The notes beneath the pieces were generated by a model, which was not told the DNA's origin, did no database searches, and saw only the letters and a program-made list of their open reading frames with translations. Positions 1-64,000 of a stretch of DNA of 64,000 nucleotides are shown here, one piece after another. Each line of letters opens with the position of its first letter. Positions within the stretch are counted from its first letter, which is position 1. A program made the position numbers and the translations under genes. Source of the DNA: Thermotoga petrophila RKU-1 (lineage in GTDB: Bacteria > Thermotogota > Thermotogae > Thermotogales > Thermotogaceae); assembly GCF_000016785.1 (NCBI RefSeq), contig NC_009486.1, positions 1,426,001 to 1,490,000 on the forward strand, in the 5' to 3' direction.

Positions 1-13
1 ATCCAATCCCTCC

Positions 14-1252
14 TCAAACGATCATCTCGTGTTTTTCAATAATCTTCCCGGACTCAGGTCCTATTCCGAACACGCTCCAGTTACCCGCAATAAATCTCTC
101 GTAGGCCCTTCTGTAGTCTTCTTTCGAAACGTTCTTTATTCTCTCGACCCTTTCCTCTATGGTTTCCAGAGAGTCGTGAGAGAGATTATCGATCACAAAA
201 CTCATCATGCCGGCTGGATTGTCTGTGACCATATCGAGCTTTCCAAGGTATCTCGTCTTTCCGTATTCGAAATTCTTCATGAAGAGAGATTCATTGGAGA
301 GAACTTCTTTCATCTTCGAGAAGAACTCATCTATCTTTTCAGGAGAAAGAGCCGCGTACACGATGATGATTCCTGTTTCCTTCAGCGCGTAGATCTGAGA
401 GAACACATCGTAAACGAAGCCCTCTTTCTCCCTTATTTCGTGGAACAGAATGGAGCTCATTCCACTTCCCAGAGCAGTATTGAGAACATAAAGCGGGTAT
501 ATATCTTCGCTGTTTCTTCCACAGATGGGTCTTGCCAAGGCAATGTGTACCTGCTCTAGGTCGTTCCTCACGATGTATCTGGGTTCCGTGTGTTCGAACG
601 AAGGTGGAGGTGGAAGAGGATCTCCTGGCTTGTTCCTTTCTAATTCGCTCAATTCTTTTTCCAGAAGAGAAAGGTAGTCATCGTTTACTTTTCCAGCGAG
701 GATGATTTTGGTATCCGGAAGATTGTAGTTTTTCCTGTGATACTCTCTGAGATCTTCCGACGAGATCTTCTCAATAGTTTCCTTCCTTCCAATGATGGGC
801 CTTCCGTAGGGCCCGGGCCAGACAGTTTCCACCAGAGTATCGAAGAGTTTACTGGTTGGATCATCCTGGGACATCTTGTACTCTTCAAGAATGATCTTTC
901 TCTCTATCTCGGTGTCTTCGGGAGAGAAAATGGGATAGAAAGTTATCTCTTTCAACACGTTCAGCGTTTTTCCGAAGTGAAACTCCGGAACTTTTGCATA
1001 ATAAGCGGTGGCGAGTTTATCGGTGAAGGCATTGAGAGTTCCTCCAACCACTTCTACGGTGTACTTGAGAGAAAAGTGATCGTAGCTTTTTGTTCCCCTG
1101 AAAGCCATGTGTTCTATGAAATGGGAGATCCCCGCAAGTTCTTCTGGTTCGTGAGCGGATCCCTTTTTAATTAAAAAGGCGCAGGAGATCGTCCGCGCCT
1201 TGTCGAATGGTATGGTGAAAATCTCAATTTCGTTTACTGTGTGTCTTTCCAT
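14..1252 (-). CDS. M16-family zinc metallopeptidase
   Basis: Insulinase/processing-peptidase-like protein of about 412 residues. The inverted zinc motif HFIEH lies at residues 44-48, and a downstream Glu-rich helix ([12 protein letters not shown]) near residue 120 would supply the third zinc ligand. The length fits a single-chain bacterial M16B peptidase with two homologous halves. I chose the ATG at 1252; an in-frame GTG at 1279 would give a 421-residue form but has no better ribosome site. The gene overlaps the 3' end of pnp by 29 bases, so it is probably cotranscribed with it. The substrate is unknown; the family degrades peptides or processes proteins. Family assignment is firm, the start less so. 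Confidence 0.88.
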
Positions 1253-3350
1253 GCTGAGTGTTTTCCCCCTCTGTGACACGTTTGAACTGCAGTCTTCCGA
1301 GGTCGTCTATGTTGATCACCTGTACCTTTATGGTATCACCGACTTTCACCTTTTTCAAGAACTGCCTCATATCTTCTCCTACTTTGCTCTGATGAAGGAG
1401 GCCTATCTTACCTGGTCTCACCTCTATGAACAGTCCGTAAGGTTCTATCCTTGTGACCTTTCCTTCCAGAACTTCTCCCACTTCTATTTCTTTGGCTATT
1501 TCCCTTATGAGTTCGATGGCCTTGTCAACGTTTTCTTCAGAACTTCCAACGACCTTGACGAGGCCTGTTTCGTCGTCGATCTCCACCTTCACATCGAAGT
1601 CTTTTATGATCTTCTTTATCACTCTGCCTCCAGGTCCTATGACATCCGCCACTTTTTCTGGATCGACCTTGGTTACCTTTATGATCGGTGCATACTTGGA
1701 CAGATGCGGTCTTGGAGCAGAGATGGTTTCATACATCCTGTCGAGAATGTACATTCTCGCTTCCCTTGCCTGCATGAGCGCTTTCATGAGGAGTTCATCT
1801 GAGACACCTGAGACCTTACAGTCCATCTGAAAGGCGGTGATTCCATCTCTTGTTCCAGCCACTTTGAAGTCCATATCACCGTAGTGGTCTTCCATTCCAA
1901 TGATGTCTGTGAGTATGATCTCGGCGTCTTCTTCAAGAATGAGCCCCATCGCTATTCCTGCAACGTGTTTCTTGATAGGAACTCCAGCATCCATCAGCGC
2001 CAGGGATCCTGAACACACCGTGGCCATTGAGGAAGAACCGTTGGACTCCAGGATCTCAGAAACCACTCTTATGGTGTAGGGGAACTCTTCTTCGGGTGGA
2101 AGCATGTTCTTCAGAGCTCTTTCTGCCAGATGTCCATGCCCGATTTCCCTTCTGCTGGGACCTCTGAGCGGCTTCACCTCTCCTGTACAGAACGGAGGAA
2201 AGTTGTAGTGCAGCATGAACCTCTTAACGCCTTCTTCGAGGAGTGTGTCTATGATCTGAACGTCCATGGGAGCGCCGAGAGTAACGATGCCGAGACTCTG
2301 TGTTTCCCCTCTGGTGAAAAGAGCAGAGCCATGTGTTCTCGGGAACAATCCAACCTCGCAGGAGATGGGTCTGATCTCGGTCGGTTTTCTCCCGTCCGCT
2401 CTGATACCCTTCTCCACTATCAATCTCCTCATTGTTTTTTTGACGGCATCTTCATAGAGTTCCGAGACAAAGGGTTTGATTCCTTCCAAATCGGTTACGG
2501 ACAATTTTTCTGCAATCTGATTCAGAAGCTGTTCTTCGTACTCTTTGAGAGCCACTTCTCTTTCCTTCTTCACCTTTACGAGGATTCTTCTTTCCAGTTC
2601 TTCTTTGTTTAGAAGATCTTTGAAAGCCTCAACGAGGCCTTCAGGTGGTGTGGGCTCGACAACGGGGATTTTCTCCACGTTGAACTCTGAGAGAATCTCT
2701 TCCTGGAAATCGACGAGTTCTTTTATAACGGAATGCGCGAATCTCAGGGCCTTCACCATATCTTCTTCTGCTACTTCTTTCGCCTCACCTTCGACCATGG
2801 TGACAGCGTCTTTTGTTCCAGCAACGGTGATATCCATCAGGCCCTTTTCTATGTCTTCCTCACTGGGTAAGGCTATGAACTGTCCGTCTCTGTAACCAAC
2901 CCTGATACCCGCCACTATACCTTCAAACGGTATCTTTGAAACGTTCAATGCGAGGGACGCGGCAAAGATTCCCACAACGTCCGGTGGAACGTTCGGATCC
3001 ACCGAAAGCACGGTCACGATAACCTGGACCTCGTTTCTGAGTTTTTTTGGAAAGAGAGGCCTTATCGGTCTGTCGATGAGGCGGGCTGAGAGAATAGCGG
3101 ATTCGCTGGGTTTACCTTCCCTCTTTATGAAACCACCGGGGATCTTTCCGGCAGCGTAGAACCTTTCCTGGAACTCAACGGTGAGAGGTACAAAGTCGAT
3201 TCCTTCCACTGCTTTGTCTGAAATGTTTGCGGTTGCCAGAACAACTGTGTCACCAAACCTCACCAGGGCTGAACCACTCGATTGTTTCGCTACTTTTCCG
3301 TACTGAACTACGAGTTCTCTTCCAAGGATGTTACGTCGCCATTCCTTCAT
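1224..3350 (-). CDS. pnp: Polyribonucleotide nucleotidyltransferase (PNPase)
   Basis: Phosphorolytic 3'-5' exoribonuclease of the RNA degradation machinery, cytoplasmic and trimeric in the family. The 708-residue protein has the full order of domains: RNase PH-like domain 1 (about 1-230), helical linker, RNase PH-like domain 2 (about 310-540, with the [12 protein letters not shown] segment carrying catalytic Asp residues), KH domain (about 550-610, [12 protein letters not shown]) and S1 domain (about 620-690). The start at MKEWRRN is preceded by AGAGGTGATAGG. It lies 73 bases downstream of rpsO, a conserved bacterial arrangement, with a strong hairpin between them. The last 29 bases overlap the M16 peptidase gene. 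Confidence 0.97.
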
Positions 3351-3384
3351 ATTCCTATCACCTCTACCCAATCAATTTAAATCA

Positions 3385-3409
3385 GGAAGCGGGCAACAAG
3401 CCCGCTTCC
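3385..3409 (-). promoter_or_regulatory. rpsO-pnp intergenic hairpin
   Basis: A perfect 10-bp stem (GGAAGCGGGC / GCCCGCTTCC) with a 5-nt loop between rpsO and pnp. On the minus strand it is followed by TGATTTAAATT, not a run of T, so it is more likely a processing or attenuation hairpin than a full terminator. In Escherichia coli the same position carries an RNase III site that controls pnp; a similar role here is inference. Confidence 0.7.
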
Positions 3410-3423
3410 CCCTCCTTAGAATT

Positions 3424-3693
3424 TTATTTCCTGATTCCTAACTTGGCGATGAGTTCTCGATAAACTTCCGGTTTCTTGTGTCTCAGGTACTTCAACATTT
3501 TTCTTCTTCTTCCGATCATCTTCATGAGTCCTCTTCTGGAGTGGAAATCCTTTGGATGCTTTCTCAGGTGCTCTGTCAAATGTTTGATCCTCGCAGTGAG
3601 AAGAGCGATCTGCACCTCAACGGATCCTGTGTCGTTCTCGTGGATCTGGAATTCCTTGATGATTTCGTTTTTCTTTTCAGGGTCGAGAGACAC
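3424..3693 (-). CDS. rpsO: 30S ribosomal protein S15
   Basis: Small-subunit protein that binds the 16S rRNA three-way junction of the central domain. The 89 residues match the usual length, and the core (ETGSVEVQ-like segment near 25, the [21 protein letters not shown] helix, then [14 protein letters not shown]) is typical. Two adjacent GTG codons lie at 3696 and 3693; the second gives the usual Ser-Leu second and third residues and sits well behind GGAGGTG. It is the first gene of an rpsO-pnp-peptidase operon. Upstream leader hairpins (around 3725-3750) could serve feedback control by S15, which is known in other bacteria; not proven here. Confidence 0.96.
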
Positions 3694-3760
3694 CACCGAA
3701 CACCTCCATTTTATCAGTCTCCGCCAGCCCAGGTTCTTCCCCAGACTGGGGTCAAGGATG

Positions 3761-3769
3761 ATTATACCA
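3761..3769 (-). promoter_or_regulatory. Candidate extended -10 promoter for rpsO
   Basis: On the minus strand TGGTATAAT forms an extended -10 element, about 70 bases before the rpsO start. No good -35 hexamer is visible at 17-18 bases upstream, because that place is taken by the terminator of the tRNA-Gly gene. Confidence 0.5.
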
Positions 3770-3770
3770 C

Positions 3771-3796
3771 AAAAACATACCCCGGCATGTGCCGGG
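3771..3796 (-). terminator. Terminator of tRNA-Gly
   Basis: On the minus strand a CCCGGCA/TGCCGGG stem with a 2-nt centre is followed by GTATGTTTTTG just after the tRNA-Gly 3' end. Confidence 0.7.
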
Positions 3797-3799
3797 TTG

Positions 3800-3875
3800 T
3801 GGAGCGGGCGACGGGATTCGAACCCGCGACCCCCAGCTTGGGAAGCTGGTGCTCTACCAGCTGAGCTACACCCGC
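3800..3875 (-). tRNA. tRNA-Gly (anticodon CCC)
   Basis: Folds as a full cloverleaf on the minus strand: acceptor GCGGGTG paired with CGCCCGC, D arm starting GCTCAG, anticodon stem CCAGC/GCTGG with loop TTCCCAA (anticodon CCC, reads GGG), T arm with GGTTCGAATCC, discriminator T and an encoded CCA end. Confidence 0.95.
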
Positions 3876-3931
3876 TCGTTCGTTGATTATTTTATCATAC
3901 ATTGGGGAAACCTTTCAAGAGTTTCTCCCTC

Positions 3932-3960
3932 TTGACAACCTAACGGGGTGATGCTATATT
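3932..3960 (+). promoter_or_regulatory. Promoter of the initiator tRNA
   Basis: Consensus -35 TTGACA at 3932-3937 and -10 TATATT at 3955-3960, spacing 17 bases, about 20 bases before the tRNA 5' end. Confidence 0.85.
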
Positions 3961-3980
3961 ATAAAAACGGGATTAGACGG

Positions 3981-4057
3981 TGCGGGGTGGAGCAGTCTGG
4001 CAGCTCGTTGGGCTCATAACCCAAAGGTCGTGGGTTCAAATCCCACCCCCGCTACCA
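3981..4057 (+). tRNA. Initiator tRNA-fMet (anticodon CAT)
   Basis: Complete cloverleaf of 77 nt. The anticodon stem carries three consecutive GC pairs (GGG...CCC around CTCATAA), and the first and 72nd positions (T and T) do not pair. Both are hallmarks of initiator tRNA. The D arm GAGCAGTCTGGCAGCTC and an encoded CCA are present. Confidence 0.95.
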
Positions 4058-4072
4058 GATCGATATGAACAG

Positions 4073-4104
4073 CCCGGCCGTTTTGGCCGGGTTATTTTGT
4101 TTTT
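4073..4104 (+). terminator. Terminator of initiator tRNA
   Basis: CCCGGCC/GGCCGGG stem with a short T-rich loop, followed by TTATTTTGTTTTT. The terminator and the sequence after it resemble 6746-6900. Confidence 0.85.
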
Positions 4105-4211
4105 ATGGGTTCTTGCCTTAAGTGTTCGTGGATAGAAAAGGATATGACTGTATCCAGTGAAAGAAAACGAAGGCATGAGAACGGGGTAAACCAGAAAAGG
4201 TTCGTATCCAT
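4105..4211. repeat. Degenerate sequence similar to 6781-6900
   Basis: About 105 bases without a gene. It shares an imperfect direct similarity with 6781-6900: both start TTTTTATGGGT(T/C)CT right after a terminator, both have a GACT-TA--AGTG-AA segment and both carry CAGAAAAGG before a TATCC. The two copies flank the island with the glycosylase, CPBP and Rieske genes. Confidence 0.4.
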
Positions 4212-4649
4212 TCAAGGGAAGACTCCTTTTTCCCAGTGTTCTACTTTTCCCTCGATGATCAGAAACACAGGACTGGCGTGGATATCCTTTTCGCTTTTCA
4301 ATGTTTCATATCGCTCTGGATCTCTTTTCTGAAGTTTCTTGAGGAGGTGGTGAAACTCATATTCAAGTTGGCCCTTCGTGACCGGGATCTTTTCCTTGAG
4401 TTCCACTACCTCTATCTTCCTGATGTCAAAGCGGTAGCCCCTCCTTTCCGCTTCCCTCCATACCTCAAAGAGGTAGGCGTTTATGGCCTTTAACGGCTCT
4501 GAATGGTTTTTAAAACGTTCAAGCTGCGGGTGGTTTCTGTACCCCCTGGTCTTTCCTTCGAGCACTTTTTTAGCCAGTAAACTTTCCCTCCAGAGTGCCA
4601 CGAGCCCTTTGGCGTCAAGGTATTTTGGGTGGAGCGACCAGAGACGCAG
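4212..4649 (-). CDS. Pyrimidine dimer DNA glycosylase family protein
   Basis: Small DNA-repair glycosylase/lyase of the type found in T4 endonuclease V-like and archaeal proteins (pyrimidine dimer excision family). The N-terminal motif RLWSLHPKYLD...ALWRESLLA...TRGYRNHPQL, followed by INAYLFEVWREAERRGYRFD, is the family signature. The conserved N-terminus reaches upstream of the first ATG and points to a CTG codon at 4649, placed directly behind GGAGGTGAG; a CTG start is unusual. The next in-frame ATG would delete the motif. The Shine-Dalgarno overlaps the stop of the upstream CPBP gene, so the two are coupled. Probably part of an acquired three-gene operon. Confidence 0.75.
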   Translation of the reverse strand: MRLWSLHPKYLDAKGLVALWRESLLAKKVLEGKTRGYRNHPQLERFKNHSEPLKAINAYLFEVWREAERRGYRFDIRKIEVVELKEKIPVTKGQLEYEFHHLLKKLQKRDPERYETLKSEKDIHASPVFLIIEGKVEHWEKGVFP

Positions 4650-4653
4650 GTTC

Positions 4654-5346
4654 TCACCTCCACAGGTATGGTACTATGCTATAGCCCGTCCAGAAGAGCG
4701 GGCCGAGGTTCAGAAGAAAGTGTGGTATGAACGTGAAAACCATGTTTCCGGACTGACGCCATACCACTATGTGGATGAACCCTGAAATGGTCGTCATCAG
4801 CACAAACGCCACCCCAAAGAATCCCTCGGGACTTGCTACATGGAGGAACTTTGTCCAGAACATCGTGTGTATTAGCCCCACGAAGGCGGCGAAGAACACC
4901 AGGCCTGCAAGGCGATATCTGAGCCTGGGTTTTTCAGGGTACAGGTCCCATGAATCAAACAGGTAGAGCCAGAGTATCTGTTCGGTCGAAGCATTCACCG
5001 GAGCCCACAAAAGTGCCGTAAGGAGAACACCAAACCGGTCAACTTCCTCAACTCTAATCCGTGCCTGGTAGGCAAAGAATAGGGCCGTGAGTATTACAAG
5101 GACGTTCACATAGAACCACTTGGGAGGCTTTTTCGGGAAGGGTGTTCCATAGCCTACAACGCCTCTTCTCAGCTTCACAAGGCCCCAGGCGAGGGAGTAG
5201 TAGATAAGCATGGGAATGAGGACCCCGCTCAGATCATAGAGCCATCCCGCCACAGCAGGGAGAGAGAAGGCTATTACAGCTGAAAGCAGGAGGTCAAGGT
5301 GCTTTGGTCTCCATGAAGTCGGGTCATAGGTTTTCACTCCGGACAT
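4654..5346 (-). CDS. CPBP-like polytopic membrane protein
   Basis: About 230 residues with some seven hydrophobic segments. Weak likeness to CPBP/Rce1-type intramembrane proteases: a polar site with ASTEQILWLYLF in mid-protein, and GFIHIVVWRQSGN...FIPHFLLN near the C-terminus, with His and Asn in the places where the family has its motif residues. The classical EExxxR motif is not clear, so activity is uncertain. The ATG at 5346 lies 7 bases after GGAGGT, and the stop of the Rieske gene is immediately upstream, so the two are one operon. Confidence 0.55.
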   Translation of the reverse strand: MSGVKTYDPTSWRPKHLDLLLSAVIAFSLPAVAGWLYDLSGVLIPMLIYYSLAWGLVKLRRGVVGYGTPFPKKPPKWFYVNVLVILTALFFAYQARIRVEEVDRFGVLLTALLWAPVNASTEQILWLYLFDSWDLYPEKPRLRYRLAGLVFFAAFVGLIHTMFWTKFLHVASPEGFFGVAFVLMTTISGFIHIVVWRQSGNMVFTFIPHFLLNLGPLFWTGYSIVPYLWR

Positions 5347-5347
5347 C

Positions 5348-6313
5348 TCACTGACCTCCACCAAACAGGAAATCAATCAGTTTCTTTTCCTTATAAAGCC
5401 TTTTGCGAAACTCCATTATGGGCAGGTCACCCTGGACGAGGACATCTTTCCTTATGTCCCTCTCCTGGGTCTCCACAACTCTCCTATCCTGGTGGAGGAT
5501 TATCCTGTTTAAGGGCATGCTTAAACGGGCTATGATGGAATCAACGGGTTTCAATCCCGTCATTTTCACGTAAAAGCGGAGGTATATCATGGTTTTCTGC
5601 CTGTCCACGGGAACAAAAAAGGCTACCACTCTCGTACCTTCACTTATGTGGTTCTGCCAGAGGTTGGGAAATATGAACTCAAGGTAAACCCTCGACTCCT
5701 CCCCGCTGAGTTCCTCGGGTCTTTTGACCCTCTGCCCCCTATCGACCTCGTTGAACACGTAAAAAATGAAACTGTCTTCGTCTATCCACTTGACGACGGG
5801 GCCGTGGACCAGGGTCCTGTTTCCCCGGCCTATGGTGGTTCTGTGGACGAAAGGTAGGTGCATGACGTCGAGCTGGTTCTCAACCGCCCTCGGGAACGGG
5901 ACGTTCCAGAGCTCCCTGAACTCCGCATAAGCGAAGTCCTCATCTATATCATCGAAGAACTTTGGCTCCTTCTCTGGCTCTCCTTCTCCGAACCAGAGCC
6001 ATATTATGTTATTTTTTTCGTAAACCGGGTATGAATTAACCCTAAATCTATCAGGAACTTTGTAGTTCTTCCCGAGGGCCGGTATAAGCCTCACCCTGCC
6101 GTTACCGTCGTACTCAAACCCGTGAAAGGGGCACTGGATTCTATCGTTTATAACCTTCCCCGCTGAGAGCCTAGCCCTCCGGTGCACGCAGAAGTCTTCC
6201 AGGGCGTAGACTTTTCCCAAGCTGTCCCTCCAGAACACCAGGTCTCTCCCGAGTCGCCTAACTCCAACGGGTTTTCTCCTCACCTCATTCGATGAAAGAA
6301 CTGCAAACCACAT
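5348..6313 (-). CDS. Rieske non-heme iron oxygenase
   Basis: About 321 residues. The N-terminal Rieske [2Fe-2S] domain has Cys-x-His (CVH, about 42-44) and CPFH (about 61-64). The C-terminal catalytic domain carries ENQLDVMHLPFVH, the D/H/H pattern that binds mononuclear iron in ring-hydroxylating oxygenases. It most resembles single-component oxygenase alpha subunits such as the pheophorbide or vanillate demethylase type; the substrate is unknown. Such enzymes need O2 and an electron donor, and no reductase is adjacent, which is odd for an anaerobe. The ATG at 6313 begins MWFAVL, typical of the family; a GTG at 6322 is an alternative. First gene of a three-gene operon. Confidence 0.85.
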   Translation of the reverse strand: MWFAVLSSNEVRRKPVGVRRLGRDLVFWRDSLGKVYALEDFCVHRRARLSAGKVINDRIQCPFHGFEYDGNGRVRLIPALGKNYKVPDRFRVNSYPVYEKNNIIWLWFGEGEPEKEPKFFDDIDEDFAYAEFRELWNVPFPRAVENQLDVMHLPFVHRTTIGRGNRTLVHGPVVKWIDEDSFIFYVFNEVDRGQRVKRPEELSGEESRVYLEFIFPNLWQNHISEGTRVVAFFVPVDRQKTMIYLRFYVKMTGLKPVDSIIARLSMPLNRIILHQDRRVVETQERDIRKDVLVQGDLPIMEFRKRLYKEKKLIDFLFGGGQ

Positions 6314-6436
6314 TGAAGACACTTCTTGCGGCGCCCCCCCATCGTCCGTTGTTTGTTTTTTCTTAATGATACCATAGTTTTGGAATTGGAAAAAACGAGA
6401 GTGATCTCAGAACGGTCGAATGAGGAGGTGATTGTG

Positions 6437-6739
6437 GTGATCAGAAAAACTGTGAAGGGTACAGACGGCAGAGAGTACACTTTTGTGGCAAAAGAAGGAA
6501 CGTTTGAAAAGCTTACAGGGCTTGGTACGACCATCAGAGGGCACATACCTGGAACGGACTCTCCTTTCTACGGCATTTTAGAAGACGGAGAAGAAGGCCT
6601 CAGAGCCTGGATTATGACGTTTCGTGTTGTAAACCGTGTTCCCATCGACAGTGAGACAGAAGAAGAACTTGTTCGTCTCTTTTTACCACTAGTGGAACGA
6701 AGAAGAATAGACCGTTCTATCTTGCTGTACGTTGAATGA
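6437..6739 (+). CDS. Hypothetical protein
   Basis: About 100 residues, not recognised. It has an N-terminal beta-rich part (RKTVKGTDGREYTFVAKEG) and an acidic/basic helical C-terminus (EEELVRLFLPLVERRR). The GTG at 6437 lies 6 bases behind AGGAGGTG; another GTG is at 6434. It is transcribed divergently from the Rieske gene and has its own terminator. Confidence 0.65.
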   Translation: MIRKTVKGTDGREYTFVAKEGTFEKLTGLGTTIRGHIPGTDSPFYGILEDGEEGLRAWIMTFRVVNRVPIDSETEEELVRLFLPLVERRRIDRSILLYVE

Positions 6740-6745
6740 ATAGGG

Positions 6746-6780
6746 AAGCCCGGTCGAAATGGCCGGGCTTTTTGTTTTTT
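6746..6780 (+). terminator. Terminator of the gene at 6437
   Basis: AAGCCCGG/CCGGGCTT stem followed by TTTGTTTTTT. Confidence 0.85.
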
Positions 6781-7101
6781 ATGGGTCCTCACCAAATTGT
6801 TCCAGAGTTGAAACACAAAGAAACGGACTATAACTAGTGGAAGGAGGTGAGGTCATAATAGCCAGGGTGTATCAGAAAAGGGCAAAGCTCATATCCTGTA
6901 CTGGTGAAATATTATTTTTTTGTTGAGGCAGAAGGGAAAAGAAGCTTTTAAAGAATTCTTTGCTTTAAGGTTTGAAGTGAGAAGATTTTGCATATCAGGG
7001 GCTTTGTGATACAATACCACCAATTAAATAGTAAATGAGGTTTTCAGAAAGCCTGGAGAAATCGACAGAGTTCACTTAAATGGTGTAAGGGGGGTGTTTT
7101 T
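6781..7101. other. Gene-free stretch
   Basis: The first 120 bases resemble 4105-4211 (see that entry). A strong Shine-Dalgarno-like AAGGAGGTGAGGTC at 6840 has no ATG/GTG ORF of note behind it, only a short stop-closed frame, which suggests a gene remnant. The rest is AT-rich; the promoter of the gene at 7102 should lie in it, but I see no clear hexamers. Confidence 0.4.
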
Positions 7102-7878
7102 ATGAGCAAGATGTTTATCACTGTGTTCTTTGGTATAATGCTTGTTACTGTTTCTTTAATTTGCATAGCTGAAACTGCGCCAGAAATTATTTGGCAGAAA
7201 ATTCTTGGTGGATCCAGTGATGATTATGCTTTTTCAATTCAACAAACACCCGATGGTGGGTATATAGTGGCTGGATATACCGAGTCAAACGATGGAGATG
7301 TCAAAGGGAATCATGAAAACGGTGACTTTTGGATAGTAAAGCTTGATAAAGATGGAAACATAGAATGGCAGAAAACTCTCGGTGGATCCAATTGGGATTG
7401 GGCTTTTTCAGTTCAACAAACACCCGATGGTGGGTATATAGTAGCTGGATTTACCTGGTCTAATGATGGAGATGTTAGTGGAAATCATGGCTCGCTTGAC
7501 GCTTGGATAGTAAAGCTTGACAAAGATGGAAACATAGAATGGCAGAAAACCCTTGGCGGATCCGGAAATGACTGGGCCACTTCAGTTCAACAAACAACCG
7601 ATGGAGGTTACATAGTGGCTGGAGGAACCTATTCAACCGATGGGGTTATCCGAGGAAATCATGGATCACTCGATGCTTGGGTAGTAAAGCTTGACGGCAA
7701 TGGGAACATGCAGTGGCAAAAAGCACTGGGCGGATCTGGTTCGGATAGTGCTTGGTCAGTTCAGCAGACAACAGATGGAGGATACATAGTGGCTGGATTT
7801 ACCAAATCAAACGATGGAGATGTGACTGGAAATCATGGAAGCGCTGATTTTTGGGTTGTGAAGCTTGGTTGGCAGTGA
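7102..7878 (+). CDS. Secreted tandem-repeat (beta-propeller-like) protein
   Basis: 258 residues with a signal peptide (MSKMFITVFFGIMLVTVSLI then CIAETA) followed by four near-identical repeats of about 51 residues. Each reads roughly WQKTLGGS--D-A-SVQQT-DGGYIVAG-T-SNDGDV-GNHGS-D-WIVKLD. The DGGYIVAG core is typical of a repeat class found in long surface or secreted proteins of bacteria and archaea. With only four blades this is short for a closed propeller, so it may be a truncated relative. Strong ribosome site GGGGGGTG. Function unknown. Confidence 0.75.
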   Translation: MSKMFITVFFGIMLVTVSLICIAETAPEIIWQKILGGSSDDYAFSIQQTPDGGYIVAGYTESNDGDVKGNHENGDFWIVKLDKDGNIEWQKTLGGSNWDWAFSVQQTPDGGYIVAGFTWSNDGDVSGNHGSLDAWIVKLDKDGNIEWQKTLGGSGNDWATSVQQTTDGGYIVAGGTYSTDGVIRGNHGSLDAWVVKLDGNGNMQWQKALGGSGSDSAWSVQQTTDGGYIVAGFTKSNDGDVTGNHGSADFWVVKLGWQ

Positions 7879-8015
7879 GGTGAGCCTTTGTGGCTTACCT
7901 TTGAATCAAAGAAGTTTGGTGGGAGATGATACTGAAAGAGTGACGAGATATTATTCAGTTCCTACACGCATTTACTTTGTCAAACAAGATAAAGCAAAAT
8001 CACTCACAACCAAAG

Positions 8016-8053
8016 AAAAGGAGTAGTAATGCTCCTTTTCGTTATTTTATTAT
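8016..8053 (+). terminator. Probable terminator after the repeat protein
   Basis: AAAAGGAG/CTCCTTTT stem with an 8-nt loop, followed by the T-rich CGTTATTTTATT. It lies about 140 bases after the stop; the stretch between holds no gene I can support. Confidence 0.5.
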
Positions 8054-8130
8054 TAGGAGTGTTTGGTATCACGGTCCTTTGATTACACTCATTGATGCTG
8101 GTAAACAGATCTTCTTGATATTTCAACCGC

Positions 8131-9303
8131 TCACCCCTCAAACCTCTGAAGAGAAATCAGCACGCCTCCTGCGATGAGCGCCATGGAAGTGGTTATGAAG
8201 ATGTGCGCCGTTGCAACGTAACTGGAGAGAAATCCAAAGAAACCATAGGAAACGGGCAGTAGCGAGAAAGATACGGCTGAGATCAGGGAAAAGATCTTTC
8301 CCCTCATTTCCTCCGGTATTGCCAGTTGAAGCAGTGTGATAACGTTTATGTTGAAAAGGGTTTGAAAGATTCCAATGAGGAAATACATGGCAAACATAAG
8401 CCAATGGTTACCCGTCATGGCAAACACGAAAACAGCCAGCCCGTACCCCACCAGATTCAAACCCAGGGTTTTCACGCTGGCTCTTGTTCTTATCGTTGCC
8501 ATCAGAAATGTGACTATCAGTCCCCCAAACGACAGCATACTCATCAACGTTCCATAGACCCACTCGCTCTTTCCCAGTTTCGAGACGTGTTCAGGTAGCA
8601 GAACGTGCATTGAACCTGTGAAGAAGTTCATGATGGCAATGACCAGTATCGTCACCAGGATGAACCTCACCGATCTTATGTACAAAAGAGCAGATTTTAT
8701 GTCCTGCCACATATTTCTTTCCTTCGACACTTTCTTCAGATGCTTTTCTTCAACCTTTATGAACATCTCAAAGATTCCTGAAATCAAAAAGGACAGAGAA
8801 TTTATGAGAATCACTCCTGCAAGTCCCACTACCTTCAGAAGGAGGCTTCCAAGGGCAGGTCCAAGTATTTTTGAGAGGTTCTTCAGCAACCTGTAGAGTG
8901 AATTCGCCCTGACCAGGTTTTCTTTTCTGACCAGATCGGGAAGCAGGGAATCAACTGCTGGATTGAAGAAAGAATCGAACACGGAGACAAGAACGGTGAC
9001 GATCAGAAGAAGCGCCATCGTTAACTCTGAGAAATATTCCATGAGAAACAGATACATGAACAGAACTCCCCTGAGAATATCCATCACAACCATCATGTTT
9101 CTTCTGCTGTGCCTGTCCACCACCGTTCCAGCGAAGGGACTCACTATTATGGCGGGAAGAAAAGAGGATATCATGAAGAGGCCCACGTATTCGCTCGAGC
9201 CGGTTTTCGAGTAGAGCCACCATGCCAGTGCAACTTGATAGATCCTGGTGCCGATCAGCGAAACGAACGAACCGGAGGCGAAAAGAAGGAGGTTTCTGTT
9301 CAA
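8131..9303 (-). CDS. MFS drug/peptide exporter
   Basis: 390 residues with about 12 hydrophobic segments and the MFS loop motif near residue 60 (PFAGTVVDRHSRRNMMV). It most resembles the DHA3/MefA group of proton-driven exporters. The TTG at 9303 lies behind GGAGGTGAAAGGAG. It is the last gene of the module 1 operon, 15 bases after the unknown zinc-ribbon gene and two genes after a radical SAM enzyme. Export of the modified peptide product is a reasonable inference; it may also be a resistance pump. Confidence 0.85.
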   Translation of the reverse strand: MNRNLLLFASGSFVSLIGTRIYQVALAWWLYSKTGSSEYVGLFMISSFLPAIIVSPFAGTVVDRHSRRNMMVVMDILRGVLFMYLFLMEYFSELTMALLLIVTVLVSVFDSFFNPAVDSLLPDLVRKENLVRANSLYRLLKNLSKILGPALGSLLLKVVGLAGVILINSLSFLISGIFEMFIKVEEKHLKKVSKERNMWQDIKSALLYIRSVRFILVTILVIAIMNFFTGSMHVLLPEHVSKLGKSEWVYGTLMSMLSFGGLIVTFLMATIRTRASVKTLGLNLVGYGLAVFVFAMTGNHWLMFAMYFLIGIFQTLFNINVITLLQLAIPEEMRGKIFSLISAVSFSLLPVSYGFFGFLSSYVATAHIFITTSMALIAGGVLISLQRFEG

Positions 9304-9318
9304 CTCCTTTCACCTCCT

Positions 9319-11247
9319 CTACACGTTCTTCAGTCTGAAGGTGTAGGTGCTGACACTGAGATTGAAGTCTTCAAACCAGTATACGTAGAGACAGTAGGTC
9401 TTGTTGATTCTCTGATCTGTCCTTTTCAGGGCCACCTCGACTTCGAACTTTTCCTCCCCACCAGGCTCAAGCGTGAAGACCTGAAAATCTCTGCTCAAAT
9501 AAATGTTTTCCATTTCACTTCTGTTCTCACACCACAGGTTGAAACACACCAGGTTGTTCGTGGTGTGGGCATTTTCATTCCAGACTTTCACGTAGAAGAT
9601 CTTTCTGTCGGGTTGCTCGTGAACAAGGACTATCTCAGGATACTTCGGGGGATGAACGCTCTCGGTGTCGAAAACGTTGTGACAGTTGCTGCAAAATCCA
9701 GAGTATCTTTTCATGGGTACGAGAGTGTTTTCGCTCTCTTTTATTGACAGGTAATTACCACAGTACGGACACCTGATGGTTTTGTGAAGGTCTTCTTCTG
9801 CACATCTGACCGTCATGTTTTCGCCGTACACCTCTATGAAAAACTTCGGATTCTGTGAAAGAAGATGATCGGCCAGAAGGTTGTAGATTCTCTCCTCCAC
9901 TGCTGACAGATTCTTACTCAATCTGTGCAAATCGAAGTTTTTCAGGTTTCTGTTTGCTTCGTCCAGAACCTCCGTTTGCTCGTTTATCTTCGAGAAGTAA
10001 TCGTGAACCTGATTCTGAATCTTCTTGTGCCTGAATCCCAGAAGTTCCAGTTTTCTCATGTTGAAATATCTTTTTGAATACACATCTTCTCTTAGCCTTT
10101 TCCCCACTCCGAAAACAATTCTCAACGGCCCATTTACTTCTTCCCATGAATACAAAAAGAGTTTGATACTGTTTTTGAGCGGATAGGGTATCACCGAGTA
10201 GAACACGTCCTTCCTTATCTCGTCGCTGGAAAACACATAGAACTGCCTTTTCAATACTTCATTGAGAATATCCTCTCCTGCATGAATCTCTAAAAGCCTC
10301 ATCCCAGCAATTCTGTCGATTTCTAAAACGATCTCGCTTTTCCCCATTCTCAGCCTGTCCACTTCCAGTTTTTCTGGAATGGTCACCTTTGCGTTTGGAA
10401 AGCCGTAGAGTATGTACGGAAGGTAGTCCGAGCAGTGGTTGTAGGAGTTCGTGTTCAGAATGTAGAGCACTTCTCCTGCCTCGAATCCGTGAGAGATGAG
10501 ATGATGGAAAAGAAGAGCCTCACTGTTATAGCCTTGTTTTGGCCTGTAAGAGCTGATGAGGACCTTTGCGTTCTTCAAAAAGTTCATTCCAACGTTTATG
10601 TACTCTCCCTTCTCTGAGGTGGAAATGAGAGTGCTTGAGCACGAGTCCATGAAGATACACTCAGCCTGAACATCCTGAGCATAAACCCTCTCATATTCGC
10701 AGTTCTGACAGTCCGGGAAGTATCTGTAAATCTCTTCCAGAGGGATGTCTCTGTTGATTCCGCAGATCTTTCCGTCACTCAGATGCAGATGCCTTCTGTT
10801 TCCATCTATCACCATGCTCAAACAGAGCTTTTTGTGCTTCACTCTGTCGAAGTTGTCCACCGTGCTTTCGTACCGCGTGAAAACTTCCGCGTTGAGTCTG
10901 TGTTTTATACTTTTGTTTTCCTTCCTCAAGATTATAAGATACTGCTGGGGATCAAGTGAGATCTGTTCCTGGTAATTTGCGAGTTTTTCTCTCAGCAGAT
11001 CGATGGAGAGGGCAGATATGACTCCAAAGTAAATGCCCCTGTCTCTGGAGTATTCATACGCCTGCCTCAGGAAATTTTCCGTCAGCAGTTTTGGATTGCA
11101 CACGATTATGAAGTCATTTTCTATCTCTTCTTTCCCGTTGAAGTTATCGGGGGACATTTCATGGATTCTGAATTCATCGAGAAAATCAGCCAGTATCCTG
11201 GCTGAAAGACCATATTCATCCCCTCTGAAGGCCACAATCTCAAGCAT
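9319..11247 (-). CDS. Unknown protein with zinc ribbon, module 1
   Basis: About 642 residues, family not recognised. Visible parts are a mixed alpha/beta N-terminal half; a central Cys-rich segment (YFPDCQNCEYERV, then MDSCSSTLIST, near 190-230); a mostly helical middle; a zinc ribbon with CPYCGNYL and CSNCHNVF near 500-530; and a C-terminal beta-sandwich-like domain (KIFYVKVWNENA...EVALKRTD). The start ATG at 11247 follows GGGGGG with about 9 bases of spacing, and the gene overlaps the radical SAM gene by 8 bases. Tight coupling between a radical SAM enzyme and an exporter suggests a role in product maturation, but that is only context. Confidence 0.7.
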   Translation of the reverse strand: MLEIVAFRGDEYGLSARILADFLDEFRIHEMSPDNFNGKEEIENDFIIVCNPKLLTENFLRQAYEYSRDRGIYFGVISALSIDLLREKLANYQEQISLDPQQYLIILRKENKSIKHRLNAEVFTRYESTVDNFDRVKHKKLCLSMVIDGNRRHLHLSDGKICGINRDIPLEEIYRYFPDCQNCEYERVYAQDVQAECIFMDSCSSTLISTSEKGEYINVGMNFLKNAKVLISSYRPKQGYNSEALLFHHLISHGFEAGEVLYILNTNSYNHCSDYLPYILYGFPNAKVTIPEKLEVDRLRMGKSEIVLEIDRIAGMRLLEIHAGEDILNEVLKRQFYVFSSDEIRKDVFYSVIPYPLKNSIKLFLYSWEEVNGPLRIVFGVGKRLREDVYSKRYFNMRKLELLGFRHKKIQNQVHDYFSKINEQTEVLDEANRNLKNFDLHRLSKNLSAVEERIYNLLADHLLSQNPKFFIEVYGENMTVRCAEEDLHKTIRCPYCGNYLSIKESENTLVPMKRYSGFCSNCHNVFDTESVHPPKYPEIVLVHEQPDRKIFYVKVWNENAHTTNNLVCFNLWCENRSEMENIYLSRDFQVFTLEPGGEEKFEVEVALKRTDQRINKTYCLYVYWFEDFNLSVSTYTFRLKNV

Positions 11248-13024
11248 TCGACATTCCCCCCTGATAGTTGGTCGTCGATATATCAATACATCGATTAAAG
11301 CATTGAGAACAATTTAACTTACATTCCTCATCTGTTGATATAAAGTTCAAAGCCTTAAAATATTCTTTTAATAGATAATCTTCTGATATTAAAGTTTTCT
11401 GGATCTTCCAAGGACAGTATTTATCAATATATTCCTCAAAGTACCAAGCTGCATTTATACCAAACTCATTCAGGAGATTCTCAAGATCACTGACAGTATT
11501 GAAGCGTTTGCTATGCAAATAGTGTAGCAAGAAAGCTATTTCTAATCCTCCCCTTGAAATCATTGGTTGGAGTAAAGAAATTGGATGAAACACCGTTGTT
11601 TCAAATTTTACAAGCGACTCATTTTCATTTTCATCTTTTTGTCTTTTTTCCACTTTTTCGTCAACAACATCATTTGATATAACCACAGGAAATCCTTCTT
11701 TTTTAACTTTCTCTACAATGTAAAGAAATCTGTCCTCAATATTCTTAAGCGACGGAAGTTTCACATACTGGAAAGGAGTGAAAGGTTTAGGATATAAAGG
11801 ATTTATACCTATTTCCAAGCGCCCATCAGTATTCTTTAGTTTGTTCATTTGATGCCGAACCTTCATTATAAGATCTGCTATCTTATCTAAATCCTCAAAT
11901 GTCTCGCCAGGTATGGCTAAGATAAAGTAAAGACCGAAATCTGGTATGCCATAGAGGGAAGAGATCCTAACCACTTCCAATATTTCCTCATCCTTTATTT
12001 CGTGTTTACCTATTACTTTGCGTAATCTTCCGCTCGTTTCTGGTGCTACAGTTATCTTTCTTTGGCCGGAAATTGCAGCAATCTCTATTATCCGCTTCGA
12101 CAATTTTTCTAATCTCTGAGAACCGATCCTCACTCTCCCTCCTTTTTTAATGATGTATTCAAGATAATGCTCTACAATCCTAGTTTCTAGTCCTTCATAG
12201 AAGAGTTTAATTATTTCCACATTGCACTGATCAATTGCTAGATCAACTATTTTCTTGAATGTTTCCCATCTTAAAGTTCTAGGTGGTTTTAACCTATGCC
12301 CCATATAACAAAATCTGCATCTTTGGGTACATCCTCGTCTCACTTCTATAGAAAAAACTCTTCCCTCATAAACGGTATTTTTAGTAACGAATATACTATG
12401 TGCTGGATGTTCGTTTATATCAACAGGACTGGTTTGTTTCACCATACCCGTTTGGAAAAAACCGTGAATACAAGGCACGTAAATCCCTTCTATTTGAGAG
12501 ACAGCCTGCAGGAATTTCATACGCTTTCTTTTTACATTTCGATAAACTTTGTATGAATCTATGATTTTATGAATAGCCTCTTCTGCCTCTCCTAAGACTA
12601 TGACATCACAAACTAGAGATAACGGCAGTGGATTATAATTAGCTACAGGTCCTCCACCTATTATAATGGGATCGTTCTCTTCTCTGAGAAGATTGATCAA
12701 TGGTATAGAACCTGCTTTCAATATTTTGAAAGCATTTAACACGATTCCTTCGTATTGAAAACTAATACCTATGAAATCACTATCTTTTAGTTTGAAACCG
12801 TATTCGAAAGAGAAAGGCTGATCTTCGTCTGTGTAATACCTATCAACAGCAACATCATCTCTAAGATACAGCTCTTTATACAGGGTCTGGATTCCTAGAT
12901 TCGGCAAACCGTACTTGTATATGTCAGGAAAAGCCAGAATGAAGATGATTTCATTGCCTTTTAAATTTTTGGAAGGAAGTATTCTTTCTTCTTCCTTGAT
13001 CTTATAAAGAAGAGAAGTTCTCAT
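11240..13024 (-). CDS. Radical SAM enzyme (TIGR03960-like)
   Basis: 594 residues. N-terminal Rossmann-like domain (about 25-160) of the kind that binds cobalamin in related enzymes; motifs such as FPDIYKYGLPNLG, FIGISFQYEG and IIGGGPVANYNP resemble the TIGR03960 group, but a cobalamin DxHxxG is not visible. The radical SAM core follows, with RGCTQRCRFCY (Cys 232, 236, 239). The extreme C-terminus holds another cluster, CKLNCSQCFNRC. AT-rich compared with neighbouring housekeeping genes, which suggests transfer. It overlaps a 17-aa ORF upstream by an ATGA junction and the unknown zinc-ribbon gene downstream by 8 bases. Substrate unknown; a peptide or tRNA substrate is possible. Confidence 0.8.
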   Translation of the reverse strand: MRTSLLYKIKEEERILPSKNLKGNEIIFILAFPDIYKYGLPNLGIQTLYKELYLRDDVAVDRYYTDEDQPFSFEYGFKLKDSDFIGISFQYEGIVLNAFKILKAGSIPLINLLREENDPIIIGGGPVANYNPLPLSLVCDVIVLGEAEEAIHKIIDSYKVYRNVKRKRMKFLQAVSQIEGIYVPCIHGFFQTGMVKQTSPVDINEHPAHSIFVTKNTVYEGRVFSIEVRRGCTQRCRFCYMGHRLKPPRTLRWETFKKIVDLAIDQCNVEIIKLFYEGLETRIVEHYLEYIIKKGGRVRIGSQRLEKLSKRIIEIAAISGQRKITVAPETSGRLRKVIGKHEIKDEEILEVVRISSLYGIPDFGLYFILAIPGETFEDLDKIADLIMKVRHQMNKLKNTDGRLEIGINPLYPKPFTPFQYVKLPSLKNIEDRFLYIVEKVKKEGFPVVISNDVVDEKVEKRQKDENENESLVKFETTVFHPISLLQPMISRGGLEIAFLLHYLHSKRFNTVSDLENLLNEFGINAAWYFEEYIDKYCPWKIQKTLISEDYLLKEYFKALNFISTDEECKLNCSQCFNRCIDISTTNYQGGMSNA

Positions 13025-13074
13025 GTTTCATCCCCCAAAATGAACCATTTCTTGCCCTTTGTACAAATTTTCAT
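13021..13074 (-). CDS. 17-residue ORF, candidate leader or precursor peptide
   Basis: ATG at 13074 behind AGAGGTAAAGG; the peptide is MKICTKGKKWFILGDET and its TGA overlaps the ATG of the radical SAM gene (ATGA). A TAA lies two codons upstream, so the frame cannot be longer. It has one Cys and one Trp and a basic centre. It may be the substrate of the enzyme or only a translational coupler. Confidence 0.45.
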   Translation of the reverse strand: MKICTKGKKWFILGDET

Positions 13075-13281
13075 CCTTTACCTCTCACTTGAGCCATCGG
13101 TCTTTTTCGCTTCTCCTAAAAAGTATATTAAAAGATATTATATACACTCTCTCAAAAAGTTTGCATTTCGTTCCCTGCGTCTGTCTTGCCATCAGAATCA
13201 AAATCCTCCTCAACAACTCAGGAACTTTCCCACATCTGCACGGTGCCAATATTTCTCACCCCCCGCACAGATGCTAAAACA
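13075..13281 (-). other. Leader region of the module 1 radical SAM operon
   Basis: About 200 bases between the box at 13282 and the 17-aa ORF. I see no further ORF with a ribosome site. Possible RNA structure was not resolved. Confidence 0.35.
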
Positions 13282-13303
13282 CCCTATATGGTTTTCAAGT
13301 TTT
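13282..13303 (-). promoter_or_regulatory. Shared box upstream of the module 1 radical SAM operon
   Basis: Plus-strand core CTATATGGTTTTCAAG. The same 22-base element occurs at 13639-13660 and 25505-25526, with one mismatch. Read on the minus strand it contains TTGAAA, and 16 bases further a weak TAGCAT, so it overlaps the -35 region of a promoter for the operon. Candidate binding site of the module 1/2 TPR regulator. Confidence 0.6.
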
Positions 13304-13412
13304 AAAGAAAATTCTTCAATGATTTGAAAAGAACTTACAGGGCTGTTTTTTAGATCGCAAAATTTCTGTGAACTTAAATAAAAATGATTTTTTACGTACA
13401 GCAGAACAAGGG

Positions 13413-13610
13413 TTAAAAACTCTGATTTCCAGCAGTTGAACCTTTGAAAGTAACCTCACAAGTAGCTGCACTTTTGGGTGCAACCTGAACCTGTTCCGTA
13501 ATCTCACTTTTCCAGGAATGCGTTTCGTTATCTGTCTTCACTTTGTCAGCGAAAATGATTGTAGACAGGAGAACGAGTATCAAAAAGATTATCATCAAAA
13601 CCCTTCGCAT
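13413..13610 (-). CDS. Secreted small peptide precursor A
   Basis: 65 residues. N-terminal signal-like segment (MRRVLMIIFLILVLLSTIIF, then ADKVKTDN) with a likely cleavage after FA, a polar middle with one Cys (ATCEVTFKG), and the end STAGNQSF. The ATG at 13610 lies behind AGGTGATC; a GTG at 13619 is an alternative. It is divergent from the TPR gene at 13765. Related peptides lie in the same place in modules 2, 3 and 4; two of the three complete ones share TAGNQ near the end. Inferred to be a secreted signalling pro-peptide. Confidence 0.65.
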   Translation of the reverse strand: MRRVLMIIFLILVLLSTIIFADKVKTDNETHSWKSEITEQVQVAPKSAATCEVTFKGSTAGNQSF

Positions 13611-13638
13611 TCTGATCACCTGTCATCACTTTATCAAA

Positions 13639-13660
13639 CCTTATATGGTTTTCAAGTTTT
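13639..13660. promoter_or_regulatory. Shared box between peptide A and TPR regulator 1
   Basis: Second copy of the 22-base element (core TTATATGGTTTTCAAG). On the minus strand it carries TTGAAA as a -35 for peptide A, with a weak TAAAGT 16 bases further. See the entries at 13282 and 25505. Confidence 0.6.
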
Positions 13661-13715
13661 GGCTGTTCCAAAATCCTCTTTAAAAGCACATTTTCAGCAC
13701 CAGATTTCATGGGCT

Positions 13716-13745
13716 TTGAAACAATTTGGTTTTTTGAGGTATAAC
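13716..13745 (+). promoter_or_regulatory. Promoter of TPR regulator 1
   Basis: TTGAAA at 13716-13721 and TATAAC at 13740-13745, spacing 18 bases, about 20 bases before the ATG. The same elements precede the regulator of module 2. Confidence 0.6.
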
Positions 13746-13764
13746 TATAACAGAGGGAGTAAAG

Positions 13765-15327
13765 ATGAAAAGTATAGAAGGCCTGAAAGAGACATTCAAG
13801 TACGGTGCTTTTTCTCTTCCAGCAGTGAATTACATGCTACTCGAAGAAAACCTTCCAAAAGAGTGCAGAGAGGTTCTCTGTATACTGAAACTCGCTTGGA
13901 AAGGAAACTTCAAAGAAGCGATTCAGAAAACAGATAAAATTTTGAAAAGCTGCAAATCCGAAGCAGCGAAATATTTTCTTTTGGCGAACAAACTGGCATT
14001 TTTAAAATATACAGGCAAAGTAGATATGAATCTGTACAGGTACCTGAAAAGAAACCTTCCCAAAATGTCAAAATCGATAAGAGATACTGTGATCGTTACT
14101 TTAATAAATTTTGAAGCAAGCGGAGTAAAGCCACTGCGGAAGATGAGGGTGTGGAAGAACAACTACAGAAAATCCACACTTTCTTTTTTATATCTCTCCC
14201 TGGCAAGAAGGGAAGCAGATTCTGGAAGACTCTCTGAGGCGGTACACGATTACATACAGGCCTACAGACTATCCAGGGAGGTTCCTCACCCAACCTGTAT
14301 TGTTTCCTCCCTGAACGATCTTGCATGGGATATCAGGGAAAAACATCCAAAACTTGCCCATGCTCTTTCTCAAGGAGCCGTTTTCTGGCTAGGATACTAC
14401 AGAGAGGAACCAGGAAATCTCTTTGGAGCCCTGGATACTCTGTTTGTTGTGGAAAAAGACATGGATTCACCGTCTATCCACAGCACTGCACATATCATCG
14501 TTTCGCTTCCCGTACCAGAAGATTATCTGTCTCTACTCAAAAAAGCGAAGAAATTTGTGTTGGACTACACAGGATCAACTTATCCGAACACAAGTCAGTT
14601 GAGAAGATATGTTGAAAAGGTCGCTTGGAAAGGAAAAACTCTCAGCTCCAAAGGTATCTCAGATATATTGAAAGGGAAAACAAAAATGATTCGTGCAGAT
14701 ACGATAAGAAAACTGTTGACATCTGGTGTTGATACAGGGGCACCTTTTCCTGTCTGGAACGAGTGGATAAAGATGGAGATTGAAAGAAAATACAGGGAGT
14801 CGTCAGAAAAGCTTAAAGAGCTCCCCTTTCATCAGAGACAAATCCTTTTTCTTACCACCTACATGGCTCTTCTTGATAGAGAGTTCCTTTCAAGGAAAGA
14901 AAAGCTCAAAAAGGCATATACACTCCTTGAAGATATTGAGTCGTTCGCTGATTTCATGGCAAAAGATCACCGGACCATGGAATTTGTTGTTTCAATGGTG
15001 AAGGCTCATCCTTTCGTTGAAGGAAGAAAAGAAGCAGTGAAGAGAGCCCTTGCAAGGATGAAAAGAAAGAGACTGGAAAGATTTGTTCTGAGATACATCG
15101 AGATGAAAGAGTCAGACAGAAAGCTCCTTGATAGATTTCTGAGGAACTACGGAAGGTACGATGGTGTGAGGTTTGGGATCAGATTGAAAGGTCCAGAAGC
15201 GGTGAGAGGGTTTGCGAGGAAGTACTCTCTCAAGGTTCAACCCCTGTTTGCTGCCTTCTGGTGTGAAGAGGATGGAAGAGTGAGAAGAAGACTGGAAAGA
15301 ATTTTGAAATACATGTTTCTAAATTGA
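13765..15327 (+). CDS. TPR-like regulator 1 with central HTH-like segment
   Basis: 520 residues, intact. The first 270 residues are helical pairs like tetratricopeptide repeats (for example LYLSLARREADSGRLSEAVHDYIQAY and the following AKHPKLAHALSQGA type). A short segment near 290-320 (SSKGISDILKGKTKMIRADTIRKLL) looks like an XRE-type helix-turn-helix. The last 160 residues are a basic helical domain nearly identical to those in the other modules. RRNPP regulators (Rgg, PlcR, Rap) combine TPRs with an HTH and bind secreted peptides; here the HTH is central, not N-terminal, so the likeness is architectural only. ATG behind GGGAGTAAAG. Divergent from peptide A. Confidence 0.65.
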   Translation: MKSIEGLKETFKYGAFSLPAVNYMLLEENLPKECREVLCILKLAWKGNFKEAIQKTDKILKSCKSEAAKYFLLANKLAFLKYTGKVDMNLYRYLKRNLPKMSKSIRDTVIVTLINFEASGVKPLRKMRVWKNNYRKSTLSFLYLSLARREADSGRLSEAVHDYIQAYRLSREVPHPTCIVSSLNDLAWDIREKHPKLAHALSQGAVFWLGYYREEPGNLFGALDTLFVVEKDMDSPSIHSTAHIIVSLPVPEDYLSLLKKAKKFVLDYTGSTYPNTSQLRRYVEKVAWKGKTLSSKGISDILKGKTKMIRADTIRKLLTSGVDTGAPFPVWNEWIKMEIERKYRESSEKLKELPFHQRQILFLTTYMALLDREFLSRKEKLKKAYTLLEDIESFADFMAKDHRTMEFVVSMVKAHPFVEGRKEAVKRALARMKRKRLERFVLRYIEMKESDRKLLDRFLRNYGRYDGVRFGIRLKGPEAVRGFARKYSLKVQPLFAAFWCEEDGRVRRRLERILKYMFLN

Positions 15328-15436
15328 ACACGATGCCCTAACTCTTTATGGAATCTGTGAATCCTGTCTCCACTGACCGCTTACCATTCTTCTAAAGAAG
15401 AGTGGCTTGTACAGTTGAAGATCTGTCAATCAAAAA

Positions 15437-15871
15437 CTAATTTACCTCAACCTTTGTTAAGTCTATCATAGGAATGAGCACAGGATGAATCCCCATTTGA
15501 GCAGTTGTTGTGGCTACGAAAGATCGAACTATAATGAGTAGGTTCATTAAACCATTGTATTTACAAAGTTTGTCAAACAAATCTTCGCTGCTTTCTTCAA
15601 TATTGGCTTCGAATTTACCTTTTATTCTTACATACATATCGTGAACCTGTACATTTCCTTGCCTTCCTCTTATGTAAACACCTAAAACGATGCTCCTAGA
15701 AAAATAATCTTTTTGATGAACTATTTTTCCAAATTCTGGCTCGAGTTCGAGTTGGTAATCAATAAAATTGCCTTTTACTTCTTTTAACTGAAATTTTGCT
15801 TCTTCAATGAAGTAACCCAGCATTCTGAAAAAACTCCTTGAAGGGATAATACTATTTTTTTGCTTCATCAT
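15437..15871 (-). CDS. SecB-like chaperone of a toxin-antitoxin-chaperone set
   Basis: 144 residues. The C-terminal half (IKGKFEANIEES..., then CKYNGLMNLLIIVRSFV, then MGIHPVLIPMIDL) follows the pattern of SecB and SecB-like proteins, where an antiparallel sheet is followed by a long helix and a Pro-containing end. It overlaps the HTH antitoxin gene at an ATGA junction. In known TAC systems such a chaperone protects the HigA-type antitoxin; the order toxin-antitoxin-chaperone is the same here. Assignment is by pattern, not by a search. Confidence 0.6.
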   Translation of the reverse strand: MMKQKNSIIPSRSFFRMLGYFIEEAKFQLKEVKGNFIDYQLELEPEFGKIVHQKDYFSRSIVLGVYIRGRQGNVQVHDMYVRIKGKFEANIEESSEDLFDKLCKYNGLMNLLIIVRSFVATTTAQMGIHPVLIPMIDLTKVEVN

Positions 15872-16260
15872 GCAGCGACACTCCTTTGAGCTTCAAAAGA
15901 TGTGATTATTTCTTCAGACACTCCAAAGCCATATCTTGGTGATTTGTTTTCTTCTTCCGGCAGTAACCCAAGAGATATTTTGATTTTACCACCAAGTGCA
16001 GCGACTATCTTTGCCAGCACCCTAATAGATATGTTTTTCTCTCCTGTTTCAATTTTTGAAACCATAGACTGGGATACTCCAAGCTTTTTGGCCAGATCTT
16101 TCTGGGTCAGGTTGTGCATCTTCCTATAGGCTAGCAGCTGACCTCCTATCTGAGACATCACTTCGATAAAAACTTTTTCCTCTTCAGAATGATGAAATCC
16201 CATTTCTTCGAACAATTCAAAAACATCGGAATACTTTTTGAATTCCTTCACCTCCGTCAC
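15868..16260 (-). CDS. HigA-like antitoxin (XRE family)
   Basis: 130 residues with a clear Cro/C1 helix-turn-helix near 45-95 (LTQKDLAKKLGVSQSMVSKIETGEKNISI). The C-terminal tail beyond the HTH (KSPRYGFGVSEEIITSFEAQ) is the place where TAC antitoxins carry the chaperone-addiction segment. It lies between a frameshifted HigB-like toxin and a SecB-like gene, so it probably binds the toxin and autoregulates the operon. Confidence 0.75.
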   Translation of the reverse strand: MTEVKEFKKYSDVFELFEEMGFHHSEEEKVFIEVMSQIGGQLLAYRKMHNLTQKDLAKKLGVSQSMVSKIETGEKNISIRVLAKIVAALGGKIKISLGLLPEEENKSPRYGFGVSEEIITSFEAQRSVAA

Positions 16261-16275
16261 CTCCTCTTAGATCTT

Positions 16276-16616
16276 TCACAATATTCCCGTGATCTTTTGT
16301 AATCTTTTCTTTGCGTTGTTTATAGCTCTGTCATAATCGCTGCTTTCCTTTTCTAAAAAAGCGCAGAGAAAAACTACATAGTTCTTTTTGGATTTTTCTT
16401 TTCCAACCTAAGAGCATATAAATTCACATCACCAATCCCTTTGAGTTTTTCAAAGTAAGGCTGCACTAAGACTTTTTCTCCTTCAATGGCCAGAGTATTT
16501 ATCAGACTTTCATATTTCGATATCAATTTATCCCTTCTTCGTCTTGGAACATACCTTTTTATCAGTTCTTCGAATTCTTTCTGAAACTCGTCCAATGTTA
16601 TTATCTCTTTTTTCAT
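16276..16616 (-). pseudogene. HigB-like toxin, frameshifted
   Basis: The first frame (16616 to about 16374) encodes MKKEIITLDEFQKEFEELI...KLKGIGDVNLYALRLEKKNP and then stops soon after an A-rich stretch near 16385-16400. In another frame the sequence goes on as NYVVFLCAFLEKESSDYDRAINNAKKRL, the typical end of HigB/Gp49-type toxins, up to a TGA at 16276. A one-base change in the A-rich stretch would restore about 114 residues. The toxin therefore looks inactive unless the frame is shifted in translation. Confidence 0.6.
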
Positions 16617-16728
16617 GAACACCGTCCTTTCCCCTATACACCCGTTAGCGGTTATAACCTAAATAAGTCATAATTTTACAAATGGACGATTTGTTACAAT
16701 TCAGTTGACGTGTGGCAGAAAAATCGAA

Positions 16729-18444
16729 TCATCTCATCAGCTGGCTCTTCACAATTTCTCTGTAGAGAGGAGATTTCTTCATGAGTTCTTCGTGGGTCCC
16801 TTCAGCTTCCACCCTTCCATCGTTCAGTACAATGATTCTGCTGGCCTTTTTTATGGTAGAAAGTCTATGAGAGACGATGATCACCGTCTCGATCTCATTC
16901 AGAATTTTTTCAAGGATCTTTTCCTCTGTTTCGCTGTCAACACCAGATGTAACCTCGTCCAGAATCAGAACCTGCGGCTTTCTTATCAGGGCCCTTGCAA
17001 GGACGATTCTCTGTCTCTGACCATCTGAGAGTCTTGTCCCTCTTTCTCCAACAACCGTGTCTATTCCGTTTTCCAGTTCCTTAACAAAGTCACACTCACA
17101 CATTTTGAGAACATTTTCGATCTCATCTTCTGGGAAGTCTTCAAAAAGGGTGATATTGTTTTTGATAGTGGTGTCGAACAAAATATCGTTCGATCGAACA
17201 AGAACGATGTTTCTTCTGAGTGATTGAAGAGAGTACTGTTCGATGGGAACACCGTTTATGAGAATTTCACCCTCTGTGGGAGACAGTAGCCTGTTGAAAA
17301 GAGAAACGAGCGTGCTCTTTCCTGCACCAGATCTTGCCACAATTGCGATCTTATCCCCGGAGTTTATCTCGAAATTCAAACCAGTGAGAACAGGTGTTTC
17401 ATCGTATTTAAAATGCACGTTTTTCAACTGCAGTTTTTCGAACCTTTCAAGATCTATTCCGCTTGCTCTTTCAAAGGGCAGGGAAAACACTCTTGTAAAA
17501 TTTTCCCAGTTTGGAACTGTAGAGAAAAACGTCGTCAGACCTGTGAGTGCCATTCTGACGATGTCGTATATCCAGTTCATATAGGATTCAAAAGCCAGAA
17601 GCGTTCCAACACTTATCTCACCCTTCCAGAGAAGGTAAACACCGAAGGCAAGGACAATGGTACTCCCGACCCATCTGTTCATCTCGATGTTCCTGTTCGA
17701 AAGTTCGTTTACCGTGCTGTGGATGATGCTTGCCCTGCTCCACTCTCTGGCACTTGAATCGAGGAAATCTCTGAGAAACAAAAGGCCAGAAAACTGTTTG
17801 AGAACCGGTGTTCCTTCCACCACTTCTCTGGATCTTTTCAAAAATCTCTGGTAGGCTTCCTGATCTCTCTGAGATGTCCTGATGACCATCTTTTTCAGGA
17901 TTGAAGTCGATACAAAAAACAGAACGATGCTCGCCAGAACCACAAGGGCAAGTTTCACATTCAGAATGAACAGAAGCGAAAGAACAACAAGAAAAAATCC
18001 CAGATTGAAGAAAAACTGAAGCCTCGCAAGATAAACCCCCGAGGCCACCTTCGGAATATCCCTCATGAAGATCGAAAGATAATCACCGGTGTTCCTCGAG
18101 TTCAGAAAAGATAGTGGAAGTGTCAGGATTTTCGCATAGGCACCCTTTGATTCCTTAGCCCGTGATGCGTTCAGCAGGTGTTTCGCAACTGAGAAGTTCA
18201 GTCTGTACATGATGAAGGACTGAGACACAAGAACGACAAAATAAAGTATGGAAAACAGAGCGACTTCTTCTACAGAACCCCTGTAGAACGCACTGTCGAT
18301 GGTCTTTTTTATGAGAAGTGGAGTGAGAACGTTGGTGGTTAAAAACAGGCTCTCCAGTAACAAGAAGATCGGATAGTACCTTTTGTATTTCCTCTCGAAT
18401 TTTTTGATATCGTCTCTGACGTTACTTGCTGAGAAAAATTTCAT
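16729..18444 (-). CDS. ABC exporter (fused membrane and ATPase domains), module 2
   Basis: 571 residues. N-terminal six-helix exporter domain (about 20-300), then an ATPase domain with Walker A (ARSGAGKST), Q-loop, signature LSDGQRQRIVLARAL and Walker B LILDEVTSGVD. There is no C39 peptidase domain at the N-terminus, so leader cleavage must be done elsewhere. Large parts are nearly identical at base level to the exporter at 29444. It ends the module 2 minus-strand operon, 6 bases after an ABC ATPase gene. Probable export of a modified peptide. Confidence 0.85.
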   Translation of the reverse strand: MKFFSASNVRDDIKKFERKYKRYYPIFLLLESLFLTTNVLTPLLIKKTIDSAFYRGSVEEVALFSILYFVVLVSQSFIMYRLNFSVAKHLLNASRAKESKGAYAKILTLPLSFLNSRNTGDYLSIFMRDIPKVASGVYLARLQFFFNLGFFLVVLSLLFILNVKLALVVLASIVLFFVSTSILKKMVIRTSQRDQEAYQRFLKRSREVVEGTPVLKQFSGLLFLRDFLDSSAREWSRASIIHSTVNELSNRNIEMNRWVGSTIVLAFGVYLLWKGEISVGTLLAFESYMNWIYDIVRMALTGLTTFFSTVPNWENFTRVFSLPFERASGIDLERFEKLQLKNVHFKYDETPVLTGLNFEINSGDKIAIVARSGAGKSTLVSLFNRLLSPTEGEILINGVPIEQYSLQSLRRNIVLVRSNDILFDTTIKNNITLFEDFPEDEIENVLKMCECDFVKELENGIDTVVGERGTRLSDGQRQRIVLARALIRKPQVLILDEVTSGVDSETEEKILEKILNEIETVIIVSHRLSTIKKASRIIVLNDGRVEAEGTHEELMKKSPLYREIVKSQLMR

Positions 18445-18450
18445 AGCCTC

Positions 18451-19167
18451 TCAATCCCCCGGAAATGCCTGTATCTCTAAAATACCTCTCAACACTGCCG
18501 CCAAATCTTCCTTTTTTGGAGAAAATTCGAGAACTTTTTCGCCCTTTTTCAAAACGATCACCCTGTCTGCGATCTTTAGATCCTCCAGGTCATGACTTGC
18601 AAAGATGACGATTCTACCACTCTCTTTGAGTCTTTTCATGATCTCGTGTATCTTCAATCTCGTTCTGAGATCAACTCCACTGCACGGCTCATCGAAGATG
18701 TATATGCTCGCCTTTTTCATCAGGGCTCTTGCCACATCAACTCTTTTTTTGTACCCGGTGGAAAGTTCCATGTACCTCTTTTTCCTGCACTCCAGAAGAC
18801 CCAGTTCCTTCATCACTCTTTCTGTTTCTCTCTTCAGCGTTTTTCCAAGAAGGTCGTTCAACATACCAAAAAACTTCAGATTCTCTTCCACACTCAACCT
18901 GTAGTAGAAGCTCCTCTCATACCCGGTTGATATGCTGACCTTTTCTACTGCAAAGGAAGGCTTTTCCACGATGTTCACACTGTCTATGAGAACCTTCCCT
19001 CTGTCAGGAATGAGAAAGGAGGCTATAACCTTCAAAAGTGTCGTCTTTCCAGAACCGTTCTCGCCGAAGACCGCCGTGATACTTCCTTCTTCCGCCTCAA
19101 AACTCACTCCCCTTAAAGCCTGTGTTTTCGGAGGGTATTTCTTCCAGACATCGATCACCTCTAGCAC
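18451..19167 (-). CDS. ABC transporter ATPase, module 2
   Basis: 238 residues with Walker A GENGSGKTT, signature LSTGYKKRVDVARAL and Walker B IFDEPCSGVD. It resembles ATPases that partner with ABC-2 type permeases (antibiotic or bacteriocin export and immunity). The GTG start at 19167 lies behind GAGGTGAAAAC. The partner permease gene is 9 bases upstream, and the fused exporter gene follows. Confidence 0.88.
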   Translation of the reverse strand: MLEVIDVWKKYPPKTQALRGVSFEAEEGSITAVFGENGSGKTTLLKVIASFLIPDRGKVLIDSVNIVEKPSFAVEKVSISTGYERSFYYRLSVEENLKFFGMLNDLLGKTLKRETERVMKELGLLECRKKRYMELSTGYKKRVDVARALMKKASIYIFDEPCSGVDLRTRLKIHEIMKRLKESGRIVIFASHDLEDLKIADRVIVLKKGEKVLEFSPKKEDLAAVLRGILEIQAFPGD

Positions 19168-19176
19168 GTTTTCACC

Positions 19177-19989
19177 TCAGTACCAGCTCAGACTTCCTCT
19201 CAATCGGGCCTGATTGAAGGATCTTTTGAACGCAACGATTCCCGCTGATATCAATACTGTTCCTGTTGCTGCAAGAAGAACCAGTCCTTCCGACACACTG
19301 GAAAGGTGTTCGCCTCTCATGAGGACTCTTCGCAAAAGGTCTATGCCATAAGTGCTGGGAATGAGGTACGAAACAGGTCTTATCCAGTCTGGAAGAATTT
19401 CCACGGGAAAGTAGATACCAGAAAACAAGCCACTGAGTGTGGTGTAAAGCCACCCCACAGGATCTCCTCTTTTTGTGACGAGAACGATGGACGCAGAGAG
19501 AAGGCCAATACCCATGAGAGGAAGCATTACAGTGAAAAGAACAACCAGGGCTTCAAGAAAGTTCGGTGTGATATGAACCGAGAAGAGATAGACCAGTCCC
19601 AGAAAAATCAGTGTGATGTTCAGCGTGGTGAAAAAGAAGGAAGACACGAAACTGAAGAGAAAAAGCTGCCAGAGAGGTGTCTTTGAAAGAAGGATGTACT
19701 CGAGAGTTCCCATGCTCTGTTCTCTCTGTATGACACCTTTGAAGGTCATGAGGGCAAGATTCGTGTAAGACATGAAAACAGAACCAGTGATGAAGTACGC
19801 CAGGATGTCACCACCGTATCGCTCTATCAGGGGAAAGTAGTTCCCCTGTGCGATGAATTTTCCAATGAAACCGAACTGGACAATTCCCACAAAACCGGAT
19901 AAGAGCCCGAGAACAAGCTGTGTTCTGTAAGAAAGCCAGATGAGGATATCTTTTCTAATGAAGTACAACGTTTTGATCAGAAGTTTCAA
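19177..19989 (-). CDS. ABC-2 type permease, module 2
   Basis: About 270 residues with six hydrophobic segments and the ABC-2 signature region (SGLFSGIYFPVEILPDWIRPVSYLIP) near the C-terminus. I chose the TTG at 19989, which starts LKLLIKTLYFIRKD behind GGTGGTGAAGGT and follows directly after the Cys-rich peptide gene; an ATG at 20040 would overlap that gene. Partner of the ATPase downstream. Confidence 0.8.
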   Translation of the reverse strand: MKLLIKTLYFIRKDILIWLSYRTQLVLGLLSGFVGIVQFGFIGKFIAQGNYFPLIERYGGDILAYFITGSVFMSYTNLALMTFKGVIQREQSMGTLEYILLSKTPLWQLFLFSFVSSFFFTTLNITLIFLGLVYLFSVHITPNFLEALVVLFTVMLPLMGIGLLSASIVLVTKRGDPVGWLYTTLSGLFSGIYFPVEILPDWIRPVSYLIPSTYGIDLLRRVLMRGEHLSSVSEGLVLLAATGTVLISAGIVAFKRSFNQARLRGSLSWY

Positions 19990-19996
19990 ATGACCT

Positions 19997-20182
19997 TCAC
20001 CACCAGAGGAAAATTCGCTTCCACCATGGAACATGATCACATTCGGTGTTGCAAAGGCCTACACAGTGACTGTTCGTACATTCATCACAGTTTCCCACTC
20101 TGTCTCCACATCGGTCTTTCAGACTATCGCAGAAACTCAGATAGACCTTTTCATCCACCACTGGATCGTTGAGAAATTCCAT
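19997..20182 (-). CDS. 61-residue seven-Cys peptide, candidate RiPP precursor
   Basis: ATG at 20182 behind AAAGGAGGAG with 8 bases of spacing. The N-terminal third (MEFLNDPVVDEKVYLSF) looks like a leader; the rest has seven Cys (18, 25, 32, 35, 40, 44, 48) in CGDRVGNCDECTNSHC and VGLCNTECDH, and ends in PWWKRIFLWW. It lies directly after two tandem radical SAM/SPASM genes, overlapping the second by 32 bases, and before an ABC permease. Context and composition fit a thioether-type (sactipeptide or ranthipeptide) precursor; the crosslinks cannot be deduced. Confidence 0.7.
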   Translation of the reverse strand: MEFLNDPVVDEKVYLSFCDSLKDRCGDRVGNCDECTNSHCVGLCNTECDHVPWWKRIFLWW

Positions 20183-21515
20183 GAACGGCACTCCTCCTTT
20201 TGTAATCTGCAACTATCTTTATAAACTCATTTAAATTGTACCTCAACGGGATGCATGTGTGAGGCTTTTTTACCTTTGAGGATTTCAGGGTTCTATAAAC
20301 CACCCTGTTGAAAGCACATCCACCCATACAGAAAGGAAGCACAAGGCATCTTCTGCATTCTTCGTCTTCAAGTGGGTCATACGTCAACCACTTCAAATAC
20401 GATCCAGTGAATTCGACTCCGGTTTCTTTCAAAAAACCTGAACAGTTCTCCATACCAAGTTCTCCCCAACATTTGTACACTCTTCCATCCACATCGACCA
20501 CGAAACTGTTCTTACACATGGCATCACATCTTGCAAAACGTGGTTTTTTGAAATATTCAAAAGGATACTCAGGAATTTTCTCCCTGATGTACCACCACAG
20601 CTTCGTTTCTATCTCCGCAAACTCTTCTGTGTTCAGTGCTGTGTCCTGAAAGCCTGTGGGATTTCCCTCAACGATCTCTATGGGCTGGAAATTGAACTCC
20701 ACTCTCAACTTTTTCTCTGCTATCCTATCGATGAGTTTCTTCACATCTTCAATGTTCTCTCTAGACACGTTCACTCTGATCTGAACGAATAAGCCTTTGT
20801 TGACAGCACGAAAGATATTTTCGAAAATGGTGCTGAAAGTTGGAGCACCGTTTCTGGCTTTCCTGTACCGATCGTGGTACACCTCTGTACCGTCCAGTGT
20901 TATGTCCAGTGCCTTTATTCCTGCTTTCTGAAGATCATCTACCATCTTCTCCGTCAGAAGGTAGCCATTTGTCACGATGAAGGAATCGTACTTCACACCA
21001 TATTTTTCGCAGAGTCTTTTCAGTTTGCTGCTCAGATTCACCACTGTTTCTTCCAGAAGCAAAGGTTCTCCCCCGTAGAAAGTAACGCTCAGCAGGTTTG
21101 GTTTTTGGTATTCTAATTTTCTTTCCACATCCAGGAGGAAGTTGCTTTGCACTTTTTCAGAAATGTAGGATCCTGAGGAAATATGAATTACCTTCTGATA
21201 ACAGTAAACGCAATCGAAGTTGCAGGAGTGGGTTAAAACAATTGTGTATCTCAAAAATCTATCACTGTAGCGATACGTGTTGAAGCGAAATTTCAGAAAC
21301 TCCAGTTCATCGAAGTTGTCATCAAGCAAAAACATTCCCCGTTTCAACTTTTCAACTTCCGCTTTCGAAAGTTCTGCCGAGGAAGGATCTTCCAGGGTCT
21401 TCAGTACCTTGTTGGTGTTTTTCCTATCTATCCACAGAAGGGCTTGAGAAAGCGTGTTGAACAAAAGTGTGCCATCGCTTTCATTTATTACCAAATTAAA
21501 TCTCGAAGGCTTCAT
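20151..21515 (-). CDS. Radical SAM/SPASM peptide maturase 2, module 2
   Basis: About 454 residues. N-terminal region like a peptide-recognition domain (MKPSRFNLVI), radical SAM core with CNFDCVYC (Cys 98, 102, 105) and FYGGEPLL, and a C-terminal SPASM domain with CEKYG-distant Cys residues: CDAMCKNSFVVD, then CRRCLVLPFCMGGC. It shares the MKPSRFN start and overall design with its neighbour at 21496 and overlaps it by 20 bases, so the two probably act together. In known families such enzymes install thioether or carbon-carbon bonds in precursor peptides. Confidence 0.85.
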   Translation of the reverse strand: MKPSRFNLVINESDGTLLFNTLSQALLWIDRKNTNKVLKTLEDPSSAELSKAEVEKLKRGMFLLDDNFDELEFLKFRFNTYRYSDRFLRYTIVLTHSCNFDCVYCYQKVIHISSGSYISEKVQSNFLLDVERKLEYQKPNLLSVTFYGGEPLLLEETVVNLSSKLKRLCEKYGVKYDSFIVTNGYLLTEKMVDDLQKAGIKALDITLDGTEVYHDRYRKARNGAPTFSTIFENIFRAVNKGLFVQIRVNVSRENIEDVKKLIDRIAEKKLRVEFNFQPIEIVEGNPTGFQDTALNTEEFAEIETKLWWYIREKIPEYPFEYFKKPRFARCDAMCKNSFVVDVDGRVYKCWGELGMENCSGFLKETGVEFTGSYLKWLTYDPLEDEECRRCLVLPFCMGGCAFNRVVYRTLKSSKVKKPHTCIPLRYNLNEFIKIVADYKRRSAVHGISQRSSGG

Positions 21516-22824
21516 GTCTTTCGACCTGCCTTTCAAGGAGTTTTATCCTGTACCATTCCCTTGCGAATTTCTCCGGATCCTTTTTCTCTTCAGGGCATCC
21601 CGTTTTGCCATCGAACCTGGCACTTCTACATCCTCCCATGCACACAGGAAGGAGTTTGCACCTCATGCATTCTTCGCTTTCGAAAGCATCGAAAGAATGC
21701 CATCTGAGATATTTTTTCCTGTCGTATTCCAGTCCTCGGTTGGTCAATCTTCCTATCTCCATGCCTTTTCCCACTCTCACTGTGCATGGATACAACTCTC
21801 CCTGTGGACCTATCACAACAGAAGACACACAGTCGTACTCACAGTATCTGTTTTGCACAAGAACGGGAAGAAACACATTGAAGCCTCTTTTCGCAGCACT
21901 TTCGTAGAAATTGAGAATGTTCAGAGACTCCCGATCTCTGATCTCATAGACCTTCCTGAAAAAGAATTCCCTGCTGTTCGATCCAAAAATCCACCTGAAA
22001 TATACCCTCGTTCTGTCTTTCGGAAATCGCTCCAGAACGTTCAGAAACTCTTCTACACGATGGAAGTTGTCAGGTCCCACATTCATTCTGAACGTGACCT
22101 GAAGTTTCTCCGTGACCCTGAAGAGATTCTCCAGATTTTCCACAATGGTGTCGAAAGTTCCCTTGCCACCTTTCAAAGGCCTGTATTTATTGTGAACATC
22201 TTCTGGGCCATCGATCGTTATTTGAACGTTTCTTATTTCGAGCCTGTCAAACCATTCCGCTTTTTCTTTGTCGAGAAGGTATCCATTCGTTGACATGGAG
22301 GAGTGAAAATCCACATTGTTTTCTCTGCATGCTTCTATCAGCGATGAGTTTACGAACTTCACCACGTCAAAACACAGGAGGGGTTCCCCGCCGAACCAGC
22401 CTACACTTATAGATCTTCTGGTTCGAATCAGCCTTTTCAGATATTCTACGATCCTTTCTGCCGTTTTCGCTGTCATCGAAGGTCCTGTTTTCGATTCATA
22501 GCAGTAGATACAATCAAAATTGCATGCCAGGGTGGGTATGATCGTGACCATAACCGAGGAAGAATCATAGCGGGTCATTCTGTTCATAAGTTTCAGATGC
22601 TCTATTTCGTCGAAGTCCTCATCAACGATATACCCACCGTAGATCAAATCTTTCTTTATGGAAAGCCATTCTTCAGGGATCTCTTCGTCTGGATCTTTGA
22701 GAATCTTCTCTGCAATTTCTGCTTTGCTTTTTTCCAGACGAGCGATCGCTCTGGTTAGAAAGTTCACAAACACAACGTAGTCGCCATCTCTGAAAATCAC
22801 ATTGTATCTTGAAGGTTTGAACAC
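21496..22824 (-). CDS. Radical SAM/SPASM peptide maturase 1, module 2
   Basis: About 442 residues with CNFDCIYC (Cys 101, 105, 108), a WFGGEPLL glycine-rich motif and a SPASM end with CMRCKLLPVCMGGC. The start is a GTG at 22824 (VFKPSRYNVIF) behind AAGGGGGGATC; a longer frame to 22899 reads into transposon-like sequence. It is a paralogue of the next gene. The upstream sequence carries a TnpB remnant, so the original promoter or a preceding gene may have been lost. Confidence 0.83.
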   Translation of the reverse strand: MFKPSRYNVIFRDGDYVVFVNFLTRAIARLEKSKAEIAEKILKDPDEEIPEEWLSIKKDLIYGGYIVDEDFDEIEHLKLMNRMTRYDSSSVMVTIIPTLACNFDCIYCYESKTGPSMTAKTAERIVEYLKRLIRTRRSISVGWFGGEPLLCFDVVKFVNSSLIEACRENNVDFHSSMSTNGYLLDKEKAEWFDRLEIRNVQITIDGPEDVHNKYRPLKGGKGTFDTIVENLENLFRVTEKLQVTFRMNVGPDNFHRVEEFLNVLERFPKDRTRVYFRWIFGSNSREFFFRKVYEIRDRESLNILNFYESAAKRGFNVFLPVLVQNRYCEYDCVSSVVIGPQGELYPCTVRVGKGMEIGRLTNRGLEYDRKKYLRWHSFDAFESEECMRCKLLPVCMGGCRSARFDGKTGCPEEKKDPEKFAREWYRIKLLERQVERHEAFEI

Positions 22825-22949
22825 GAAAGATCCCCCCTTAGTTTTTCGCCAAACAGCTGGTACAGTTCGCGTTTGGAGAACACACCAGACAACCAGCATA
22901 CCCTTATAGAAACCGTACTCTCAGCAATTGACATCCTCAGTCTGGTCCC

Positions 22950-23090
22950 ATGAAGTTCCTCGTCGAAGTCTTGTGTCTTTTACCGCAGACAGGACACGTC
23001 TGTGAGGTGTAGGACTCGTCCAGCAAGTTTTGATAGTTCTTTGCTTAAGTTCATCATAATTCCTGAAAGGAATGTGCTTTATGGCTTGTT
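22950..23090 (-). pseudogene. Remnant of an IS200/IS605-type TnpB
   Basis: On the minus strand one frame reads [13 protein letters not shown] and, after a deletion or frame change, another reads [17 protein letters not shown] followed by KTSTRNF. This is the C-terminal zinc-ribbon signature of TnpB/OrfB proteins; the second CxxC is damaged. No complete element, TnpA or ends are visible. Confidence 0.65.
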
Positions 23091-23119
23091 TTTTGTAAGG
23101 ACTAGGAAAACGATTTAAT

Positions 23120-23844
23120 TTACTCTGGAATCGTGAGAACAACTGTTTCCTCATCCACACCTTTTCCAAAAAACATACCCAGTGCGAAGAATACTCCACC
23201 CATGATAAGCGAGAAAGTTAGCAAAAGAGAAAAGATATCACCTTGAAAGTTTTTCACCGTAGAGTTTATCAGAACGTTTCCACCATATCCCAGAGCGAAT
23301 ACGCTCGCTATCGTTACGAATCTCATGAGAGCGGCCCTTCTGATTTTCATCACCACGCTGCTTATGAAAGTCGACACGCCTGTGTTCACTATGGTTCCAT
23401 ATATGAAAATCTTGGTCACATCTGTCGGAAACGCTTTGATGTTGAAAGTCCTTGCAAGAAACACAAAAACTATGAAAAAGATCGCAAGATAAATCTCACC
23501 TGAAAGCCACATGGACAGGATAGCACTTTTCAGATAGCTTTTTATCCTAAAGCCGTTTGAAAGCAGAAATTCGATCCTTCCACTCTCTTTCTCCGGGATT
23601 ATAACCTGCTGAAGAATTGTGAAGATTCCCATCATGATCATGCTGAGGGACATCACATAACATAGAGCATTTCAGCGATATAAATTCTCGCGATACTCTC
23701 GTTTGCAAGGATCTGCTTGGTTGTTTCGTCTGCGAAAAGCTGCGCAAGAGTGAAGGAAAAAAGCGCCATTATGAAGATCATCACAAAGTAAAAGGGAGGC
23801 TTTTTAAAGTTCATTTCAAAGAAATATCCAAATTCCCTCTTCAT
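23120..23844 (-). pseudogene. ABC-2 type permease split by a -1 frame change
   Basis: A first frame (23844 to 23653; MKREFGYFFEMNFKK...ESIARIYIAEMLYVM) stops at TGA; a second frame that starts in GTGATG at the overlap continues as MSLSMIMMGIFTILQQVIIPEKESGRIEF with four more hydrophobic segments. Joined by a -1 shift at ATGTGATG they give about 240 residues, the usual length of an ABC-2 permease. So this is either a pseudogene or two translationally coupled halves. The first start lies behind AAAGGAGGGAAGG and overlaps the ATPase gene upstream. Confidence 0.6.
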
Positions 23845-24557
23845 GACCTTCCCTCCTTTACGAAATCGAGAAAGAGTTTTTCCAGAGATTGATACTTTGA
23901 AAGAGCATCCCATACCAAGTTGTCCGCCAGTATCTTGCCGTCCTTTATCAGGACGAATCTGTCAGCGAGTTTCTCTACTTCAGCAAGGTCATGCGAAGTT
24001 ATGAGGACACCCTTTCCCGCTCTTTTGAGCTCTTTTATCGTTTCCCTCATGTTTATCCTCGATATTGGGTCAAGTCCGCTCATCGGTTCGTCAAGTATCA
24101 GAAGATCGGGATCTGGAAGTAGAGAGAGCAGGAAAGAAAGCTTTCTTCTCGTACCCTTCGAATATGTGTGAACCTTTTTGCTTAGAAACTCTTTCAAGCC
24201 GAGTTTTTCCGAGTAATAATCGATCATGTCTTTGCTGAGTTTTCCTTCAAAGTATTTGTAAAATCTCTCTACATTCTTTTGCCCGGTGTCTCCTTCCCAG
24301 AAAAAGTCCTTCTCGCTCACTACAGAAACCCTTAAGTTTGGATTTTTTATAATAGTGCCAGAATCAACCTTGAAGATCCCAGAAATGCACCTTATGGTAG
24401 TCGTCTTCCCCGCACCGTTGGGACCTATCAATGCAAGAATCTCATTCATGAAAATGTCAAAGGAAACATCTTTCAAGATGTGTTTTTCACCTATCTTTTT
24501 ATTAATTTTTCTAAGAGTAATGGCTTTGGTTCTAAAATCTCTTTTCTCCATAGGCAT
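23841..24557 (-). CDS. ABC transporter ATPase, decayed part of module 2
   Basis: About 238 residues with Walker A GPNGAGKTT, signature YSKGTRRKLSFLLSL and Walker B LLILDEPMSGLD, typical of ATPases with ABC-2 permeases. The ATG at 24557 lies behind AAGGGGGAAAG; another in-frame ATG is two codons on. The start lies inside the end of the broken radical SAM gene, in another frame. Its partner permease is split, so the transporter may be inactive. Confidence 0.83.
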   Translation of the reverse strand: MPMEKRDFRTKAITLRKINKKIGEKHILKDVSFDIFMNEILALIGPNGAGKTTTIRCISGIFKVDSGTIIKNPNLRVSVVSEKDFFWEGDTGQKNVERFYKYFEGKLSKDMIDYYSEKLGLKEFLSKKVHTYSKGTRRKLSFLLSLLPDPDLLILDEPMSGLDPISRINMRETIKELKRAGKGVLITSHDLAEVEKLADRFVLIKDGKILADNLVWDALSKYQSLEKLFLDFVKEGRS

Positions 24558-25384
24558 CTTTCCCCCTTCTCTGATGCTTTTTGCATGCCCCTTGTTATAC
24601 ATCCGTGACAAAACCATAAATCGTTGCAATTTTTGCATATTTTATCGTTGGGAGCAGGAGTTTCTGATATTGTCTACAAAAGATCTGAATTTTCAATTAG
24701 AAAATTTCTGTACGAGTATCCATATCTTCTAAGATTTTCAATATATACACTTGCCATTTGACAAATTTTCACATCAAAGTTTGGAGAAATCGTCAAGCTG
24801 TTCCAGCCTGCTCCGCAGTTAATAGCATTTGGCCTTGATTCAAGAGTGGTTATGAAATCTTTTCCATATACGTTGATAAGCTTATTCATATTGGAAACGA
24901 ATTTTTTAAAAGAATCCATACTCAGAATCAAGTTCTTATTGACTTTTGCTCTTCCCAATGGAGCAATCGGTCCGAATGCAATTGATGTAGCTCCAAGCTT
25001 ATGGGCAGTTTCTGCTATTTCGAACATATGATCCACATTTTTTGGAGTCACATTGCAAGCAATTCTGACAGGTACACCGGTATCTGTTACTTTTGAGATA
25101 GTGTCCACGGCTTTCTCATAAGCATATCTATTACCTGTGAACCATTCATAATATTCTGGATAAATACTATGTAGATCGATTTGAAAAGCCACTCTTTCTT
25201 TATTCTCCTCAATCAATTTCAAAACTTCAGCACTGAATCCTGAACCATTCGATAAAATGCCAACCAATTCAAGATTATGTTTAAATATCTCCTCTAACAC
25301 TGTTTTGAAGTCCAGAAATATGGTTGGTTCTCCACCAGTTAATTCTATGACTTTTACACCTAAATCTTCAAATTTTCTGAGAAT
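24491..25384 (-). pseudogene. Radical SAM/SPASM maturase, 5'-truncated with in-frame stop
   Basis: The frame begins at the junction near 25384 inside the motif region (GVKVIELTGGEPTIFLDF), so the N-terminus with the CxxxCxxC cluster is missing. The body (25300 to 24674) is intact, then a single TAG interrupts before a perfect SPASM end (KICKNCNDLWFCHGC), and the same frame runs on to 24491. Beyond 25384 the sequence is that of peptide precursor B, so a duplicated block was joined into this gene. The gene is AT-rich. Confidence 0.75.
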
Positions 25385-25475
25385 GTGTTTCGTTATCTGT
25401 CTTCACTTTGTCAGCGAAAATGGTTGTGGACAAGAGGACAAATATCAAAAAGATAATCATCAGAACCTTTCGCAT
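25368..25475 (-). pseudogene. Secreted peptide precursor B, 3'-truncated
   Basis: ATG at 25475. The first 32 residues are nearly those of precursor A (MRKVLMIIFLIFVLLSTTIF, then ADKVKTDNETHS), after which the frame runs three codons into the broken radical SAM gene and stops. The presumed active C-terminal part is therefore missing. It is divergent from TPR regulator 2. Confidence 0.7.
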
Positions 25476-25504
25476 TTCTGATCACCTGTCATCACCTTAT
25501 CAAA

Positions 25505-25526
25505 CCTTATATGGTTTTCAAGTTTT
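25505..25526. promoter_or_regulatory. Shared box between peptide B and TPR regulator 2
   Basis: Third copy of the 22-base element, identical to that at 13639-13660 (core TTATATGGTTTTCAAG). Confidence 0.6.
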
Positions 25527-25630
25527 GGCTGTTCCAAAATCCTCTCTAGAAGCACATTTTCAGCACCAAATTTTGTCGAGTTCGAAACAATTTGATTTTT
25601 TGGGGTATAACTATAAAGAGGTGATTGAAA

Positions 25631-27236
25631 ATGAAAGGTATTGAGAGTCTCAAAGAAATCTTCAAGTATGGTGCATTTTCTCTCCCGGTCGCCAATTATC
25701 TTCTCTGTGAGGGAAACATTCCAGGAGATTGTAAGGGAATTCTCGATGTTTTAAAACTCGCGTGGAAAGGGAACTTCAAAGAAGCGATTCGGAGAGCAGA
25801 CAAAGCTGTGGAGAACAGCAGGTCTGAAACTGCGAAGTACTTCCTTTTAGCGAACAAACTGGCATTTTTAAAATATACAGGTAAAACGGATGTGAACTTA
25901 TACAGATACCTGAAAAGAAACCTTCCCAAAATGTCAAAATCGATAAGAGATACTGTGATCGTTACTTTAATAAATTTTGAAGCAAGCGGAGTAAAGCCAC
26001 TACGGAAGGTGAGGGTGTGGAAAAACGATTACAGAAAATCCACACTTTCCTTTTTATATCTCTCCCTGGCAAGAAGGGAAGCAGATTCTGGAGACCTCTC
26101 TGAAGCGGTGCACGGTTACATACAGGCTTACAAACTGTCCAGAGAAATTCCCCATCCAACCTGTATGGTTTCCTCTTTGAACGATCTGGCATGGGACATT
26201 AAGGAAAAACACCCAAAACTCGCCTACGATCTTTCTAAAGGAGCTGTTTTCTGGCTTGGATACTACAAGGAAGCACCGGGGAACCTCTTTGGAACACTGG
26301 ATACCCTGTTTGTTTTGGAAAAAAGCATAGGATCACCTTTCATTCACAGTACTGCACATATCATCGTTTCGATTTCTGTGCCAAAGAATTATTTGCCTCT
26401 ACTCAAAGAAGCAAAGAAATTTGTGCTGGACCATACGCGATCGACTTATCCGAACACAAGTGAGGTGAGAGAGTACATTAAAAATGTCATTCAGAAAAGA
26501 AGACCTCTCAGTTCCAAAGGTATCTCAGATATATTGAAGGGAAAAACAAGAACGATTCGTGCAGATACGATAAGAAGACTGTTGACATTCAGTGTCGATC
26601 CAAGTGCGCCTTTTCCCATTTGGAACGAGTGGATAAAAATGGAGATTGAAAGAAAATACAAGGAATCATCAGAAAAAAATAAAAGGATTCTCCCTCCATC
26701 AGAGACAAATCCTTTTTCTTTCCACCTACACGGCTCTTCTTGATAGAAAATTCCTTTCAAGGAAAGAAAGACTCAAAAAGGTATACACACTCCTTGAAGA
26801 TATTGAGTTGTTCGCTGACTTCATGGCAAAAGATCACCGGACCATGGAATTTGTTGTTTCAATGGTGAAGGCTCATCCTTTCATTGAAGGAAGAAAAGAA
26901 GCGGTGAAGAAGGCCCTTGGAAAGATGAAAAGAAAGAGACTGGAAAGATTCACTTTGAAATACATCGAGATGAAAGAATCTGACAGAAAGCTTCTTGACA
27001 GATTTCTGAGGAACTACGGAAGGTACGATGGAGTGAGGTTTGGGATCAGATTGAAAGGTCCAGAAGCGGTGAGAGGGTTTGCGAGGAAGTACTCTCTCAA
27101 GGTTCAGCCCCTGTTTGCTGCCTTCTGGTGTGAAGAGGATGGAAGAGTGAGAAGGAGACTGGAAAGAATCTTGAGGCATATGGTCCTGTATAATTTAATC
27201 GAAATTGCCATATCATTTGTCATGGTGGAAAAATGA
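25631..27236 (+). pseudogene. TPR-like regulator 2, frameshifted
   Basis: Close paralogue of regulator 1 in its first 340 residues (for example NLPKMSKSIRDTVIVTLINF is shared). The frame breaks at a run of seven A near 26675-26685; the C-terminal 160 residues continue in another frame (LHQRQILFLSTYTALLDRKF) and are nearly identical to those of regulators 1 and 3. The normal stop is also lost: compared with regulator 3, a short deletion joins GTCCTG to the TATAATTTAATC promoter of hicBA, so the frame runs on to 27236. Start ATG behind AGAGGTGATTG. Slippage at the A run could still make some full protein. Confidence 0.7.
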
Positions 27237-27248
27237 GAGGTGAAAAAC

Positions 27249-27467
27249 ATGCGTAAAATTTTCACAGCTATCATTGAATACGATCCTGAAACAAAGCAAT
27301 ATGTTGGAATGGTTCCAGATGTTCCAGGTGTGCATACTGTAGGTAGTTCCTTAGAAGAAGTGAGAAGGAATTTAAAAGAGGTGCTTGAGCTCGTATTGGA
27401 GGAAGCAGGAGATGAAATAAATCACCAGGAATTCGTGGCTCTTGAGATGATAGAGGTGGAAACTTGA
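27249..27467 (+). CDS. hicB: HicB-family antitoxin, copy 1
   Basis: 72 residues with the HicB beta-sheet pattern ([20 protein letters not shown], then [21 protein letters not shown]). ATG at 27249 behind AGAGGTG. Overlaps the HicA gene by 4 bases. Nearly identical to the copy at 34897. Confidence 0.8.
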
Positions 27468-27646
27468 GTCGTCTTCCAATAGTTGATCCAAAAACTATGG
27501 AGAAGGTTTTACTGAAACTTGGATTTCAACGTGTTCGCCAAAAAGGAAGTCATGTGTTCTACAGGCACAGCAATGGAAAGTATACGACCATCCCATTTCA
27601 TGCAAGAGACTTGCCCAAGTCACTTAATAAGAAAAATCATCCGTGA
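27464..27646 (+). pseudogene. hicA: HicA-family toxin, copy 1, frameshifted
   Basis: The double-stranded-RNA-binding-like fold motif [16 protein letters not shown] is intact, but an extra A near 27625 (compared with the copy at 35112) shifts the frame and ends the protein at 60 residues instead of 76, replacing the [15 protein letters not shown] end. Probably an impaired mRNA-interferase toxin. TTG start, coupled to hicB. Confidence 0.75.
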
Positions 27647-27729
27647 AGCGGGTATATCAGTGGAAGAATTCAAGAAAATACTCGAAAATCTATATCAGTA
27701 CTTTCCCCACACAAACATTTCTACTGTTC

Positions 27730-29424
27730 TTATACCTCCAATTGACTCCTTACAATCTCCCTGTAAAGGGGAGATTTTTCCATGAGTTCTTCGTGTGTTC
27801 CTTCGGCTTCCACTCTTCCATTATTCAGTACGATGATCTTCTTTGCTTTTCTTATTGTGGAAAGCCTATGGGAGATTATGATCACGGTGTTGATTTCCTT
27901 CAGAATTTTTTCAAAGATTTTCTCCTCTGTCTCGCTGTCCACACCAGAGGTGGCTTCGTCCAGGATGAGAACCTGTGGTTTCCTGATCAAAGCCCTTGCA
28001 AGGACGATCCTCTGCCTTTGACCGTCCGAGAGTTTTGTTCCTCTTTCACCAACAACGGTGTGTATCCCGTTTTCCAGTTTCTCGACGAAATCGCACTCAC
28101 ACATCCTGAGAATACGTTCCAGCTCATCCTCCGGGAAGTCCTCAAAAAGCGTGATGTTGTTTTTGATGGTAGTATCGAACAAGATGTCGTTCGATCGAAC
28201 AAGGATGATTTTCTTTCTGAGTGAAGAAAGTGAATACTGCTCGATAGGGATGTCGTTGATGAGGATCTGACCTTTTGTGGGTGTGAGAAAGCGGTTGAAG
28301 AGTGACACAAGTGTGCTCTTTCCCTCCCCAGAACTCGCCACTATGGCCACCCTGTCGCCTGCGTCTATCTTTATGTTTAAATCAGTGAGTATCTCCCCGC
28401 CATCTGGATATCCAAAGGAAACATTTTGCAAACTCATCTGTTTGAAGTCTCCGAGCTCTTTTCCACCACCTTTCTCAGCGCTGAGTTCCATAACCTCTGA
28501 AATTCGTTCTTTATACGTCCTTGATCTCATAATGTCTAGAACAGAACTGTAAACGTTGCTTATTGATGAATAAAAACCGCTGATGAAGTAGAAAAACGAT
28601 ATCGCACTTCCGATTGTTATTTCCTTTTTCGCGATGAGAAAAGACGATAGAGCAACAACGAGTATCGGGAGCAATCCGTTTAAAAACGGATAGAGACTCT
28701 CCGTTTTCGCCACCACATTGAAGAGCGTATTCGACGTGTTCAACCACAGGTTAGTTAATTTTCCGAATTCTTTGTAGAAAAATCTCTTCGATTCGAATGC
28801 CTTGATAACCGCCGCCCCACTCAACGTCTCGTTTATAAACTTGACACATTTCTCAAAACTCGAGCGTTCTTTTTCCTGATGTTCCATTATTCTCCGTCTG
28901 GGACTCGATAGTGGAAAACTGTAGAGAGGAGACAGAAGCAGGGCAATGAGAAGAATCCTGGGACTGAGCTGGTAGAACACGAAAACGAGCAGTCCTACTT
29001 TGAACGATGTTGCCACAAGGTCTGGAATTGTAGAGGAGTACAGACTGATTATATACCACCCATCATCGAACATGCGGGTTATTATCTCTCCTGTGTTTTG
29101 CTTTTTCAGTTCAAGCATATCAGCGTCGAGCATCAGTCTTATCTGACTTCTGACCAAATTTTTGAACATACCGACGTTGTTGACAGCGGACATGAAACTG
29201 GCCAGGAAATCGAAAATAATGGTTAACAAGAGGAACACAAGAAACAACAGAATGTCTCCAAGGAAAGATGAAAGTTCTTTGCTGTGAATCGCTCTGTCAA
29301 CGGCACTTTGAAGCAAAGTGACCCTTCTGGAATAGAAAAAACCCGAGGCAACTAAGCTCGCAGTTGTCAAAACGGCAAGTGCTATGTGATTCTTCCTCAA
29401 GAGCCGAAACTTTCCAGTTTTCAT
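27730..29424 (-). CDS. ABC exporter 2, module 3
   Basis: About 564 residues: six-helix exporter domain followed by an ATPase domain with Walker A (VASSGEGKST), signature LSDGQRQRIVLARAL and LILDEATSGVD. No C39 peptidase. The start is uncertain between a GTG at 29430 and an ATG at 29424; both lie behind GGGAGG. It follows the exporter at 29444 by about 20 bases, and the two may form a heterodimer, as is common in this family in Thermotoga (inference). Last gene of the module 3 operon. Confidence 0.85.
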   Translation of the reverse strand: MKTGKFRLLRKNHIALAVLTTASLVASGFFYSRRVTLLQSAVDRAIHSKELSSFLGDILLFLVFLLLTIIFDFLASFMSAVNNVGMFKNLVRSQIRLMLDADMLELKKQNTGEIITRMFDDGWYIISLYSSTIPDLVATSFKVGLLVFVFYQLSPRILLIALLLSPLYSFPLSSPRRRIMEHQEKERSSFEKCVKFINETLSGAAVIKAFESKRFFYKEFGKLTNLWLNTSNTLFNVVAKTESLYPFLNGLLPILVVALSSFLIAKKEITIGSAISFFYFISGFYSSISNVYSSVLDIMRSRTYKERISEVMELSAEKGGGKELGDFKQMSLQNVSFGYPDGGEILTDLNIKIDAGDRVAIVASSGEGKSTLVSLFNRFLTPTKGQILINDIPIEQYSLSSLRKKIILVRSNDILFDTTIKNNITLFEDFPEDELERILRMCECDFVEKLENGIHTVVGERGTKLSDGQRQRIVLARALIRKPQVLILDEATSGVDSETEEKIFEKILKEINTVIIISHRLSTIRKAKKIIVLNNGRVEAEGTHEELMEKSPLYREIVRSQLEV

Positions 29425-29443
29425 GCCCACTTTTCCTCCCAAT

Positions 29444-31162
29444 TCATTCTACAAACTGCTCCTTTAGAATCTCTGTGTATTTTTCACACCTGACGATCAG
29501 CTCCTCGTGAGAACCAGAGTCCAGAATCCGTCCGTTCTCCATGACGTATATCTTTTTGGCCTTTCTCACAGTGGAAAGCCTGTGTGAGATGATAATCACA
29601 GTTTCTATTTCCCTCAAGATTTTCTCGAAAATCCTCTCCTCCGTCTTGCCATCAACACCAGAGGTGGCCTCGTCTAGGATGAGAACCTGTGGTTTTCTTA
29701 TCAAAGCTCTCGCGAGGACTATTCTCTGCCTTTGACCATCTGAGAGTTTTGTTCCCCTCTCTCCTACGATCGTGTCTATTCCGCTTTCCAGTTTCTCAAC
29801 AAAGTCACACTCACACATTTTGAGAACATTTTCGATTTCATCTTCTGGAAAGTCTTCAAAAAGGGTGATGTTGTTTCTGATTGTTGTATCAAAGAGTATA
29901 TCGTTCGAGCGAACAAGAACGATGTTTCTTCTGAGTGATTGAAGAGAGTACTGTTCGATGGGAACACCGTTTATGAGAATTTCACCCTCTGTGGGAGACA
30001 GTAGCCTGTTGAAAAGAGAAACGAGCGTGCTCTTTCCTGCCCCAGATCTTGCCACAATTGCGATCTTATCCCCGGAGTTTATCTCGAAATTCAAACCAGT
30101 GAGAACAGGAGTTCCGTCGTATTTAAAATACACATTCCTCAATTGCAGTTTTTCGAACTTTTCAAGATTTATACCGCTTGCTCTTTCAAAGGGCATGGAA
30201 AATATTCTCGCAAAGTTTTCCCAGTTTGGAAGCGTCGAAAAGAACATTGTCAGGCCTGTGAGCGCCATTCTGACGATGTCGTACATCCAGTTCATGTAAG
30301 ATTCGAAGGCCAGAAGTGTTCCGACACTTATCTCACCCTTCCAGAGAAGATAAATACCGAAGGCAAGAACGATGGTACTCCCGATCCATCTGTTAATGTC
30401 GATGTTTCTGTTCGACAGTTCATTTGCCGTACTGTGAGCGATACTCGCCCTGCTCCATTCTCCGGCACTTGAATCGAGGAAGTTTTTGAGAAACGAAGAT
30501 CCAGAAAACTGTTTGAGAACAGGAATTCCTTCCACCACTTCCCTGGATCTTTTCAAAAACCTCTGGTAGGATTCCTGATCTCTCTGAGAAGCCCTGATGA
30601 CCATCTTCCTCAGAATCGAGGTTGACACAAAAAACAGAACGATGCTCACCAGGACCACAAGAGTGAGTTTTACACTCAGAATGAACAAAAGGAAAAGAAC
30701 AGCAAGGAAAAATCCCAGGTTGAAGAAAAACTGCAACCTTCCAAGGTAAACTCCCGAAGCTACCTTCGGAACATCCCTCATGAAAACCGAAAGATAATCA
30801 CCGGTGTTCTGTGAGTTCGCGTAAGTCAGTGGAAGCGCCAGGATTTTTGCGTATGCGCTCTTCGATTCCCTAGCCCGGGATGCGTTCAGCAAGTACTTCG
30901 CAGCTGAGTAGTTGAGTTTGTACATGATGAAAGACTGGGCCACAAGAACGATGAAGTATAGTACTGAGAACAGAGCGATTTCTCCCACATCACCTCTGTA
31001 AAACGCACTGTCGATGGTCTTTTTGATGAGAAGTGGAGTAAGAACGTTGGTGGTCAAAAACAGGCCTTCCAGTAAGAAGAAAATCGGATAGTGTTTTTTG
31101 TACTTCCTCTCGAATTTTCTGATATCGTCTCTGAGATGACCTGTAAATAAGAAGAGGTTCAT
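29444..31162 (-). CDS. ABC exporter 1, module 3
   Basis: About 572 residues; exporter domain and ATPase domain with ARSGAGKST, LSDGQRQRIVLARAL and LILDEATSGVD. Very similar to the module 2 exporter at 16729 (for example HYPIF/YYPIF starts and long identical stretches around the Walker A region at base level). The ATG at 31162 has the better spacing behind CGGAGG; an ATG at 31171 overlaps the stop of the radical SAM gene. Probable export of the 31-aa peptide product. Confidence 0.86.
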   Translation of the reverse strand: MNLFLFTGHLRDDIRKFERKYKKHYPIFFLLEGLFLTTNVLTPLLIKKTIDSAFYRGDVGEIALFSVLYFIVLVAQSFIMYKLNYSAAKYLLNASRARESKSAYAKILALPLTYANSQNTGDYLSVFMRDVPKVASGVYLGRLQFFFNLGFFLAVLFLLFILSVKLTLVVLVSIVLFFVSTSILRKMVIRASQRDQESYQRFLKRSREVVEGIPVLKQFSGSSFLKNFLDSSAGEWSRASIAHSTANELSNRNIDINRWIGSTIVLAFGIYLLWKGEISVGTLLAFESYMNWMYDIVRMALTGLTMFFSTLPNWENFARIFSMPFERASGINLEKFEKLQLRNVYFKYDGTPVLTGLNFEINSGDKIAIVARSGAGKSTLVSLFNRLLSPTEGEILINGVPIEQYSLQSLRRNIVLVRSNDILFDTTIRNNITLFEDFPEDEIENVLKMCECDFVEKLESGIDTIVGERGTKLSDGQRQRIVLARALIRKPQVLILDEATSGVDGKTEERIFEKILREIETVIIISHRLSTVRKAKKIYVMENGRILDSGSHEELIVRCEKYTEILKEQFVE

Positions 31163-31167
31163 AGTTT

Positions 31168-32559
31168 TCATCCTCCGTTAAAATTATCCATTAAAGGTAA
31201 TAATGTCCATGGATCAAATTCCAAAATTGTTTCTATTATTTTCTTTTCAACATCACATGCTTTGAACATATCTTTTTGGTAATCACGCTTAAAAATGCAT
31301 CTACTGCAGTAAAACAAGAAATAGCAATCCTTGCACTTGCTGTATCTAGCTTTGGTAAATAATCTCAAAGCTTTATACCTCCAGTCTTTCAAATTCTTTA
31401 GTATTTTTTCTTCATTATCTTTTACAACATTCGATATTCTGTATTTTAAATTTCCTACAACCAGCTGGCATGGGTATATGTTTCCAAAAATATCTACAAT
31501 AAATGAATTCGACCCAGCAGGGCAAAATGTACTAACAATTATCTTGCCAGAAGAGTCACTAGGGTTGAGATAATTCATCAGTAATTTACACAGCAGGGCA
31601 CGATCAAAGTCATTTAAATCTCCTCTGCGACTTTTTTCTAACAGAGAAGCTATTATTTCATAATATTCTTGAGCAATGGAAATATCGATTCGTAAATTTT
31701 TGTCTAAAGAACCATTCCAGTCGTACACCGGAGAGATAATCACATTTGCAGCATTGAATTCGGTATAGAAATATTTGTATATTTTCAAAATATTCCAACC
31801 GAGTTGCTTGTGTAACTTGGTGTAGGTAACTTCAAATGATATAGAAAAACCTTTCTGTTTAAGCAAATTTATGTTATTCTTTATCCGATCAAAACTGCTA
31901 GACTTGCTATCAAGACTAGGTCTTGTATTATCTTGTATTTCTTTCGGCCCATCTAGACTAACAACCATATAGATTTGGAATTTATCCTTATAGGACTCGT
32001 AAATTTTAATAAAGCGATTGATAGTTTCCTCTGAAACAAATAAACTTGTAGCTACGGTTATTCGCAGATTATTGAATTTTTTAGCATACTTTGATGTCAA
32101 TATTCTGAACATTTCTTCTATCATTTCAATATTTAGGAGAGGTTCTCCACCAAAAATATGTATATTGTGCACATTATAATTCGAAAGAAAGAAATCAAGG
32201 GTCCGTACTAATACATTTCTCTTCATAAAGCCAGGATTACCATATGTTCCAGCGTTAGCATAACAGTATCTGCATTTTAATCTACAAACCTGAGATACAT
32301 TTAGCGCTAAACGCAAAATATCATTATCTTTAACCAACTTTCTTTTCAGAGAAATTAAAGTATTTTTCTTTAACTTTTCGAGCTCTTCTATGACATTTTT
32401 GGCTTTAGTGCGAACTAGGTAAGAAGAAGCCTTTCTTGTTATTTGTATACTATCATCTAATTTGTAGAAATCAAAATTAACCTTGTCTAGAAGATACCTA
32501 TTATTGCGAGGAGCTTCAATCAATGAGAAAAAGACCTTGGGTAGATTAATGGTTATCAT
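31168..32559 (-). CDS. Radical SAM/SPASM peptide maturase, module 3
   Basis: 463 residues. Radical SAM cluster CRLKCRYCY (Cys 92, 96, 99), glycine motif IFGGEPLLN, and a C-terminal SPASM region with CPAGSNSFIVDIFGNIYPC and CKDCYFLFYCSRC. The ATG at 32559 follows AAGGAGGTTTT. The gene is strikingly AT-rich. It lies directly after the gene for a Cys/Gly-rich 31-aa peptide and before two exporters, so the peptide is its likely substrate. The type of bond made is unknown. Confidence 0.87.
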   Translation of the reverse strand: MITINLPKVFFSLIEAPRNNRYLLDKVNFDFYKLDDSIQITRKASSYLVRTKAKNVIEELEKLKKNTLISLKRKLVKDNDILRLALNVSQVCRLKCRYCYANAGTYGNPGFMKRNVLVRTLDFFLSNYNVHNIHIFGGEPLLNIEMIEEMFRILTSKYAKKFNNLRITVATSLFVSEETINRFIKIYESYKDKFQIYMVVSLDGPKEIQDNTRPSLDSKSSSFDRIKNNINLLKQKGFSISFEVTYTKLHKQLGWNILKIYKYFYTEFNAANVIISPVYDWNGSLDKNLRIDISIAQEYYEIIASLLEKSRRGDLNDFDRALLCKLLMNYLNPSDSSGKIIVSTFCPAGSNSFIVDIFGNIYPCQLVVGNLKYRISNVVKDNEEKILKNLKDWRYKALRLFTKARYSKCKDCYFLFYCSRCIFKRDYQKDMFKACDVEKKIIETILEFDPWTLLPLMDNFNGG

Positions 32560-32604
32560 CTCTTAAAACCTCCTTGGTAAAATGAAATAGAGCCTCTTGA
32601 TGAA

Positions 32605-32637
32605 CCCCTTCCCCTGGCCTTTCGCCAGGGGAAAGGG
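32605..32637 (-). promoter_or_regulatory. Strong hairpin between peptide and maturase genes, module 3
   Basis: Ten perfect pairs (TTCCCCTGGC / GCCAGGGGAA) around a 5-nt loop, extended by four further pairs including one G-U. The minus-strand RNA has no T run after it. It may slow exonucleases or act as a partial terminator, so that the peptide mRNA is more abundant than the maturase mRNA. Confidence 0.7.
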
Positions 32638-32660
32638 AAAAAAGCGGCTGCTATTTTTCC

Positions 32661-32756
32661 TTAACCACACCAACCACAGACGAGACCAGCTCCTCCACAT
32701 CCTTTTCCTGGGTTCAAATAATCATTAGGAACAACTGGTTTTGGCATCTTCTGCAT
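32661..32756 (-). CDS. 31-residue Cys/Gly-rich peptide, RiPP precursor candidate
   Basis: ATG at 32756 behind AAAGGAGGGG. The peptide begins MQKMPKPVVPNDYLNPG and ends GKGCGGAGLVCGWCG: three Cys in the last 12 residues. Proline- and charge-bearing leader, small-residue core. It stands directly before a radical SAM/SPASM gene and two exporters, with hairpins on both sides. I believe it corresponds to the peptide called TM1316 in T. maritima, reported to be induced in stationary phase; that identity is from memory. Confidence 0.8.
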   Translation of the reverse strand: MQKMPKPVVPNDYLNPGKGCGGAGLVCGWCG

Positions 32757-32783
32757 AGCATCCCCTCCTTTCGTATGTGGTTT

Positions 32784-32801
32784 CCGAACACCGGTGTTCG
32801 G
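32784..32801 (-). promoter_or_regulatory. Perfect 18-bp palindrome before the 31-aa peptide gene
   Basis: CCGAACACCGGTGTTCGG, about 10 bases before the peptide's ribosome site. As RNA it forms a 7-bp stem with a CCGG loop; as DNA it could be an operator. Module 4 has a palindrome in the equivalent place (41510-41525). Confidence 0.65.
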
Positions 32802-32832
32802 ATTCAGAATTACTTAATAAACAAAAGAAACC

Positions 32833-33006
32833 CTAATTTCCAACAGTTAAATCTTCCGAATGCAACTTCTCTATCAGGAAGGTGTGAACAACAGTTTTTT
32901 CCCTTACCGTCGTTTGGTAGTCATCAGAAGGGCTGGGAAACACGAGTGTGTATAAGAGAGAAAGCAGAATAACCATTGTGAGAATGATCCTTCTCACGAT
33001 TTTCAC
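32833..33006 (-). CDS. Secreted small peptide precursor C
   Basis: 57 residues from a GTG at 33006 behind AAGGGGGG. Basic start (MKIVRRIIL), hydrophobic segment (TMVILLSLLYTLVFPSPS) like a signal peptide, then DDYQTTVREKTVV and the end SEDLTVGN. It is divergent from TPR regulator 3 and lies upstream of the 31-aa peptide gene on the same strand with no clear promoter between, so the two are probably cotranscribed. Close relative of precursor D; same position as A and B. Too short for most gene callers. Confidence 0.65.
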   Translation of the reverse strand: MKIVRRIILTMVILLSLLYTLVFPSPSDDYQTTVREKTVVHTFLIEKLHSEDLTVGN

Positions 33007-33117
33007 CCCCCTTCCTTATTAAGACAGATCTTTTGTGATCTTTCAAACTTTTCCGGTTCTGAAAAGCCATTTTTAAGGCATTCTACGATAGAGGATTTTT
33101 ATTGAGATTTCATATTT

Positions 33118-33160
33118 TGTGTAATTTCACTCCTAACGTTACACAGCAGTGTGATAAAAT
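33118..33160 (+). promoter_or_regulatory. Inverted repeat and extended -10 of TPR regulator 3
   Basis: TGTGTAA (33118-33124) and TTACACA (33139-33145) form a 7-bp inverted repeat with a 14-base gap. TGATAAAAT at 33152-33160 is an extended -10. Module 4 has the same arrangement at 41828-41870 with one mismatch in the first arm. Confidence 0.5.
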
Positions 33161-33192
33161 AGCGTAAAAATAATAGTTTTGGAGGGAAAGGA

Positions 33193-34800
33193 TTGAAAAG
33201 TCATCAACTTTTGAAAGCACCATTTCAGCATGGATTTCTCTTCTCACGACCACTTGTTATGTACTGCTTCAAAACATGCCATGATTCAGCCTGGAAACAT
33301 TACATAAGATTTCTGAAATACCGTCATGAAAAGCTTTACGAGGAAGCTCTTTCAGAGATAGATAACGCAATAAAGGTTTGCAACTCGATCGCCTTTCGCT
33401 ACTTTCTTCTTTCAGAAAAACTCACCGTGCTCGGTTATATGGGAAAACACGAGGAAGGAATAAAACTTTACTCTCATTTACGCGGTAGAATGAGAAACGT
33501 TTCACCGAATCTCAGGAGCATATTTATTGGAAACCTTCTGAACTATTGCTCCATGTATCTACACAACGCTTTTGAATGTTTAGGGAGAATAAAGCCAGAG
33601 GCTCATCATCTGGAGAAATCCTCTTATGCTTTTATACTGATAGGAAAAGCAAGATATATGGCAAGAACAGGAAACGTCAAAGAAGCGATGGAGTTCTACG
33701 AAAAAGCACTGAAAATACTGCAAGAAATTCCTCATCCTTCTGGAATAATCGCCTGTCTTAACGATATGGCATGGTATAAAAAGGAGAAAGATCCAGAAAA
33801 AGCCAAAGATATGGCAGAAGAAGCACTCTACTGGAATGGATACTTTTTTGATACTCCGCGGTTCTATGCACTGGACACACTGTTTGAGATTCAAAGGACA
33901 ACTTCTGACCCCGCAATCGTTGAAACTGCCAGGCTGATTGTGATCGCTTCTGAAGGGTTAAAAGACAACGCAAACGATCTCTTGAAAAATGCCCAGAAAC
34001 TGTGTTTGAGATTGAACAACTCTCTCTACAAAAACACAAAATCTCTCCAGAGATTTCTGAAGAAAAACACCACATCCATCAAACACCTCTCAGAAATGAC
34101 AGGAGTTGCAAGAAACAGACTGATCGACATATTAAACGGAAAAACACAAAAGATCAGGGGAGAAACGCTAAGAAAAATAGCAAAGGCTCTTGGAAAGTCC
34201 AACATTTTGTCTCTTCCTGAACCCCTGTTAAATGAACTGGTGAAACTGAAGATAGAAGAGGATTTCTCGGCTTCATTGAGAGAAATAAAGACAAAAATTT
34301 TAGAGGAAAGACAAATCCTTTTTCTTACCACCTACATGGCTCTTCTTGATAGAGAGTTCCTTTCAAGGAAAGAAAAGCTCAAAAAGGCATATACACTCCT
34401 TGAAGATATTGAGTCGTTCGCTGATTTCATGGCAAAAGATCACCGGACCATGGAATTTGTTGTTTCAATGGTGAAGGCTCATCCTTTCATTGAAGGAAGA
34501 AAAGAAGCGGTGAAGAAGGCCCTTGAAAGGATGAAAAGAAGGAAACTGGAAAGATTCACTTTGAAATACATCGAGATGAAAGAATCTGACAGAAGGCTTT
34601 TGGATAAATTTCTAAGAAACTACGGAAGGTACGATGGTGTGAGGTTTGGCATCAGGTTAAAAGGTCCAGAAGTAGTGAGAGAATTTGCAAAAAAGTACTC
34701 TCTCAAGGTTCAGCCCCTGTTTGTTGCTTTCTGGTGCGAAGAGGACGGCAGAGCAAGAAGAAGACTGGAAAGAGTCTTGAAGCATATGGTCCTGAATTGA
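33193..34800 (+). CDS. TPR-like regulator 3 with central HTH
   Basis: 535 residues, intact. Helical TPR-like repeats in the first 280 residues (for example YFLLSEKLTVLGYMGKHEEG and IGKARYMARTGNVKEAMEFY), a clear XRE-like helix-turn-helix at about 293-335 (IKHLSEMTGVARNRLIDIL, then GETLRKIAKALG), and a C-terminal domain (about 373-535) almost identical to that of regulators 1 and 2. The TTG start lies behind GGAGGGAAAGGA. It is divergent from precursor C. Peptide-sensing regulation is inferred from architecture and context. Confidence 0.72.
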   Translation: MKSHQLLKAPFQHGFLFSRPLVMYCFKTCHDSAWKHYIRFLKYRHEKLYEEALSEIDNAIKVCNSIAFRYFLLSEKLTVLGYMGKHEEGIKLYSHLRGRMRNVSPNLRSIFIGNLLNYCSMYLHNAFECLGRIKPEAHHLEKSSYAFILIGKARYMARTGNVKEAMEFYEKALKILQEIPHPSGIIACLNDMAWYKKEKDPEKAKDMAEEALYWNGYFFDTPRFYALDTLFEIQRTTSDPAIVETARLIVIASEGLKDNANDLLKNAQKLCLRLNNSLYKNTKSLQRFLKKNTTSIKHLSEMTGVARNRLIDILNGKTQKIRGETLRKIAKALGKSNILSLPEPLLNELVKLKIEEDFSASLREIKTKILEERQILFLTTYMALLDREFLSRKEKLKKAYTLLEDIESFADFMAKDHRTMEFVVSMVKAHPFIEGRKEAVKKALERMKRRKLERFTLKYIEMKESDRRLLDKFLRNYGRYDGVRFGIRLKGPEVVREFAKKYSLKVQPLFVAFWCEEDGRARRRLERVLKHMVLN

Positions 34801-34896
34801 ACCCGGAGTTCCAGCCTTAGAATCTCTTTCTCCTGCTATAATTTAATCGAAATTGCCATATCATTTGTCATGATGGAAAAATGAGGGGTGAAAAAC

Positions 34897-35115
34897 GTGC
34901 GCAAAATTTTCACAGCTATCATTGAATACGATCCTGAAACAAAGCAATATGTTGGAATGGTTCCGGACGTTCCGGGTGTGCATACTGTAGGTAGTTCCTT
35001 AGAAGAAGTGAGAAGGAATTTAAAAGAGGTGCTTGAACTCGTATTGGAGGAAGCAGGAGATGAAATAAATCACCAGGAATTCGTGGCTCTTGAGATGATA
35101 GAGGTGGAAACTTGA
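34897..35115 (+). CDS. hicB: HicB-family antitoxin, copy 2
   Basis: 72 residues, almost identical to the protein at 27249, but with a GTG start behind GAGGGGTGAAAAAC. A TATAATTTAATC upstream (about 34838) is a likely -10. Overlaps hicA by 4 bases. Confidence 0.8.
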
Positions 35116-35342
35116 GTTATCTTCCAATAGTTGATCCAAAAACTATGGAAAAGGTTTTACTGAAACTTGGATTTCAACGTGTTCGCCAAAAAGGAAGTCA
35201 TGTGTTCTACAGGCACAGCAATGGCAGATATACGACCATCCCATTTCATGCAAGAGCCTTGCCCAAATCACTTATAAGAAAAATCATCCGTGAAGCGGGT
35301 ATATCAGTGGAGGAATTCAAGAAAGTACTTGAGAATCTGTGA
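35112..35342 (+). CDS. hicA: HicA-family toxin, copy 2
   Basis: 76 residues with the catalytic region [26 protein letters not shown] and the complete helical end ([15 protein letters not shown]). Family members cleave mRNA; the His in GSHV is the expected catalytic residue. TTG start, coupled to hicB. This is the intact version of the frameshifted copy at 27464. Confidence 0.82.
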
Positions 35343-35364
35343 TCTCCTCAGGGAGATTGGGAAG

Positions 35365-35577
35365 ATGGAGACGCAAAAGGAGATAGTCTTCATCGCCGTG
35401 GAATCGGAGGACGGAGGATACATCGAAAAAACTGAGAGGTATTCGATATTCACGCAGGGAGATACCTGGGAAGAGCTCCTTGAGATGATAAAAGATGCGG
35501 TCAAATGCCATTTCGATGAGGGTGCTCCTAAGTACGTACATGCTCGCTTTGTGAAGGATGTGACGATTGCGGTATGA
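35365..35577 (+). CDS. HicB-like antitoxin of a second pair
   Basis: 70 residues (METQKEIVFIAVESEDGGYI, then TQGDTWEELLEMIKDAVKC), a HicB/UPF0150-like fold. ATG behind AGGGAGATTGGG. It overlaps by 3-4 bases the start of a broken HicA-like gene, so it is the second TA pair of this spot. Confidence 0.7.
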   Translation: METQKEIVFIAVESEDGGYIEKTERYSIFTQGDTWEELLEMIKDAVKCHFDEGAPKYVHARFVKDVTIAV

Positions 35578-35740
35578 AACTACCGAGGGATGTATCTGCG
35601 GATCGTTTGATAAGTTAGAAGATCTAGAATATGAGGTTGTCAGACAACGAGGGAGTCACGTACGTCTCTCCTATAGAGGAAAACACTTCATAACCGTACC
35701 GGTTCACAAGATGTAGTTGCGTACCATGGAATCAGCATTG
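35574..35740 (+). pseudogene. HicA-like toxin remnant
   Basis: Starts MKLPRDVSADRLI from the ATG at 35574, then stops; another frame continues LEDLEYEVVRQRGSHVRLSY, then RGKHFITVPVHK. The pieces match the HicA pattern with one or more frame changes. Inactive. Confidence 0.65.
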
Positions 35741-35786
35741 AACAACCCCCATCCCCCCTGGATTGGAAGGTTGTTGTAGATTGATT

Positions 35787-36188
35787 TCAGACATCTTTAT
35801 CAGCGATCCTTTTCGATTCATTCACGTACGTTTCTATTATCCTTCTGAACGTTGTGTTGTTTTGCATCAACTCTTCGAACCCTCCGACAGACGAAACTTT
35901 TCCGTTTTCAAGGAAGATTATCTTACTCGCAACCCTTATGATATTCGGTTTGTGCGATATCATGATGGCTGTTTTTTCTTTCAAAAATTCAATCAATTTC
36001 TCCAGTAAGAATTTTTCTGTTATCGTGTCCAGGTTTGTGAGAGGTTCATCCAGAACAACAACTGGTTTGTCTGCATAGAAGAGTCTGGCAAGTTGTATCC
36101 TCTGTTTTTCTCCTCCTGAGACGAAACTTCCTCCTTCTCCAAGTTTTCTTCCTCTCAGATGTTCTATTCCAAGTTCTTTTATGATTCT
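35787..36188 (-). pseudogene. ABC exporter remnant (ATPase C-terminal part), module 4
   Basis: An open frame without start encodes IKELGIEHLRGRKLGEGG, signature VSGGEKQRIQLARL, Walker B VVVLDEPLTNLD, the switch His (MISHKPN) and a normal C-terminus. The membrane domain and Walker A are missing, so this is the tail of a lost exporter like those of modules 2 and 3. Confidence 0.75.
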
Positions 36189-36251
36189 TTACTTTCCCTC
36201 CCTGATGTTCTGGAAGATTTTTCAGAAAGGCCTTCCCATCACCAATGTTCG

Positions 36252-37022
36252 CTAATACATATCGATGTTTCCGTACTTTCTTGCTGCAAATTCAATCAAC
36301 CGCAGTGTGAAATAGGCCAAAACGAGGTATGCAAGACCTACTGCCGCTTCCCAGGCACTTGAAATCCAGGCCTTCATTTTAAATCCTTGCAGAGCGTATA
36401 TTATGCTTTCGACCGAACGCGAAAGCGGCAAAAGCTGTGAAAGCCATCTGAAAAACACGGGCAGTCTTTCTATAGGAAAACTTGCACCGCTCAAAATGAA
36501 AACCAACATCTCTGCAACACCAAGAAGCATGTTGATATCTCTCGTCAGCAGTCCAAGAGCTGCCACCGTCATTCCGAAACTGCTCAGAGCCAGTACACCT
36601 ATCGTCATATGGGCAAAAAGGCTCGCAGTAATGGAGGGATCAAGTTTTAAAAAGCAAAATGAAACAGCCAGTCCCAGAATCACCGTGGCCAGTGCATCGA
36701 TTATGTGAAAAGGCATCTTTTTTAGCATTACTTTGAATTTCGATGAAGGCGAAACAACGAAGAAAATCAACGATCCCTGATCTCGCTCGGAGAAAAATAT
36801 TATGCCGAGCCCTTTAAAAACGCTTATTGAAGACAGAGCCATGATATTTGCTATTATGAAAGCTCTCGCATCGTGCAGCGTTTTATATCCATATGCAAGA
36901 AGTGTTGAGTAAAAGAGCAGCCGAAAAATCGGATTGATGATCTTTTCAGCGGCATAGGCTTTCCAGTTCAGCCACAGGGAAACCCCTTTGTACGAAATCC
37001 AAAAATGTCTGAGCAGCCTCAC
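36252..37022 (-). CDS. ABC-2 type permease, module 4
   Basis: 256 residues, six hydrophobic segments, with SGASFPIERLPVFFRWLSQLLP in the place of the ABC-2 signature. GTG start 4 bases after the stop of the preceding permease remnant. Possibly partners with the ATPase at 39190. Confidence 0.75.
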   Translation of the reverse strand: MRLLRHFWISYKGVSLWLNWKAYAAEKIINPIFRLLFYSTLLAYGYKTLHDARAFIIANIMALSSISVFKGLGIIFFSERDQGSLIFFVVSPSSKFKVMLKKMPFHIIDALATVILGLAVSFCFLKLDPSITASLFAHMTIGVLALSSFGMTVAALGLLTRDINMLLGVAEMLVFILSGASFPIERLPVFFRWLSQLLPLSRSVESIIYALQGFKMKAWISSAWEAAVGLAYLVLAYFTLRLIEFAARKYGNIDMY

Positions 37023-37025
37023 TTC

Positions 37026-37690
37026 TCAAACCAGCTCCCCTTCCGCTCTGCTTTTTCTTTCTATCTTTTTGAAAAGAACATGTCCTAAAAGAAAGTAAAA
37101 AAGCGTGAGTAAAAGTGCGTTGAAAATCAAATCCTTTCCAGCACTGCCAACTTCAAAGGAATCTCTCATCAGCGTAACTGACCAGCTTATGGGAAGGAAA
37201 CTGGAAATCACTCGAATCCATTTTGGAAGAATGTCTATCGGAAAGAGCATTCCCGAGATGAAATACACCGGATACTGGATCGTTGACATCCATGAAAAGG
37301 CGTTCTTTGAGAGTGTCAAAAGCGTTGCAAAAACGAAAGAGGTGGAAATGAAGGAAAGGACCAGTATCAGAAACGAACAGGCAAACATCACGGGATTCGA
37401 AATGGCAAACTCCAACTTCAAGACAAAATAAGAATAAGCCACAACCACGGCGGCTTCCATCTAATTCCCCCGCTTCAATCAATATCAGCGGATTCTGATA
37501 ATGCAGAAATTTTTGCAAAGTAGCAGCCTCTGGCACTCTTTTCCAGAAAGATTGCGACCACCAACACTGCCACCAAACCACCCGCTTGCACGAGACCTAT
37601 TTTCATTTGATAAATTCCCACGGTGATTGCTACTTATCCACTGTTGAACAATATAGCAATGGGACGTGAAAGAATCATCAAAAACCCTGC
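37026..37690 (-). pseudogene. ABC-2 type permease, broken, module 4
   Basis: The C-terminal 144 residues (37460 to 37026) are good ABC-2 sequence (YFISGMLFPIDILPKWIRVI). Upstream, pieces of the N-terminal part appear in other frames (MILSRPIAILFNSG, a stop, then VAITVGIYQMKIGLVQAGGL), so at least one stop and one frame change disrupt it. Confidence 0.65.
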
Positions 37691-38484
37691 AACCCATTTT
37701 TCCTTCCTTTGGTTTGAAGTACCTTAAAAGAAATGGTGCCAAAAGCTAAGTACAGTAAAGATAAAACAATCAAGATGATGAATTCTTTTTTCAAGTCAAG
37801 CAATGTGTTTGTTTTCATGAGAAAATAGCGTGTGAGGTCCAACCCCCACGTAAATGGAAAAGCATATGCAAGATATTCCAGCACTTTTGGAAGAACATTC
37901 ACAGGAAAAAACATACCACCAATCAGAGGAGCGGCATTACCAAGCAAACTCACCAGTTCGTCCCCTTCTTTGAATCTCAACGTGATGCCAAAAAACAGAA
38001 AGACAAGACCGAAAGAAGCGATTATGGAAAGAATAACAACACCCGCTGCAAGGGCAAACTCAACCAGGTTGAAGGTCATCAGATTCAGCAGCACTGCCAG
38101 GACGATTATCGGAACAGACTCCACGGTAACTTTCACAAGACCAAAAACCGACCACGAGAGGATGTACCCTATGGAACTCACGGGCATGATGAACAGTTCT
38201 TCCAGCTGTCCTATTCTCATGTAGTACCTCAAAGCAAAGACAGATCCCCAGAGTACCTCAACGTAGTTCCAGTAAGCTGCCCCTAGCAGGAGGTATCCGA
38301 TGATGTTCTTCGTGTTCGTCGCACCGTAGAAAAACCGTACAAGGCCTGATTCTGTGCCAAAGTAATAGAGCAGGACAACGGGCATTATCGTCAGAAGGGG
38401 TGTGAGGAAAGCTCCATACCAGTCTATTCTGTATCTTTTCGCACTCAGGAAACTGGCTTTTGCAAGATACAGACTTCTCACCAT
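37678..38484 (-). CDS. ABC-2 type permease, module 4
   Basis: About 268 residues, six hydrophobic segments, with GMFFPVNVLPKVLEYLAYAFP near the end. ATG at 38484 is 9 bases after AAGGAGA; an ATG at 38493 is an alternative. Overlaps the upstream permease gene by 7 bases. Confidence 0.82.
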   Translation of the reverse strand: MVRSLYLAKASFLSAKRYRIDWYGAFLTPLLTIMPVVLLYYFGTESGLVRFFYGATNTKNIIGYLLLGAAYWNYVEVLWGSVFALRYYMRIGQLEELFIMPVSSIGYILSWSVFGLVKVTVESVPIIVLAVLLNLMTFNLVEFALAAGVVILSIIASFGLVFLFFGITLRFKEGDELVSLLGNAAPLIGGMFFPVNVLPKVLEYLAYAFPFTWGLDLTRYFLMKTNTLLDLKKEFIILIVLSLLYLAFGTISFKVLQTKGRKNGLQGF

Positions 38485-39236
38485 GATTCCCATTCTCCTT
38501 TTTTTCGAATCTCGTTTTCTGCCTTTTTAAGCAACCATACTCCGAGGATCAGATAGGCAAAACTCAAACCTGTCAGTATCAGGAGTTGGGGAACAAAGCC
38601 ACTCATGTTTCCGTTTTTTATTATGCTTCTTCCTATGGAGATGAGGTAGGTGAGCGGTATCATGTACGAGATGAGTCGAACGTAAGAAGGGAAATTCTCA
38701 ACAGGATTGACCATCCCTGAGAGGACGCCAAAAAAGAATTGGGCAGTGGAATTTATGCTTCTGATTCTCTTCTTCCACAACGACAACGCTGCGAAAAATA
38801 TCGAAAAGAATGTTATGTAAACACCGCTCACCGCCAGCAAAAGAAGAAAGTAAAGATGGATCTCAAGCTTTATACCGGAAAGGTAGAAGAAAAGCAATGT
38901 GAAGAATGTTATGTACAGGTTCATTAGGAATGTGTCAGCGGCTTTTGAGAACAAAAAAGCCAAAAGACTGATTGGAGCAAGTACCACGGAGATGAGGGCA
39001 CCTTCTTCTCTTTCTTCTGTGAATCCGTCTCCCACCCCAAAGAAGTACTGGTTCAGCCAGTACCAGAGCAGGGCTCCTATCAACACGTTCTCTGCAAGCG
39101 AGTTCACATCAGCGATTCTGGAAGAAAACACATAAGGTCCTATGATGAAAAATGGTGTCAGAGCCATGTTCACCCACACGAACCTGTATTTAAGCCTTAT
39201 CTTCATCTCCTTCAGAACCAGATGGAGTATCTTCCT
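38478..39236 (-). CDS. ABC-2 type permease, module 4
   Basis: About 252 residues, six hydrophobic segments, ABC-2-like end (SGMVNPVENFPSYVRLISYMIP). The ATG at 39236 begins MRKILHLVLKEMKI. It overlaps the ATPase gene by 47 bases, so it is a translationally coupled partner. Confidence 0.82.
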   Translation of the reverse strand, partial: RKILHLVLKEMKIRLKYRFVWVNMALTPFFIIGPYVFSSRIADVNSLAENVLIGALLWYWLNQYFFGVGDGFTEEREEGALISVVLAPISLLAFLFSKAADTFLMNLYITFFTLLFFYLSGIKLEIHLYFLLLLAVSGVYITFFSIFFAALSLWKKRIRSINSTAQFFFGVLSGMVNPVENFPSYVRLISYMIPLTYLISIGRSIIKNGNMSGFVPQLLILTGLSFAYLILGVWLLKKAENEIRKKGEWESW

Positions 39237-39966
39237 CATCCATATTTCGCCCCCTGATGAGGTTTTCGAACACCTCATATACTTCGCTTCTTTCGCTGCG
39301 GATATCCTTGTATCTCACTTCCATCTGTACACGACCGTTTCTAAGAAGAACAACGCAGGCATTCTCGGGAAGAACGTGAAGTACATGACTTATCATTACG
39401 ATAGTCAATCCCCTCCTGTTCCGTTCATCCAAAAAACCGACCATTTCACGCACCGACGGTGGATCCAGACCGTTGAGTATCTCGTCGATGAACAGTACCT
39501 CTGGATCGTGAATTAGCGCTTTACAAATCATCAACTTTTTCCTCATGCCCGTTGAAAACTCTTCGACGGGTTTGTCTTTGTATTCGAACAGACCGAATCT
39601 TTTGAGAAGCTCTTCCATTCGTTCTCTTCTGACTTTTTTCGGTACGCCGTATACACCCCCAAAGATATCGAGGTTTTCCCAGGCAGTGAGTTTCCAGTAC
39701 AGACTTCTCTCGTTTGCAAGAACCACCCCTATTCTCGCAGATAGTTTCTTCCAGTGCTTTTTCACATCAACGCCGAGAACCTTCACTTCCCCATCGTCAG
39801 GAAGCAAGAGACCTATCATGATTTTCAGCAGTGTGCTTTTTCCCGAACCGTTCTCGCCGACGATTACCTTGAAGTCTCCCTCTTCTGCGTAAAAATCAAC
39901 TTTATCGAGAACTCGAAGTTCTCCGAAGGATTTCCTGACACCGGACACTTCTACGACTTTTCTCAT
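39190..39966 (-). CDS. ABC transporter ATPase, module 4
   Basis: 258 residues with Walker A GENGSGKST, signature FSTGMRKKLMICKAL and Walker B LFIDEILNGLDPP. The start overlaps the radical SAM gene (ATGA). With several ABC-2 permease genes downstream it forms an export or immunity system for the module 4 peptide (inference). Confidence 0.87.
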   Translation of the reverse strand: MRKVVEVSGVRKSFGELRVLDKVDFYAEEGDFKVIVGENGSGKSTLLKIMIGLLLPDDGEVKVLGVDVKKHWKKLSARIGVVLANERSLYWKLTAWENLDIFGGVYGVPKKVRRERMEELLKRFGLFEYKDKPVEEFSTGMRKKLMICKALIHDPEVLFIDEILNGLDPPSVREMVGFLDERNRRGLTIVMISHVLHVLPENACVVLLRNGRVQMEVRYKDIRSERSEVYEVFENLIRGRNMDEEDTPSGSEGDEDKA

Positions 39967-41291
39967 ACCAACTTCACCCTTTCACGGAACTTTGAAAATA
40001 ATCTCAAAAGTTCTGGATAAGAATTTTGATGAAAAACTTTCCAGCAATCTTTCTTTGTTTTCAAAATATAGGCGTTAAACCTACAGCCACCATTACATAT
40101 AGGTAAATAGATACAGTCCTTACACTCGTTGTCAGTATTATCGTTTTCCATGAATTGAGAGTAACGCCTCAAAAAGTCTATTGGAGAATTAAGAAATTCA
40201 CTGTAGGAACATATCCTAAACTCCTCTCTTCCCACTCCCGAAATACAATTGTACAAATCTCCGTTAGGAGCAACAACTAGATCTGTTTCCTTATGGTAGG
40301 TACATGGCCAGATGTTGAGAAAATCCAATAGGAAAATGTCCCGTTCTAGAGCAACTTTTATAGTATTTACATAAATATTTGCATACTCTGCAATATCAGG
40401 TATATTCTCGATCGTATAGGCACAAGAACTATTTGGATGACTTAGTAATCCAATGTTGAACAAAAATCTCTCTTTTATCGTATTTTTACCGAAGATGTCT
40501 ATGAGCTCATCTATCATCATACCGTATTTTTCCTCTGAATTCATTCTGTCTAAAACAGTATGGATAACTATTGTTAAATTTGTTTTATTAAGTAATTTGT
40601 TTATGTTATCTATTATTACTTCCCAAGTCCCGTCGTAGTTTTGCGAGATCCTTCTTTTATCATGAATGTTTTTTGGCCCATCTATGGTTATTTGAATAAA
40701 CCTGAATTTGGAATTACTTAGTACTTCAAACATATGATTAGAAAAACTCACACCATTTGTTATTATATTGTACTGCTTGATCGGCACTTGCTCTTTTTCA
40801 GCAATTCTAATAATTTCACTCAACTTTTCAGGATAGAGAGAAGGCTCTCCACCAAAAAATGTCACAGCAATGGTCTTCGTGTCAAACAGATCCATCAAGG
40901 CTAGCCATAAATTTACTCTATCTTGAGGAGAAAGTGAACCATTTCTTTCTTTATTATGTGGTTTGATACCTTGCTGCATACAATAAATGCAGTTTAAATT
41001 ACAGTTCAATGTTATGACATCTGTTATTGATAAAACAGAGCGGTCATACTTGATTTTATTCGAAATATACTTGAACAATGCATACTCATTAATATGATTC
41101 TCCAATACAATACCTCTATCTACAAAAGTTGACAAGAGAAACTCCTCATTAGCACCGTTGAGTGCAGCTTGTAATCTTCTCAGCTCATCCACATTGGTTT
41201 CCGCATAACTTCTTAACAACACGTTATAAAGAAGGATCCGGTTCTTTTCTTGTACTTTAATGAGAAAATCCGAGAATTTGTACCCTGACAT
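39963..41291 (-). CDS. Radical SAM/SPASM peptide maturase, module 4
   Basis: 442 residues. CNLNCIYC at Cys 97, 101, 104, FFGGEPSLYPE motif, and a SPASM end with CISGVGREEFRIC and CKDCIYLPICNGGC. ATG at 41291 behind GGGGTGG. AT-rich. It lies 99 bases after the 29-aa two-Cys peptide gene, with a palindrome between. This peptide is its likely substrate. Confidence 0.86.
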   Translation of the reverse strand: MSGYKFSDFLIKVQEKNRILLYNVLLRSYAETNVDELRRLQAALNGANEEFLLSTFVDRGIVLENHINEYALFKYISNKIKYDRSVLSITDVITLNCNLNCIYCMQQGIKPHNKERNGSLSPQDRVNLWLALMDLFDTKTIAVTFFGGEPSLYPEKLSEIIRIAEKEQVPIKQYNIITNGVSFSNHMFEVLSNSKFRFIQITIDGPKNIHDKRRISQNYDGTWEVIIDNINKLLNKTNLTIVIHTVLDRMNSEEKYGMMIDELIDIFGKNTIKERFLFNIGLLSHPNSSCAYTIENIPDIAEYANIYVNTIKVALERDIFLLDFLNIWPCTYHKETDLVVAPNGDLYNCISGVGREEFRICSYSEFLNSPIDFLRRYSQFMENDNTDNECKDCIYLPICNGGCRFNAYILKTKKDCWKVFHQNSYPELLRLFSKFRERVKLV

Positions 41292-41351
41292 ACAACCACC
41301 CCATTTTTGTAGAGTACTTAATAATCAAATATTCCTAGATATTCCTAATAG

Positions 41352-41369
41352 AGAAGGCGGCCGCCTTCT
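41352..41369 (-). promoter_or_regulatory. Perfect 18-bp palindrome between peptide and maturase, module 4
   Basis: AGAAGGCGGCCGCCTTCT, centred about 20 bases after the stop of the 29-aa peptide gene. Position equivalent to the hairpin at 32605-32637 in module 3. Confidence 0.65.
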
Positions 41370-41390
41370 TTAAAAATTTCTAACCTCAGT

Positions 41391-41480
41391 CTAAGGAGTT
41401 ACTACTGCACATCTTTGACTTCTGTTAGTGCATCCACCTAAAGGAATAGAATGGTTCGCGATTCGCTTAAGTACATTCAT
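41391..41480 (-). CDS. 29-residue two-Cys peptide, RiPP precursor candidate
   Basis: ATG at 41480 behind AAAGGGGGGACAAAGG. The peptide starts MNVLKRIANHSIPLGG and goes on CTNRSQRCAVVTP, with Cys at 17 and 24. Its start overlaps the end of precursor D (ATGA), so the two are translationally coupled. It precedes a radical SAM/SPASM gene and an ABC export set. Too short for routine annotation. Confidence 0.65.
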   Translation of the reverse strand: MNVLKRIANHSIPLGGCTNRSQRCAVVTP

Positions 41481-41716
41481 CCTTTGTCCCCCCTTTCATT
41501 CGATATTAGAAGCCTCGCGAGGCTTTTATTAAACCGTAAAATTTGATTTCCAGCCGTTAAATCTTCCGAGTGTGACTTCTCTAGCAGGAGGGTGTGAACA
41601 ACAGTTTTTTTCCTCACTGTCGTTTGATAATCATCAGAAGGACTGGGAAACACAAGCGTGTATAGGAGAGAGAGCAGAATAACTATTGTGAGAATGATCC
41701 TTCTCACGATTTTCAT
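41477..41716 (-). CDS. Secreted small peptide precursor D
   Basis: 79 residues from the ATG at 41716 behind AAGGGGG. The first 53 residues are nearly those of precursor C (MKIVRRIILTIVILLSLLYT, then VFPSPSDDYQTTV). At the place where C ends in TVGN it reads TAGNQILRF and runs on through a palindrome to overlap the 29-aa peptide gene. It is divergent from the deleted regulator 4. The extension may be non-functional read-through or a coupling device. Confidence 0.6.
   Translation of the reverse strand: MKIVRRIILTIVILLSLLYTLVFPSPSDDYQTTVRKKTVVHTLLLEKSHSEDLTAGNQILRFNKSLARLLISNERGDKG
41510..41525 (-). promoter_or_regulatory. 16-bp palindrome before the 29-aa peptide gene
   Basis: AAGCCTCGCGAGGCTT, inside the 3' part of precursor D, about 30 bases before the next start. 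Equivalent in place to 32784-32801. Confidence 0.55.
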
Positions 41717-41827
41717 CCCCCTTCCTCATTAGAACAGATCTTTTGTGACCTTTCAAATCTTCCTGGTTTTGAAAAGCCCTTTTTAAAGCGTTCTGCGATA
41801 AAGGATTTTCATTGAGATTTCATGTTT

Positions 41828-41870
41828 TGTGCAATTTCACTCCTAACGTTACACAGCAGTGTGATAAAAT
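41828..41870 (+). promoter_or_regulatory. Promoter region of regulator 4
   Basis: Same layout as 33118-33160: imperfect inverted repeat (TGTGCAA / TTACACA) and an extended -10 TGATAAAAT. Confidence 0.45.
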
Positions 41871-41902
41871 AGCGTAAAAATAATAGTTTTGGAGGGAAAG
41901 GA

Positions 41903-42353
41903 TTGAAAAGTCATCAACTTTTGAAAGCACCATTTCAGCATGGATTTCTTTTCTCACGACCACTTGTTACATACTGCTTCAAAACATGCCATGATGCATC
42001 CTGGAAACATTACATAAGATTTCTGAAATACCGTCATGAAAAGCTTTATGAGGAGGCTCTCTCAGAAATAGATAGCGCAATAGATGAAAAGAAAGAAACT
42101 AGAAAGATTCACTTTGAAATACATCGAGATGAAAGAGCCTGACAGAAAATTCCTTGATAGATTTCTGAGGAACTGCGGAAGGTACGATGGAGTGAGGTTT
42201 GGGATCAGGCTAAGGAAGCCGGATGTGGTGAGAGAGTTTGCAAAGAGGCACTCTCTCAAGGTTCAGCCCCTGTTTGTTGCCTTCTGGTGTGAAGAGGACG
42301 GCAGGGCAAGAAGAAGACTGGTGAGGATATTACACTGGATGACTCAAGAGTGA
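41903..42353 (+). pseudogene. TPR-like regulator 4 with internal deletion
   Basis: The first 60 residues (TTG start, MKSHQLLKAPFQHGFLFSRP) match regulator 3. At about 42083 the sequence jumps to the C-terminal domain in another frame (KKLERFTLKYIEMKEPDRKF ... FVAFWCEEDGRARRRL), deleting about 1.15 kb with the HTH. The regulator is inactive, although its partner peptide and maturase genes look intact. Confidence 0.8.
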
Positions 42354-43201
42354 TCGAGTGGGAAAACGGGTGTCAGTTTCTGTGCTTTTTCTTTCAGTAT
42401 CTGCAGTTCTTCTTCGCTGATTTTTGTTCCCTGATTTTCAACGATTTGACACATCCACCAGAGAAATTCCTGGTGACTTGGACTCACAGCTGCGGTGACG
42501 GGCAGTGATAGTGTGAAGCGAAGTGCCATGGATGCTTCTTCGAAATCATCCACAGGATGATACCAGCATTTTTCCCAGCGTTTTTCTTCTCCTTCCTCCA
42601 GACGTCTTTTTGCCAGAGCCTTTATTGCCAGAATTCCCATGTTTTTCTCCCGGGCTTTGCTGTAAAGTCTTTTGCCAAATCCTTTTCCCAGCCAGCTTGC
42701 CCAGTTCAGTGGAAAAAGTACCGTATCGAAATCGAACCTTTCCAGCATCGAAAGTGCAGCTTCCTCACTGTGAGCAGAAAAACCGATGTACCTTATCAGT
42801 CCTTCTTCTTTTGCCTTCAAAAAGGCCTCTATAGCTCCATTCGGTGAAAAGATGGCCTCCACCTCATCGAGCGTGGTCACAGCATGGAACTGATAAAGGT
42901 CAAAGTGATCCGTCTGGAGTCTCTTCAGAGATTCGTTCAATTCTTTCCAGGCACCTTCTTTTGTTCTCTCCATCGTTTTACAGGCCAGAAACACCTGGTC
43001 TCTGTAAGGCTTCAGCGCTGGGCCAAGTTTTTCCTCGGCGTCTCCGTAGGAAGGAGCAACGTCGAAGTAGTTTATGCCCCTCTCGATCGCTCTGGCAACT
43101 ATCTTTTTTGCAGATTCCACGGACTCGTTCATCACAACGATTCCGCCGAATCCGACCACAGAGAGCTTTTCACCTGTTTTCCCCAGAACTCTTTTTTCCA
43201 C
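42344..43201 (-). CDS. Aldo/keto reductase
   Basis: About 285 residues, NADPH-dependent reductase fold. Typical landmarks are GINYFDVAPSYGDAEEKLG (catalytic Asp and Tyr near 45-55), CKTMERT with the Lys, the LDLYQFHAV-type strand with His, and the Ser/Pro-rich C-terminal turn. The GTG at 43201 lies behind GGGGGGAT. Single gene, convergent with regulator 4; the two ends overlap by 10 bases, and the accessory region stops here. Substrate unknown. Confidence 0.88.
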   Translation of the reverse strand: MEKRVLGKTGEKLSVVGFGGIVVMNESVESAKKIVARAIERGINYFDVAPSYGDAEEKLGPALKPYRDQVFLACKTMERTKEGAWKELNESLKRLQTDHFDLYQFHAVTTLDEVEAIFSPNGAIEAFLKAKEEGLIRYIGFSAHSEEAALSMLERFDFDTVLFPLNWASWLGKGFGKRLYSKAREKNMGILAIKALAKRRLEEGEEKRWEKCWYHPVDDFEEASMALRFTLSLPVTAAVSPSHQEFLWWMCQIVENQGTKISEEELQILKEKAQKLTPVFPLDHS

Positions 43202-43313
43202 GGAAAATCCCCCCTTCAACGACTGGGTCTATTATACATCCAGGACCTTAATTTCTCCAAATTGTATCGATTTTAAATGGACATGGTATAAATGGGTTTG
43301 AGAGGTGATGAAG

Positions 43314-43973
43314 TTGGCAAAAAAATACTACGCTGTGAGGAAAGGAAGGGTACCAGGAATCTATGAGTCCTGGGAAGAGGCAGAAAAACAGGTAAAGGGC
43401 TTTCCGGGAGCAGAGTACAAAAGTTTTGAGAAGATAGAGGATGCAAAGGCATATCTTGAGGGAAAAGATGAATGCACCTGCCCGGAACTTGACGAAGAGA
43501 CGATGATCGCCTATGTGGATGGGAGTTATGATGTGGTCTGTGGTTCTGGAGTGGTTCTGTGCTATAGGGGAAAGAAAGAGGAGTACTATTTCTGGACGGA
43601 CATCGATGAGTTCAAAGACTCAAGGAACATAGCCGGAGAGATCATGGCTGCACTTTTTGCCATGGACTGTGCTTTGAAGAAAGGAGCAAAAAGACTCATT
43701 CTCAGGCACGATCTTGAAGGGCTTGAAAAGTGGGCAACGGAAGAGTACAGAACAAAAGAGCCGGTGACGCGTGTTTACAAGTACCTTTACGAGCAGTTTT
43801 GCAGGAGCGGTCTTGAAGTGGTCTTTGAGAAGGTGAAGAGTCACTCTGGAGACTTTTGCAACGATGAGGCTGACAGGCTGGCAAAAGAAGCAGCGAAAAA
43901 AAGATCAAACGTTGAGTGGACTTTGAGGGATTTCGAGAGTACAATGAAGATACTGGATCAAAAGAGGAGATGA
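43314..43973 (+). CDS. rnhA: Ribonuclease HI with N-terminal hybrid-binding domain
   Basis: About 219 residues. The N-terminal domain (KKYYAVRKGRVPGIYESWEE...) is the double-strand/hybrid-binding RHBD module; the C-terminal RNase H fold has AYVDGSYD, the Glu of NIAGEIMA, the Asp of LRHDLEG and the last acidic residue of SGDFCNDEAD. It degrades RNA in RNA-DNA hybrids. I place the start at the TTG 43314 from the spacing behind GAGAGGTG; ATG 43308 and GTG 43305 are alternatives. Overlaps the next small gene's ribosome site. Confidence 0.9.
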   Translation: MAKKYYAVRKGRVPGIYESWEEAEKQVKGFPGAEYKSFEKIEDAKAYLEGKDECTCPELDEETMIAYVDGSYDVVCGSGVVLCYRGKKEEYYFWTDIDEFKDSRNIAGEIMAALFAMDCALKKGAKRLILRHDLEGLEKWATEEYRTKEPVTRVYKYLYEQFCRSGLEVVFEKVKSHSGDFCNDEADRLAKEAAKKRSNVEWTLRDFESTMKILDQKRR

Positions 43974-43978
43974 GCAGA

Positions 43979-44134
43979 ATGAAAAAGATGAGTATCACGG
44001 GTGGGACGACCCTGATAGGACTTGGAGTTGGTTTTATTCTTTTCAAACATTCCGTGTTCTATTTCATTGCGTCTCTTTTCATAGGAATCGGTGTGGGTTT
44101 ACTGATCGAGTATCTCACGAAAAGAGAAAAATAG
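43979..44134 (+). CDS. Small two-helix membrane protein
   Basis: 51 residues with two hydrophobic segments (ITGGTTLIGLGVGFILF and FYFIASLFIGIGVGLL) and a basic tail. ATG at 43979, 8 bases after GAGGAGA, just after rnhA. Function unknown; likely cotranscribed with rnhA. Confidence 0.65.
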   Translation: MKKMSITGGTTLIGLGVGFILFKHSVFYFIASLFIGIGVGLLIEYLTKREK

Positions 44135-44141
44135 AAATCGT

Positions 44142-44873
44142 TCAGATGTTCTCTGGATTGTACACCAGAACTGCCGTGCCGCATGTTACATGGAGACCCT
44201 TGAAGTTTCCATAGGGATACGGCTCGCCCTTCAGTGACCCATCGATAACACCTTCCACAGCCTTTATGAGGTCTTCCAGATAATCTGGTCCAAAAGGTTT
44301 CAACTGTGTACCACTCAGATGCCCATGGTAGATCTTCTCAAAACTGTCGATCTCTCTGAGTTTTTTCAGGCTTTTAAGGTACTCTCTCAGTGGAAGACAT
44401 CCCGGAAGATGCATCCAGGTGTGTCCTGCCCCCACCGAATCCCCGCTGAAAAGCAGCCTGTTTTCTCTGTCCAGAAGAGCGATCGACCCTGGTGTGTGTC
44501 CCGGGACTTCGATCACCTCGAGCGTTCTTCCACCAAGATCGAAACTGTCTCCTTCTCTCACGTCCAGAAAGTTTTTGTAATCCACCTGTATTTTGAACAG
44601 TTCTATGATCTGAAGGTCCCTGTGGTTGAGATACACCCTCTCGAACTGGTTCGCCTGCATGATGTGATCCCAGTGGGCGTGGGTGAGAACAACTTCGATG
44701 GGTTTTTCCGTGATGGATCTTATGAAACCTTTCAGGTCACCTTCTCCCATACCAGTGTCTATGAGGAGGGCTTTCTCTTCTCCCACTACCAGGTACATAC
44801 TGTCTCCCCTGTAGTCGGCAATGTGCCATACACCGGGCTCGAGCAAGGTGCAGGTGTACTCGTTTTTCCTCAT
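44142..44873 (-). CDS. Metallo-beta-lactamase-fold hydrolase
   Basis: 243 residues. Zinc motif THAHWDH (His 65, 67, Asp 69, His 70), then GHTPGS with the third-site His and GDSV with the bridging Asp; C-terminal HGHLSG. Glyoxalase II-like thioesterase or lactonase is the usual activity in this group. ATG at 44873 behind GGAGGTGAAAAG, overlapping the MMPL gene by 4 bases. Confidence 0.88.
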   Translation of the reverse strand: MRKNEYTCTLLEPGVWHIADYRGDSMYLVVGEEKALLIDTGMGEGDLKGFIRSITEKPIEVVLTHAHWDHIMQANQFERVYLNHRDLQIIELFKIQVDYKNFLDVREGDSFDLGGRTLEVIEVPGHTPGSIALLDRENRLLFSGDSVGAGHTWMHLPGCLPLREYLKSLKKLREIDSFEKIYHGHLSGTQLKPFGPDYLEDLIKAVEGVIDGSLKGEPYPYGNFKGLHVTCGTAVLVYNPENI

Positions 44874-46954
44874 CTTTTCACCTCCAGAAGTTTCGGCAAG
44901 ACCACAAGACTCATGAAAGAACTCACGGTCATTGTGACCCACATGATTGCGACAAGATAAGTGTGGAACGTGAAGGGAGACAGAATCAGAGCGGAAAGCC
45001 CCACAGAAAGACCAAAGGCGTTTGCCAGAATTGGTGTGGATGCGATCTTTACCGTCTTTTCCAGATCTCTGTAATATCTGAACAGCTCCGTCACATGTAT
45101 GGCGTAGTCTATACCAACCCCGATCACTATTCCGGCCATGTTTGCCGTGATCAGGTTCAGAGGAATTCCAGAAAGCCCCATGAAGCCAAAAAGAGACACA
45201 AGCGAGATCAAAACAGGAACGATCGCCTTTGCCGGAATGACAAAACTTCTCTGAAACAGAACAAGAAGGAGAAAGACCATACTGACAGCAAGCACCACCG
45301 AAAGTACCTGCTGAGGAACGATCGAGTCGTTCATCTCTTTTATGATGTAGGGAAGCCCTGTCACCTGAAAGCCGCTTTCTTTCACTATGTGTTCCACTTC
45401 CTCGAGAGTGTTTCTGTCCAGGTTATCCAGAAAGATAAAAGCTCTTCCTGTGCTTTCGGATAGAAAGTTGCTCGTGTAATCCTCTGGAAGAAGTCTTTTG
45501 AGTATCAGCGCCCTTGCAAGGATTTTCGGGTAACCTTCTTCTTTGAAGAGATGTTCGTTCATCCTCACAAGGATGTCGTAGACGGAAAAGGCATCGTATC
45601 CTTTGCTCTTCAGTTTTTCCTCCATAGAAAGGACCTTCCGGGCAAAGTCTGGAGAGAGCAGATTCTCTGACTCGAAAACGGCATAAACAGGCAGAGCCCT
45701 TCCGAAGATCTCTTCTATCTTCTCCACGTTCTTTCTGACCCTTGTGTAGCCTTTGTAGAGTTTCAGAATGTTGAGGTCTGCCTTCAGAAGGAATGTGCCT
45801 GGAAGGAAGGCGAAAAGAACCACCAGTGTGATGATCCACGCTCGCTTTGAAAGTCTTTGAAAAAGCCGGGCCAGGCTGCTTTCCTTCTTTTTGATCTCAA
45901 CATCTTCCATTCCTGACAGTATTACGGGAAGTACGATCCACGTTGAAACTCCCGCAAGACCGATTCCAGCAGCAGCGAGGAGTCCCATCTGTTTCATGGA
46001 CTGAGAGTTCAAAGTGAGAAAAGAGAGAAATCCTGCCATCGTGGTGAGTGTGGTGAGGATCATCGCCCTTCCAACACTCTCGAGAGTATCTTTGATGGCG
46101 TTGAACGTACTCTCTCCATCTTTCTTTCGTTCCAAAAAGTGCGAAACGAAGTGAAGCCCATCGGCACTTCCCATGACGATGGTGAATATGGGAACCAGAA
46201 CCGTGATGATGGAAAGGTTCTGGCCCATCCATCCCATCACGTAGCCAAGCGTCCAGAGGGCGGCGAATCCCGCCGGTATCAAAGATAAAATGGCGTATCT
46301 GAACCTTCCAAGTTGTACTCTGAAGACGTTCAGAAGAAGAACAACGGCGAGTGGGGGAAGTGTGAATATCATGAACAGAAGATAGCGAAATATCTGGTCT
46401 TCCAGATACTGTGTTCCAGAGAGGTAATGTTCATATCCTGAAAGAGTACTTTCGATTTCATTGGGATTTACACTGTTTCTGGGAAGTATCATGAATAGGG
46501 AGTAGTATCCATCTTCCATTTTCCTCACGTTGAGGAAGTCTTTCATGTTTTCAACATAGCTCAGAAAGTCTCTGTACTGCTCTTCGGACATGTTCTTTGT
46601 CTCCACCAGTCTGAAGCCAGCGGGAAACTTCTCCGGAATGGGTGGTATGACAGTCTTTACACCTTCAACGGAGGAGAGTTTTTCCTTTATTTCAAAGATC
46701 TCATCTATTCCCTCTCTGCTCAGGGGATCGACGTTCGTCTTCACCATCACCACAAGCTGTTCTCCTGTTTTGAAGACGCCGTTCATCTTCTCGTATATCT
46801 CTTTCTGACGGGATTTCTGAGGCATCAGAATGGAAAACTCAGTTGTGAAGTGAAGTCTGAAAAGCCCAAAGAGTGCTAAAATGTTCAGTACCAGCACCAC
46901 CGCGAAGATCTTCTTTCTGTTTTTGAAAACAAAAGAGGTGTACTCTTCGAACAA
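44870..46954 (-). CDS. MMPL/RND-family transporter
   Basis: About 694 residues with two copies of one helix, a large extracytoplasmic loop and five helices: about 12 membrane spans in all. Conserved pieces include GSADGLHFVSHFLERKKDG and GVGIDYAIHVTELFRYYRDL, typical of the sterol-sensing-like MMPL group that moves lipids or other hydrophobic compounds by proton motive force. The TTG at 46954 is well placed behind GGGAGGTGA; a GTG at 46963 is the alternative. Coupled to the MBL-fold gene downstream. Confidence 0.87.
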   Translation of the reverse strand: MFEEYTSFVFKNRKKIFAVVLVLNILALFGLFRLHFTTEFSILMPQKSRQKEIYEKMNGVFKTGEQLVVMVKTNVDPLSREGIDEIFEIKEKLSSVEGVKTVIPPIPEKFPAGFRLVETKNMSEEQYRDFLSYVENMKDFLNVRKMEDGYYSLFMILPRNSVNPNEIESTLSGYEHYLSGTQYLEDQIFRYLLFMIFTLPPLAVVLLLNVFRVQLGRFRYAILSLIPAGFAALWTLGYVMGWMGQNLSIITVLVPIFTIVMGSADGLHFVSHFLERKKDGESTFNAIKDTLESVGRAMILTTLTTMAGFLSFLTLNSQSMKQMGLLAAAGIGLAGVSTWIVLPVILSGMEDVEIKKKESSLARLFQRLSKRAWIITLVVLFAFLPGTFLLKADLNILKLYKGYTRVRKNVEKIEEIFGRALPVYAVFESENLLSPDFARKVLSMEEKLKSKGYDAFSVYDILVRMNEHLFKEEGYPKILARALILKRLLPEDYTSNFLSESTGRAFIFLDNLDRNTLEEVEHIVKESGFQVTGLPYIIKEMNDSIVPQQVLSVVLAVSMVFLLLVLFQRSFVIPAKAIVPVLISLVSLFGFMGLSGIPLNLITANMAGIVIGVGIDYAIHVTELFRYYRDLEKTVKIASTPILANAFGLSVGLSALILSPFTFHTYLVAIMWVTMTVSSFMSLVVLPKLLEVKR

Positions 46955-47005
46955 AGGTGTCACCTCCCGTGGACTTTATTTTATCAGGAAGGACGGTGAA
47001 AAAGC

Positions 47006-47629
47006 ATGTGGGATGTCTTTGAACACTTCGTGAACGAGTACGAGGAGTGGTTCTTAAAGCATAAATTCGCCTATCTTTCTGAACTCAAAGCGGTGAAGGC
47101 CCTTCTTCCAGAGGGAAGGGGAGTGGAGATAGGAGTTGGTACAGGAAGGTTCGCTGTTCCTTTGAAGATAAAGATCGGGGTGGAACCTTCAAAACGCATG
47201 GGAAAGATAGCAAGAAGAAGGGGAATACTGGTGATAGAAGGAACAGCGGAAAATCTGCCACTGAAGGATGAAAGCTTCGACTTTGCACTGATGGTCACCA
47301 CGATTTGCTTTGTGGATGATCCACTGAGGGCTTTGCAGGAAGCAAAAAGAGTGATCAGAAAAGGAGGACACATTATCGTTGGTATTGTGGGCAGAGAAAG
47401 TTTTCTGGGAAGAGAGTACGAAGAAAAGAAGGAAAAGAGCCTCTTCTACAAACGTGCAAGATTCTTCTCCACTGAAGAGATAGTGCACCTAATGAAAATG
47501 GTGGGTTTTGGGGACTTCAAAGTGGTTCAGACACTCTTCAACCATCCCTCAAAACTCACCGATGTTGAGCCTGTCTTAAAAGGATACGGCGAAGGGGCTT
47601 TTGTGGTGATCGCGGGGCGAAAAAGTTAA
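47006..47629 (+). CDS. SAM-dependent methyltransferase
   Basis: 207 residues with the class I fold: motif I GVEIGVGTGRF near 38-48, acidic residue at the end of strand 2 (GVEP), AENLPLKDESFDFALM for motifs II/III, and RVIRKGGHIIVGIVG. No substrate domain is visible. Its stop codon directly abuts that of the convergent cupin gene. I believe a T. maritima homologue has been crystallised as TM1293 (from memory). Confidence 0.87.
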   Translation: MWDVFEHFVNEYEEWFLKHKFAYLSELKAVKALLPEGRGVEIGVGTGRFAVPLKIKIGVEPSKRMGKIARRRGILVIEGTAENLPLKDESFDFALMVTTICFVDDPLRALQEAKRVIRKGGHIIVGIVGRESFLGREYEEKKEKSLFYKRARFFSTEEIVHLMKMVGFGDFKVVQTLFNHPSKLTDVEPVLKGYGEGAFVVIAGRKS

Positions 47630-47977
47630 TCAGAGCAAAACGATTATCGCCAGAAACTCAAGGTCTTTCTCTCCTGTGTTCTCTATGGAATGTGACTCTC
47701 CAGAATCTGTGAAACACACGTCTCCTGCCTTTATGGGAACGTCCTTTCCGTTGTCGTGGAAGATGCCTTCTCCGGAGAGGATGTAGTATATCTCGAACTC
47801 TCCATCGTGCCTGTGCAGTCTCACAGAAGACCCCGGTGGAAGTTTCATTTTTGCGAAGAGTCTTGCCCTGTTCCTCATGGTTTCTTTGGAAAGAAGGTGT
47901 GTCATCTCCACCTCACCCTTTCCGCCGCGCATGTTCGATATCTTTTCAGGGGTGAGTTCAGAAGATTTCACAACCAT
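47630..47977 (-). CDS. Small cupin-domain protein
   Basis: 115 residues, one conserved beta-barrel. First cupin motif HRHDGEFEIYYILSGEG (two His, Glu) and second motif GDVCFTDSGESHSIEN (His). These ligands would bind a divalent metal. From memory, the T. maritima homologue TM1287 was solved with bound oxalate; enzymatic activity is not established. Confidence 0.88.
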   Translation of the reverse strand: MVVKSSELTPEKISNMRGGKGEVEMTHLLSKETMRNRARLFAKMKLPPGSSVRLHRHDGEFEIYYILSGEGIFHDNGKDVPIKAGDVCFTDSGESHSIENTGEKDLEFLAIIVLL

Positions 47978-48102
47978 ATTGTTCCCTCCTTCAATGATTT
48001 TTCTGATAGTATATCACACATCATGATCTGAGATGACCTGGCCTTTCCCTCGGAAATGTCGGTTCAAATTTTCCTGTCGTTAACCACGTTACACACAACA
48101 TG

Positions 48103-48111
48103 TGGTATTAT
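48103..48111 (+). promoter_or_regulatory. Candidate extended -10 of metE
   Basis: TGGTATTAT within CAACATGTGGTATTAT, about 37 bases before the metE start. Nearly the same 15 bases occur at 50396-50410. I see no riboswitch in the short leader. Confidence 0.5.
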
Positions 48112-48147
48112 GATTCCAAATCATACAACAAATGGAGGTGAAAGAAA

Positions 48148-50355
48148 TTGAAGGTGTACGCGTTCGGCTTTCCAAAGATAGGTGAGAAAAGAGAGTTCAA
48201 GAAAGCACTGGAAGATTTCTGGAAGGGGAAGATCACAGAAAACCAGTTCAAAGAAGAGATGAGCGAACTCAGGATGTACATGGTGGAGAACTACAGAACG
48301 AACGTGGACGTTGTTCCTTCGAACGAACTTTCCTACTACGATTTCGTTCTCGACACAGCCATAATGGTGGGGGCAATTCCGGAGCGGTTTGGAAAGTATG
48401 AGGGCCTTTCGACTTATTTTGAGATGGCACGTGGAAGAAAAGCCCTTGAGATGACAAAGTACTTCAACACGAACTACCACTACCTTGTTCCCGAGATAGA
48501 GAGTGGAAACTTTGAACTCCTTGAAAATATACCTCTTGAAGATTTTCTCTTTTTCAGGTCGATGGGAATTGAAACCGCACCAAGAATACTGGGACCGTTC
48601 ACCTTCCTCTATCTTTCCAAAAAAGACGGGATGTGGATCAGAGAACCCGGTGAAATGGAAAAACTTTTCACCAGGCTCGTTCCTGTTTACAGGAAAGTTT
48701 TTGAAGAACTCGTAGAAAACGGTTGTGGAGAAATCCTCGTGGACGAGCCTGCCTTCGTGTGTGATCTTCAGAAAGACCACTGGAATTTGATAAAAGATGT
48801 GTACAGCGAGTTTTCAGGGTTTCCTTTGACGATTTTTACCTATTACGATAGCGTCTCTGACTACGAGTCTTATGTGTCCCTTCCTGTGAAGGGCCTTCAC
48901 CTGGATTTTGTTTCAAACACAGAAAATCTCAGAAACTTCGAAAAACACGGTTTTCCATCGGACAAGACTCTCATAGCCGGTGTCATAAACGGCCGTCAGC
49001 CCTGGAGAGCAAATCTCAAGAAAGTGGCAGAACTTGTGGACAAACTCGGTGCGAGTGCCATCTCGAACTCCTGTCCGCTATTTCACCTTCCCATAACTGC
49101 GCAATGGGAAAACAGCCTTCCTGATGGTCTGAGGGAAAAACTTGCCTTCGCAAAGGAAAAACTTGAAGAGCTGAAAGTACTGAAAGAGTTCTTTGAAGGG
49201 AAAAAAGTAAATCTTCCAGAGGTTAGTTTCGAAGACTTCGCCGTCGATGAATCAGTTTCTAAAAAGATAAAACAGCTCACACCTGACTCTTTCAGAAGAG
49301 AGAAGGAGTATCAGGAGCGTGACAGGATTCAAAGAGAAGAACTGAAACTTCCTCTTTTTCCGACCACAACAATCGGATCTTTCCCTCAGACCAGCGATGT
49401 GAGAAAGATGAGGGCAAGGTACAGAAGGGGAGAAATCTCGGAAGAAGAATACGAGTCCTTCATAAAAGAACAGATAAAAAAGGTAGTAAGGATCCAGGAA
49501 GAGATAGGGCTCGATGTTCTGGTGCACGGTGAGTTCGAAAGAACCGACATGGTCGAGTTCTTCGCTGAGAAATTGAACGGCATCGCCACCACTCAGAACG
49601 GTTGGGTTCTCTCTTACGGTTCGAGGTGTTATCGTCCACCCATCATATACGGCACGGTTTCAAGGACAGGGCCCATGACGTTGAAAGAAATCACCTACGC
49701 ACAGTCTCTGACAGAAAAACCCGTCAAGGGAATGCTCACAGGTCCCATCACCATCATGGGCTGGAGCTACTACAGGGAAGACATACCAGAGAGAGAAATA
49801 GCTTACCAGATAGCCCTCGCGATAAACGAAGAAGTGAAGGATCTGGAAGAGGCGGGAATAAAGATCGTACAGATCGATGAGCCCGCGTTCAGAGAAAAGG
49901 CACCTGTCAAAAAGAGCAAATGGCCTGAGTACTTTGAATGGGCGATAAACGCTTTCAACCTGGCAGCCAACGCGAGGCCAGAAACACAGATCCACGCCCA
50001 CATGTGCTACTCGGATTTCAACGAGATAATCGAGTACATCCACCAGCTGGAATTCGACGTGATCAGCATTGAGGCTTCGAGGAGCAAAGGTGAGATCATC
50101 TCTGCCTTTGAGAACTTCAAAGGATGGATCAAACAGATCGGTGTTGGTGTCTGGGACATCCACTCTCCCGCTGTTCCCTCCGTTGATGAAATGAAGAGTA
50201 TAATAGAAAGAGTCCTCAGGATACTTCCGAAGGAACTGATATGGGTGAACCCCGACTGTGGCCTTAAAACAAGAAACTGGGAAGAGGTCGTACCCTCTTT
50301 GAAAAACATGGTGGACCTTGCAAAGAAGTTGAGGAAGGAGTATAATAACACTTGA
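48148..50355 (+). CDS. metE: Cobalamin-independent methionine synthase
   Basis: 735 residues: transfers the methyl group of 5-methyltetrahydropteroyltri-glutamate to homocysteine. Two related barrels: N-terminal (about 1-360; [20 protein letters not shown]) and catalytic C-terminal (about 400-735; [12 protein letters not shown]). Zinc ligands are visible as the His/Cys of HMCYSD, the Glu of SIEASRS and the Cys of [10 protein letters not shown] start behind GGAGGTGAAAG. Monocistronic. Confidence 0.96.
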
Positions 50356-50380
50356 ACGGACAGAAGATGAAAATACCTAC

Positions 50381-50410
50381 TTGACAAATCGGAGTAACAT
50401 GTGGTATAAT
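50381..50410 (+). promoter_or_regulatory. Consensus promoter in front of a terminator
   Basis: TTGACA at 50381 and TATAAT at 50405, spacing 18. Only about 50 bases further lies an intrinsic terminator and then the convergent bglT gene, so any transcript would be about 45-50 nt. The -10 region repeats that of metE. Confidence 0.6.
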
Positions 50411-50431
50411 ATACGTTGGCCGACCAAAAAC

Positions 50432-50465
50432 AGGAGGGGGAATTTCCCCCTCCTTTGTTTTTTTT
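50432..50465 (+). terminator. Terminator after metE / small transcript
   Basis: AGGAGGGGG/CCCCCTCCT stem with AATTT loop followed by TTGTTTTTTTT. It can also stop transcription of metE. Confidence 0.85.
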
Positions 50466-51711
50466 ACTCCAGTTTCACGTGTTCGCTGTTTGCCTTCAGT
50501 ATCTCTTCGAGAAGGTCTTTCGCGCCCTCCACATCGGGTCCAAGTGGATGGGAAAGCAAAGCCTTCAAGGCGAGTTTTTTCGATCTTTTCAGATACGCTT
50601 CTATTGTGAGTCGTTCGTACATCTTCACCGCGTGGATGAAGGAAAGAGCAAAGTGATCTCCTTTCCCCTGCGAGAGCGTGTGGACCCTACCGGATCTCAC
50701 ATAACACGGAATCTCGAGAACGTAATCATCCGGGAGGTTTTCGATCGAGCCGTTGTTCCTCGTGTTCACTATGTGTATCTTCCCTTCATCGGTTTCGAGG
50801 TCTCTTATCAGGTGAGCCGCCGCAGTGGAATACATACTGCCGCCGCGCTTTGTGAGTTCTTCCGGTATCTCGGTAGCGGTTCTGTACTTCTCGAAGAGTT
50901 CTTTCTCTATCTTCATCACTTCCCTTGCTCTGAGCTCGTGCGAGGAGATCTTTTTGAACATCTTTTTCTCCATCAAATAATATCTCAGGTAAGGATTCAC
51001 GATGATCCTCACCGAGTCGTAAAACCACGCCGGGAAATCTTCGTCTGGTATGTTGGAGAGCCTCAGCTTCAGGTTCTCGAAGACCTTTTCCGTCACGTCT
51101 TCACCTTTTACAAAGACCTTCTCTATGAAGCTCAGATGGTTGAGGCCGTAGTACTTCAGGAACACGTCTTCGAGCTCTGCTGAGAAGATCTCTGCGATCT
51201 CCCGGATGAAGTTTATGGGAACGTTGCAAAGGCCTATGAATTTTTCGTATTCGAGGTAGTTTCTCACGAACTCCGTGATGTGGCCGGATGGGTTGGTGAA
51301 GTTTATAATGGTTGCGTTCGATGTTTTTCTCACGGTATCAACGTACTCTTCTATTATGGGAAACGCCCTCAAAGCCGCTGAAAATCCCCCAACCCCTGTT
51401 GTTTCCTGACCTATGAGACCGTACTTCAGCGGAATGCCCTCATCGTTTTCTCTACCTTTGAGTCCGCCGGGTCTGAACTGAAAGATCACGTACTTCGCGT
51501 CCACGACAGCACTCTCGAAGGTGTCGCTGATGAGCACCTTGAACCTATCTTTGACGAGCCTTTTCACAAAATCAACGACGATTTTCTGCTTTTCTTCGTC
51601 GATGTCGTAGAAGATCACCTCGTCGATGCGAACATCCTCGGAGATGTCGAGAAGTCCCTTCACCAGCTCCGGGGTGTAGCTGCTTCCTCCACCTATCACC
51701 GCGATTCTCAT
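50464..51711 (-). CDS. bglT: 6-phospho-beta-glucosidase, GH4
   Basis: 415 residues, NAD- and Mn-dependent glycoside hydrolase family 4. N-terminal Rossmann motif (IGGGSSYTPELVKGL), GLCNVPINF with the metal-binding Cys, FTNPSGH, and the LNHLSFIEKV His region. Length and sequence match BglT of T. maritima as I remember it. It overlaps the upstream kinase-like gene by 4 bases, suggesting that the kinase phosphorylates the sugar that BglT cleaves or a product. Confidence 0.92.
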   Translation of the reverse strand: MRIAVIGGGSSYTPELVKGLLDISEDVRIDEVIFYDIDEEKQKIVVDFVKRLVKDRFKVLISDTFESAVVDAKYVIFQFRPGGLKGRENDEGIPLKYGLIGQETTGVGGFSAALRAFPIIEEYVDTVRKTSNATIINFTNPSGHITEFVRNYLEYEKFIGLCNVPINFIREIAEIFSAELEDVFLKYYGLNHLSFIEKVFVKGEDVTEKVFENLKLRLSNIPDEDFPAWFYDSVRIIVNPYLRYYLMEKKMFKKISSHELRAREVMKIEKELFEKYRTATEIPEELTKRGGSMYSTAAAHLIRDLETDEGKIHIVNTRNNGSIENLPDDYVLEIPCYVRSGRVHTLSQGKGDHFALSFIHAVKMYERLTIEAYLKRSKKLALKALLSHPLGPDVEGAKDLLEEILKANSEHVKLE

Positions 51712-52667
51712 TTCTTCACCTCCCTGAGGTAGTTCCTCACCAGTCTGTTGTAAAGGTCCTCTGTTACTCTCAGTCCAGAGCGTTCCATTGCAAACAACAC
51801 GGCACCGATTACAGGGTCGTGCTTCGGTATGACGATTTCGTATTCTTTTCCGGTGGCGCTTTCTATCATGTTTATCAGAAGGGAAGGTGCGTTCTTGAAG
51901 AAGCTTCCCTCCAGGATCAGTTTGATGGGAGGTGTGAAGTTCAGTGCCTTTCTATGCGCGTCGATGATTTTTTTCACTTCAACCACGATCTCATCGAAAA
52001 TTCTGAGAGAAACCGCATCACCTTTTTCGGCGCATCTGAACAGTGCCTGATTCACTCTCTTGACCAGCTCTGCTGTGTATCCTCCTTCGTAGTCGTATCT
52101 CAGAAGGTTCTCCACCGGGCCGATCTCTTTTTCCACCTCTTCAACGAGCGTCGTCCAGTCGTCTCTGCCGTCCTTTGCCCTCATCACAGCGGAGGTCACA
52201 AGAGAAGCGATGTAGTGTGAACCGAGTCTCTCACCCAGTGAAAAAGAAAGGCCTCCTATTCTGTTCACCCTTCTGCCGTCCGATGCGTAGGAGATGCTAC
52301 CTGTTCCACAGCTCACCATGATGCCAATGTCGTCGAAAACCCCCGATCTCAGGGCGGTCCTTCCGTCGTTGTCGAAGTCGAATTTTTCAAGACCGAGCTT
52401 TTCCAGTATTTCTCTCACAATCTTCATCTCGTAGTCGAAGTCCGCTCCCGCGTATCCGAAGAAGGCAAAATCGATCTCTTCTCTGGTCTTTCCTGCCTTG
52501 TTCAGGATACCTTCGATCACATCTTTGAGATTCCTGACAGCGCTTTCCTTTCCAACGACCTGATAGTTCGCTCCTTTTCCTCTGTGAACAGCCAGAACGT
52601 TTCCCTGTTCATCGCTGAGGACGGCCTGTGTTTTCGTTCCCCCCACATCCACTCCGAGAAAGAGCAA
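51708..52667 (-). CDS. BadF/BadG/N-acetylglucosamine-kinase-type sugar kinase
   Basis: About 319 residues, ASKHA fold: phosphate 1 motif FLGVDVGGTKTQAVL at the N-terminus, GYAGADFD, catalytic-loop region NDGRTALRSG, and GIMVSCGTGSISYA, SLGERLGSHY in the second half. The TTG at 52667 lies 7 bases after GGGGAGGTGA; a longer frame to 52727 has no ribosome site. It is coupled to bglT, so a role in beta-glucoside or cellobiose use is likely. Divergent promoters overlap near 52690. Confidence 0.85.
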   Translation of the reverse strand: MLFLGVDVGGTKTQAVLSDEQGNVLAVHRGKGANYQVVGKESAVRNLKDVIEGILNKAGKTREEIDFAFFGYAGADFDYEMKIVREILEKLGLEKFDFDNDGRTALRSGVFDDIGIMVSCGTGSISYASDGRRVNRIGGLSFSLGERLGSHYIASLVTSAVMRAKDGRDDWTTLVEEVEKEIGPVENLLRYDYEGGYTAELVKRVNQALFRCAEKGDAVSLRIFDEIVVEVKKIIDAHRKALNFTPPIKLILEGSFFKNAPSLLINMIESATGKEYEIVIPKHDPVIGAVLFAMERSGLRVTEDLYNRLVRNYLREVKK

Positions 52668-52713
52668 TCTCTTCACCTCCCCATCATAGTATAATCGTTT
52701 CGGGGTGGAAAAC

Positions 52714-53091
52714 ATGAAAAAAATCATTCTCGCTCTGCTTGTGATCGTCTCCGTTCAGATGATGGGAGACGTCTTTGTGAGCTTTTCCTACGATTTTTCG
52801 GAAAGAGAAACCGTGTCGTCCGTGGGCATGGACACTGGAGAGTTCACAGCGGGAGTGGAACTCTGGGGCTTTTCCTCCATCTGTTTCTTCGTCGGTGCTG
52901 TGAGGAATCTGGATCTGGGGGATTTCATGTTTACCCTTGAGACAAGGGTAGGCTTTTCTTTAAAACCCTATCTTGCCGTCGTCAATTTTTTCTGGAAAAA
53001 GCATGAAGGAGTAAAATGGGGATTTGGTTATTCAATAACGCTGAAGGACTCGAGCATCAGATTTCCTCTGTTCGTGAGACTGGGGTGGTGA
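52714..53091 (+). CDS. Exported hypothetical protein
   Basis: About 125 residues with a signal peptide (MKKIILALLVIVSVQMMGDV) and alternating beta-strand sequence rich in Phe and Gly (FMFTLETRVGFSLKPYLAVV), as in small outer-envelope beta-barrel proteins. A TATAAT lies 18 bases before the start. Four bases before mutS2, so probably cotranscribed. Confidence 0.65.
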   Translation: MKKIILALLVIVSVQMMGDVFVSFSYDFSERETVSSVGMDTGEFTAGVELWGFSSICFFVGAVRNLDLGDFMFTLETRVGFSLKPYLAVVNFFWKKHEGVKWGFGYSITLKDSSIRFPLFVRLGW

Positions 53092-53094
53092 AGA

Positions 53095-55368
53095 GTGGAT
53101 TATCTCGAATCACTCGATTTTCCAAAAGTTGTGGAGATAGTAAAGAAATACGCGCTCTCTGACCTGGGAAGAAAACATCTGGACACTCTCAAACCGACGG
53201 TGAATCCGTGGGACGAGCTCGAACTCGTGGAGGAGCTTCTGAACTATTTTGCCAGGTGGGGAGAGCCTCCCATAAAGGGATTGAACGATATCTCTCAGGA
53301 AGTGGAGAGGGTGAAGTCCGGTTCAGCCTTGGAACCATGGGAACTTCTTCGCGTTTCCGTGTTTCTCGAAGGCTGTGACATCCTGAAGAAGGACTTCGAA
53401 AAGCGTGAATACAGCAGGCTCAAAGAGACCTTCTCCAGACTCAGCTCCTTCAGAGATTTCGTGGAAGAGGTGAACAGGTGCATAGAACAGGATGGAGAGA
53501 TCTCGGACCGTGCGAGTCCCAGATTGAGGGAGATCAGAACGGAAAAGAAGCGTCTTTCCAGCGAGATAAAGAGAAAGGCCGATGATTTCGTCAGGACGCA
53601 CTCTCAGATCCTTCAGGAACAGATGTACGTTTACAGGGATGGAAGGTATCTCTTCCCCGTGAAGGCTTCCATGAGGAACGCAGTGAGGGGAATCGTTCAC
53701 CATCTCTCCTCTTCCGGTGCCACCGTCTTTCTGGAGCCCGACGAGTTCGTCGAACTGAACAACAGAGTGCGTCTTTTAGAAGAGGAGGAAAGGCTGGAGA
53801 TCAGCAGGATCCTGAGACAGCTGACGAACATACTCCTTTCCAGGCTCAACGACCTTGAGAGGAACGTGGAACTCATAGCGCGTTTCGACTCCCTCTACGC
53901 GAGGGTGAAGTTCGCAAGAGAGTTCAACGGAACCGTCGTGAAACCTTCTTCGCGGATAAGACTTGTCAACGCAAGACATCCGTTGATACCAAAGGAGAGA
54001 GTCGTTCCAATAAATCTTGAGCTTCCACCCAACAAAAGAGGTTTCATCATAACGGGTCCAAACATGGGCGGAAAGACCGTGACTGTGAAAACCGTTGGTC
54101 TTTTTACCGCCCTCATGATGAGTGGCTTCCCTCTCCCCTGTGATGAAGGAACGGAGCTGAAGGTCTTTCCAAAGATCATGGCGGACATCGGTGAGGAGCA
54201 GAGCATAGAACAGAGCCTCAGCACCTTCTCGTCGCACATGAAGAAGATCGTGGAGATCGTGAAGAATGCAGACAGCGATTCACTGGTCATCCTCGACGAG
54301 CTGGGCTCGGGGACGGATCCGGTGGAAGGAGCCGCCCTTGCCGTCGCGATAATAGAGGATCTTCTGGAAAAAGGAGCAACGATCTTTGTAACCACACACC
54401 TCACACCTGTGAAGGTCTTCGCCATGAACCATCCTCTGCTCTTGAACGCCTCCATGGAGTTCGATCCGGAAACCCTCTCACCAACTTACAGGGTTCTGGT
54501 TGGAGTTCCAGGAGGTTCTCACGCTTTCCAGATAGCAGAAAAGTTGGGACTCGACAAACGTATAATCGAAAACGCCAGATCGAGACTCTCTCGGGAGGAG
54601 ATGGAACTCGAGGGACTCATAAGGTCTCTCCACGAGAAGATCTCGCTTCTTGAAGAGGAGAAGAGAAAACTCCAGAAAGAACGCGAAGAGTACATGAAAC
54701 TGAGGGAGAAGTACGAGGAAGATTACAAAAAGCTGAGGAGGATGAAGATAGAAGAGTTCGACAAAGAGCTGAGGGAGCTCAACGATTACATCAGAAAGGT
54801 CAAGAAGGAACTCGATCAGGCGATACACGTGGCAAAAACTGGCAGCGTTGACGAGATGAGAGAAGCGGTGAAGACGATAGAGAAAGAGAAGAAAGATCTG
54901 GAGCAAAAGAGAATCGAAGAAGCGACCGAAGAAGAAATAAAACCCGGAGATCACGTGAAAATGGAAGGTGGAACCTCTGTGGGGAAGGTCGTTGAGGTGA
55001 AAAGTGGCACCGCCCTTGTTGACTTTGGCTTTCTCAGATTGAAGGTGCCCGTTTCGAAACTGAAAAAGGCTAAAAAAGAGGAGAAGGAAGAATCTTCAGC
55101 GGTCTCTTACAGGCCTTCGAGCTTCAGAACGGAAATAGACATAAGGGGTATGACGGTTGAAGAAGCGGAGCCGGTTGTGAAGAAGTTCATCGATGACCTG
55201 ATGATGAACGGCATCAGCAAGGGATACATAATACACGGAAAGGGCACCGGAAAGCTCGCATCTGGAGTATGGGAAATACTGAGAAAGGACAAAAGAGTGG
55301 TTTCTTTCAGATTCGGAACACCTTCTGAGGGGGGAACGGGTGTCACGGTGGTGGAGGTGAAAGTGTGA
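53095..55368 (+). CDS. mutS2: Endonuclease MutS2
   Basis: 757 residues. Core and clamp helices (1-300), ATPase domain with GPNMGGKTVTVKTVG and LVILDELGSGTDP, a long coiled coil (about 510-620, rich in EEEKRKLQKEREEYMK), KOW-like strand region (KPGDHVKMEGGTSVGKVVEV) and a C-terminal Smr nuclease domain (DIRGMTVEEAEPVV..., HGKGTGKLASGV). The family acts on branched DNA to limit recombination, or on stalled ribosomes. GTG start. Overlaps the next gene by 4 bases. Confidence 0.95.
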   Translation: MDYLESLDFPKVVEIVKKYALSDLGRKHLDTLKPTVNPWDELELVEELLNYFARWGEPPIKGLNDISQEVERVKSGSALEPWELLRVSVFLEGCDILKKDFEKREYSRLKETFSRLSSFRDFVEEVNRCIEQDGEISDRASPRLREIRTEKKRLSSEIKRKADDFVRTHSQILQEQMYVYRDGRYLFPVKASMRNAVRGIVHHLSSSGATVFLEPDEFVELNNRVRLLEEEERLEISRILRQLTNILLSRLNDLERNVELIARFDSLYARVKFAREFNGTVVKPSSRIRLVNARHPLIPKERVVPINLELPPNKRGFIITGPNMGGKTVTVKTVGLFTALMMSGFPLPCDEGTELKVFPKIMADIGEEQSIEQSLSTFSSHMKKIVEIVKNADSDSLVILDELGSGTDPVEGAALAVAIIEDLLEKGATIFVTTHLTPVKVFAMNHPLLLNASMEFDPETLSPTYRVLVGVPGGSHAFQIAEKLGLDKRIIENARSRLSREEMELEGLIRSLHEKISLLEEEKRKLQKEREEYMKLREKYEEDYKKLRRMKIEEFDKELRELNDYIRKVKKELDQAIHVAKTGSVDEMREAVKTIEKEKKDLEQKRIEEATEEEIKPGDHVKMEGGTSVGKVVEVKSGTALVDFGFLRLKVPVSKLKKAKKEEKEESSAVSYRPSSFRTEIDIRGMTVEEAEPVVKKFIDDLMMNGISKGYIIHGKGTGKLASGVWEILRKDKRVVSFRFGTPSEGGTGVTVVEVKV

Positions 55369-57359
55369 TCTTCGCTCTCGATGTGGGTACCAGAAAGATA
55401 GCGGGTTTGATCGTCGTCGAGGAGAAAGGTACGATCAGAATCGTGGATTCTGAACTGATAGAACACAAAACACGCACGATGTTCGACGGTCAGGTTCACG
55501 ATGTGCTCGGAGTGGCGGAAACGGTGAAAGAGGTGAAAGAAAGACTCGAGTCGAGGAACGAAATCGAACTGAAAGAGGTGGCTGTAGCCCTCGCGGGAAG
55601 GTTCCTGAAAACTCAAGTAGGTGAGGCGGAGCTGGATTTTTCCAAGACCGGACACATCACCCGCGAAGACGTTATGAAGCTTGAAATAGAAGCGGTGACT
55701 AAAGCGCAGGAAAGTGTGGAAGAGGACTTCTTCTGTGTGGGATACTCCGTCGTCGAGTACAGACTCGACGGAATGTGGATGAAAAAGCTTGAGGGACACA
55801 GAGGCGGGAAGGCTTATGTTAAGGTGGTCTCTGCTTTCCTTCCCGTTCACGTTGTGGATTCCCTGATGAGGGTTCTGGAGACTGTGGGACTCACTCCGGT
55901 TCACGTGACGCTGGAGCCGATAGCGGCGATGGATCTGACCGTCCCGGAGGATCTCAGGTATCTGAACATAGCTCTCGTCGATGTGGGCGCGGGAACGAGC
56001 GACATAGCCATCTCGAAGGAAGGAACGGTGGTGGCCTACGGAATGATTCCCATGGCGGGTGACGAGATAACGGAAGCCATAGGAAAGAAATTTCTGCTCG
56101 ACTTTCAGACGGCGGAACACGTGAAGAGAACCGTTTTTTCGGAAGAAAGAGTGAAGGTGAAGAATATACTGGACAGAGAAATCGAATTAAACGCTCAGGA
56201 GGTCTCCGAAGCGATAAAGCCTGTGGTGGATCAGATCACAACGGAGATCTCAACGGTCGTGACAGAGCTGAACGGTGGAGCCCCCTCTGTTGTGATGGTG
56301 GTCGGCGGCGGCGCGAAGGTACCGGGTTTTGTGGAAAGTCTTGCCAGGAAGATGGATCTTCCTCTTGACAGGGTATCTCTGAAGAGTGTAGAAAGCACCG
56401 GTCTTGTTGAGGATCTCACCGGAAAGGTCAAAGGAAGCGAGTACATTACTCCTGTGGGAATCGCTTACAGTGCCATGAGAAACAGGGGATCCGTTTTCTC
56501 TCAGGTCTTCGTGAACGGGGTTCCTGTGAAGCTCATGGGAGGAGTGGGCAGGTACTCGGTCATGCAGGTGCTCATACAGGCGGGATACAGGTTCTCCTCG
56601 CTCGTAGGTGGAGAGATGATTTCCTTTGAACTAAACGGAAAAACTCTCTTGAGGCCAAAGAGAAGAACCTCCGTGAAGATTCTCGTGAACGGCGAAGAGG
56701 CGAATCTCTCCTCCAGAGTGAAGCACGGTGACAGGATAGATATTCAAACCGAAGAGGAGAAAACTCCACTGAGAATAAAGGACCTTGTGAAACCTGTGAA
56801 AGTGAAACTTCCCGATGGAGAAGTGGAGGAGATCTTACCGGAGATCGTGAAGAACGGAACGCCAGTACCACCCGACGCGGACGTAGAAGAAGGAGATGTG
56901 ATAAGCTTTCCGGAAAAGATAAAGATCTCCGAGATAAAGTCAAAGATCTCCTACGGAAAGACAAGGATCGTGGTGAACGGCGAAGAGAAATGGATCTCCC
57001 TCGTGAATCTTGATCTTCTCAAAGGGGGAGTTCCTTTGAAAGACGATAAAGAAGTTCCGCTCGGAGAAGAGATCGACCTCGTTGAAAAGGGAAGGAAAAC
57101 ACTGGAGGAAGCACTTGAAGTTCCCCACATCACCGTCACGTTCAACGGCGAATTGAAGAAAATCCCTTTGAAAATCCTCCACAGGATAGACGAAGAAAGA
57201 GTGGAACTGAAAGACTTCAAACCCATGGTAATAGACCTTCTCAAGGATTTGAAACTGGACGGACTCAAGGACTACGAACTTCTCAAAAACGGAAGGAGAG
57301 CCATGTTCACTGAACTGCTCGAGGATGGGGACGTGATCGAGTTCAAAGTAAAAAAGTGA
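55365..57359 (+). CDS. FtsA/PilM-like ATPase with C-terminal beta-grasp-like repeats
   Basis: 664 residues. The first 370 form an actin-like ATPase: IFALDVGTRKIAGLIV (phosphate 1), the SHS2-like insertion, LVDVGAGTSDIAI (phosphate 2) and MVVGGGAKVPGF (adenosine). The C-terminal 290 residues hold repeated units with V-VNGE-----L... and GD-I-F (for example VKILVNGEEANLSSRVKHGD and RIVVNGEEKWISLVNLDLLK), which look like small ubiquitin/beta-grasp domains. Related to cell division protein FtsA, but much longer than the usual 420 residues. GTG start, coupled to mutS2. Confidence 0.78.
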   Translation: MIFALDVGTRKIAGLIVVEEKGTIRIVDSELIEHKTRTMFDGQVHDVLGVAETVKEVKERLESRNEIELKEVAVALAGRFLKTQVGEAELDFSKTGHITREDVMKLEIEAVTKAQESVEEDFFCVGYSVVEYRLDGMWMKKLEGHRGGKAYVKVVSAFLPVHVVDSLMRVLETVGLTPVHVTLEPIAAMDLTVPEDLRYLNIALVDVGAGTSDIAISKEGTVVAYGMIPMAGDEITEAIGKKFLLDFQTAEHVKRTVFSEERVKVKNILDREIELNAQEVSEAIKPVVDQITTEISTVVTELNGGAPSVVMVVGGGAKVPGFVESLARKMDLPLDRVSLKSVESTGLVEDLTGKVKGSEYITPVGIAYSAMRNRGSVFSQVFVNGVPVKLMGGVGRYSVMQVLIQAGYRFSSLVGGEMISFELNGKTLLRPKRRTSVKILVNGEEANLSSRVKHGDRIDIQTEEEKTPLRIKDLVKPVKVKLPDGEVEEILPEIVKNGTPVPPDADVEEGDVISFPEKIKISEIKSKISYGKTRIVVNGEEKWISLVNLDLLKGGVPLKDDKEVPLGEEIDLVEKGRKTLEEALEVPHITVTFNGELKKIPLKILHRIDEERVELKDFKPMVIDLLKDLKLDGLKDYELLKNGRRAMFTELLEDGDVIEFKVKK

Positions 57360-57376
57360 GGGGGCCGGCCCCCTCA
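57357..57376. terminator. 20-bp perfect palindrome holding both stop codons
   Basis: TGAGGGGGCCGGCCCCCTCA. The first TGA ends the FtsA-like gene on the plus strand; the complement of the last TCA ends the ABC ATPase gene on the minus strand. A very stable hairpin on both transcripts, but without a T run. Confidence 0.6.
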
Positions 57377-58477
57377 GATAATAGCCTTCTCCGTTTCTTT
57401 ATCGAAGGCGTGCATTCTCGTCATGTCGAGTACCAGATCGATTTTCTGTTCTTCTTTTGCCTGAGTCCTCGGGTTGACGGATGCCACAATCAAGTCATCT
57501 CCGACTTTCACGTGGAGAATAGTTTCACTTCCGAGAGGTTCGACCACATCCACAACACCTGTGATCGTGTTCTCTGGAGTTGGTGCCAGTGCGAAGAGCT
57601 TGTCGTAGATGTCTTCAGGTCTGATACCGAAGATGATCTCCTTGTCGATGTAGTTTGCGAGTTTGTCTTCGAATTCCTTCGGCACCTTCACTTTGAAGCC
57701 AGATGCCTGGATCCAGAGACCGCCTTCTCCTCTCACGACTCTCGCGTTGATGAAGTTCATTGGAGGACTACCGATGAATCCGGCAACGAAGACGTTCGCT
57801 GGAGAGTTGTATATTTCGTGTGGGGTTCCTATCTGCTGAATCTCTCCGTCCTTCATGACGACGATCTTGTCAGCCATCGTCATCGCTTCCACCTGGTCGT
57901 GTGTCACGTAGATGATCGTTGCCTGGAGTCTGTGGTGGAGCTTCTTGAGTTCGCTTCTCATCTGTACCCTGAGTTTCGCGTCGAGGTTGGAGAGCGGTTC
58001 GTCGAAGAGGAAAACCTTCGGATTTCTCACGATGGCTCTTCCAACGGCAACCCTCTGCCTCTGACCACCTGAGAGCTGTCTCGGTTTTCTGTCGAGCAGG
58101 TTTTCTATTCCGAGAATCTTCGCAGCTTCACGTACTCTTCTGTCGATTTCGTCCTTTGGATATTTTCTCAGCTTCAAGCCGAAGGCCATGTTTTCGTAGA
58201 CGGTCATGTGTGGATACAGAGCGTAGTTCTGGAACACCATGGCGATGTCCCTGTCTTTTGGTTCGACGTCGTTCACAACTTTGCCGTCGATGTAGATCTT
58301 TCCATCTGTGATCTCCTCCAGTCCTGCGATCATTCTCAGAGTGGTCGTTTTTCCACAACCGGATGGTCCAAGGAGAACCACGAACTCCTTGTCTTCGACG
58401 ACGAGATTCGCGTTTTTCACAGCGACGACTTTGTTTTCGTAGACCTTGGTGACGTTTTCAAGGACAACCTGAGCCAT
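57374..58477 (-). CDS. Sugar ABC transporter ATPase (MalK/UgpC type)
   Basis: 367 residues. ATPase domain with Walker A GPSGCGKTT, Q-loop QNYALYPHMTVYENM, signature LSGGQRQRVAVGRA and Walker B FLFDEPLSNLD; C-terminal regulatory OB-fold domain from about 240 (FGIRPEDIYDK). These proteins energise binding-protein-dependent sugar uptake systems and are often shared by several of them. No permease genes adjacent. ATG 58477 behind GGAGGTGTG; 2 bases from the antitoxin gene. Confidence 0.93.
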   Translation of the reverse strand: MAQVVLENVTKVYENKVVAVKNANLVVEDKEFVVLLGPSGCGKTTTLRMIAGLEEITDGKIYIDGKVVNDVEPKDRDIAMVFQNYALYPHMTVYENMAFGLKLRKYPKDEIDRRVREAAKILGIENLLDRKPRQLSGGQRQRVAVGRAIVRNPKVFLFDEPLSNLDAKLRVQMRSELKKLHHRLQATIIYVTHDQVEAMTMADKIVVMKDGEIQQIGTPHEIYNSPANVFVAGFIGSPPMNFINARVVRGEGGLWIQASGFKVKVPKEFEDKLANYIDKEIIFGIRPEDIYDKLFALAPTPENTITGVVDVVEPLGSETILHVKVGDDLIVASVNPRTQAKEEQKIDLVLDMTRMHAFDKETEKAII

Positions 58478-58479
58478 TC

Positions 58480-58743
58480 TCACACCTCCTGTGAATCGTT
58501 GAATTCAAAATACTTTTTGAGCTCGAGATACTTCTCCACGTTCCCGATGTCCAGCAGATAAGTATCAAGGATCTCATCCATGAATTCCATGAGTTTTCTG
58601 TATTTCTCGTAGTCAATGACAGCAACCGCGGGCACACCGTTCTTTGTCACGACCACGTCTTTCGTTTTCGCTTCTTCGACAACCTGGGAGAACCGCGCTT
58701 TCGCGTCCGCAAGACTGTAAAAAGAAACCCTGCTCAGATCCAT
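58480..58743 (-). CDS. Phd/YefM-family antitoxin-like protein
   Basis: 87 residues with the DNA-binding N-terminal pattern (SLADAKARFSQVVEEAKTKD, VVVTKNGVPAVAVIDYEKY) of Phd/YefM. The usual toxin is missing; the next gene is the sugar ABC ATPase, just 2 bases away. It may be a solitary regulator of the operon. Confidence 0.8.
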   Translation of the reverse strand: MDLSRVSFYSLADAKARFSQVVEEAKTKDVVVTKNGVPAVAVIDYEKYRKLMEFMDEILDTYLLDIGNVEKYLELKKYFEFNDSQEV

Positions 58744-58805
58744 TTCATCACTCCCTGACCAGAATTATAGTCAAGTTTACAAAAAATTACAAGCCCTGTT
58801 TCGAA

Positions 58806-58840
58806 CAAAAAAACGGGGATATCGAGAAATATCCCCGTTT
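58806..58840 (-). terminator. Terminator of the gene at 58864
   Basis: Minus strand ACGGGGATAT/ATATCCCCGT stem with TTCTCG loop followed by TTTTTTTG. Confidence 0.9.
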
Positions 58841-58863
58841 ATTGAAGAATATCGTGCGGATTC

Positions 58864-59601
58864 TTAAAATTTCACACTGAAGTAGAACTCGTTCGTGTTC
58901 AGAACAAAGGTGAGATCGGTATTTCCCTTCTTTGCACGTGTCATGAATCCAAAAGAGACCTCATCTACGGCGGCTGAAACAAGAAGCTTGACATCCACAC
59001 CGTTTATGGGTGTGAAGTTGAATCCTGCTCCTCCGGCGAGTTTCCAGTTGAGCAGTCCGGCTCCCAAAAAGAGAACGTTGTCTGGATCTGAGATGCCAAA
59101 GAGAACCGTGTTGTTCAAAGCTCTGTACGCAAAAGAGGTGCCTCCCATGGAGAATTGACCGCTGTGGAACATGACGGTGTCCCTGGACATGTAGGCGAAG
59201 TTGTCGAGGGATAGTCTGTACCCACCGATCTTCACGATGTAGTCCTGTTCCAGGATAGCGTACCCACCCGATCTTCCGATGAAGAACTCATAATAGAGGC
59301 TTCCGGGAAACGGAATCACATCTTTCTGATCAACGCAGAAGAAAACGTTCCAGCCGTTCCCAAAAGAAAGACCCGTCTTCAAAGTGACTTCTGAGGTTTT
59401 CACCTTGAGAAAACCGAGTTTCTGGTAGTTCGTCGCACTCTTCGAGAGACTCACTCCCACACCCCATCCGTCGTTGAAGACTTCAAAAAAGAGTGTGTCA
59501 CCGAATTTGACGCGGTATCCATCGGACGTCCAGGTGAAAGAGGCGGGAAGAACGACTACGCCCACCACAAAAATAAAAAGAAGAGGAAGAAACTTTTTCA
59601 A
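58864..59601 (-). CDS. Exported beta-rich protein
   Basis: 245 residues. Signal peptide (MKKFLPLLFIFVVGVVVLPA, then SFTWTSDG) and an all-beta body with alternating hydrophobic residues and Phe at the very C-terminus (NTNEFYFSVKF), as in outer-membrane barrel proteins. Function unknown. The start lies 4 bases after the gatB stop, so it is the end of a gatA-gatB operon. Confidence 0.7.
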   Translation of the reverse strand: MKKFLPLLFIFVVGVVVLPASFTWTSDGYRVKFGDTLFFEVFNDGWGVGVSLSKSATNYQKLGFLKVKTSEVTLKTGLSFGNGWNVFFCVDQKDVIPFPGSLYYEFFIGRSGGYAILEQDYIVKIGGYRLSLDNFAYMSRDTVMFHSGQFSMGGTSFAYRALNNTVLFGISDPDNVLFLGAGLLNWKLAGGAGFNFTPINGVDVKLLVSAAVDEVSFGFMTRAKKGNTDLTFVLNTNEFYFSVKF

Positions 59602-59605
59602 AATA

Positions 59606-61054
59606 TCACTCCCCCTCGAGGAGTTTTTGAATGATCCTGTTCGTGAGTTCCGGGTTCGCTTTTCCTTTTGTCTCTCTCATCACGTATCCCACGAAAAACC
59701 CTGCCGCTTTCTTTTTGCCTGATTTGTAATCCTGAACGGCCTTTGGGTTCTGTTCCATTGCCTTTTTCACCAGTTCCTCGATGAGTTTTTCGTCGCTGAT
59801 CTGAACTAAACCTTTTTCCTCCACGATCTGGGAGGGCATCTTTCCTGTTTCGAAGACCTCAGGGAATATCTCCTTTGCGATCTTTATGGAGATCTTTCCT
59901 TCGTCCATCAATTTGAAGAGATCAGCGAAGTGCTGAGGGGTCAGTTTTGACTCTGTGATTTCGATGTTTCTTTCGTTGAGTTCTCTCAAAACTTCCGTCA
60001 TGATCCAGTTGCTGAGATCCTTCGGCCTGTTCACCACCTTCACACACTCTTCGAAGAACTCGGCGAGTTCTTTACTCGAGGTGAGCACCTTTGCGTCGTA
60101 CTCCGGAAGATCGTACTCTCTCATGAAGCGCTTCGCCTTCTCGTCTGGAAGTTCTGGGAGTTCCTTTTTCACCTCTTCGAGATACTCGTCAGAGAGAACA
60201 ACGGGCGGTATGTCCGGTTCCGGGAAGTACCTGTAGTCGCTTTCTTCTTCTTTTCCTCTCATGGAAACGGTGGTCTTCGTGGTCATGTCCCAGCCTCTCG
60301 TCTCTCTTTCCACGTCTTCTCCTCTCTCCATCGCCTTCACGATTCGCTCGAACTCGTACTCTAAAGCCTTCTCGACGAACCTGAAGGAGTTCATGTTCTT
60401 CACTTCCACTCTGTTGCTCTGTCTTCCCGTTTCTGTGTCAACGACGGAGATGTTCGCATCGCATCTGAGCGCTCCCTTTTCCATGTCTCCTGTGCTCACG
60501 CCGAGGTACCTCACGATGGATCTCAACTTCTCCATGAAAACACGAGCCTCTCTTGGGGAAGAAATATCGGGCTCTGTAACGATCTCAATTAGGGGAACAC
60601 CGCATCTGTTCATATCGACCAGAGAGTAGCTTGCGCGGGTGATGGAGTCCCCTTCGTGAACGAGTTTCCCAGCGTCTTCCTCGAGGTGGAGTCTTCTGAT
60701 TCTGACTTTTTTCCTTCCTTCGTCTCCGTCTATCTCCAGGAAACCCTCGGTTGCGATCGGGTAGAAGTACTGACTGATCTGGTACCCCTTGGGAAGGTCA
60801 GGATAGAAGTAGTTCTTTCTGTCGAATCTGGAGTACTTGTGAATCTTGCAGTTCAATGCGAGGGCGGTCTTCACGGCAAACCTGATCATCTCTTCGTTGG
60901 GAACAGGAAGGGCTCCCGGCTGGCCGGTGCAGACGGGACAGATCGCCGTGTTCGGGGGAAGCTCGAAGACATCCGCTGGGCAAGAGCAGAACGCTTTGGT
61001 CTTCGTTGAAAGTTGAACGTGTATCTCAAGACCTATGACGGGTCTGTATCTCAT
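59606..61054 (-). CDS. gatB: Asp/Glu-tRNA amidotransferase subunit B
   Basis: 482 residues. Activates Glu-tRNA(Gln) or Asp-tRNA(Asn) by phosphorylation before amidation. Cradle domain with [10 protein letters not shown], zinc Cys residues (FCSCP and [10 protein letters not shown]), [20 protein letters not shown], and the C-terminal tail/YqeY-like domain. Coupled to gatA (4-base overlap). No gatC next to it. Confidence 0.96.
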
Positions 61055-62469
61055 GCTTTCACCTCCGGGAGCGGGAACATGCCGTTTTCGTTGTAGGGGG
61101 AGTTCTTCTCTATGGCCCTTGCTATCCTGAAGACCTTTCCGTCCGCGAACCTCTTCCCTATCACCTGAACACCCACGGGGAGGTTGTTGGAGAATCCAAA
61201 GGGAACGTTTATCGCGGGAAGTCCCGCGAGGTTTGCGGGTATCGTGAAGATGTCCATGAGGTAGTAGGTGAGAGGATCCTTTATCTCTCCGATCTTGAAA
61301 GCCGTCACTGGGGAAGTGGGGGTGAGGATCGCGTCGTACTGCGAGAGCACCTCGTTGAGTTCATCGGAGATCTTTCTTCTCACTTTCATGGCCTTGTTGA
61401 AATAGGCTTCGTAGTAGGCAGCGCTGAGGGTGAATGTTCCGATCATGATCCTTCTTCTAACTTCTTCACCGAACCCGACGTTTCTGGTCTTCATGTACAT
61501 CTCTCTGAGTCCTTTCTCTTTTACCCTGAGGCCGTACTTGACACCGTCGAACCTGGCGAGGTTGGAACTCGCTTCAGCGGGAGCGATGACGTAATAGACG
61601 GCGACGGAATATTTCATGTGCGGGATGCTGACCTTTTCCACCTTCGCACCGAGTTTCTCGAGGAGTTTGAGGGACTCTTCGAATCTCTCTGCCACACCGT
61701 CTTCTATCTTGTGCTCGTAAATCTCCTGCGGAACGGCGAATCTCATACCTGCGACGCCGTTTTCGATCTCCGAAAGGAAATCAACTTTCCTATCCATCGT
61801 TGTGGCGTCGTTCTCGTCTTTTCCGGAGATGATTTCCATAAGTATCGCCGCATCTTTCACCGTCTTCGTGATGGGACCTATCTGGTCGAGAGAGCTTGCA
61901 AATGCCACAAGGCCGTACCTAGAGACGAGTCCGTAGGTGGGTTTGTACCCGACCACCCCGCAGAGCGAGGCGGGCTGTCTCACAGAACCTCCTGTGTCGC
62001 TTCCGAGCGCCGCAACGACCATTCCCGAAGCGACCGCAGCGGCAGATCCTCCACTGCTGCCACCGGGAACTCGCTCGAGATCCCAAGGGTTTCTCGTGGG
62101 AAAGAACGCGGATCTTTCGGTGCTGGATCCCATCGCGAACTCGTCGAGGTTCGCTTTCCCAACGATGGCAAAGCCCGCTTCTTTCAGTTTTTTCACAACG
62201 GTGGCATCGAAAACAGATTCGTAGTTCTCAAGGATTTTAGAAGCACAGGTCGTTTTCATTCCGAGGGTCAGGATGTTGTCCTTGATGGCGATGGGAATTC
62301 CCCAGAACTTTCCATTCTTTTCCACGGAGACGTCTTCTTTGACGGAGATGAACGCCTTCACGTGGGGGTCGAACTTCTTTATCGCCTCTAAGGAAAGACG
62401 GGGGAGATTTTCCCTTTCTTCGTCAGGGAGTTTCAAGGAGTCTTCTATTGTGAGCCTTCTGAAGTCCAA
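61051..62469 (-). CDS. gatA: Asp/Glu-tRNA amidotransferase subunit A
   Basis: About 472 residues; releases ammonia from glutamine for transfer to the mischarged tRNA. Amidase signature with the Ser-cisSer-Lys triad: Lys in IPIAIKDNI, Ser of [11 protein letters not shown] and [17 protein letters not shown] at 62469 lies 7 bases behind GGAGGT; a GTG at 62478 gives the 475-residue form. Confidence 0.96.
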
Positions 62470-62603
62470 ACCGATCACCTCCTCTTGAGAATTATATCAG
62501 AGACGTGTTAGAATTATTCAGAAGAGCGATGAAATTTCTTCTGAAATGGAAAATGAACATATTTCTATAGAATAAAAGAGCCTTATTGAAAGCCTTTTAA
62601 CAC

Positions 62604-62633
62604 TTGACACAATCAGGTAACAGGTTGTATAAT
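62604..62633 (+). promoter_or_regulatory. Promoter of the prepilin gene
   Basis: TTGACA at 62604 and TATAAT at 62628, spacing 18, about 50 bases before the start. Confidence 0.85.
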
Positions 62634-62684
62634 TCATAAGAGTAAAATCTATATTTAACAAATTTTAACTTGGGAGGTGTTTTT

Positions 62685-63206
62685 ATGAGGAGAAGAGCGG
62701 GTTTCACGTTGATTGAGCTTCTGATCGTCATGGCTATCATCGCGGCTCTGATGGCGGTGCTCATTCCATCAGTAACAGGGGCAATGAGAAAAGCAACTGC
62801 CACAAAGATAGCGGTGCAACTGAGAAACATAGAGCAAGCGGTGGAACAATATCTGTATTCTATGTTGCCAAAGTCTGATGATTTAGACCAGTCACCATAT
62901 AATGATCTTGATAGAAATCAGGATTTCAGAGATTTTACAAATGTTGGGCTTCTAAACAACGACGAAGTTGATATTAAACTAATACCTGATGATAATAATA
63001 AAAGGATAAAAATTGCCCTCTATTACAATGCTCCTAGTACCGTCATAGCACAGCTGATAGTAGGTACTCTCAGAGAAGCGTACGGTGGTGGAACGACGAA
63101 AAATCTTGGCTCGCTAGATGATGTTGATGAAAATACTGACGATGGAGCTTACTACAATAACACCAATGTTTTTATCATCAAATCCATCGACGCCTTCTGG
63201 TGGTAA
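62685..63206 (+). CDS. Type IV prepilin-like protein
   Basis: 173 residues. Class III signal sequence MRRRAG followed by FTLIELLIVMAIIAALMAVL: prepilin peptidase should cut after Gly6, leaving N-methyl-Phe. The long N-terminal helix continues to about residue 55, then a small globular domain rich in Asp and Asn. ATG behind GGAGGTG. A second start at 62670 has no advantage. Single gene with own promoter and terminator; it may be a pilin or a type II secretion pseudopilin. Confidence 0.9.
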   Translation: MRRRAGFTLIELLIVMAIIAALMAVLIPSVTGAMRKATATKIAVQLRNIEQAVEQYLYSMLPKSDDLDQSPYNDLDRNQDFRDFTNVGLLNNDEVDIKLIPDDNNKRIKIALYYNAPSTVIAQLIVGTLREAYGGGTTKNLGSLDDVDENTDDGAYYNNTNVFIIKSIDAFWW

Positions 63207-63221
63207 TCTCCTCTCCAGAGA

Positions 63222-64000
<779 letters not shown>

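Follow-up and report, generated by a model that had tools for sequence, protein, structure and literature searches.

Four divergent gene pairs lie in the window (the whole 64,000-nucleotide stretch of Thermotoga petrophila RKU-1 DNA analyzed here), each composed of a small ORF on the minus strand and a regulator gene on the plus strand; all were found where a first-pass annotation had placed them. Its count of four modules is somewhat high, as just two regulators (1 and 3) are intact, regulator 2 being frameshifted and regulator 4 a deletion remnant; propeptide 2 is truncated. The RiPP gene set that was said to adjoin each pair is complete in modules 3 and 4, and in module 1 the gene next to the propeptide is a Radical_SAM_N2 gene.

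Module 1
13284..13303, minus strand: second copy of the operator-like site, preceding a decayed propeptide gene (remnant read by eye)
13413..13619, minus strand: propeptide 1, signal peptide then ADKVKTDNETHSWKS..., 68 aa from GTG, 65 from an inner ATG
13627..13660, minus strand: propeptide 1 promoter, operator-like site ACTTGAAAACCATAT over −35 and spacer
13765..15327, plus strand: regulator 1, 520 aa, TPR - HTH - C-terminal domain, intact; 33+ homologs
Module 2
16729..20040, minus strand: ABC exporter genes
20151..22899, minus strand: two radical-SAM/SPASM maturases, best NCBIfam match Clo7bot-like, below cut-off
25368..25475, minus strand: propeptide 2, truncated, 35 aa, retains ADKVKTDNETHS
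25493..25526, minus strand: propeptide 2 promoter with operator-like site
25625..27236, plus strand: regulator 2, frameshifted, ORFs 25625-26743 and 26646-27236; as paired with propeptide 2, 25631-27188
Module 3
27730..31171, minus strand: two ABC exporters (ABC_membrane + ABC_tran)
31168..32559, minus strand: radical-SAM/SPASM maturase
32661..32756, minus strand: Cys-rich RiPP precursor MQKMPKPVVPNDYLNPGKGCGGAGLVCGWCG, 31 aa, TM1316-like
32833..33006, minus strand: propeptide 3, 57 aa, signal peptide, C-terminal end DLTVGN
33012..33051, minus strand: propeptide 3 promoter, TTGAAAGATCA..., operator-like site diverged
33193..34800, plus strand: regulator 3, 535 aa, intact, HTH at aa 286-336
Module 4
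36252..39966, minus strand: ABC ATPase and ABC-2 type permeases
39963..41291, minus strand: radical-SAM/SPASM maturase
41391..41480, minus strand: Cys-containing RiPP precursor MNVLKRIANHSIPLGGCTNRSQRCAVVTP
41477..41716, minus strand: propeptide 4, 79 aa, signal peptide
41903..42353, plus strand: regulator 4, internal-deletion remnant

Regulator 2 owes its frameshift to a single additional A within the A-run around position 26690, and its counterparts in T. neapolitana and T. maritima have an open reading frame; the truncated propeptide 2 continues into an AlbA-like radical-SAM fragment. In the regulator 4 remnant, residues ~1–61 are fused out of frame to residue ~436. Propeptide 1 has an identical sequence in T. 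maritima-like and T. neapolitana-like genomes; no RiPP operon stands directly behind it, the next gene (11240-13024) encoding the Radical_SAM_N2 protein. Modules 3 and 4 each bring together a radical-SAM/SPASM maturase, a Cys-rich precursor, and an exporter, with the propeptide ORF heading the RiPP operon, and by gene content they are radical-SAM RiPP clusters of the sactipeptide/ranthipeptide type, whose products may carry thioether cross-links.

We take the present locus to be TM1298-TM1336 of T. maritima, the stationary-phase locus with peptide TM1316 (Frock 2013), the two presumably sharing the 31-aa Cys peptide, radical SAM, ABC exporters, and HicAB. HicBA genes lie near the locus, and every copy of the TPR-HTH regulator in genome G006 falls within it. 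The 2013 account by Frock reportedly describes no TPR-HTH/propeptide pair, operator, or phylum-wide family.

The regulator family

The regulators belong to a family of proteins of 467–576 aa in which a TPR superhelix is followed by a mid-protein Cro/C1 HTH and then by a private helical C-terminal domain. Members are present in 59 of 103 Thermotogota genomes, in up to 18 copies, and no other phylum was found to have one; searches for relatives among viral contigs and on plasmids gave no match, and no signal peptide was seen on the regulator. The TPR and HTH folds, whose absence had been set beforehand as a refutation of the earlier reading, are present by Pfam, structural model, and fold search. 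Pfam matches the protein encoded at 33193 with TPR_12 (4.7e-9, a model matched in 10 of 33 family members) and HTH_3 (9.7e-7), and its predicted structure (pLDDT 89.5, pTM 0.89) supports both TPRs and an HTH located at aa 286-336 of 535, C-terminal to the TPRs.

Fold searches with the regulator returned generic TPR proteins as top matches and, against viral models, generic TPR/Sel1 proteins only. When the HTH and C-terminal domain were modeled together, the HTH portion resembled Cro/C1 domains, PrgX was a weak match, and the search returned nothing clear for the C-terminal domain, whose role is probably independent of specificity (dimerization would be our guess). None of the 33 members matched RRNPP family models (RNPP_C, Rgg, AimR) at the thresholds used, nor did NCBIfam or PHROGs yield RRNPP matches for the two window regulators. 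The earlier suggestion of a possible new family unlike RRNPP fits the central HTH, the private C-terminal domain, and this lack of RRNPP model matches.

Propeptides, RiPP operons, and a promoter site

A divergent ORF with a signal-peptide-like start, 130–400 bp upstream of the regulator, was found at 34 of 48 regulator genes; of 431 other genes in these loci, 1 had such an ORF (Fisher p 1e-39, on loci that are not phylogenetically independent). The pairing recurred in 29 of 39 further regulator loci, two of which duplicate loci of the earlier set. Homologous regulators in other genomes across the phylum likewise have the small ORF next to them; its lack of conservation was the second refuting outcome named beforehand, and the earlier reading is supported on both counts. 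Because the pairing is phylum-wide, the phrase “of Thermotoga” was too narrow. About one-quarter of the regulator loci have no recognizable propeptide, in some cases due to an insertion, gap, or contig end. Signal peptides were called by hydropathy, by which the propeptides have a K/R n-region, a hydrophobic core, and an A-D-like cleavage point; in nearly all of them there is a cleavage-like A-D or G-G-D point, and the soluble acidic tail is conserved. A T-[DHNS]-[SG]-like core follows the signal in 31 of 40 propeptides (vs. 10.4 in shuffles) and sits centrally in the mature part, not clearly at its C-terminal end. Pfam and NCBIfam gave nothing convincing for the propeptides. Co-variation of propeptide and TPR domain over 48 pairs showed no excess relative to the C-terminal domain (partial rho 0.03, p 0.24), and receptor-ligand co-evolution is therefore not claimed.

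Downstream of the propeptide gene, most loci contain Cys-rich precursors, radical-SAM maturases, and exporters, and the precursors, maturases, and ABC exporters are of many unrelated types. A radical-SAM gene lies within 6 kb on the peptide strand for 21 of 33 regulators (1.7 expected); none was found within 6 kb of seven regulators of genome G069.

Over the −35 element and spacer of the propeptide promoter runs the conserved motif CTTGA(A/C)A(A/G)(C/T)CATAT, with a TATAAT-like −10 element after it at 16 bp. Among 28 aligned sites TTGA is invariant, and CA and T occur in 27. Exactly three copies of the 15-mer site exist genome-wide, all at the present locus, and a search of 16 genomes gave 38 matches vs. 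7 with a reversed control. A shared 15-mer operator for modules 3 and 4 was rejected, the 15-mer being missing there and the site diverged. An Rfam scan of the window returned two tRNAs only, so the intergenic conservation is not explained by a known RNA family.

A candidate signaling circuit and its alternatives

The position of the propeptide gene/regulator pair before genes for modified, antibiotic-like peptides (RiPPs) suggests an undescribed phylum-wide system of cell-to-cell signaling, and each complete module quite probably works as a peptide-pheromone circuit with a RiPP operon under its control. The propeptide would leave the cell via Sec and then be trimmed, its acidic T-[DHNS]-[SG]-x-x-P region serving as the signal; the mature peptide would re-enter via an Opp-type importer, for which 11 SBP_bac_5 proteins offer a possible route, and dock in the TPR groove. 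The regulator HTH would sit on the promoter at the TTGA-N3-YCA site; the overlap of that site with the −35 and spacer makes a repressor the most likely role. Peptide binding would cause the HTH to release DNA or change state, so that dense or stationary-phase cells would switch on the operon and make yet more propeptide through positive feedback. The roles of the peptide as ligand and as trigger of the operon are what we infer here. The genes TM1315-TM1319, of which the propeptide gene is presumably the first, reportedly rise in stationary phase (Frock 2013).

The small secreted ORF might instead serve the RiPP in immunity or as an accessory peptide, the TPR-HTH protein sensing the mature RiPP or another ligand; many bacteriocin operons include small immunity genes, in modules 3 and 4 the ORF leads the RiPP operon, and the co-variation test gave no tie between peptide and TPR domain. 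We consider this improbable, since one propeptide family precedes unrelated precursors and maturases, where immunity genes normally come after the product, and since module 1 keeps propeptide and regulator without an adjacent RiPP operon. A membrane-active, toxin-like hydrophobic peptide repressed by the TPR-HTH protein, in a toxin-antitoxin or addiction-like pair, would suit the hydrophobic propeptide N-terminus, the multiple copies and decayed remnants, and the HicBA genes close by, but deserves very little credence given the cleavage-like point and acidic soluble tail of nearly all propeptides, the stable radical-SAM linkage, and the module 4 peptide ORF, which is open beside a dead regulator in three genomes.

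The same wiring as in the pheromone circuit has been published for Rgg/SHP circuits over the radical-SAM RiPPs streptide and tryglysin in streptococci (PMC13361665), where likewise a divergent small propeptide and a TPR-HTH regulator adjoin a precursor - radical SAM - exporter operon that the propeptide is expected to drive. Rgg has an N-terminal HTH, five TPRs, and PptAB-exported SHPs, whereas the Thermotogota system has a central HTH, an extra C-terminal domain, a Sec-type propeptide, and no Rgg model match, and belongs to another phylum. Rap-Phr, PlcR-PapR, and NprR-NprX, RRNPP(A) systems whose propeptides leave by Sec, also place a TPR receptor beside a signal-peptide propeptide of 40–80 aa (PMC10075063, PMC12700828). 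Among the features that define RRNPP(A) systems, the regulators contain TPRs and adjoin a small propeptide (10–100 aa); however, their HTH comes after the TPRs, where an RRNPP(A) HTH, when present, is N-terminal (PMC12700828), the window receptors exceed 500 aa compared with the expected 250–500 aa (PMC10075063), the family was found in Thermotogota only, and the propeptide core sits centrally in the mature part. The best reading is that the regulators would work like Rgg/SHP-RiPP circuits yet are not RRNPP members by architecture; the adjacent RiPP genes, conserved promoter site, and lack of RRNPP model matches fit an RRNPP-like but new family.

We give even chances to the broader view that these cytoplasmic proteins (TPR - central HTH - private C-terminal domain) form a class of peptide-pheromone receptors found throughout the phylum, with an origin independent of RRNPPA and acting as a swappable control cassette for many unrelated Thermotogota RiPP operons; in one family a cell would have as many as 18 channels in parallel. 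This would be the first complete peptide quorum sensing defined in hyperthermophiles. That the regulators are true divergent RRNPPA members, with the HTH relocated and the C-terminal domain gained, is doubtful: the TPR superhelix, Cro/C1 HTH, adjacent Sec-type propeptide, and RiPP target are shared, and PrgX matched weakly, but no RRNPP model matched any member, the best fold matches are generic TPR proteins, and the HTH is central rather than N-terminal.

Peptide signaling in Thermotoga

Reports of peptide signaling in T. maritima go back to 2005, and a survey covering 127 thermophile proteomes did not detect any complete peptide system (PMC6022435); the RRNPP search tool is restricted to Gram-positive bacteria and to receptors of 250–500 aa (PMC10075063). 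The 2005 case is a density-dependent exopolysaccharide peptide of T. maritima (Johnson 2005; PMC4187201, PMC6022435). It resembles the present system in involving reported peptide signaling in the same genus. The peptide itself we take to be TM0504, located elsewhere than the present locus. Here, a candidate receptor, signal, and operator occur together, conserved across the phylum and tied to dozens of unexplored RiPP clusters, so that the identity of the Thermotoga signal and the timing of its peptides become directly testable, and the operator and propeptide may provide a handle for finding and inducing the RiPPs of heat-loving bacteria.

Divergent propeptide-regulator pairs

The first-pass annotation had proposed four modules in which a small minus-strand ORF with a signal-peptide-like start (propeptide) lies divergent from a plus-strand TPR-HTH regulator, and all four pairs are present:

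13413 (minus), propeptide 1; 13765 (plus), regulator 1, intact
25368 (minus), propeptide 2, cut off where an AlbA-like radical-SAM fragment joins; 25631 (plus), regulator 2, frameshifted
32833 (minus), propeptide 3; 33193 (plus), regulator 3, intact
41477 (minus), propeptide 4; 41903 (plus), regulator 4, deletion remnant
13150–13303, third copy of the operator-like site (at 13284), standing before the remains of a propeptide gene, which survive in two frames as 'LLRRILILMA' and 'DGKTDAGNEMQTF'

Only two of the four supposed regulator genes are thus intact. Regulator 2 has a single extra A in a homopolymer (26685–26700) and its counterparts in T. neapolitana and T. maritima are open, so the break is a sequencing error, slippage or a recent loss; regulator 4 is decayed likewise in three further Thermotoga genomes. 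RiPP genes, claimed for every pair, are found in modules 3 and 4, where a Cys-containing precursor, a radical-SAM/SPASM maturase and ABC exporters come after the peptide gene, but not in module 1, where a Radical_SAM_N2 protein takes that place. The window covers 1426001–1490000 of the source genome, which is one contig of 1,823,511 bp; the locus matches the TM1298–TM1336 region of T. maritima MSB8 (which we take relative G006 to be), a region reportedly known, from work by Frock et al. in 2013, for TM1316, a stationary-phase Cys-peptide.

Module 2 is rearranged (22937–25300), with a transposase-like zinc-finger remnant (22937–23026), an ABC pair and the AlbA-like fragment; the matching spot of G006 holds Cys-rich precursors. 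A Cys-rich ORF at 19997–20182 (MEFLNDPVVDEKVYLSFCDSLKDRCGDRVGNCDECTNSHC...), after the radical SAM gene at 20151, resembles MEFLN precursors of genomes G006, G004 and G053. HicB/HicA-like toxin-antitoxin genes directly follow regulators 2 (27240–27646, with a shortened HicA) and 3 (34888–35342), as in close relatives. Between modules 1 and 2, a HipB/Xre-type HTH protein (15868–16260) overlaps a 144-aa family-less partner (15437–15871), possibly another toxin-antitoxin-like pair.

Regulator architecture and relation to RRNPP receptors

The TPR and HTH folds read from the sequence are borne out by several lines of evidence. Regulator 3 matches TPR_12 (4.7e-9) and HTH_3 (9.7e-7, aa 286–336) above the Pfam cut-off, and regulator 1 gives a weak TPR match only. 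When 33 members are aligned, R108, H181, N190, W194, D228 and T229 of the TPR part never vary, and the C-terminal part has invariant residues as well. AlphaFold2 models the full-length regulator with pLDDT 89.5 and pTM 0.89, and the HTH plus C-terminal domain with pLDDT 94.5; PDB fold searches return TPR peptide-binding proteins for the full-length model (E ~1e-3), Cro/C1 domains (SinR, CapH, DdrO) for the HTH (probability 0.99, E-values poor) and no clear match for the C-terminal domain. The domain order is therefore TPR, HTH and a private C-terminal domain. Compared with each other, regulators 1 and 3 show a mosaic pattern, with 34% identity in the TPR part, 29% in the HTH and 80% in the C-terminal domain, and a sharp boundary near residue 365, on the two sides of which G006 regulators share 17–40% and 90–100% identity; such a pattern suggests that gene conversion has kept a common C-terminal module alike while the sensing and DNA-reading modules diverged.

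The RRNPP signature has five parts, among them a receptor of 250–500 aa (PMC10075063). The Thermotogota pairs share adjacency, a small propeptide and TPRs, and Sec secretion of the propeptide is likely, but the regulators, at 520 and 535 aa for the two intact ones of the window, fall outside that length. RRNPPA receptors carry an N-terminal HTH and are described from Bacillota (PMC12700828), whereas here the HTH is not N-terminal, as had been noted together with the unusual C-terminal domain, the phylum differs, and no RRNPP family model matches at the thresholds used. The regulators are thus probably RRNPP-like in working and are not classed as RRNPP; searches for RRNPP would miss them because of their length and phylum limits, and no paper tying RRNPP to Thermotoga was found in the literature searched.

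Propeptides, operator-like sites and target genes

A fixed rule (34–120 aa, hydrophobic N-terminal core, K/R, opposite strand, start 130–400 bp upstream) finds the small ORF at 34 of 48 regulator loci, whereas of 431 other genes a single one has it, and at 29 of 39 later-fetched loci (two repeating earlier ones); these loci are not independent, and the matches span most sampled families. The ORF is thus kept beside homologous regulators in other Thermotogae, as the first reading would expect. What its products (ADETDANTNTENTNPVITQQVDG, AGDNDDEYATDSTNPQIQIEFSE and GGDDGGEDGTSGLKPTEIVSVVEKVE are examples) have in common goes beyond the signal peptide: the expected cleavage point carries A-D or G-G-D, there is an acidic stretch, and 31 of 40 (10.4 in shuffles) have a T-[DHNS]-[SG]-like core.

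The operator-like site, 5' of the propeptide start, reads AAAAC-TTGA[AC]A[AG][CT]CATAT[AG]G with a 16-bp spacer and a TATAAT-like hexamer, and takes in the −35 and a large part of the spacer. All of 28 aligned sites have TTGA, and C at +8, A at +9 and T at +12 each occur in 27, letters partly selected by the TTGA-N3/4-YCA pattern used to pick the sites; the flanks and −10 were not selected. The 1.82-Mb genome has exactly three copies of the 15-mer TATRTGGYTTTCAAG, all of them within the locus; the copy at 13284 appears to mark a dead extra module. Across 16 genomes a 14-mer gives 38 matches (7 with a reversed control), many immediately 5' of regulators. Modules 3 and 4 have a diverged site in common, which would fit both the divergence of their HTH and an action of regulator 3 on module 4 in trans. 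In genome G096, exact sites at 719284, 721852 and 1128577 lie within ~1–4 kb of radical-SAM genes with no listed regulator alongside; use in trans is possible.

Of the 33 regulators in five complete genomes, at least 21 lie no more than 6 kb from a radical-SAM gene on the strand of the peptide, where 1.7 would be expected; the module 1 match among them is not RiPP-like. Maturases and precursors vary widely across loci while regulator, propeptide and operator-like site are constant: the control cassette is kept and the product changes. One locus of genome G091 (L181; outward strand, 520–2850) has six paralogous Cys-rich precursors (MKWIERND...) after one propeptide gene.

Distribution and proposed circuit

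The family occurs in 59 of the 103 Thermotogota genomes and in 32 of the 38 genera; the number of matches in a single genome reaches 18 in family f9. When 84,980 species were scanned with a pattern drawn from the C-terminal domain, all matches fell in Thermotogota or in unplaced bins of similar type, though TPR-HTH relatives with a different C-terminus could escape such a pattern; the viral contigs and plasmids scanned hold no member.

The secreted peptide, exported probably via Sec, would be trimmed to a putative mature form and return to the cytosol, perhaps through one of 11 SBP_bac_5 systems, where it would reset the regulator, a presumed repressor, at the promoter that drives the peptide's own RiPP operon. 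This scheme explains all the elements described. A receptor-ligand co-variation test with a crude measure was negative. The proposed circuit matches that of Rgg/SHP-controlled RaS-RiPPs (PMC13361665). The suggestion of a new family is supported: a Thermotogota-specific, probably peptide-sensing regulator family with attached RiPP operons is real and conserved, and the checks made turned up no earlier description of it.

Follow-up and report, generated by a model that had tools for sequence, protein, structure and literature searches.

A 61-residue cysteine-rich peptide encoded beside two radical SAM enzymes in Thermotoga petrophila, probably the surviving precursor of a multi-precursor RiPP system

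The locus described here lies in a 64-kb stretch of the Thermotoga petrophila RKU-1 genome, hereafter the window, and its features are collected in Table 1. Two radical SAM (rSAM) genes, rSAM1 and rSAM2, stand in tandem directly upstream of an open reading frame that encodes the 61-residue peptide MEFLNDPVVDEKVYLSFCDSLKDRCGDRVGNCDECTNSHCVGLCNTECDHVPWWKRIFLWW followed by a stop. An earlier note on this DNA gave the coordinates and length of the peptide correctly, as well as its seven Cys within 31 residues, but left out the strand. The gene is encoded on the minus strand, read from 20182 to 19997, and the plus-strand reading of the same interval, which is an unrelated open frame, was dismissed as lying on the wrong strand. 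The Cys residues occupy positions 18, 25, 32, 35, 40, 44, and 48, a conserved NCxxCxNxxC motif spans residues 31 to 40, and the C-terminus reads PWWKRIFLWW, as the note had recorded. The ribosome-binding site it had proposed is present at 20200 to 20191, and a GGAGG is found 10 nt 5' of the ATG. The gene is tightly packed among its neighbors, with 32 nt overlapping the 3' end of rSAM2 and a stop codon 7 nt ahead of the inferred TTG start of an ABC-2 permease. That permease with its ATPase and a fused ABC exporter, directly downstream of the precursor, account for the two ABC systems that the note had placed in the operon.

Table 1. Features in and around the precursor locus (window coordinates)
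Feature	Position	Strand	Remarks
Fused ABC exporter (membrane + ATPase)	16729..18444	minus	
ABC transporter ATPase	18451..19167	minus	partner of the ABC-2 type permease
ABC-2 type permease	19177..19989	minus	TTG start at 19989 inferred
Cys-rich peptide, 61 aa, almost certainly a RiPP precursor	19997..20182	minus	leader ~1-17 (MEFLNDPVVDEKVYLSF), core ~18-61; boundary inferred
Ribosome-binding site of the precursor	20191..20200	minus	AAAGGAGGAG
rSAM2, radical SAM/SPASM maturase	20151..21515	minus	predicted RRE-like N-terminal domain
rSAM1, radical SAM/SPASM maturase	21496..22824	minus	GTG start, VFKPSRYN...
Stump of lost upstream precursor	22838..22901	minus	tail AGCLVCSPNANCTSCLAKN then stop, identical to the end of L017 7262-7429
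TnpB (IS200/IS605) C-terminal fragment	22928..23023	minus	PF07282, 24.7 bits, E 4.8e-5, below family cut-off
ABC ATPase beside AlbA-like fragment	23841-24638		broken permease pieces also there
AlbA-like radical SAM fragment, 208 aa	24674-25300	minus	covers only AlbA 185-358 of 442, no CX3CX2C
31-aa peptide	32661-32756	minus	MQKMPKPVVPNDYLNPGKGCGGAGLVCGWCG; followed by rSAM3 (31168-32559) and two ABC exporters
29-aa ORF	41391-41480	minus	MNVLKRIANHSIPLGGCTNRSQRCAVVTP; upstream of another rSAM (39963-41291)

The coding status of the gene was examined from several sides. It is the sole ATG-initiated frame of 40 to 80 residues in the window with seven Cys in 31 residues, and none of 60 dinucleotide shuffles produced a comparable one. 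Against the 87% identical homologue of the genome G096, the region outside the rSAM2 overlap gave a dN of 0.088 and a dS of 0.953; eight amino acid changes separate the two peptides, none of them in residues 1 to 18, and the gene is, by this comparison, under purifying selection. Based on its conservation in Thermotogota, this selection, the good ribosome site, and the shuffled controls, the minus-strand frame is a real, selected protein-coding gene.

Homologues of the peptide were found in 13 of 103 Thermotogota genomes by one search and in 19 of the 103, one of them doubtful, by an alignment-based search, and they extend to several further families of the phylum. An alignment of 17 precursors revealed that M1, E2, F3, N5, P7, C18, N31, C32, C35, C40, and C44 are invariant and N37 nearly so; when more divergent precursors were added, the strict core was reduced to E2, P7, C32, C35, and C40. 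Across 17 to 20 diverse precursors the leader MEF(L/I/V)NxP and the core motif are conserved and the C-terminal part, including the Trp tail, varies, which gives the family a conserved leader, a variable core, and a genetically encoded precursor, as is characteristic of RiPPs. All strong matches adjoin an rSAM1-rSAM2 pair, with pair and precursor split over two contigs in G096, and three genomes of the same genus (G093-G095) lack precursor and pair alike. The order rSAM1-rSAM2-precursor-ABC is retained in families f1, f3, and f10, where the transporter near the precursor is again an ABC-2 permease/ATPase pair. A weak match in G087 (E 0.004 to 0.01) was left uncounted, as it has an internal stop, comes from a fragmentary genome, and is the sole exception to the pairing. 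A Mesorhizobium match (L002, 29% over residues 19-61, with an E-value relative to the candidates only) was taken as a chance Cys-rich sequence. No NCBIfam family covers the window peptide, and a plasmid search with the precursor gave no match. Since leader and core recur beside the same pair of enzymes, the window gene is almost certainly a RiPP precursor, and both the leader-like start and the precursor reading of the earlier note are supported.

The two maturases, which the note had called paralogous, are 30% identical to each other, and the CX3CX2C motif and all SPASM cysteines are intact in both. A longer rSAM1 frame, starting from 22899, extends into the precursor stump discussed below. 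In a maximum-likelihood tree, all rSAM1 sequences fall in one clade and all rSAM2 sequences in another (each 100/100; families f1, f3, f4, f8, and f10), although the relation between the clades and their relation to Clo7bot lack resolution and the long branches call for caution. As read from this tree, rSAM1 and rSAM2 are two ancient, always-paired clades and not a recent duplicate. The predicted structure of rSAM2 (pLDDT 82.6, pTM 0.85) begins with three strands followed by two helices (bbb-aa), and we consider this N-terminal domain RRE-like, as judged by the order of secondary structure elements. The closest PDB fold to the rSAM2 model is CteB (5wgg/5why; E 4.3e-16 and 16% identity for 5wgg), and CteB is also the top PDB sequence match for each of the two enzymes. 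The precursor thus adjoins intact rSAM/SPASM maturases, of which rSAM2 has a leader-recognition domain predicted from secondary-structure order.

Relatives of this locus carry more precursors than the window does. In G091 (locus L017), three extra precursors lie directly upstream of rSAM1 (6934-7098, 7120-7233, and 7262-7429 of that locus), each with a purine-rich stretch resembling a ribosome site, and G096 carries the same three. The upstream and downstream peptides of G091 differ; in G078 and G086, the downstream precursor has a near copy upstream of the pair. G001 has about five precursors upstream, and G014 has two downstream. Collinearity between the window and L017 breaks off at 22901 and resumes at 25373, the interval being filled by other DNA. 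At the first of these junctions the window keeps the exact tail of the third upstream precursor of L017, which a TnpB fragment adjoins, and across this stretch the window and G092 remain collinear. The kept tail and the collinearity of G092 indicate that the upstream array has been lost in the window's lineage, and the loss probably involved an IS200/IS605 element. The 61-residue peptide is the only intact precursor left for this rSAM pair in the window. The earlier note had remarked that the precursor stands downstream of its enzymes, unlike in two modules that it numbered 3 and 4; this holds for the window but does not describe the native design, because relatives hold precursors on both sides and the window order came about through loss of the upstream ones.

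The DNA that replaces the array also contains a decayed subtilosin-like module, made up of the AlbA-like fragment, the ABC ATPase, and the broken permease pieces of Table 1. Three repeated blocks (13408-15308, 25373-27174, and 33193-35342) flank the RiPP modules but lie on the other, plus strand; each encodes a TPR-like protein, and in the last two the TPR-like gene is followed by small ORFs resembling HicB/HicA. Recombination between these blocks may shuffle the island. We take the surroundings to correspond to the TM1316 island of T. maritima, the TM1316 locus reportedly having been treated by Frock et al. in AEM in 2013. The length of TM1316, 31 residues, fits the 31-aa peptide beside rSAM3, which is probably its counterpart. 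The 61-residue precursor is not TM1316, which belongs to a separate module with one rSAM enzyme and a different peptide. The 29-aa ORF is possibly the precursor of a further module.

To place the system among known ones, we compared it with four. Clo7bot, with TIGR04333 peptides and a TIGR04334 maturase, is a system of Clostridia. It resembles the Thermotogota loci in that an rSAM/SPASM enzyme and ABC transporters accompany an array of several small Cys-rich precursors, as on the Paraclostridium bifermentans plasmid NZ_CP079738.1, where seven annotated Clo7bot peptides starting MKFI(K/R)(K/Q)P precede an annotated ctpM. Leaders of the form MxFxxxP and arrays of several precursors both occur in the Thermotogota family. 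The Clo7bot N-terminus MKFIKKP aligns position by position with MEFLNxP, but an hhalign comparison of the two leaders covered 10 columns with a probability of 5% and an E-value, for this single comparison, of 0.0075, so that the match is suggestive and statistically weak. TIGR04334 (maturase CtpM) is the best curated family for rSAM1 and rSAM2, which match it over nearly the whole length of the model. However, Clo7bot has one maturase and the window family two. The window enzymes score 248.3 and 248.1 bits against a TIGR04334 cut-off of 600, which was exceeded in none of the 103 genomes; TIGR04333 and other precursor models did not match the window peptide, and among 17 relatives TIGR04333 gave a single, non-significant match (E 0.37). 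Because enzymes and peptide both fall outside the Clo7bot models, the window system is regarded as one that would work like Clo7bot without being a member. Four loci of family f10 (L029-L031 and L034) hold single-rSAM, Clo7bot-like arrays of 2 to 6 Cys-rich peptides with MxWIE or MEWIMKP leaders, and these look intermediate.

The SCIFF/thermocellin enzyme CteB, a ranthipeptide maturase, shares with the window enzymes a SPASM domain and an RRE-like N-terminus, but the fold match has the low identity given above, the enzymes score 59.8 and 106.3 bits against the TIGR03974 (SCIFF maturase) cut-off of 425, and the precursor, lacking an NCBIfam match, is unrelated to SCIFF. Thuricin CD, compared here by description, likewise combines two rSAM enzymes with more than one precursor that contains Cys. 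Both enzymes are needed there: TrnC and TrnD associate in a complex, and each performs poorly by itself (PMC12093266). Ruminococcin C also combines several precursors and two rSAM enzymes in one operon. There, RumC1-5 are served by RumMC1 and RumMC2, two closely similar, interchangeable enzymes that make the same bonds (PMC6779426), in contrast to the two ancient clades of the window pair; rSAM1 scores 72.9 bits with the RumMC model NF035951 against a cut-off of 720. The deep divergence between rSAM1 and rSAM2 would fit the thuricin CD precedent better than that of ruminococcin C.

Our preferred reading, to which we assign a probability of about 0.8, is that the peptide survives from a set of precursors belonging to a multi-precursor RiPP system of Thermotogota, in which rSAM1 and rSAM2 jointly make thioethers and ABC transporters export the product. 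In the pathway that we infer, rSAM1 and rSAM2 would each recognize the short leader MEFLNxP through an RRE-like domain at the N-terminus; both enzymes would be required and would probably act jointly. Radicals derived from SAM would then link thiols of the core Cys around NCxxCxNxxC to carbons of other residues, giving thioethers. The leader would be cut off by a protease encoded outside the operon, the peptide exported via the adjacent ABC-2 system, the fused ABC exporter, or both, and the product would most likely act on related cells as a bacteriocin or signal.

How the enzymes share the work can be approached from loci with few precursors. It might be that each rSAM enzyme serves its own precursors, one the upstream array and the other the downstream peptide, such that one enzyme would be dispensable for the window peptide. 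Precursors flanking the pair on both sides in relatives, the difference between the upstream and downstream peptides of G091, and the one-enzyme-per-peptide precedent of haloduracin-like lanthipeptides with two LanM (PMC12093266) are consistent with such a division. We nevertheless think it unlikely. Four f10 loci (L022-L025, each from a different genome) have a downstream precursor only, a search upstream of rSAM1 having found no additional Cys-rich MEF peptide there, and the window and G092 have lost their upstream precursors; in all of these rSAM1 is intact, as is rSAM2. Retention of both enzymes with a single precursor argues against one enzyme per precursor and for joint action, and the upstream and downstream precursors of G078 and G086, being near copies, point the same way. 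Dual-enzyme maturation is thus well supported by the genetics. The earlier note had suggested that two enzymes may install two bond types. By analogy, rSAM1 and rSAM2 jointly modifying one peptide is better precedented, and we know of no described rSAM RiPP with a two-step, two-cross-link maturation. That an obligate, diverged pair reads one MEFLNxP leader and installs two kinds of cross-link in one peptide is a speculative idea to which we give little weight.

Regarding the bonds themselves, sactipeptides carry thioethers from Cys S to an alpha-carbon and ranthipeptides from Cys S to a non-alpha carbon. The CteB-like fold predicted for rSAM2 is no more than suggestive of the ranthipeptide linkage, and the putative thioethers may be of either kind. 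With Cys-rich cores, this fold, and a conserved Asn, thioether links are our first guess. A different outcome, in which C-C or aryl cross-links form on the Trp-rich tail, or the second enzyme installs some other modification, and the Cys become disulfides or metal ligands, appears doubtful. It would suit the Trp tails of the window, G096, G078, G086, and the f10 genomes and the resemblance of the rSAM2 fold to SuiB as well, SuiB being an enzyme that makes Lys-Trp bonds. However, the upstream precursors of G091 share the Cys motif yet are tail-less, sequence and fold comparisons both point to the thioether synthase CteB as the closest structure, and the core conserves Cys and Asn rather than Trp; tail cross-links could form in the window peptide but not in these upstream peptides of G091. 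Asn is among the thioether acceptors in ruminococcin C (PMC6779426), and PapA uses Asp/Glu (PMC9413430). It is highly improbable that the peptide is instead a small metal-binding protein of zinc-ribbon or rubredoxin type to which the enzymes are unconnected. Its CxxC spacing and a sub-threshold Pfam match (E 0.048), in which the rubredoxin domain of PknG was hit, would agree with this, but such weak matches disagree between family members, Cys number and spacing vary among paralogues, and the precursors are strictly linked to rSAM pairs. A known metal-binding fold, which the earlier note had named as evidence that would count against its own reading, was not recognized, the precursor profile having no PDB match and the predicted fold not being confident (pLDDT 45.7).

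Of the later steps of the pathway, the operon gives a partial account. The fused exporter has no peptidase domain match, so leader removal would have to depend on another protease, and neither a leader protease nor an immunity gene was recognized in the operon. A promoter and terminator scan gave no excess of sites over shuffled sequence. The window copy has perhaps lost its native promoter along with its upstream neighbors, and with these gone the precursor may be poorly expressed. Judging by the neighborhood only, the peptide could plausibly serve as an antimicrobial or signal in stationary phase. A helix-turn-helix regulator (15868-16260, minus strand) lies immediately downstream of the exporter; it may control the operon or, alternatively, may pair with 15437-15871 as a toxin-antitoxin system.

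The neighborhood was already known in part through TM1316; what is new is the Thermotogota precursor family, which has neither an NCBIfam nor a Pfam model and is tied to strictly paired, diverged rSAM enzymes. With single-precursor genomes, a short, well-defined leader, and proteins that are presumably heat-stable, it offers a test bed for why RiPP systems keep two rSAM enzymes, and peptide cyclization would benefit from thioether synthases that withstand heat. The window also provides an example of a multi-precursor RiPP locus that has been pruned beside a mobile element.
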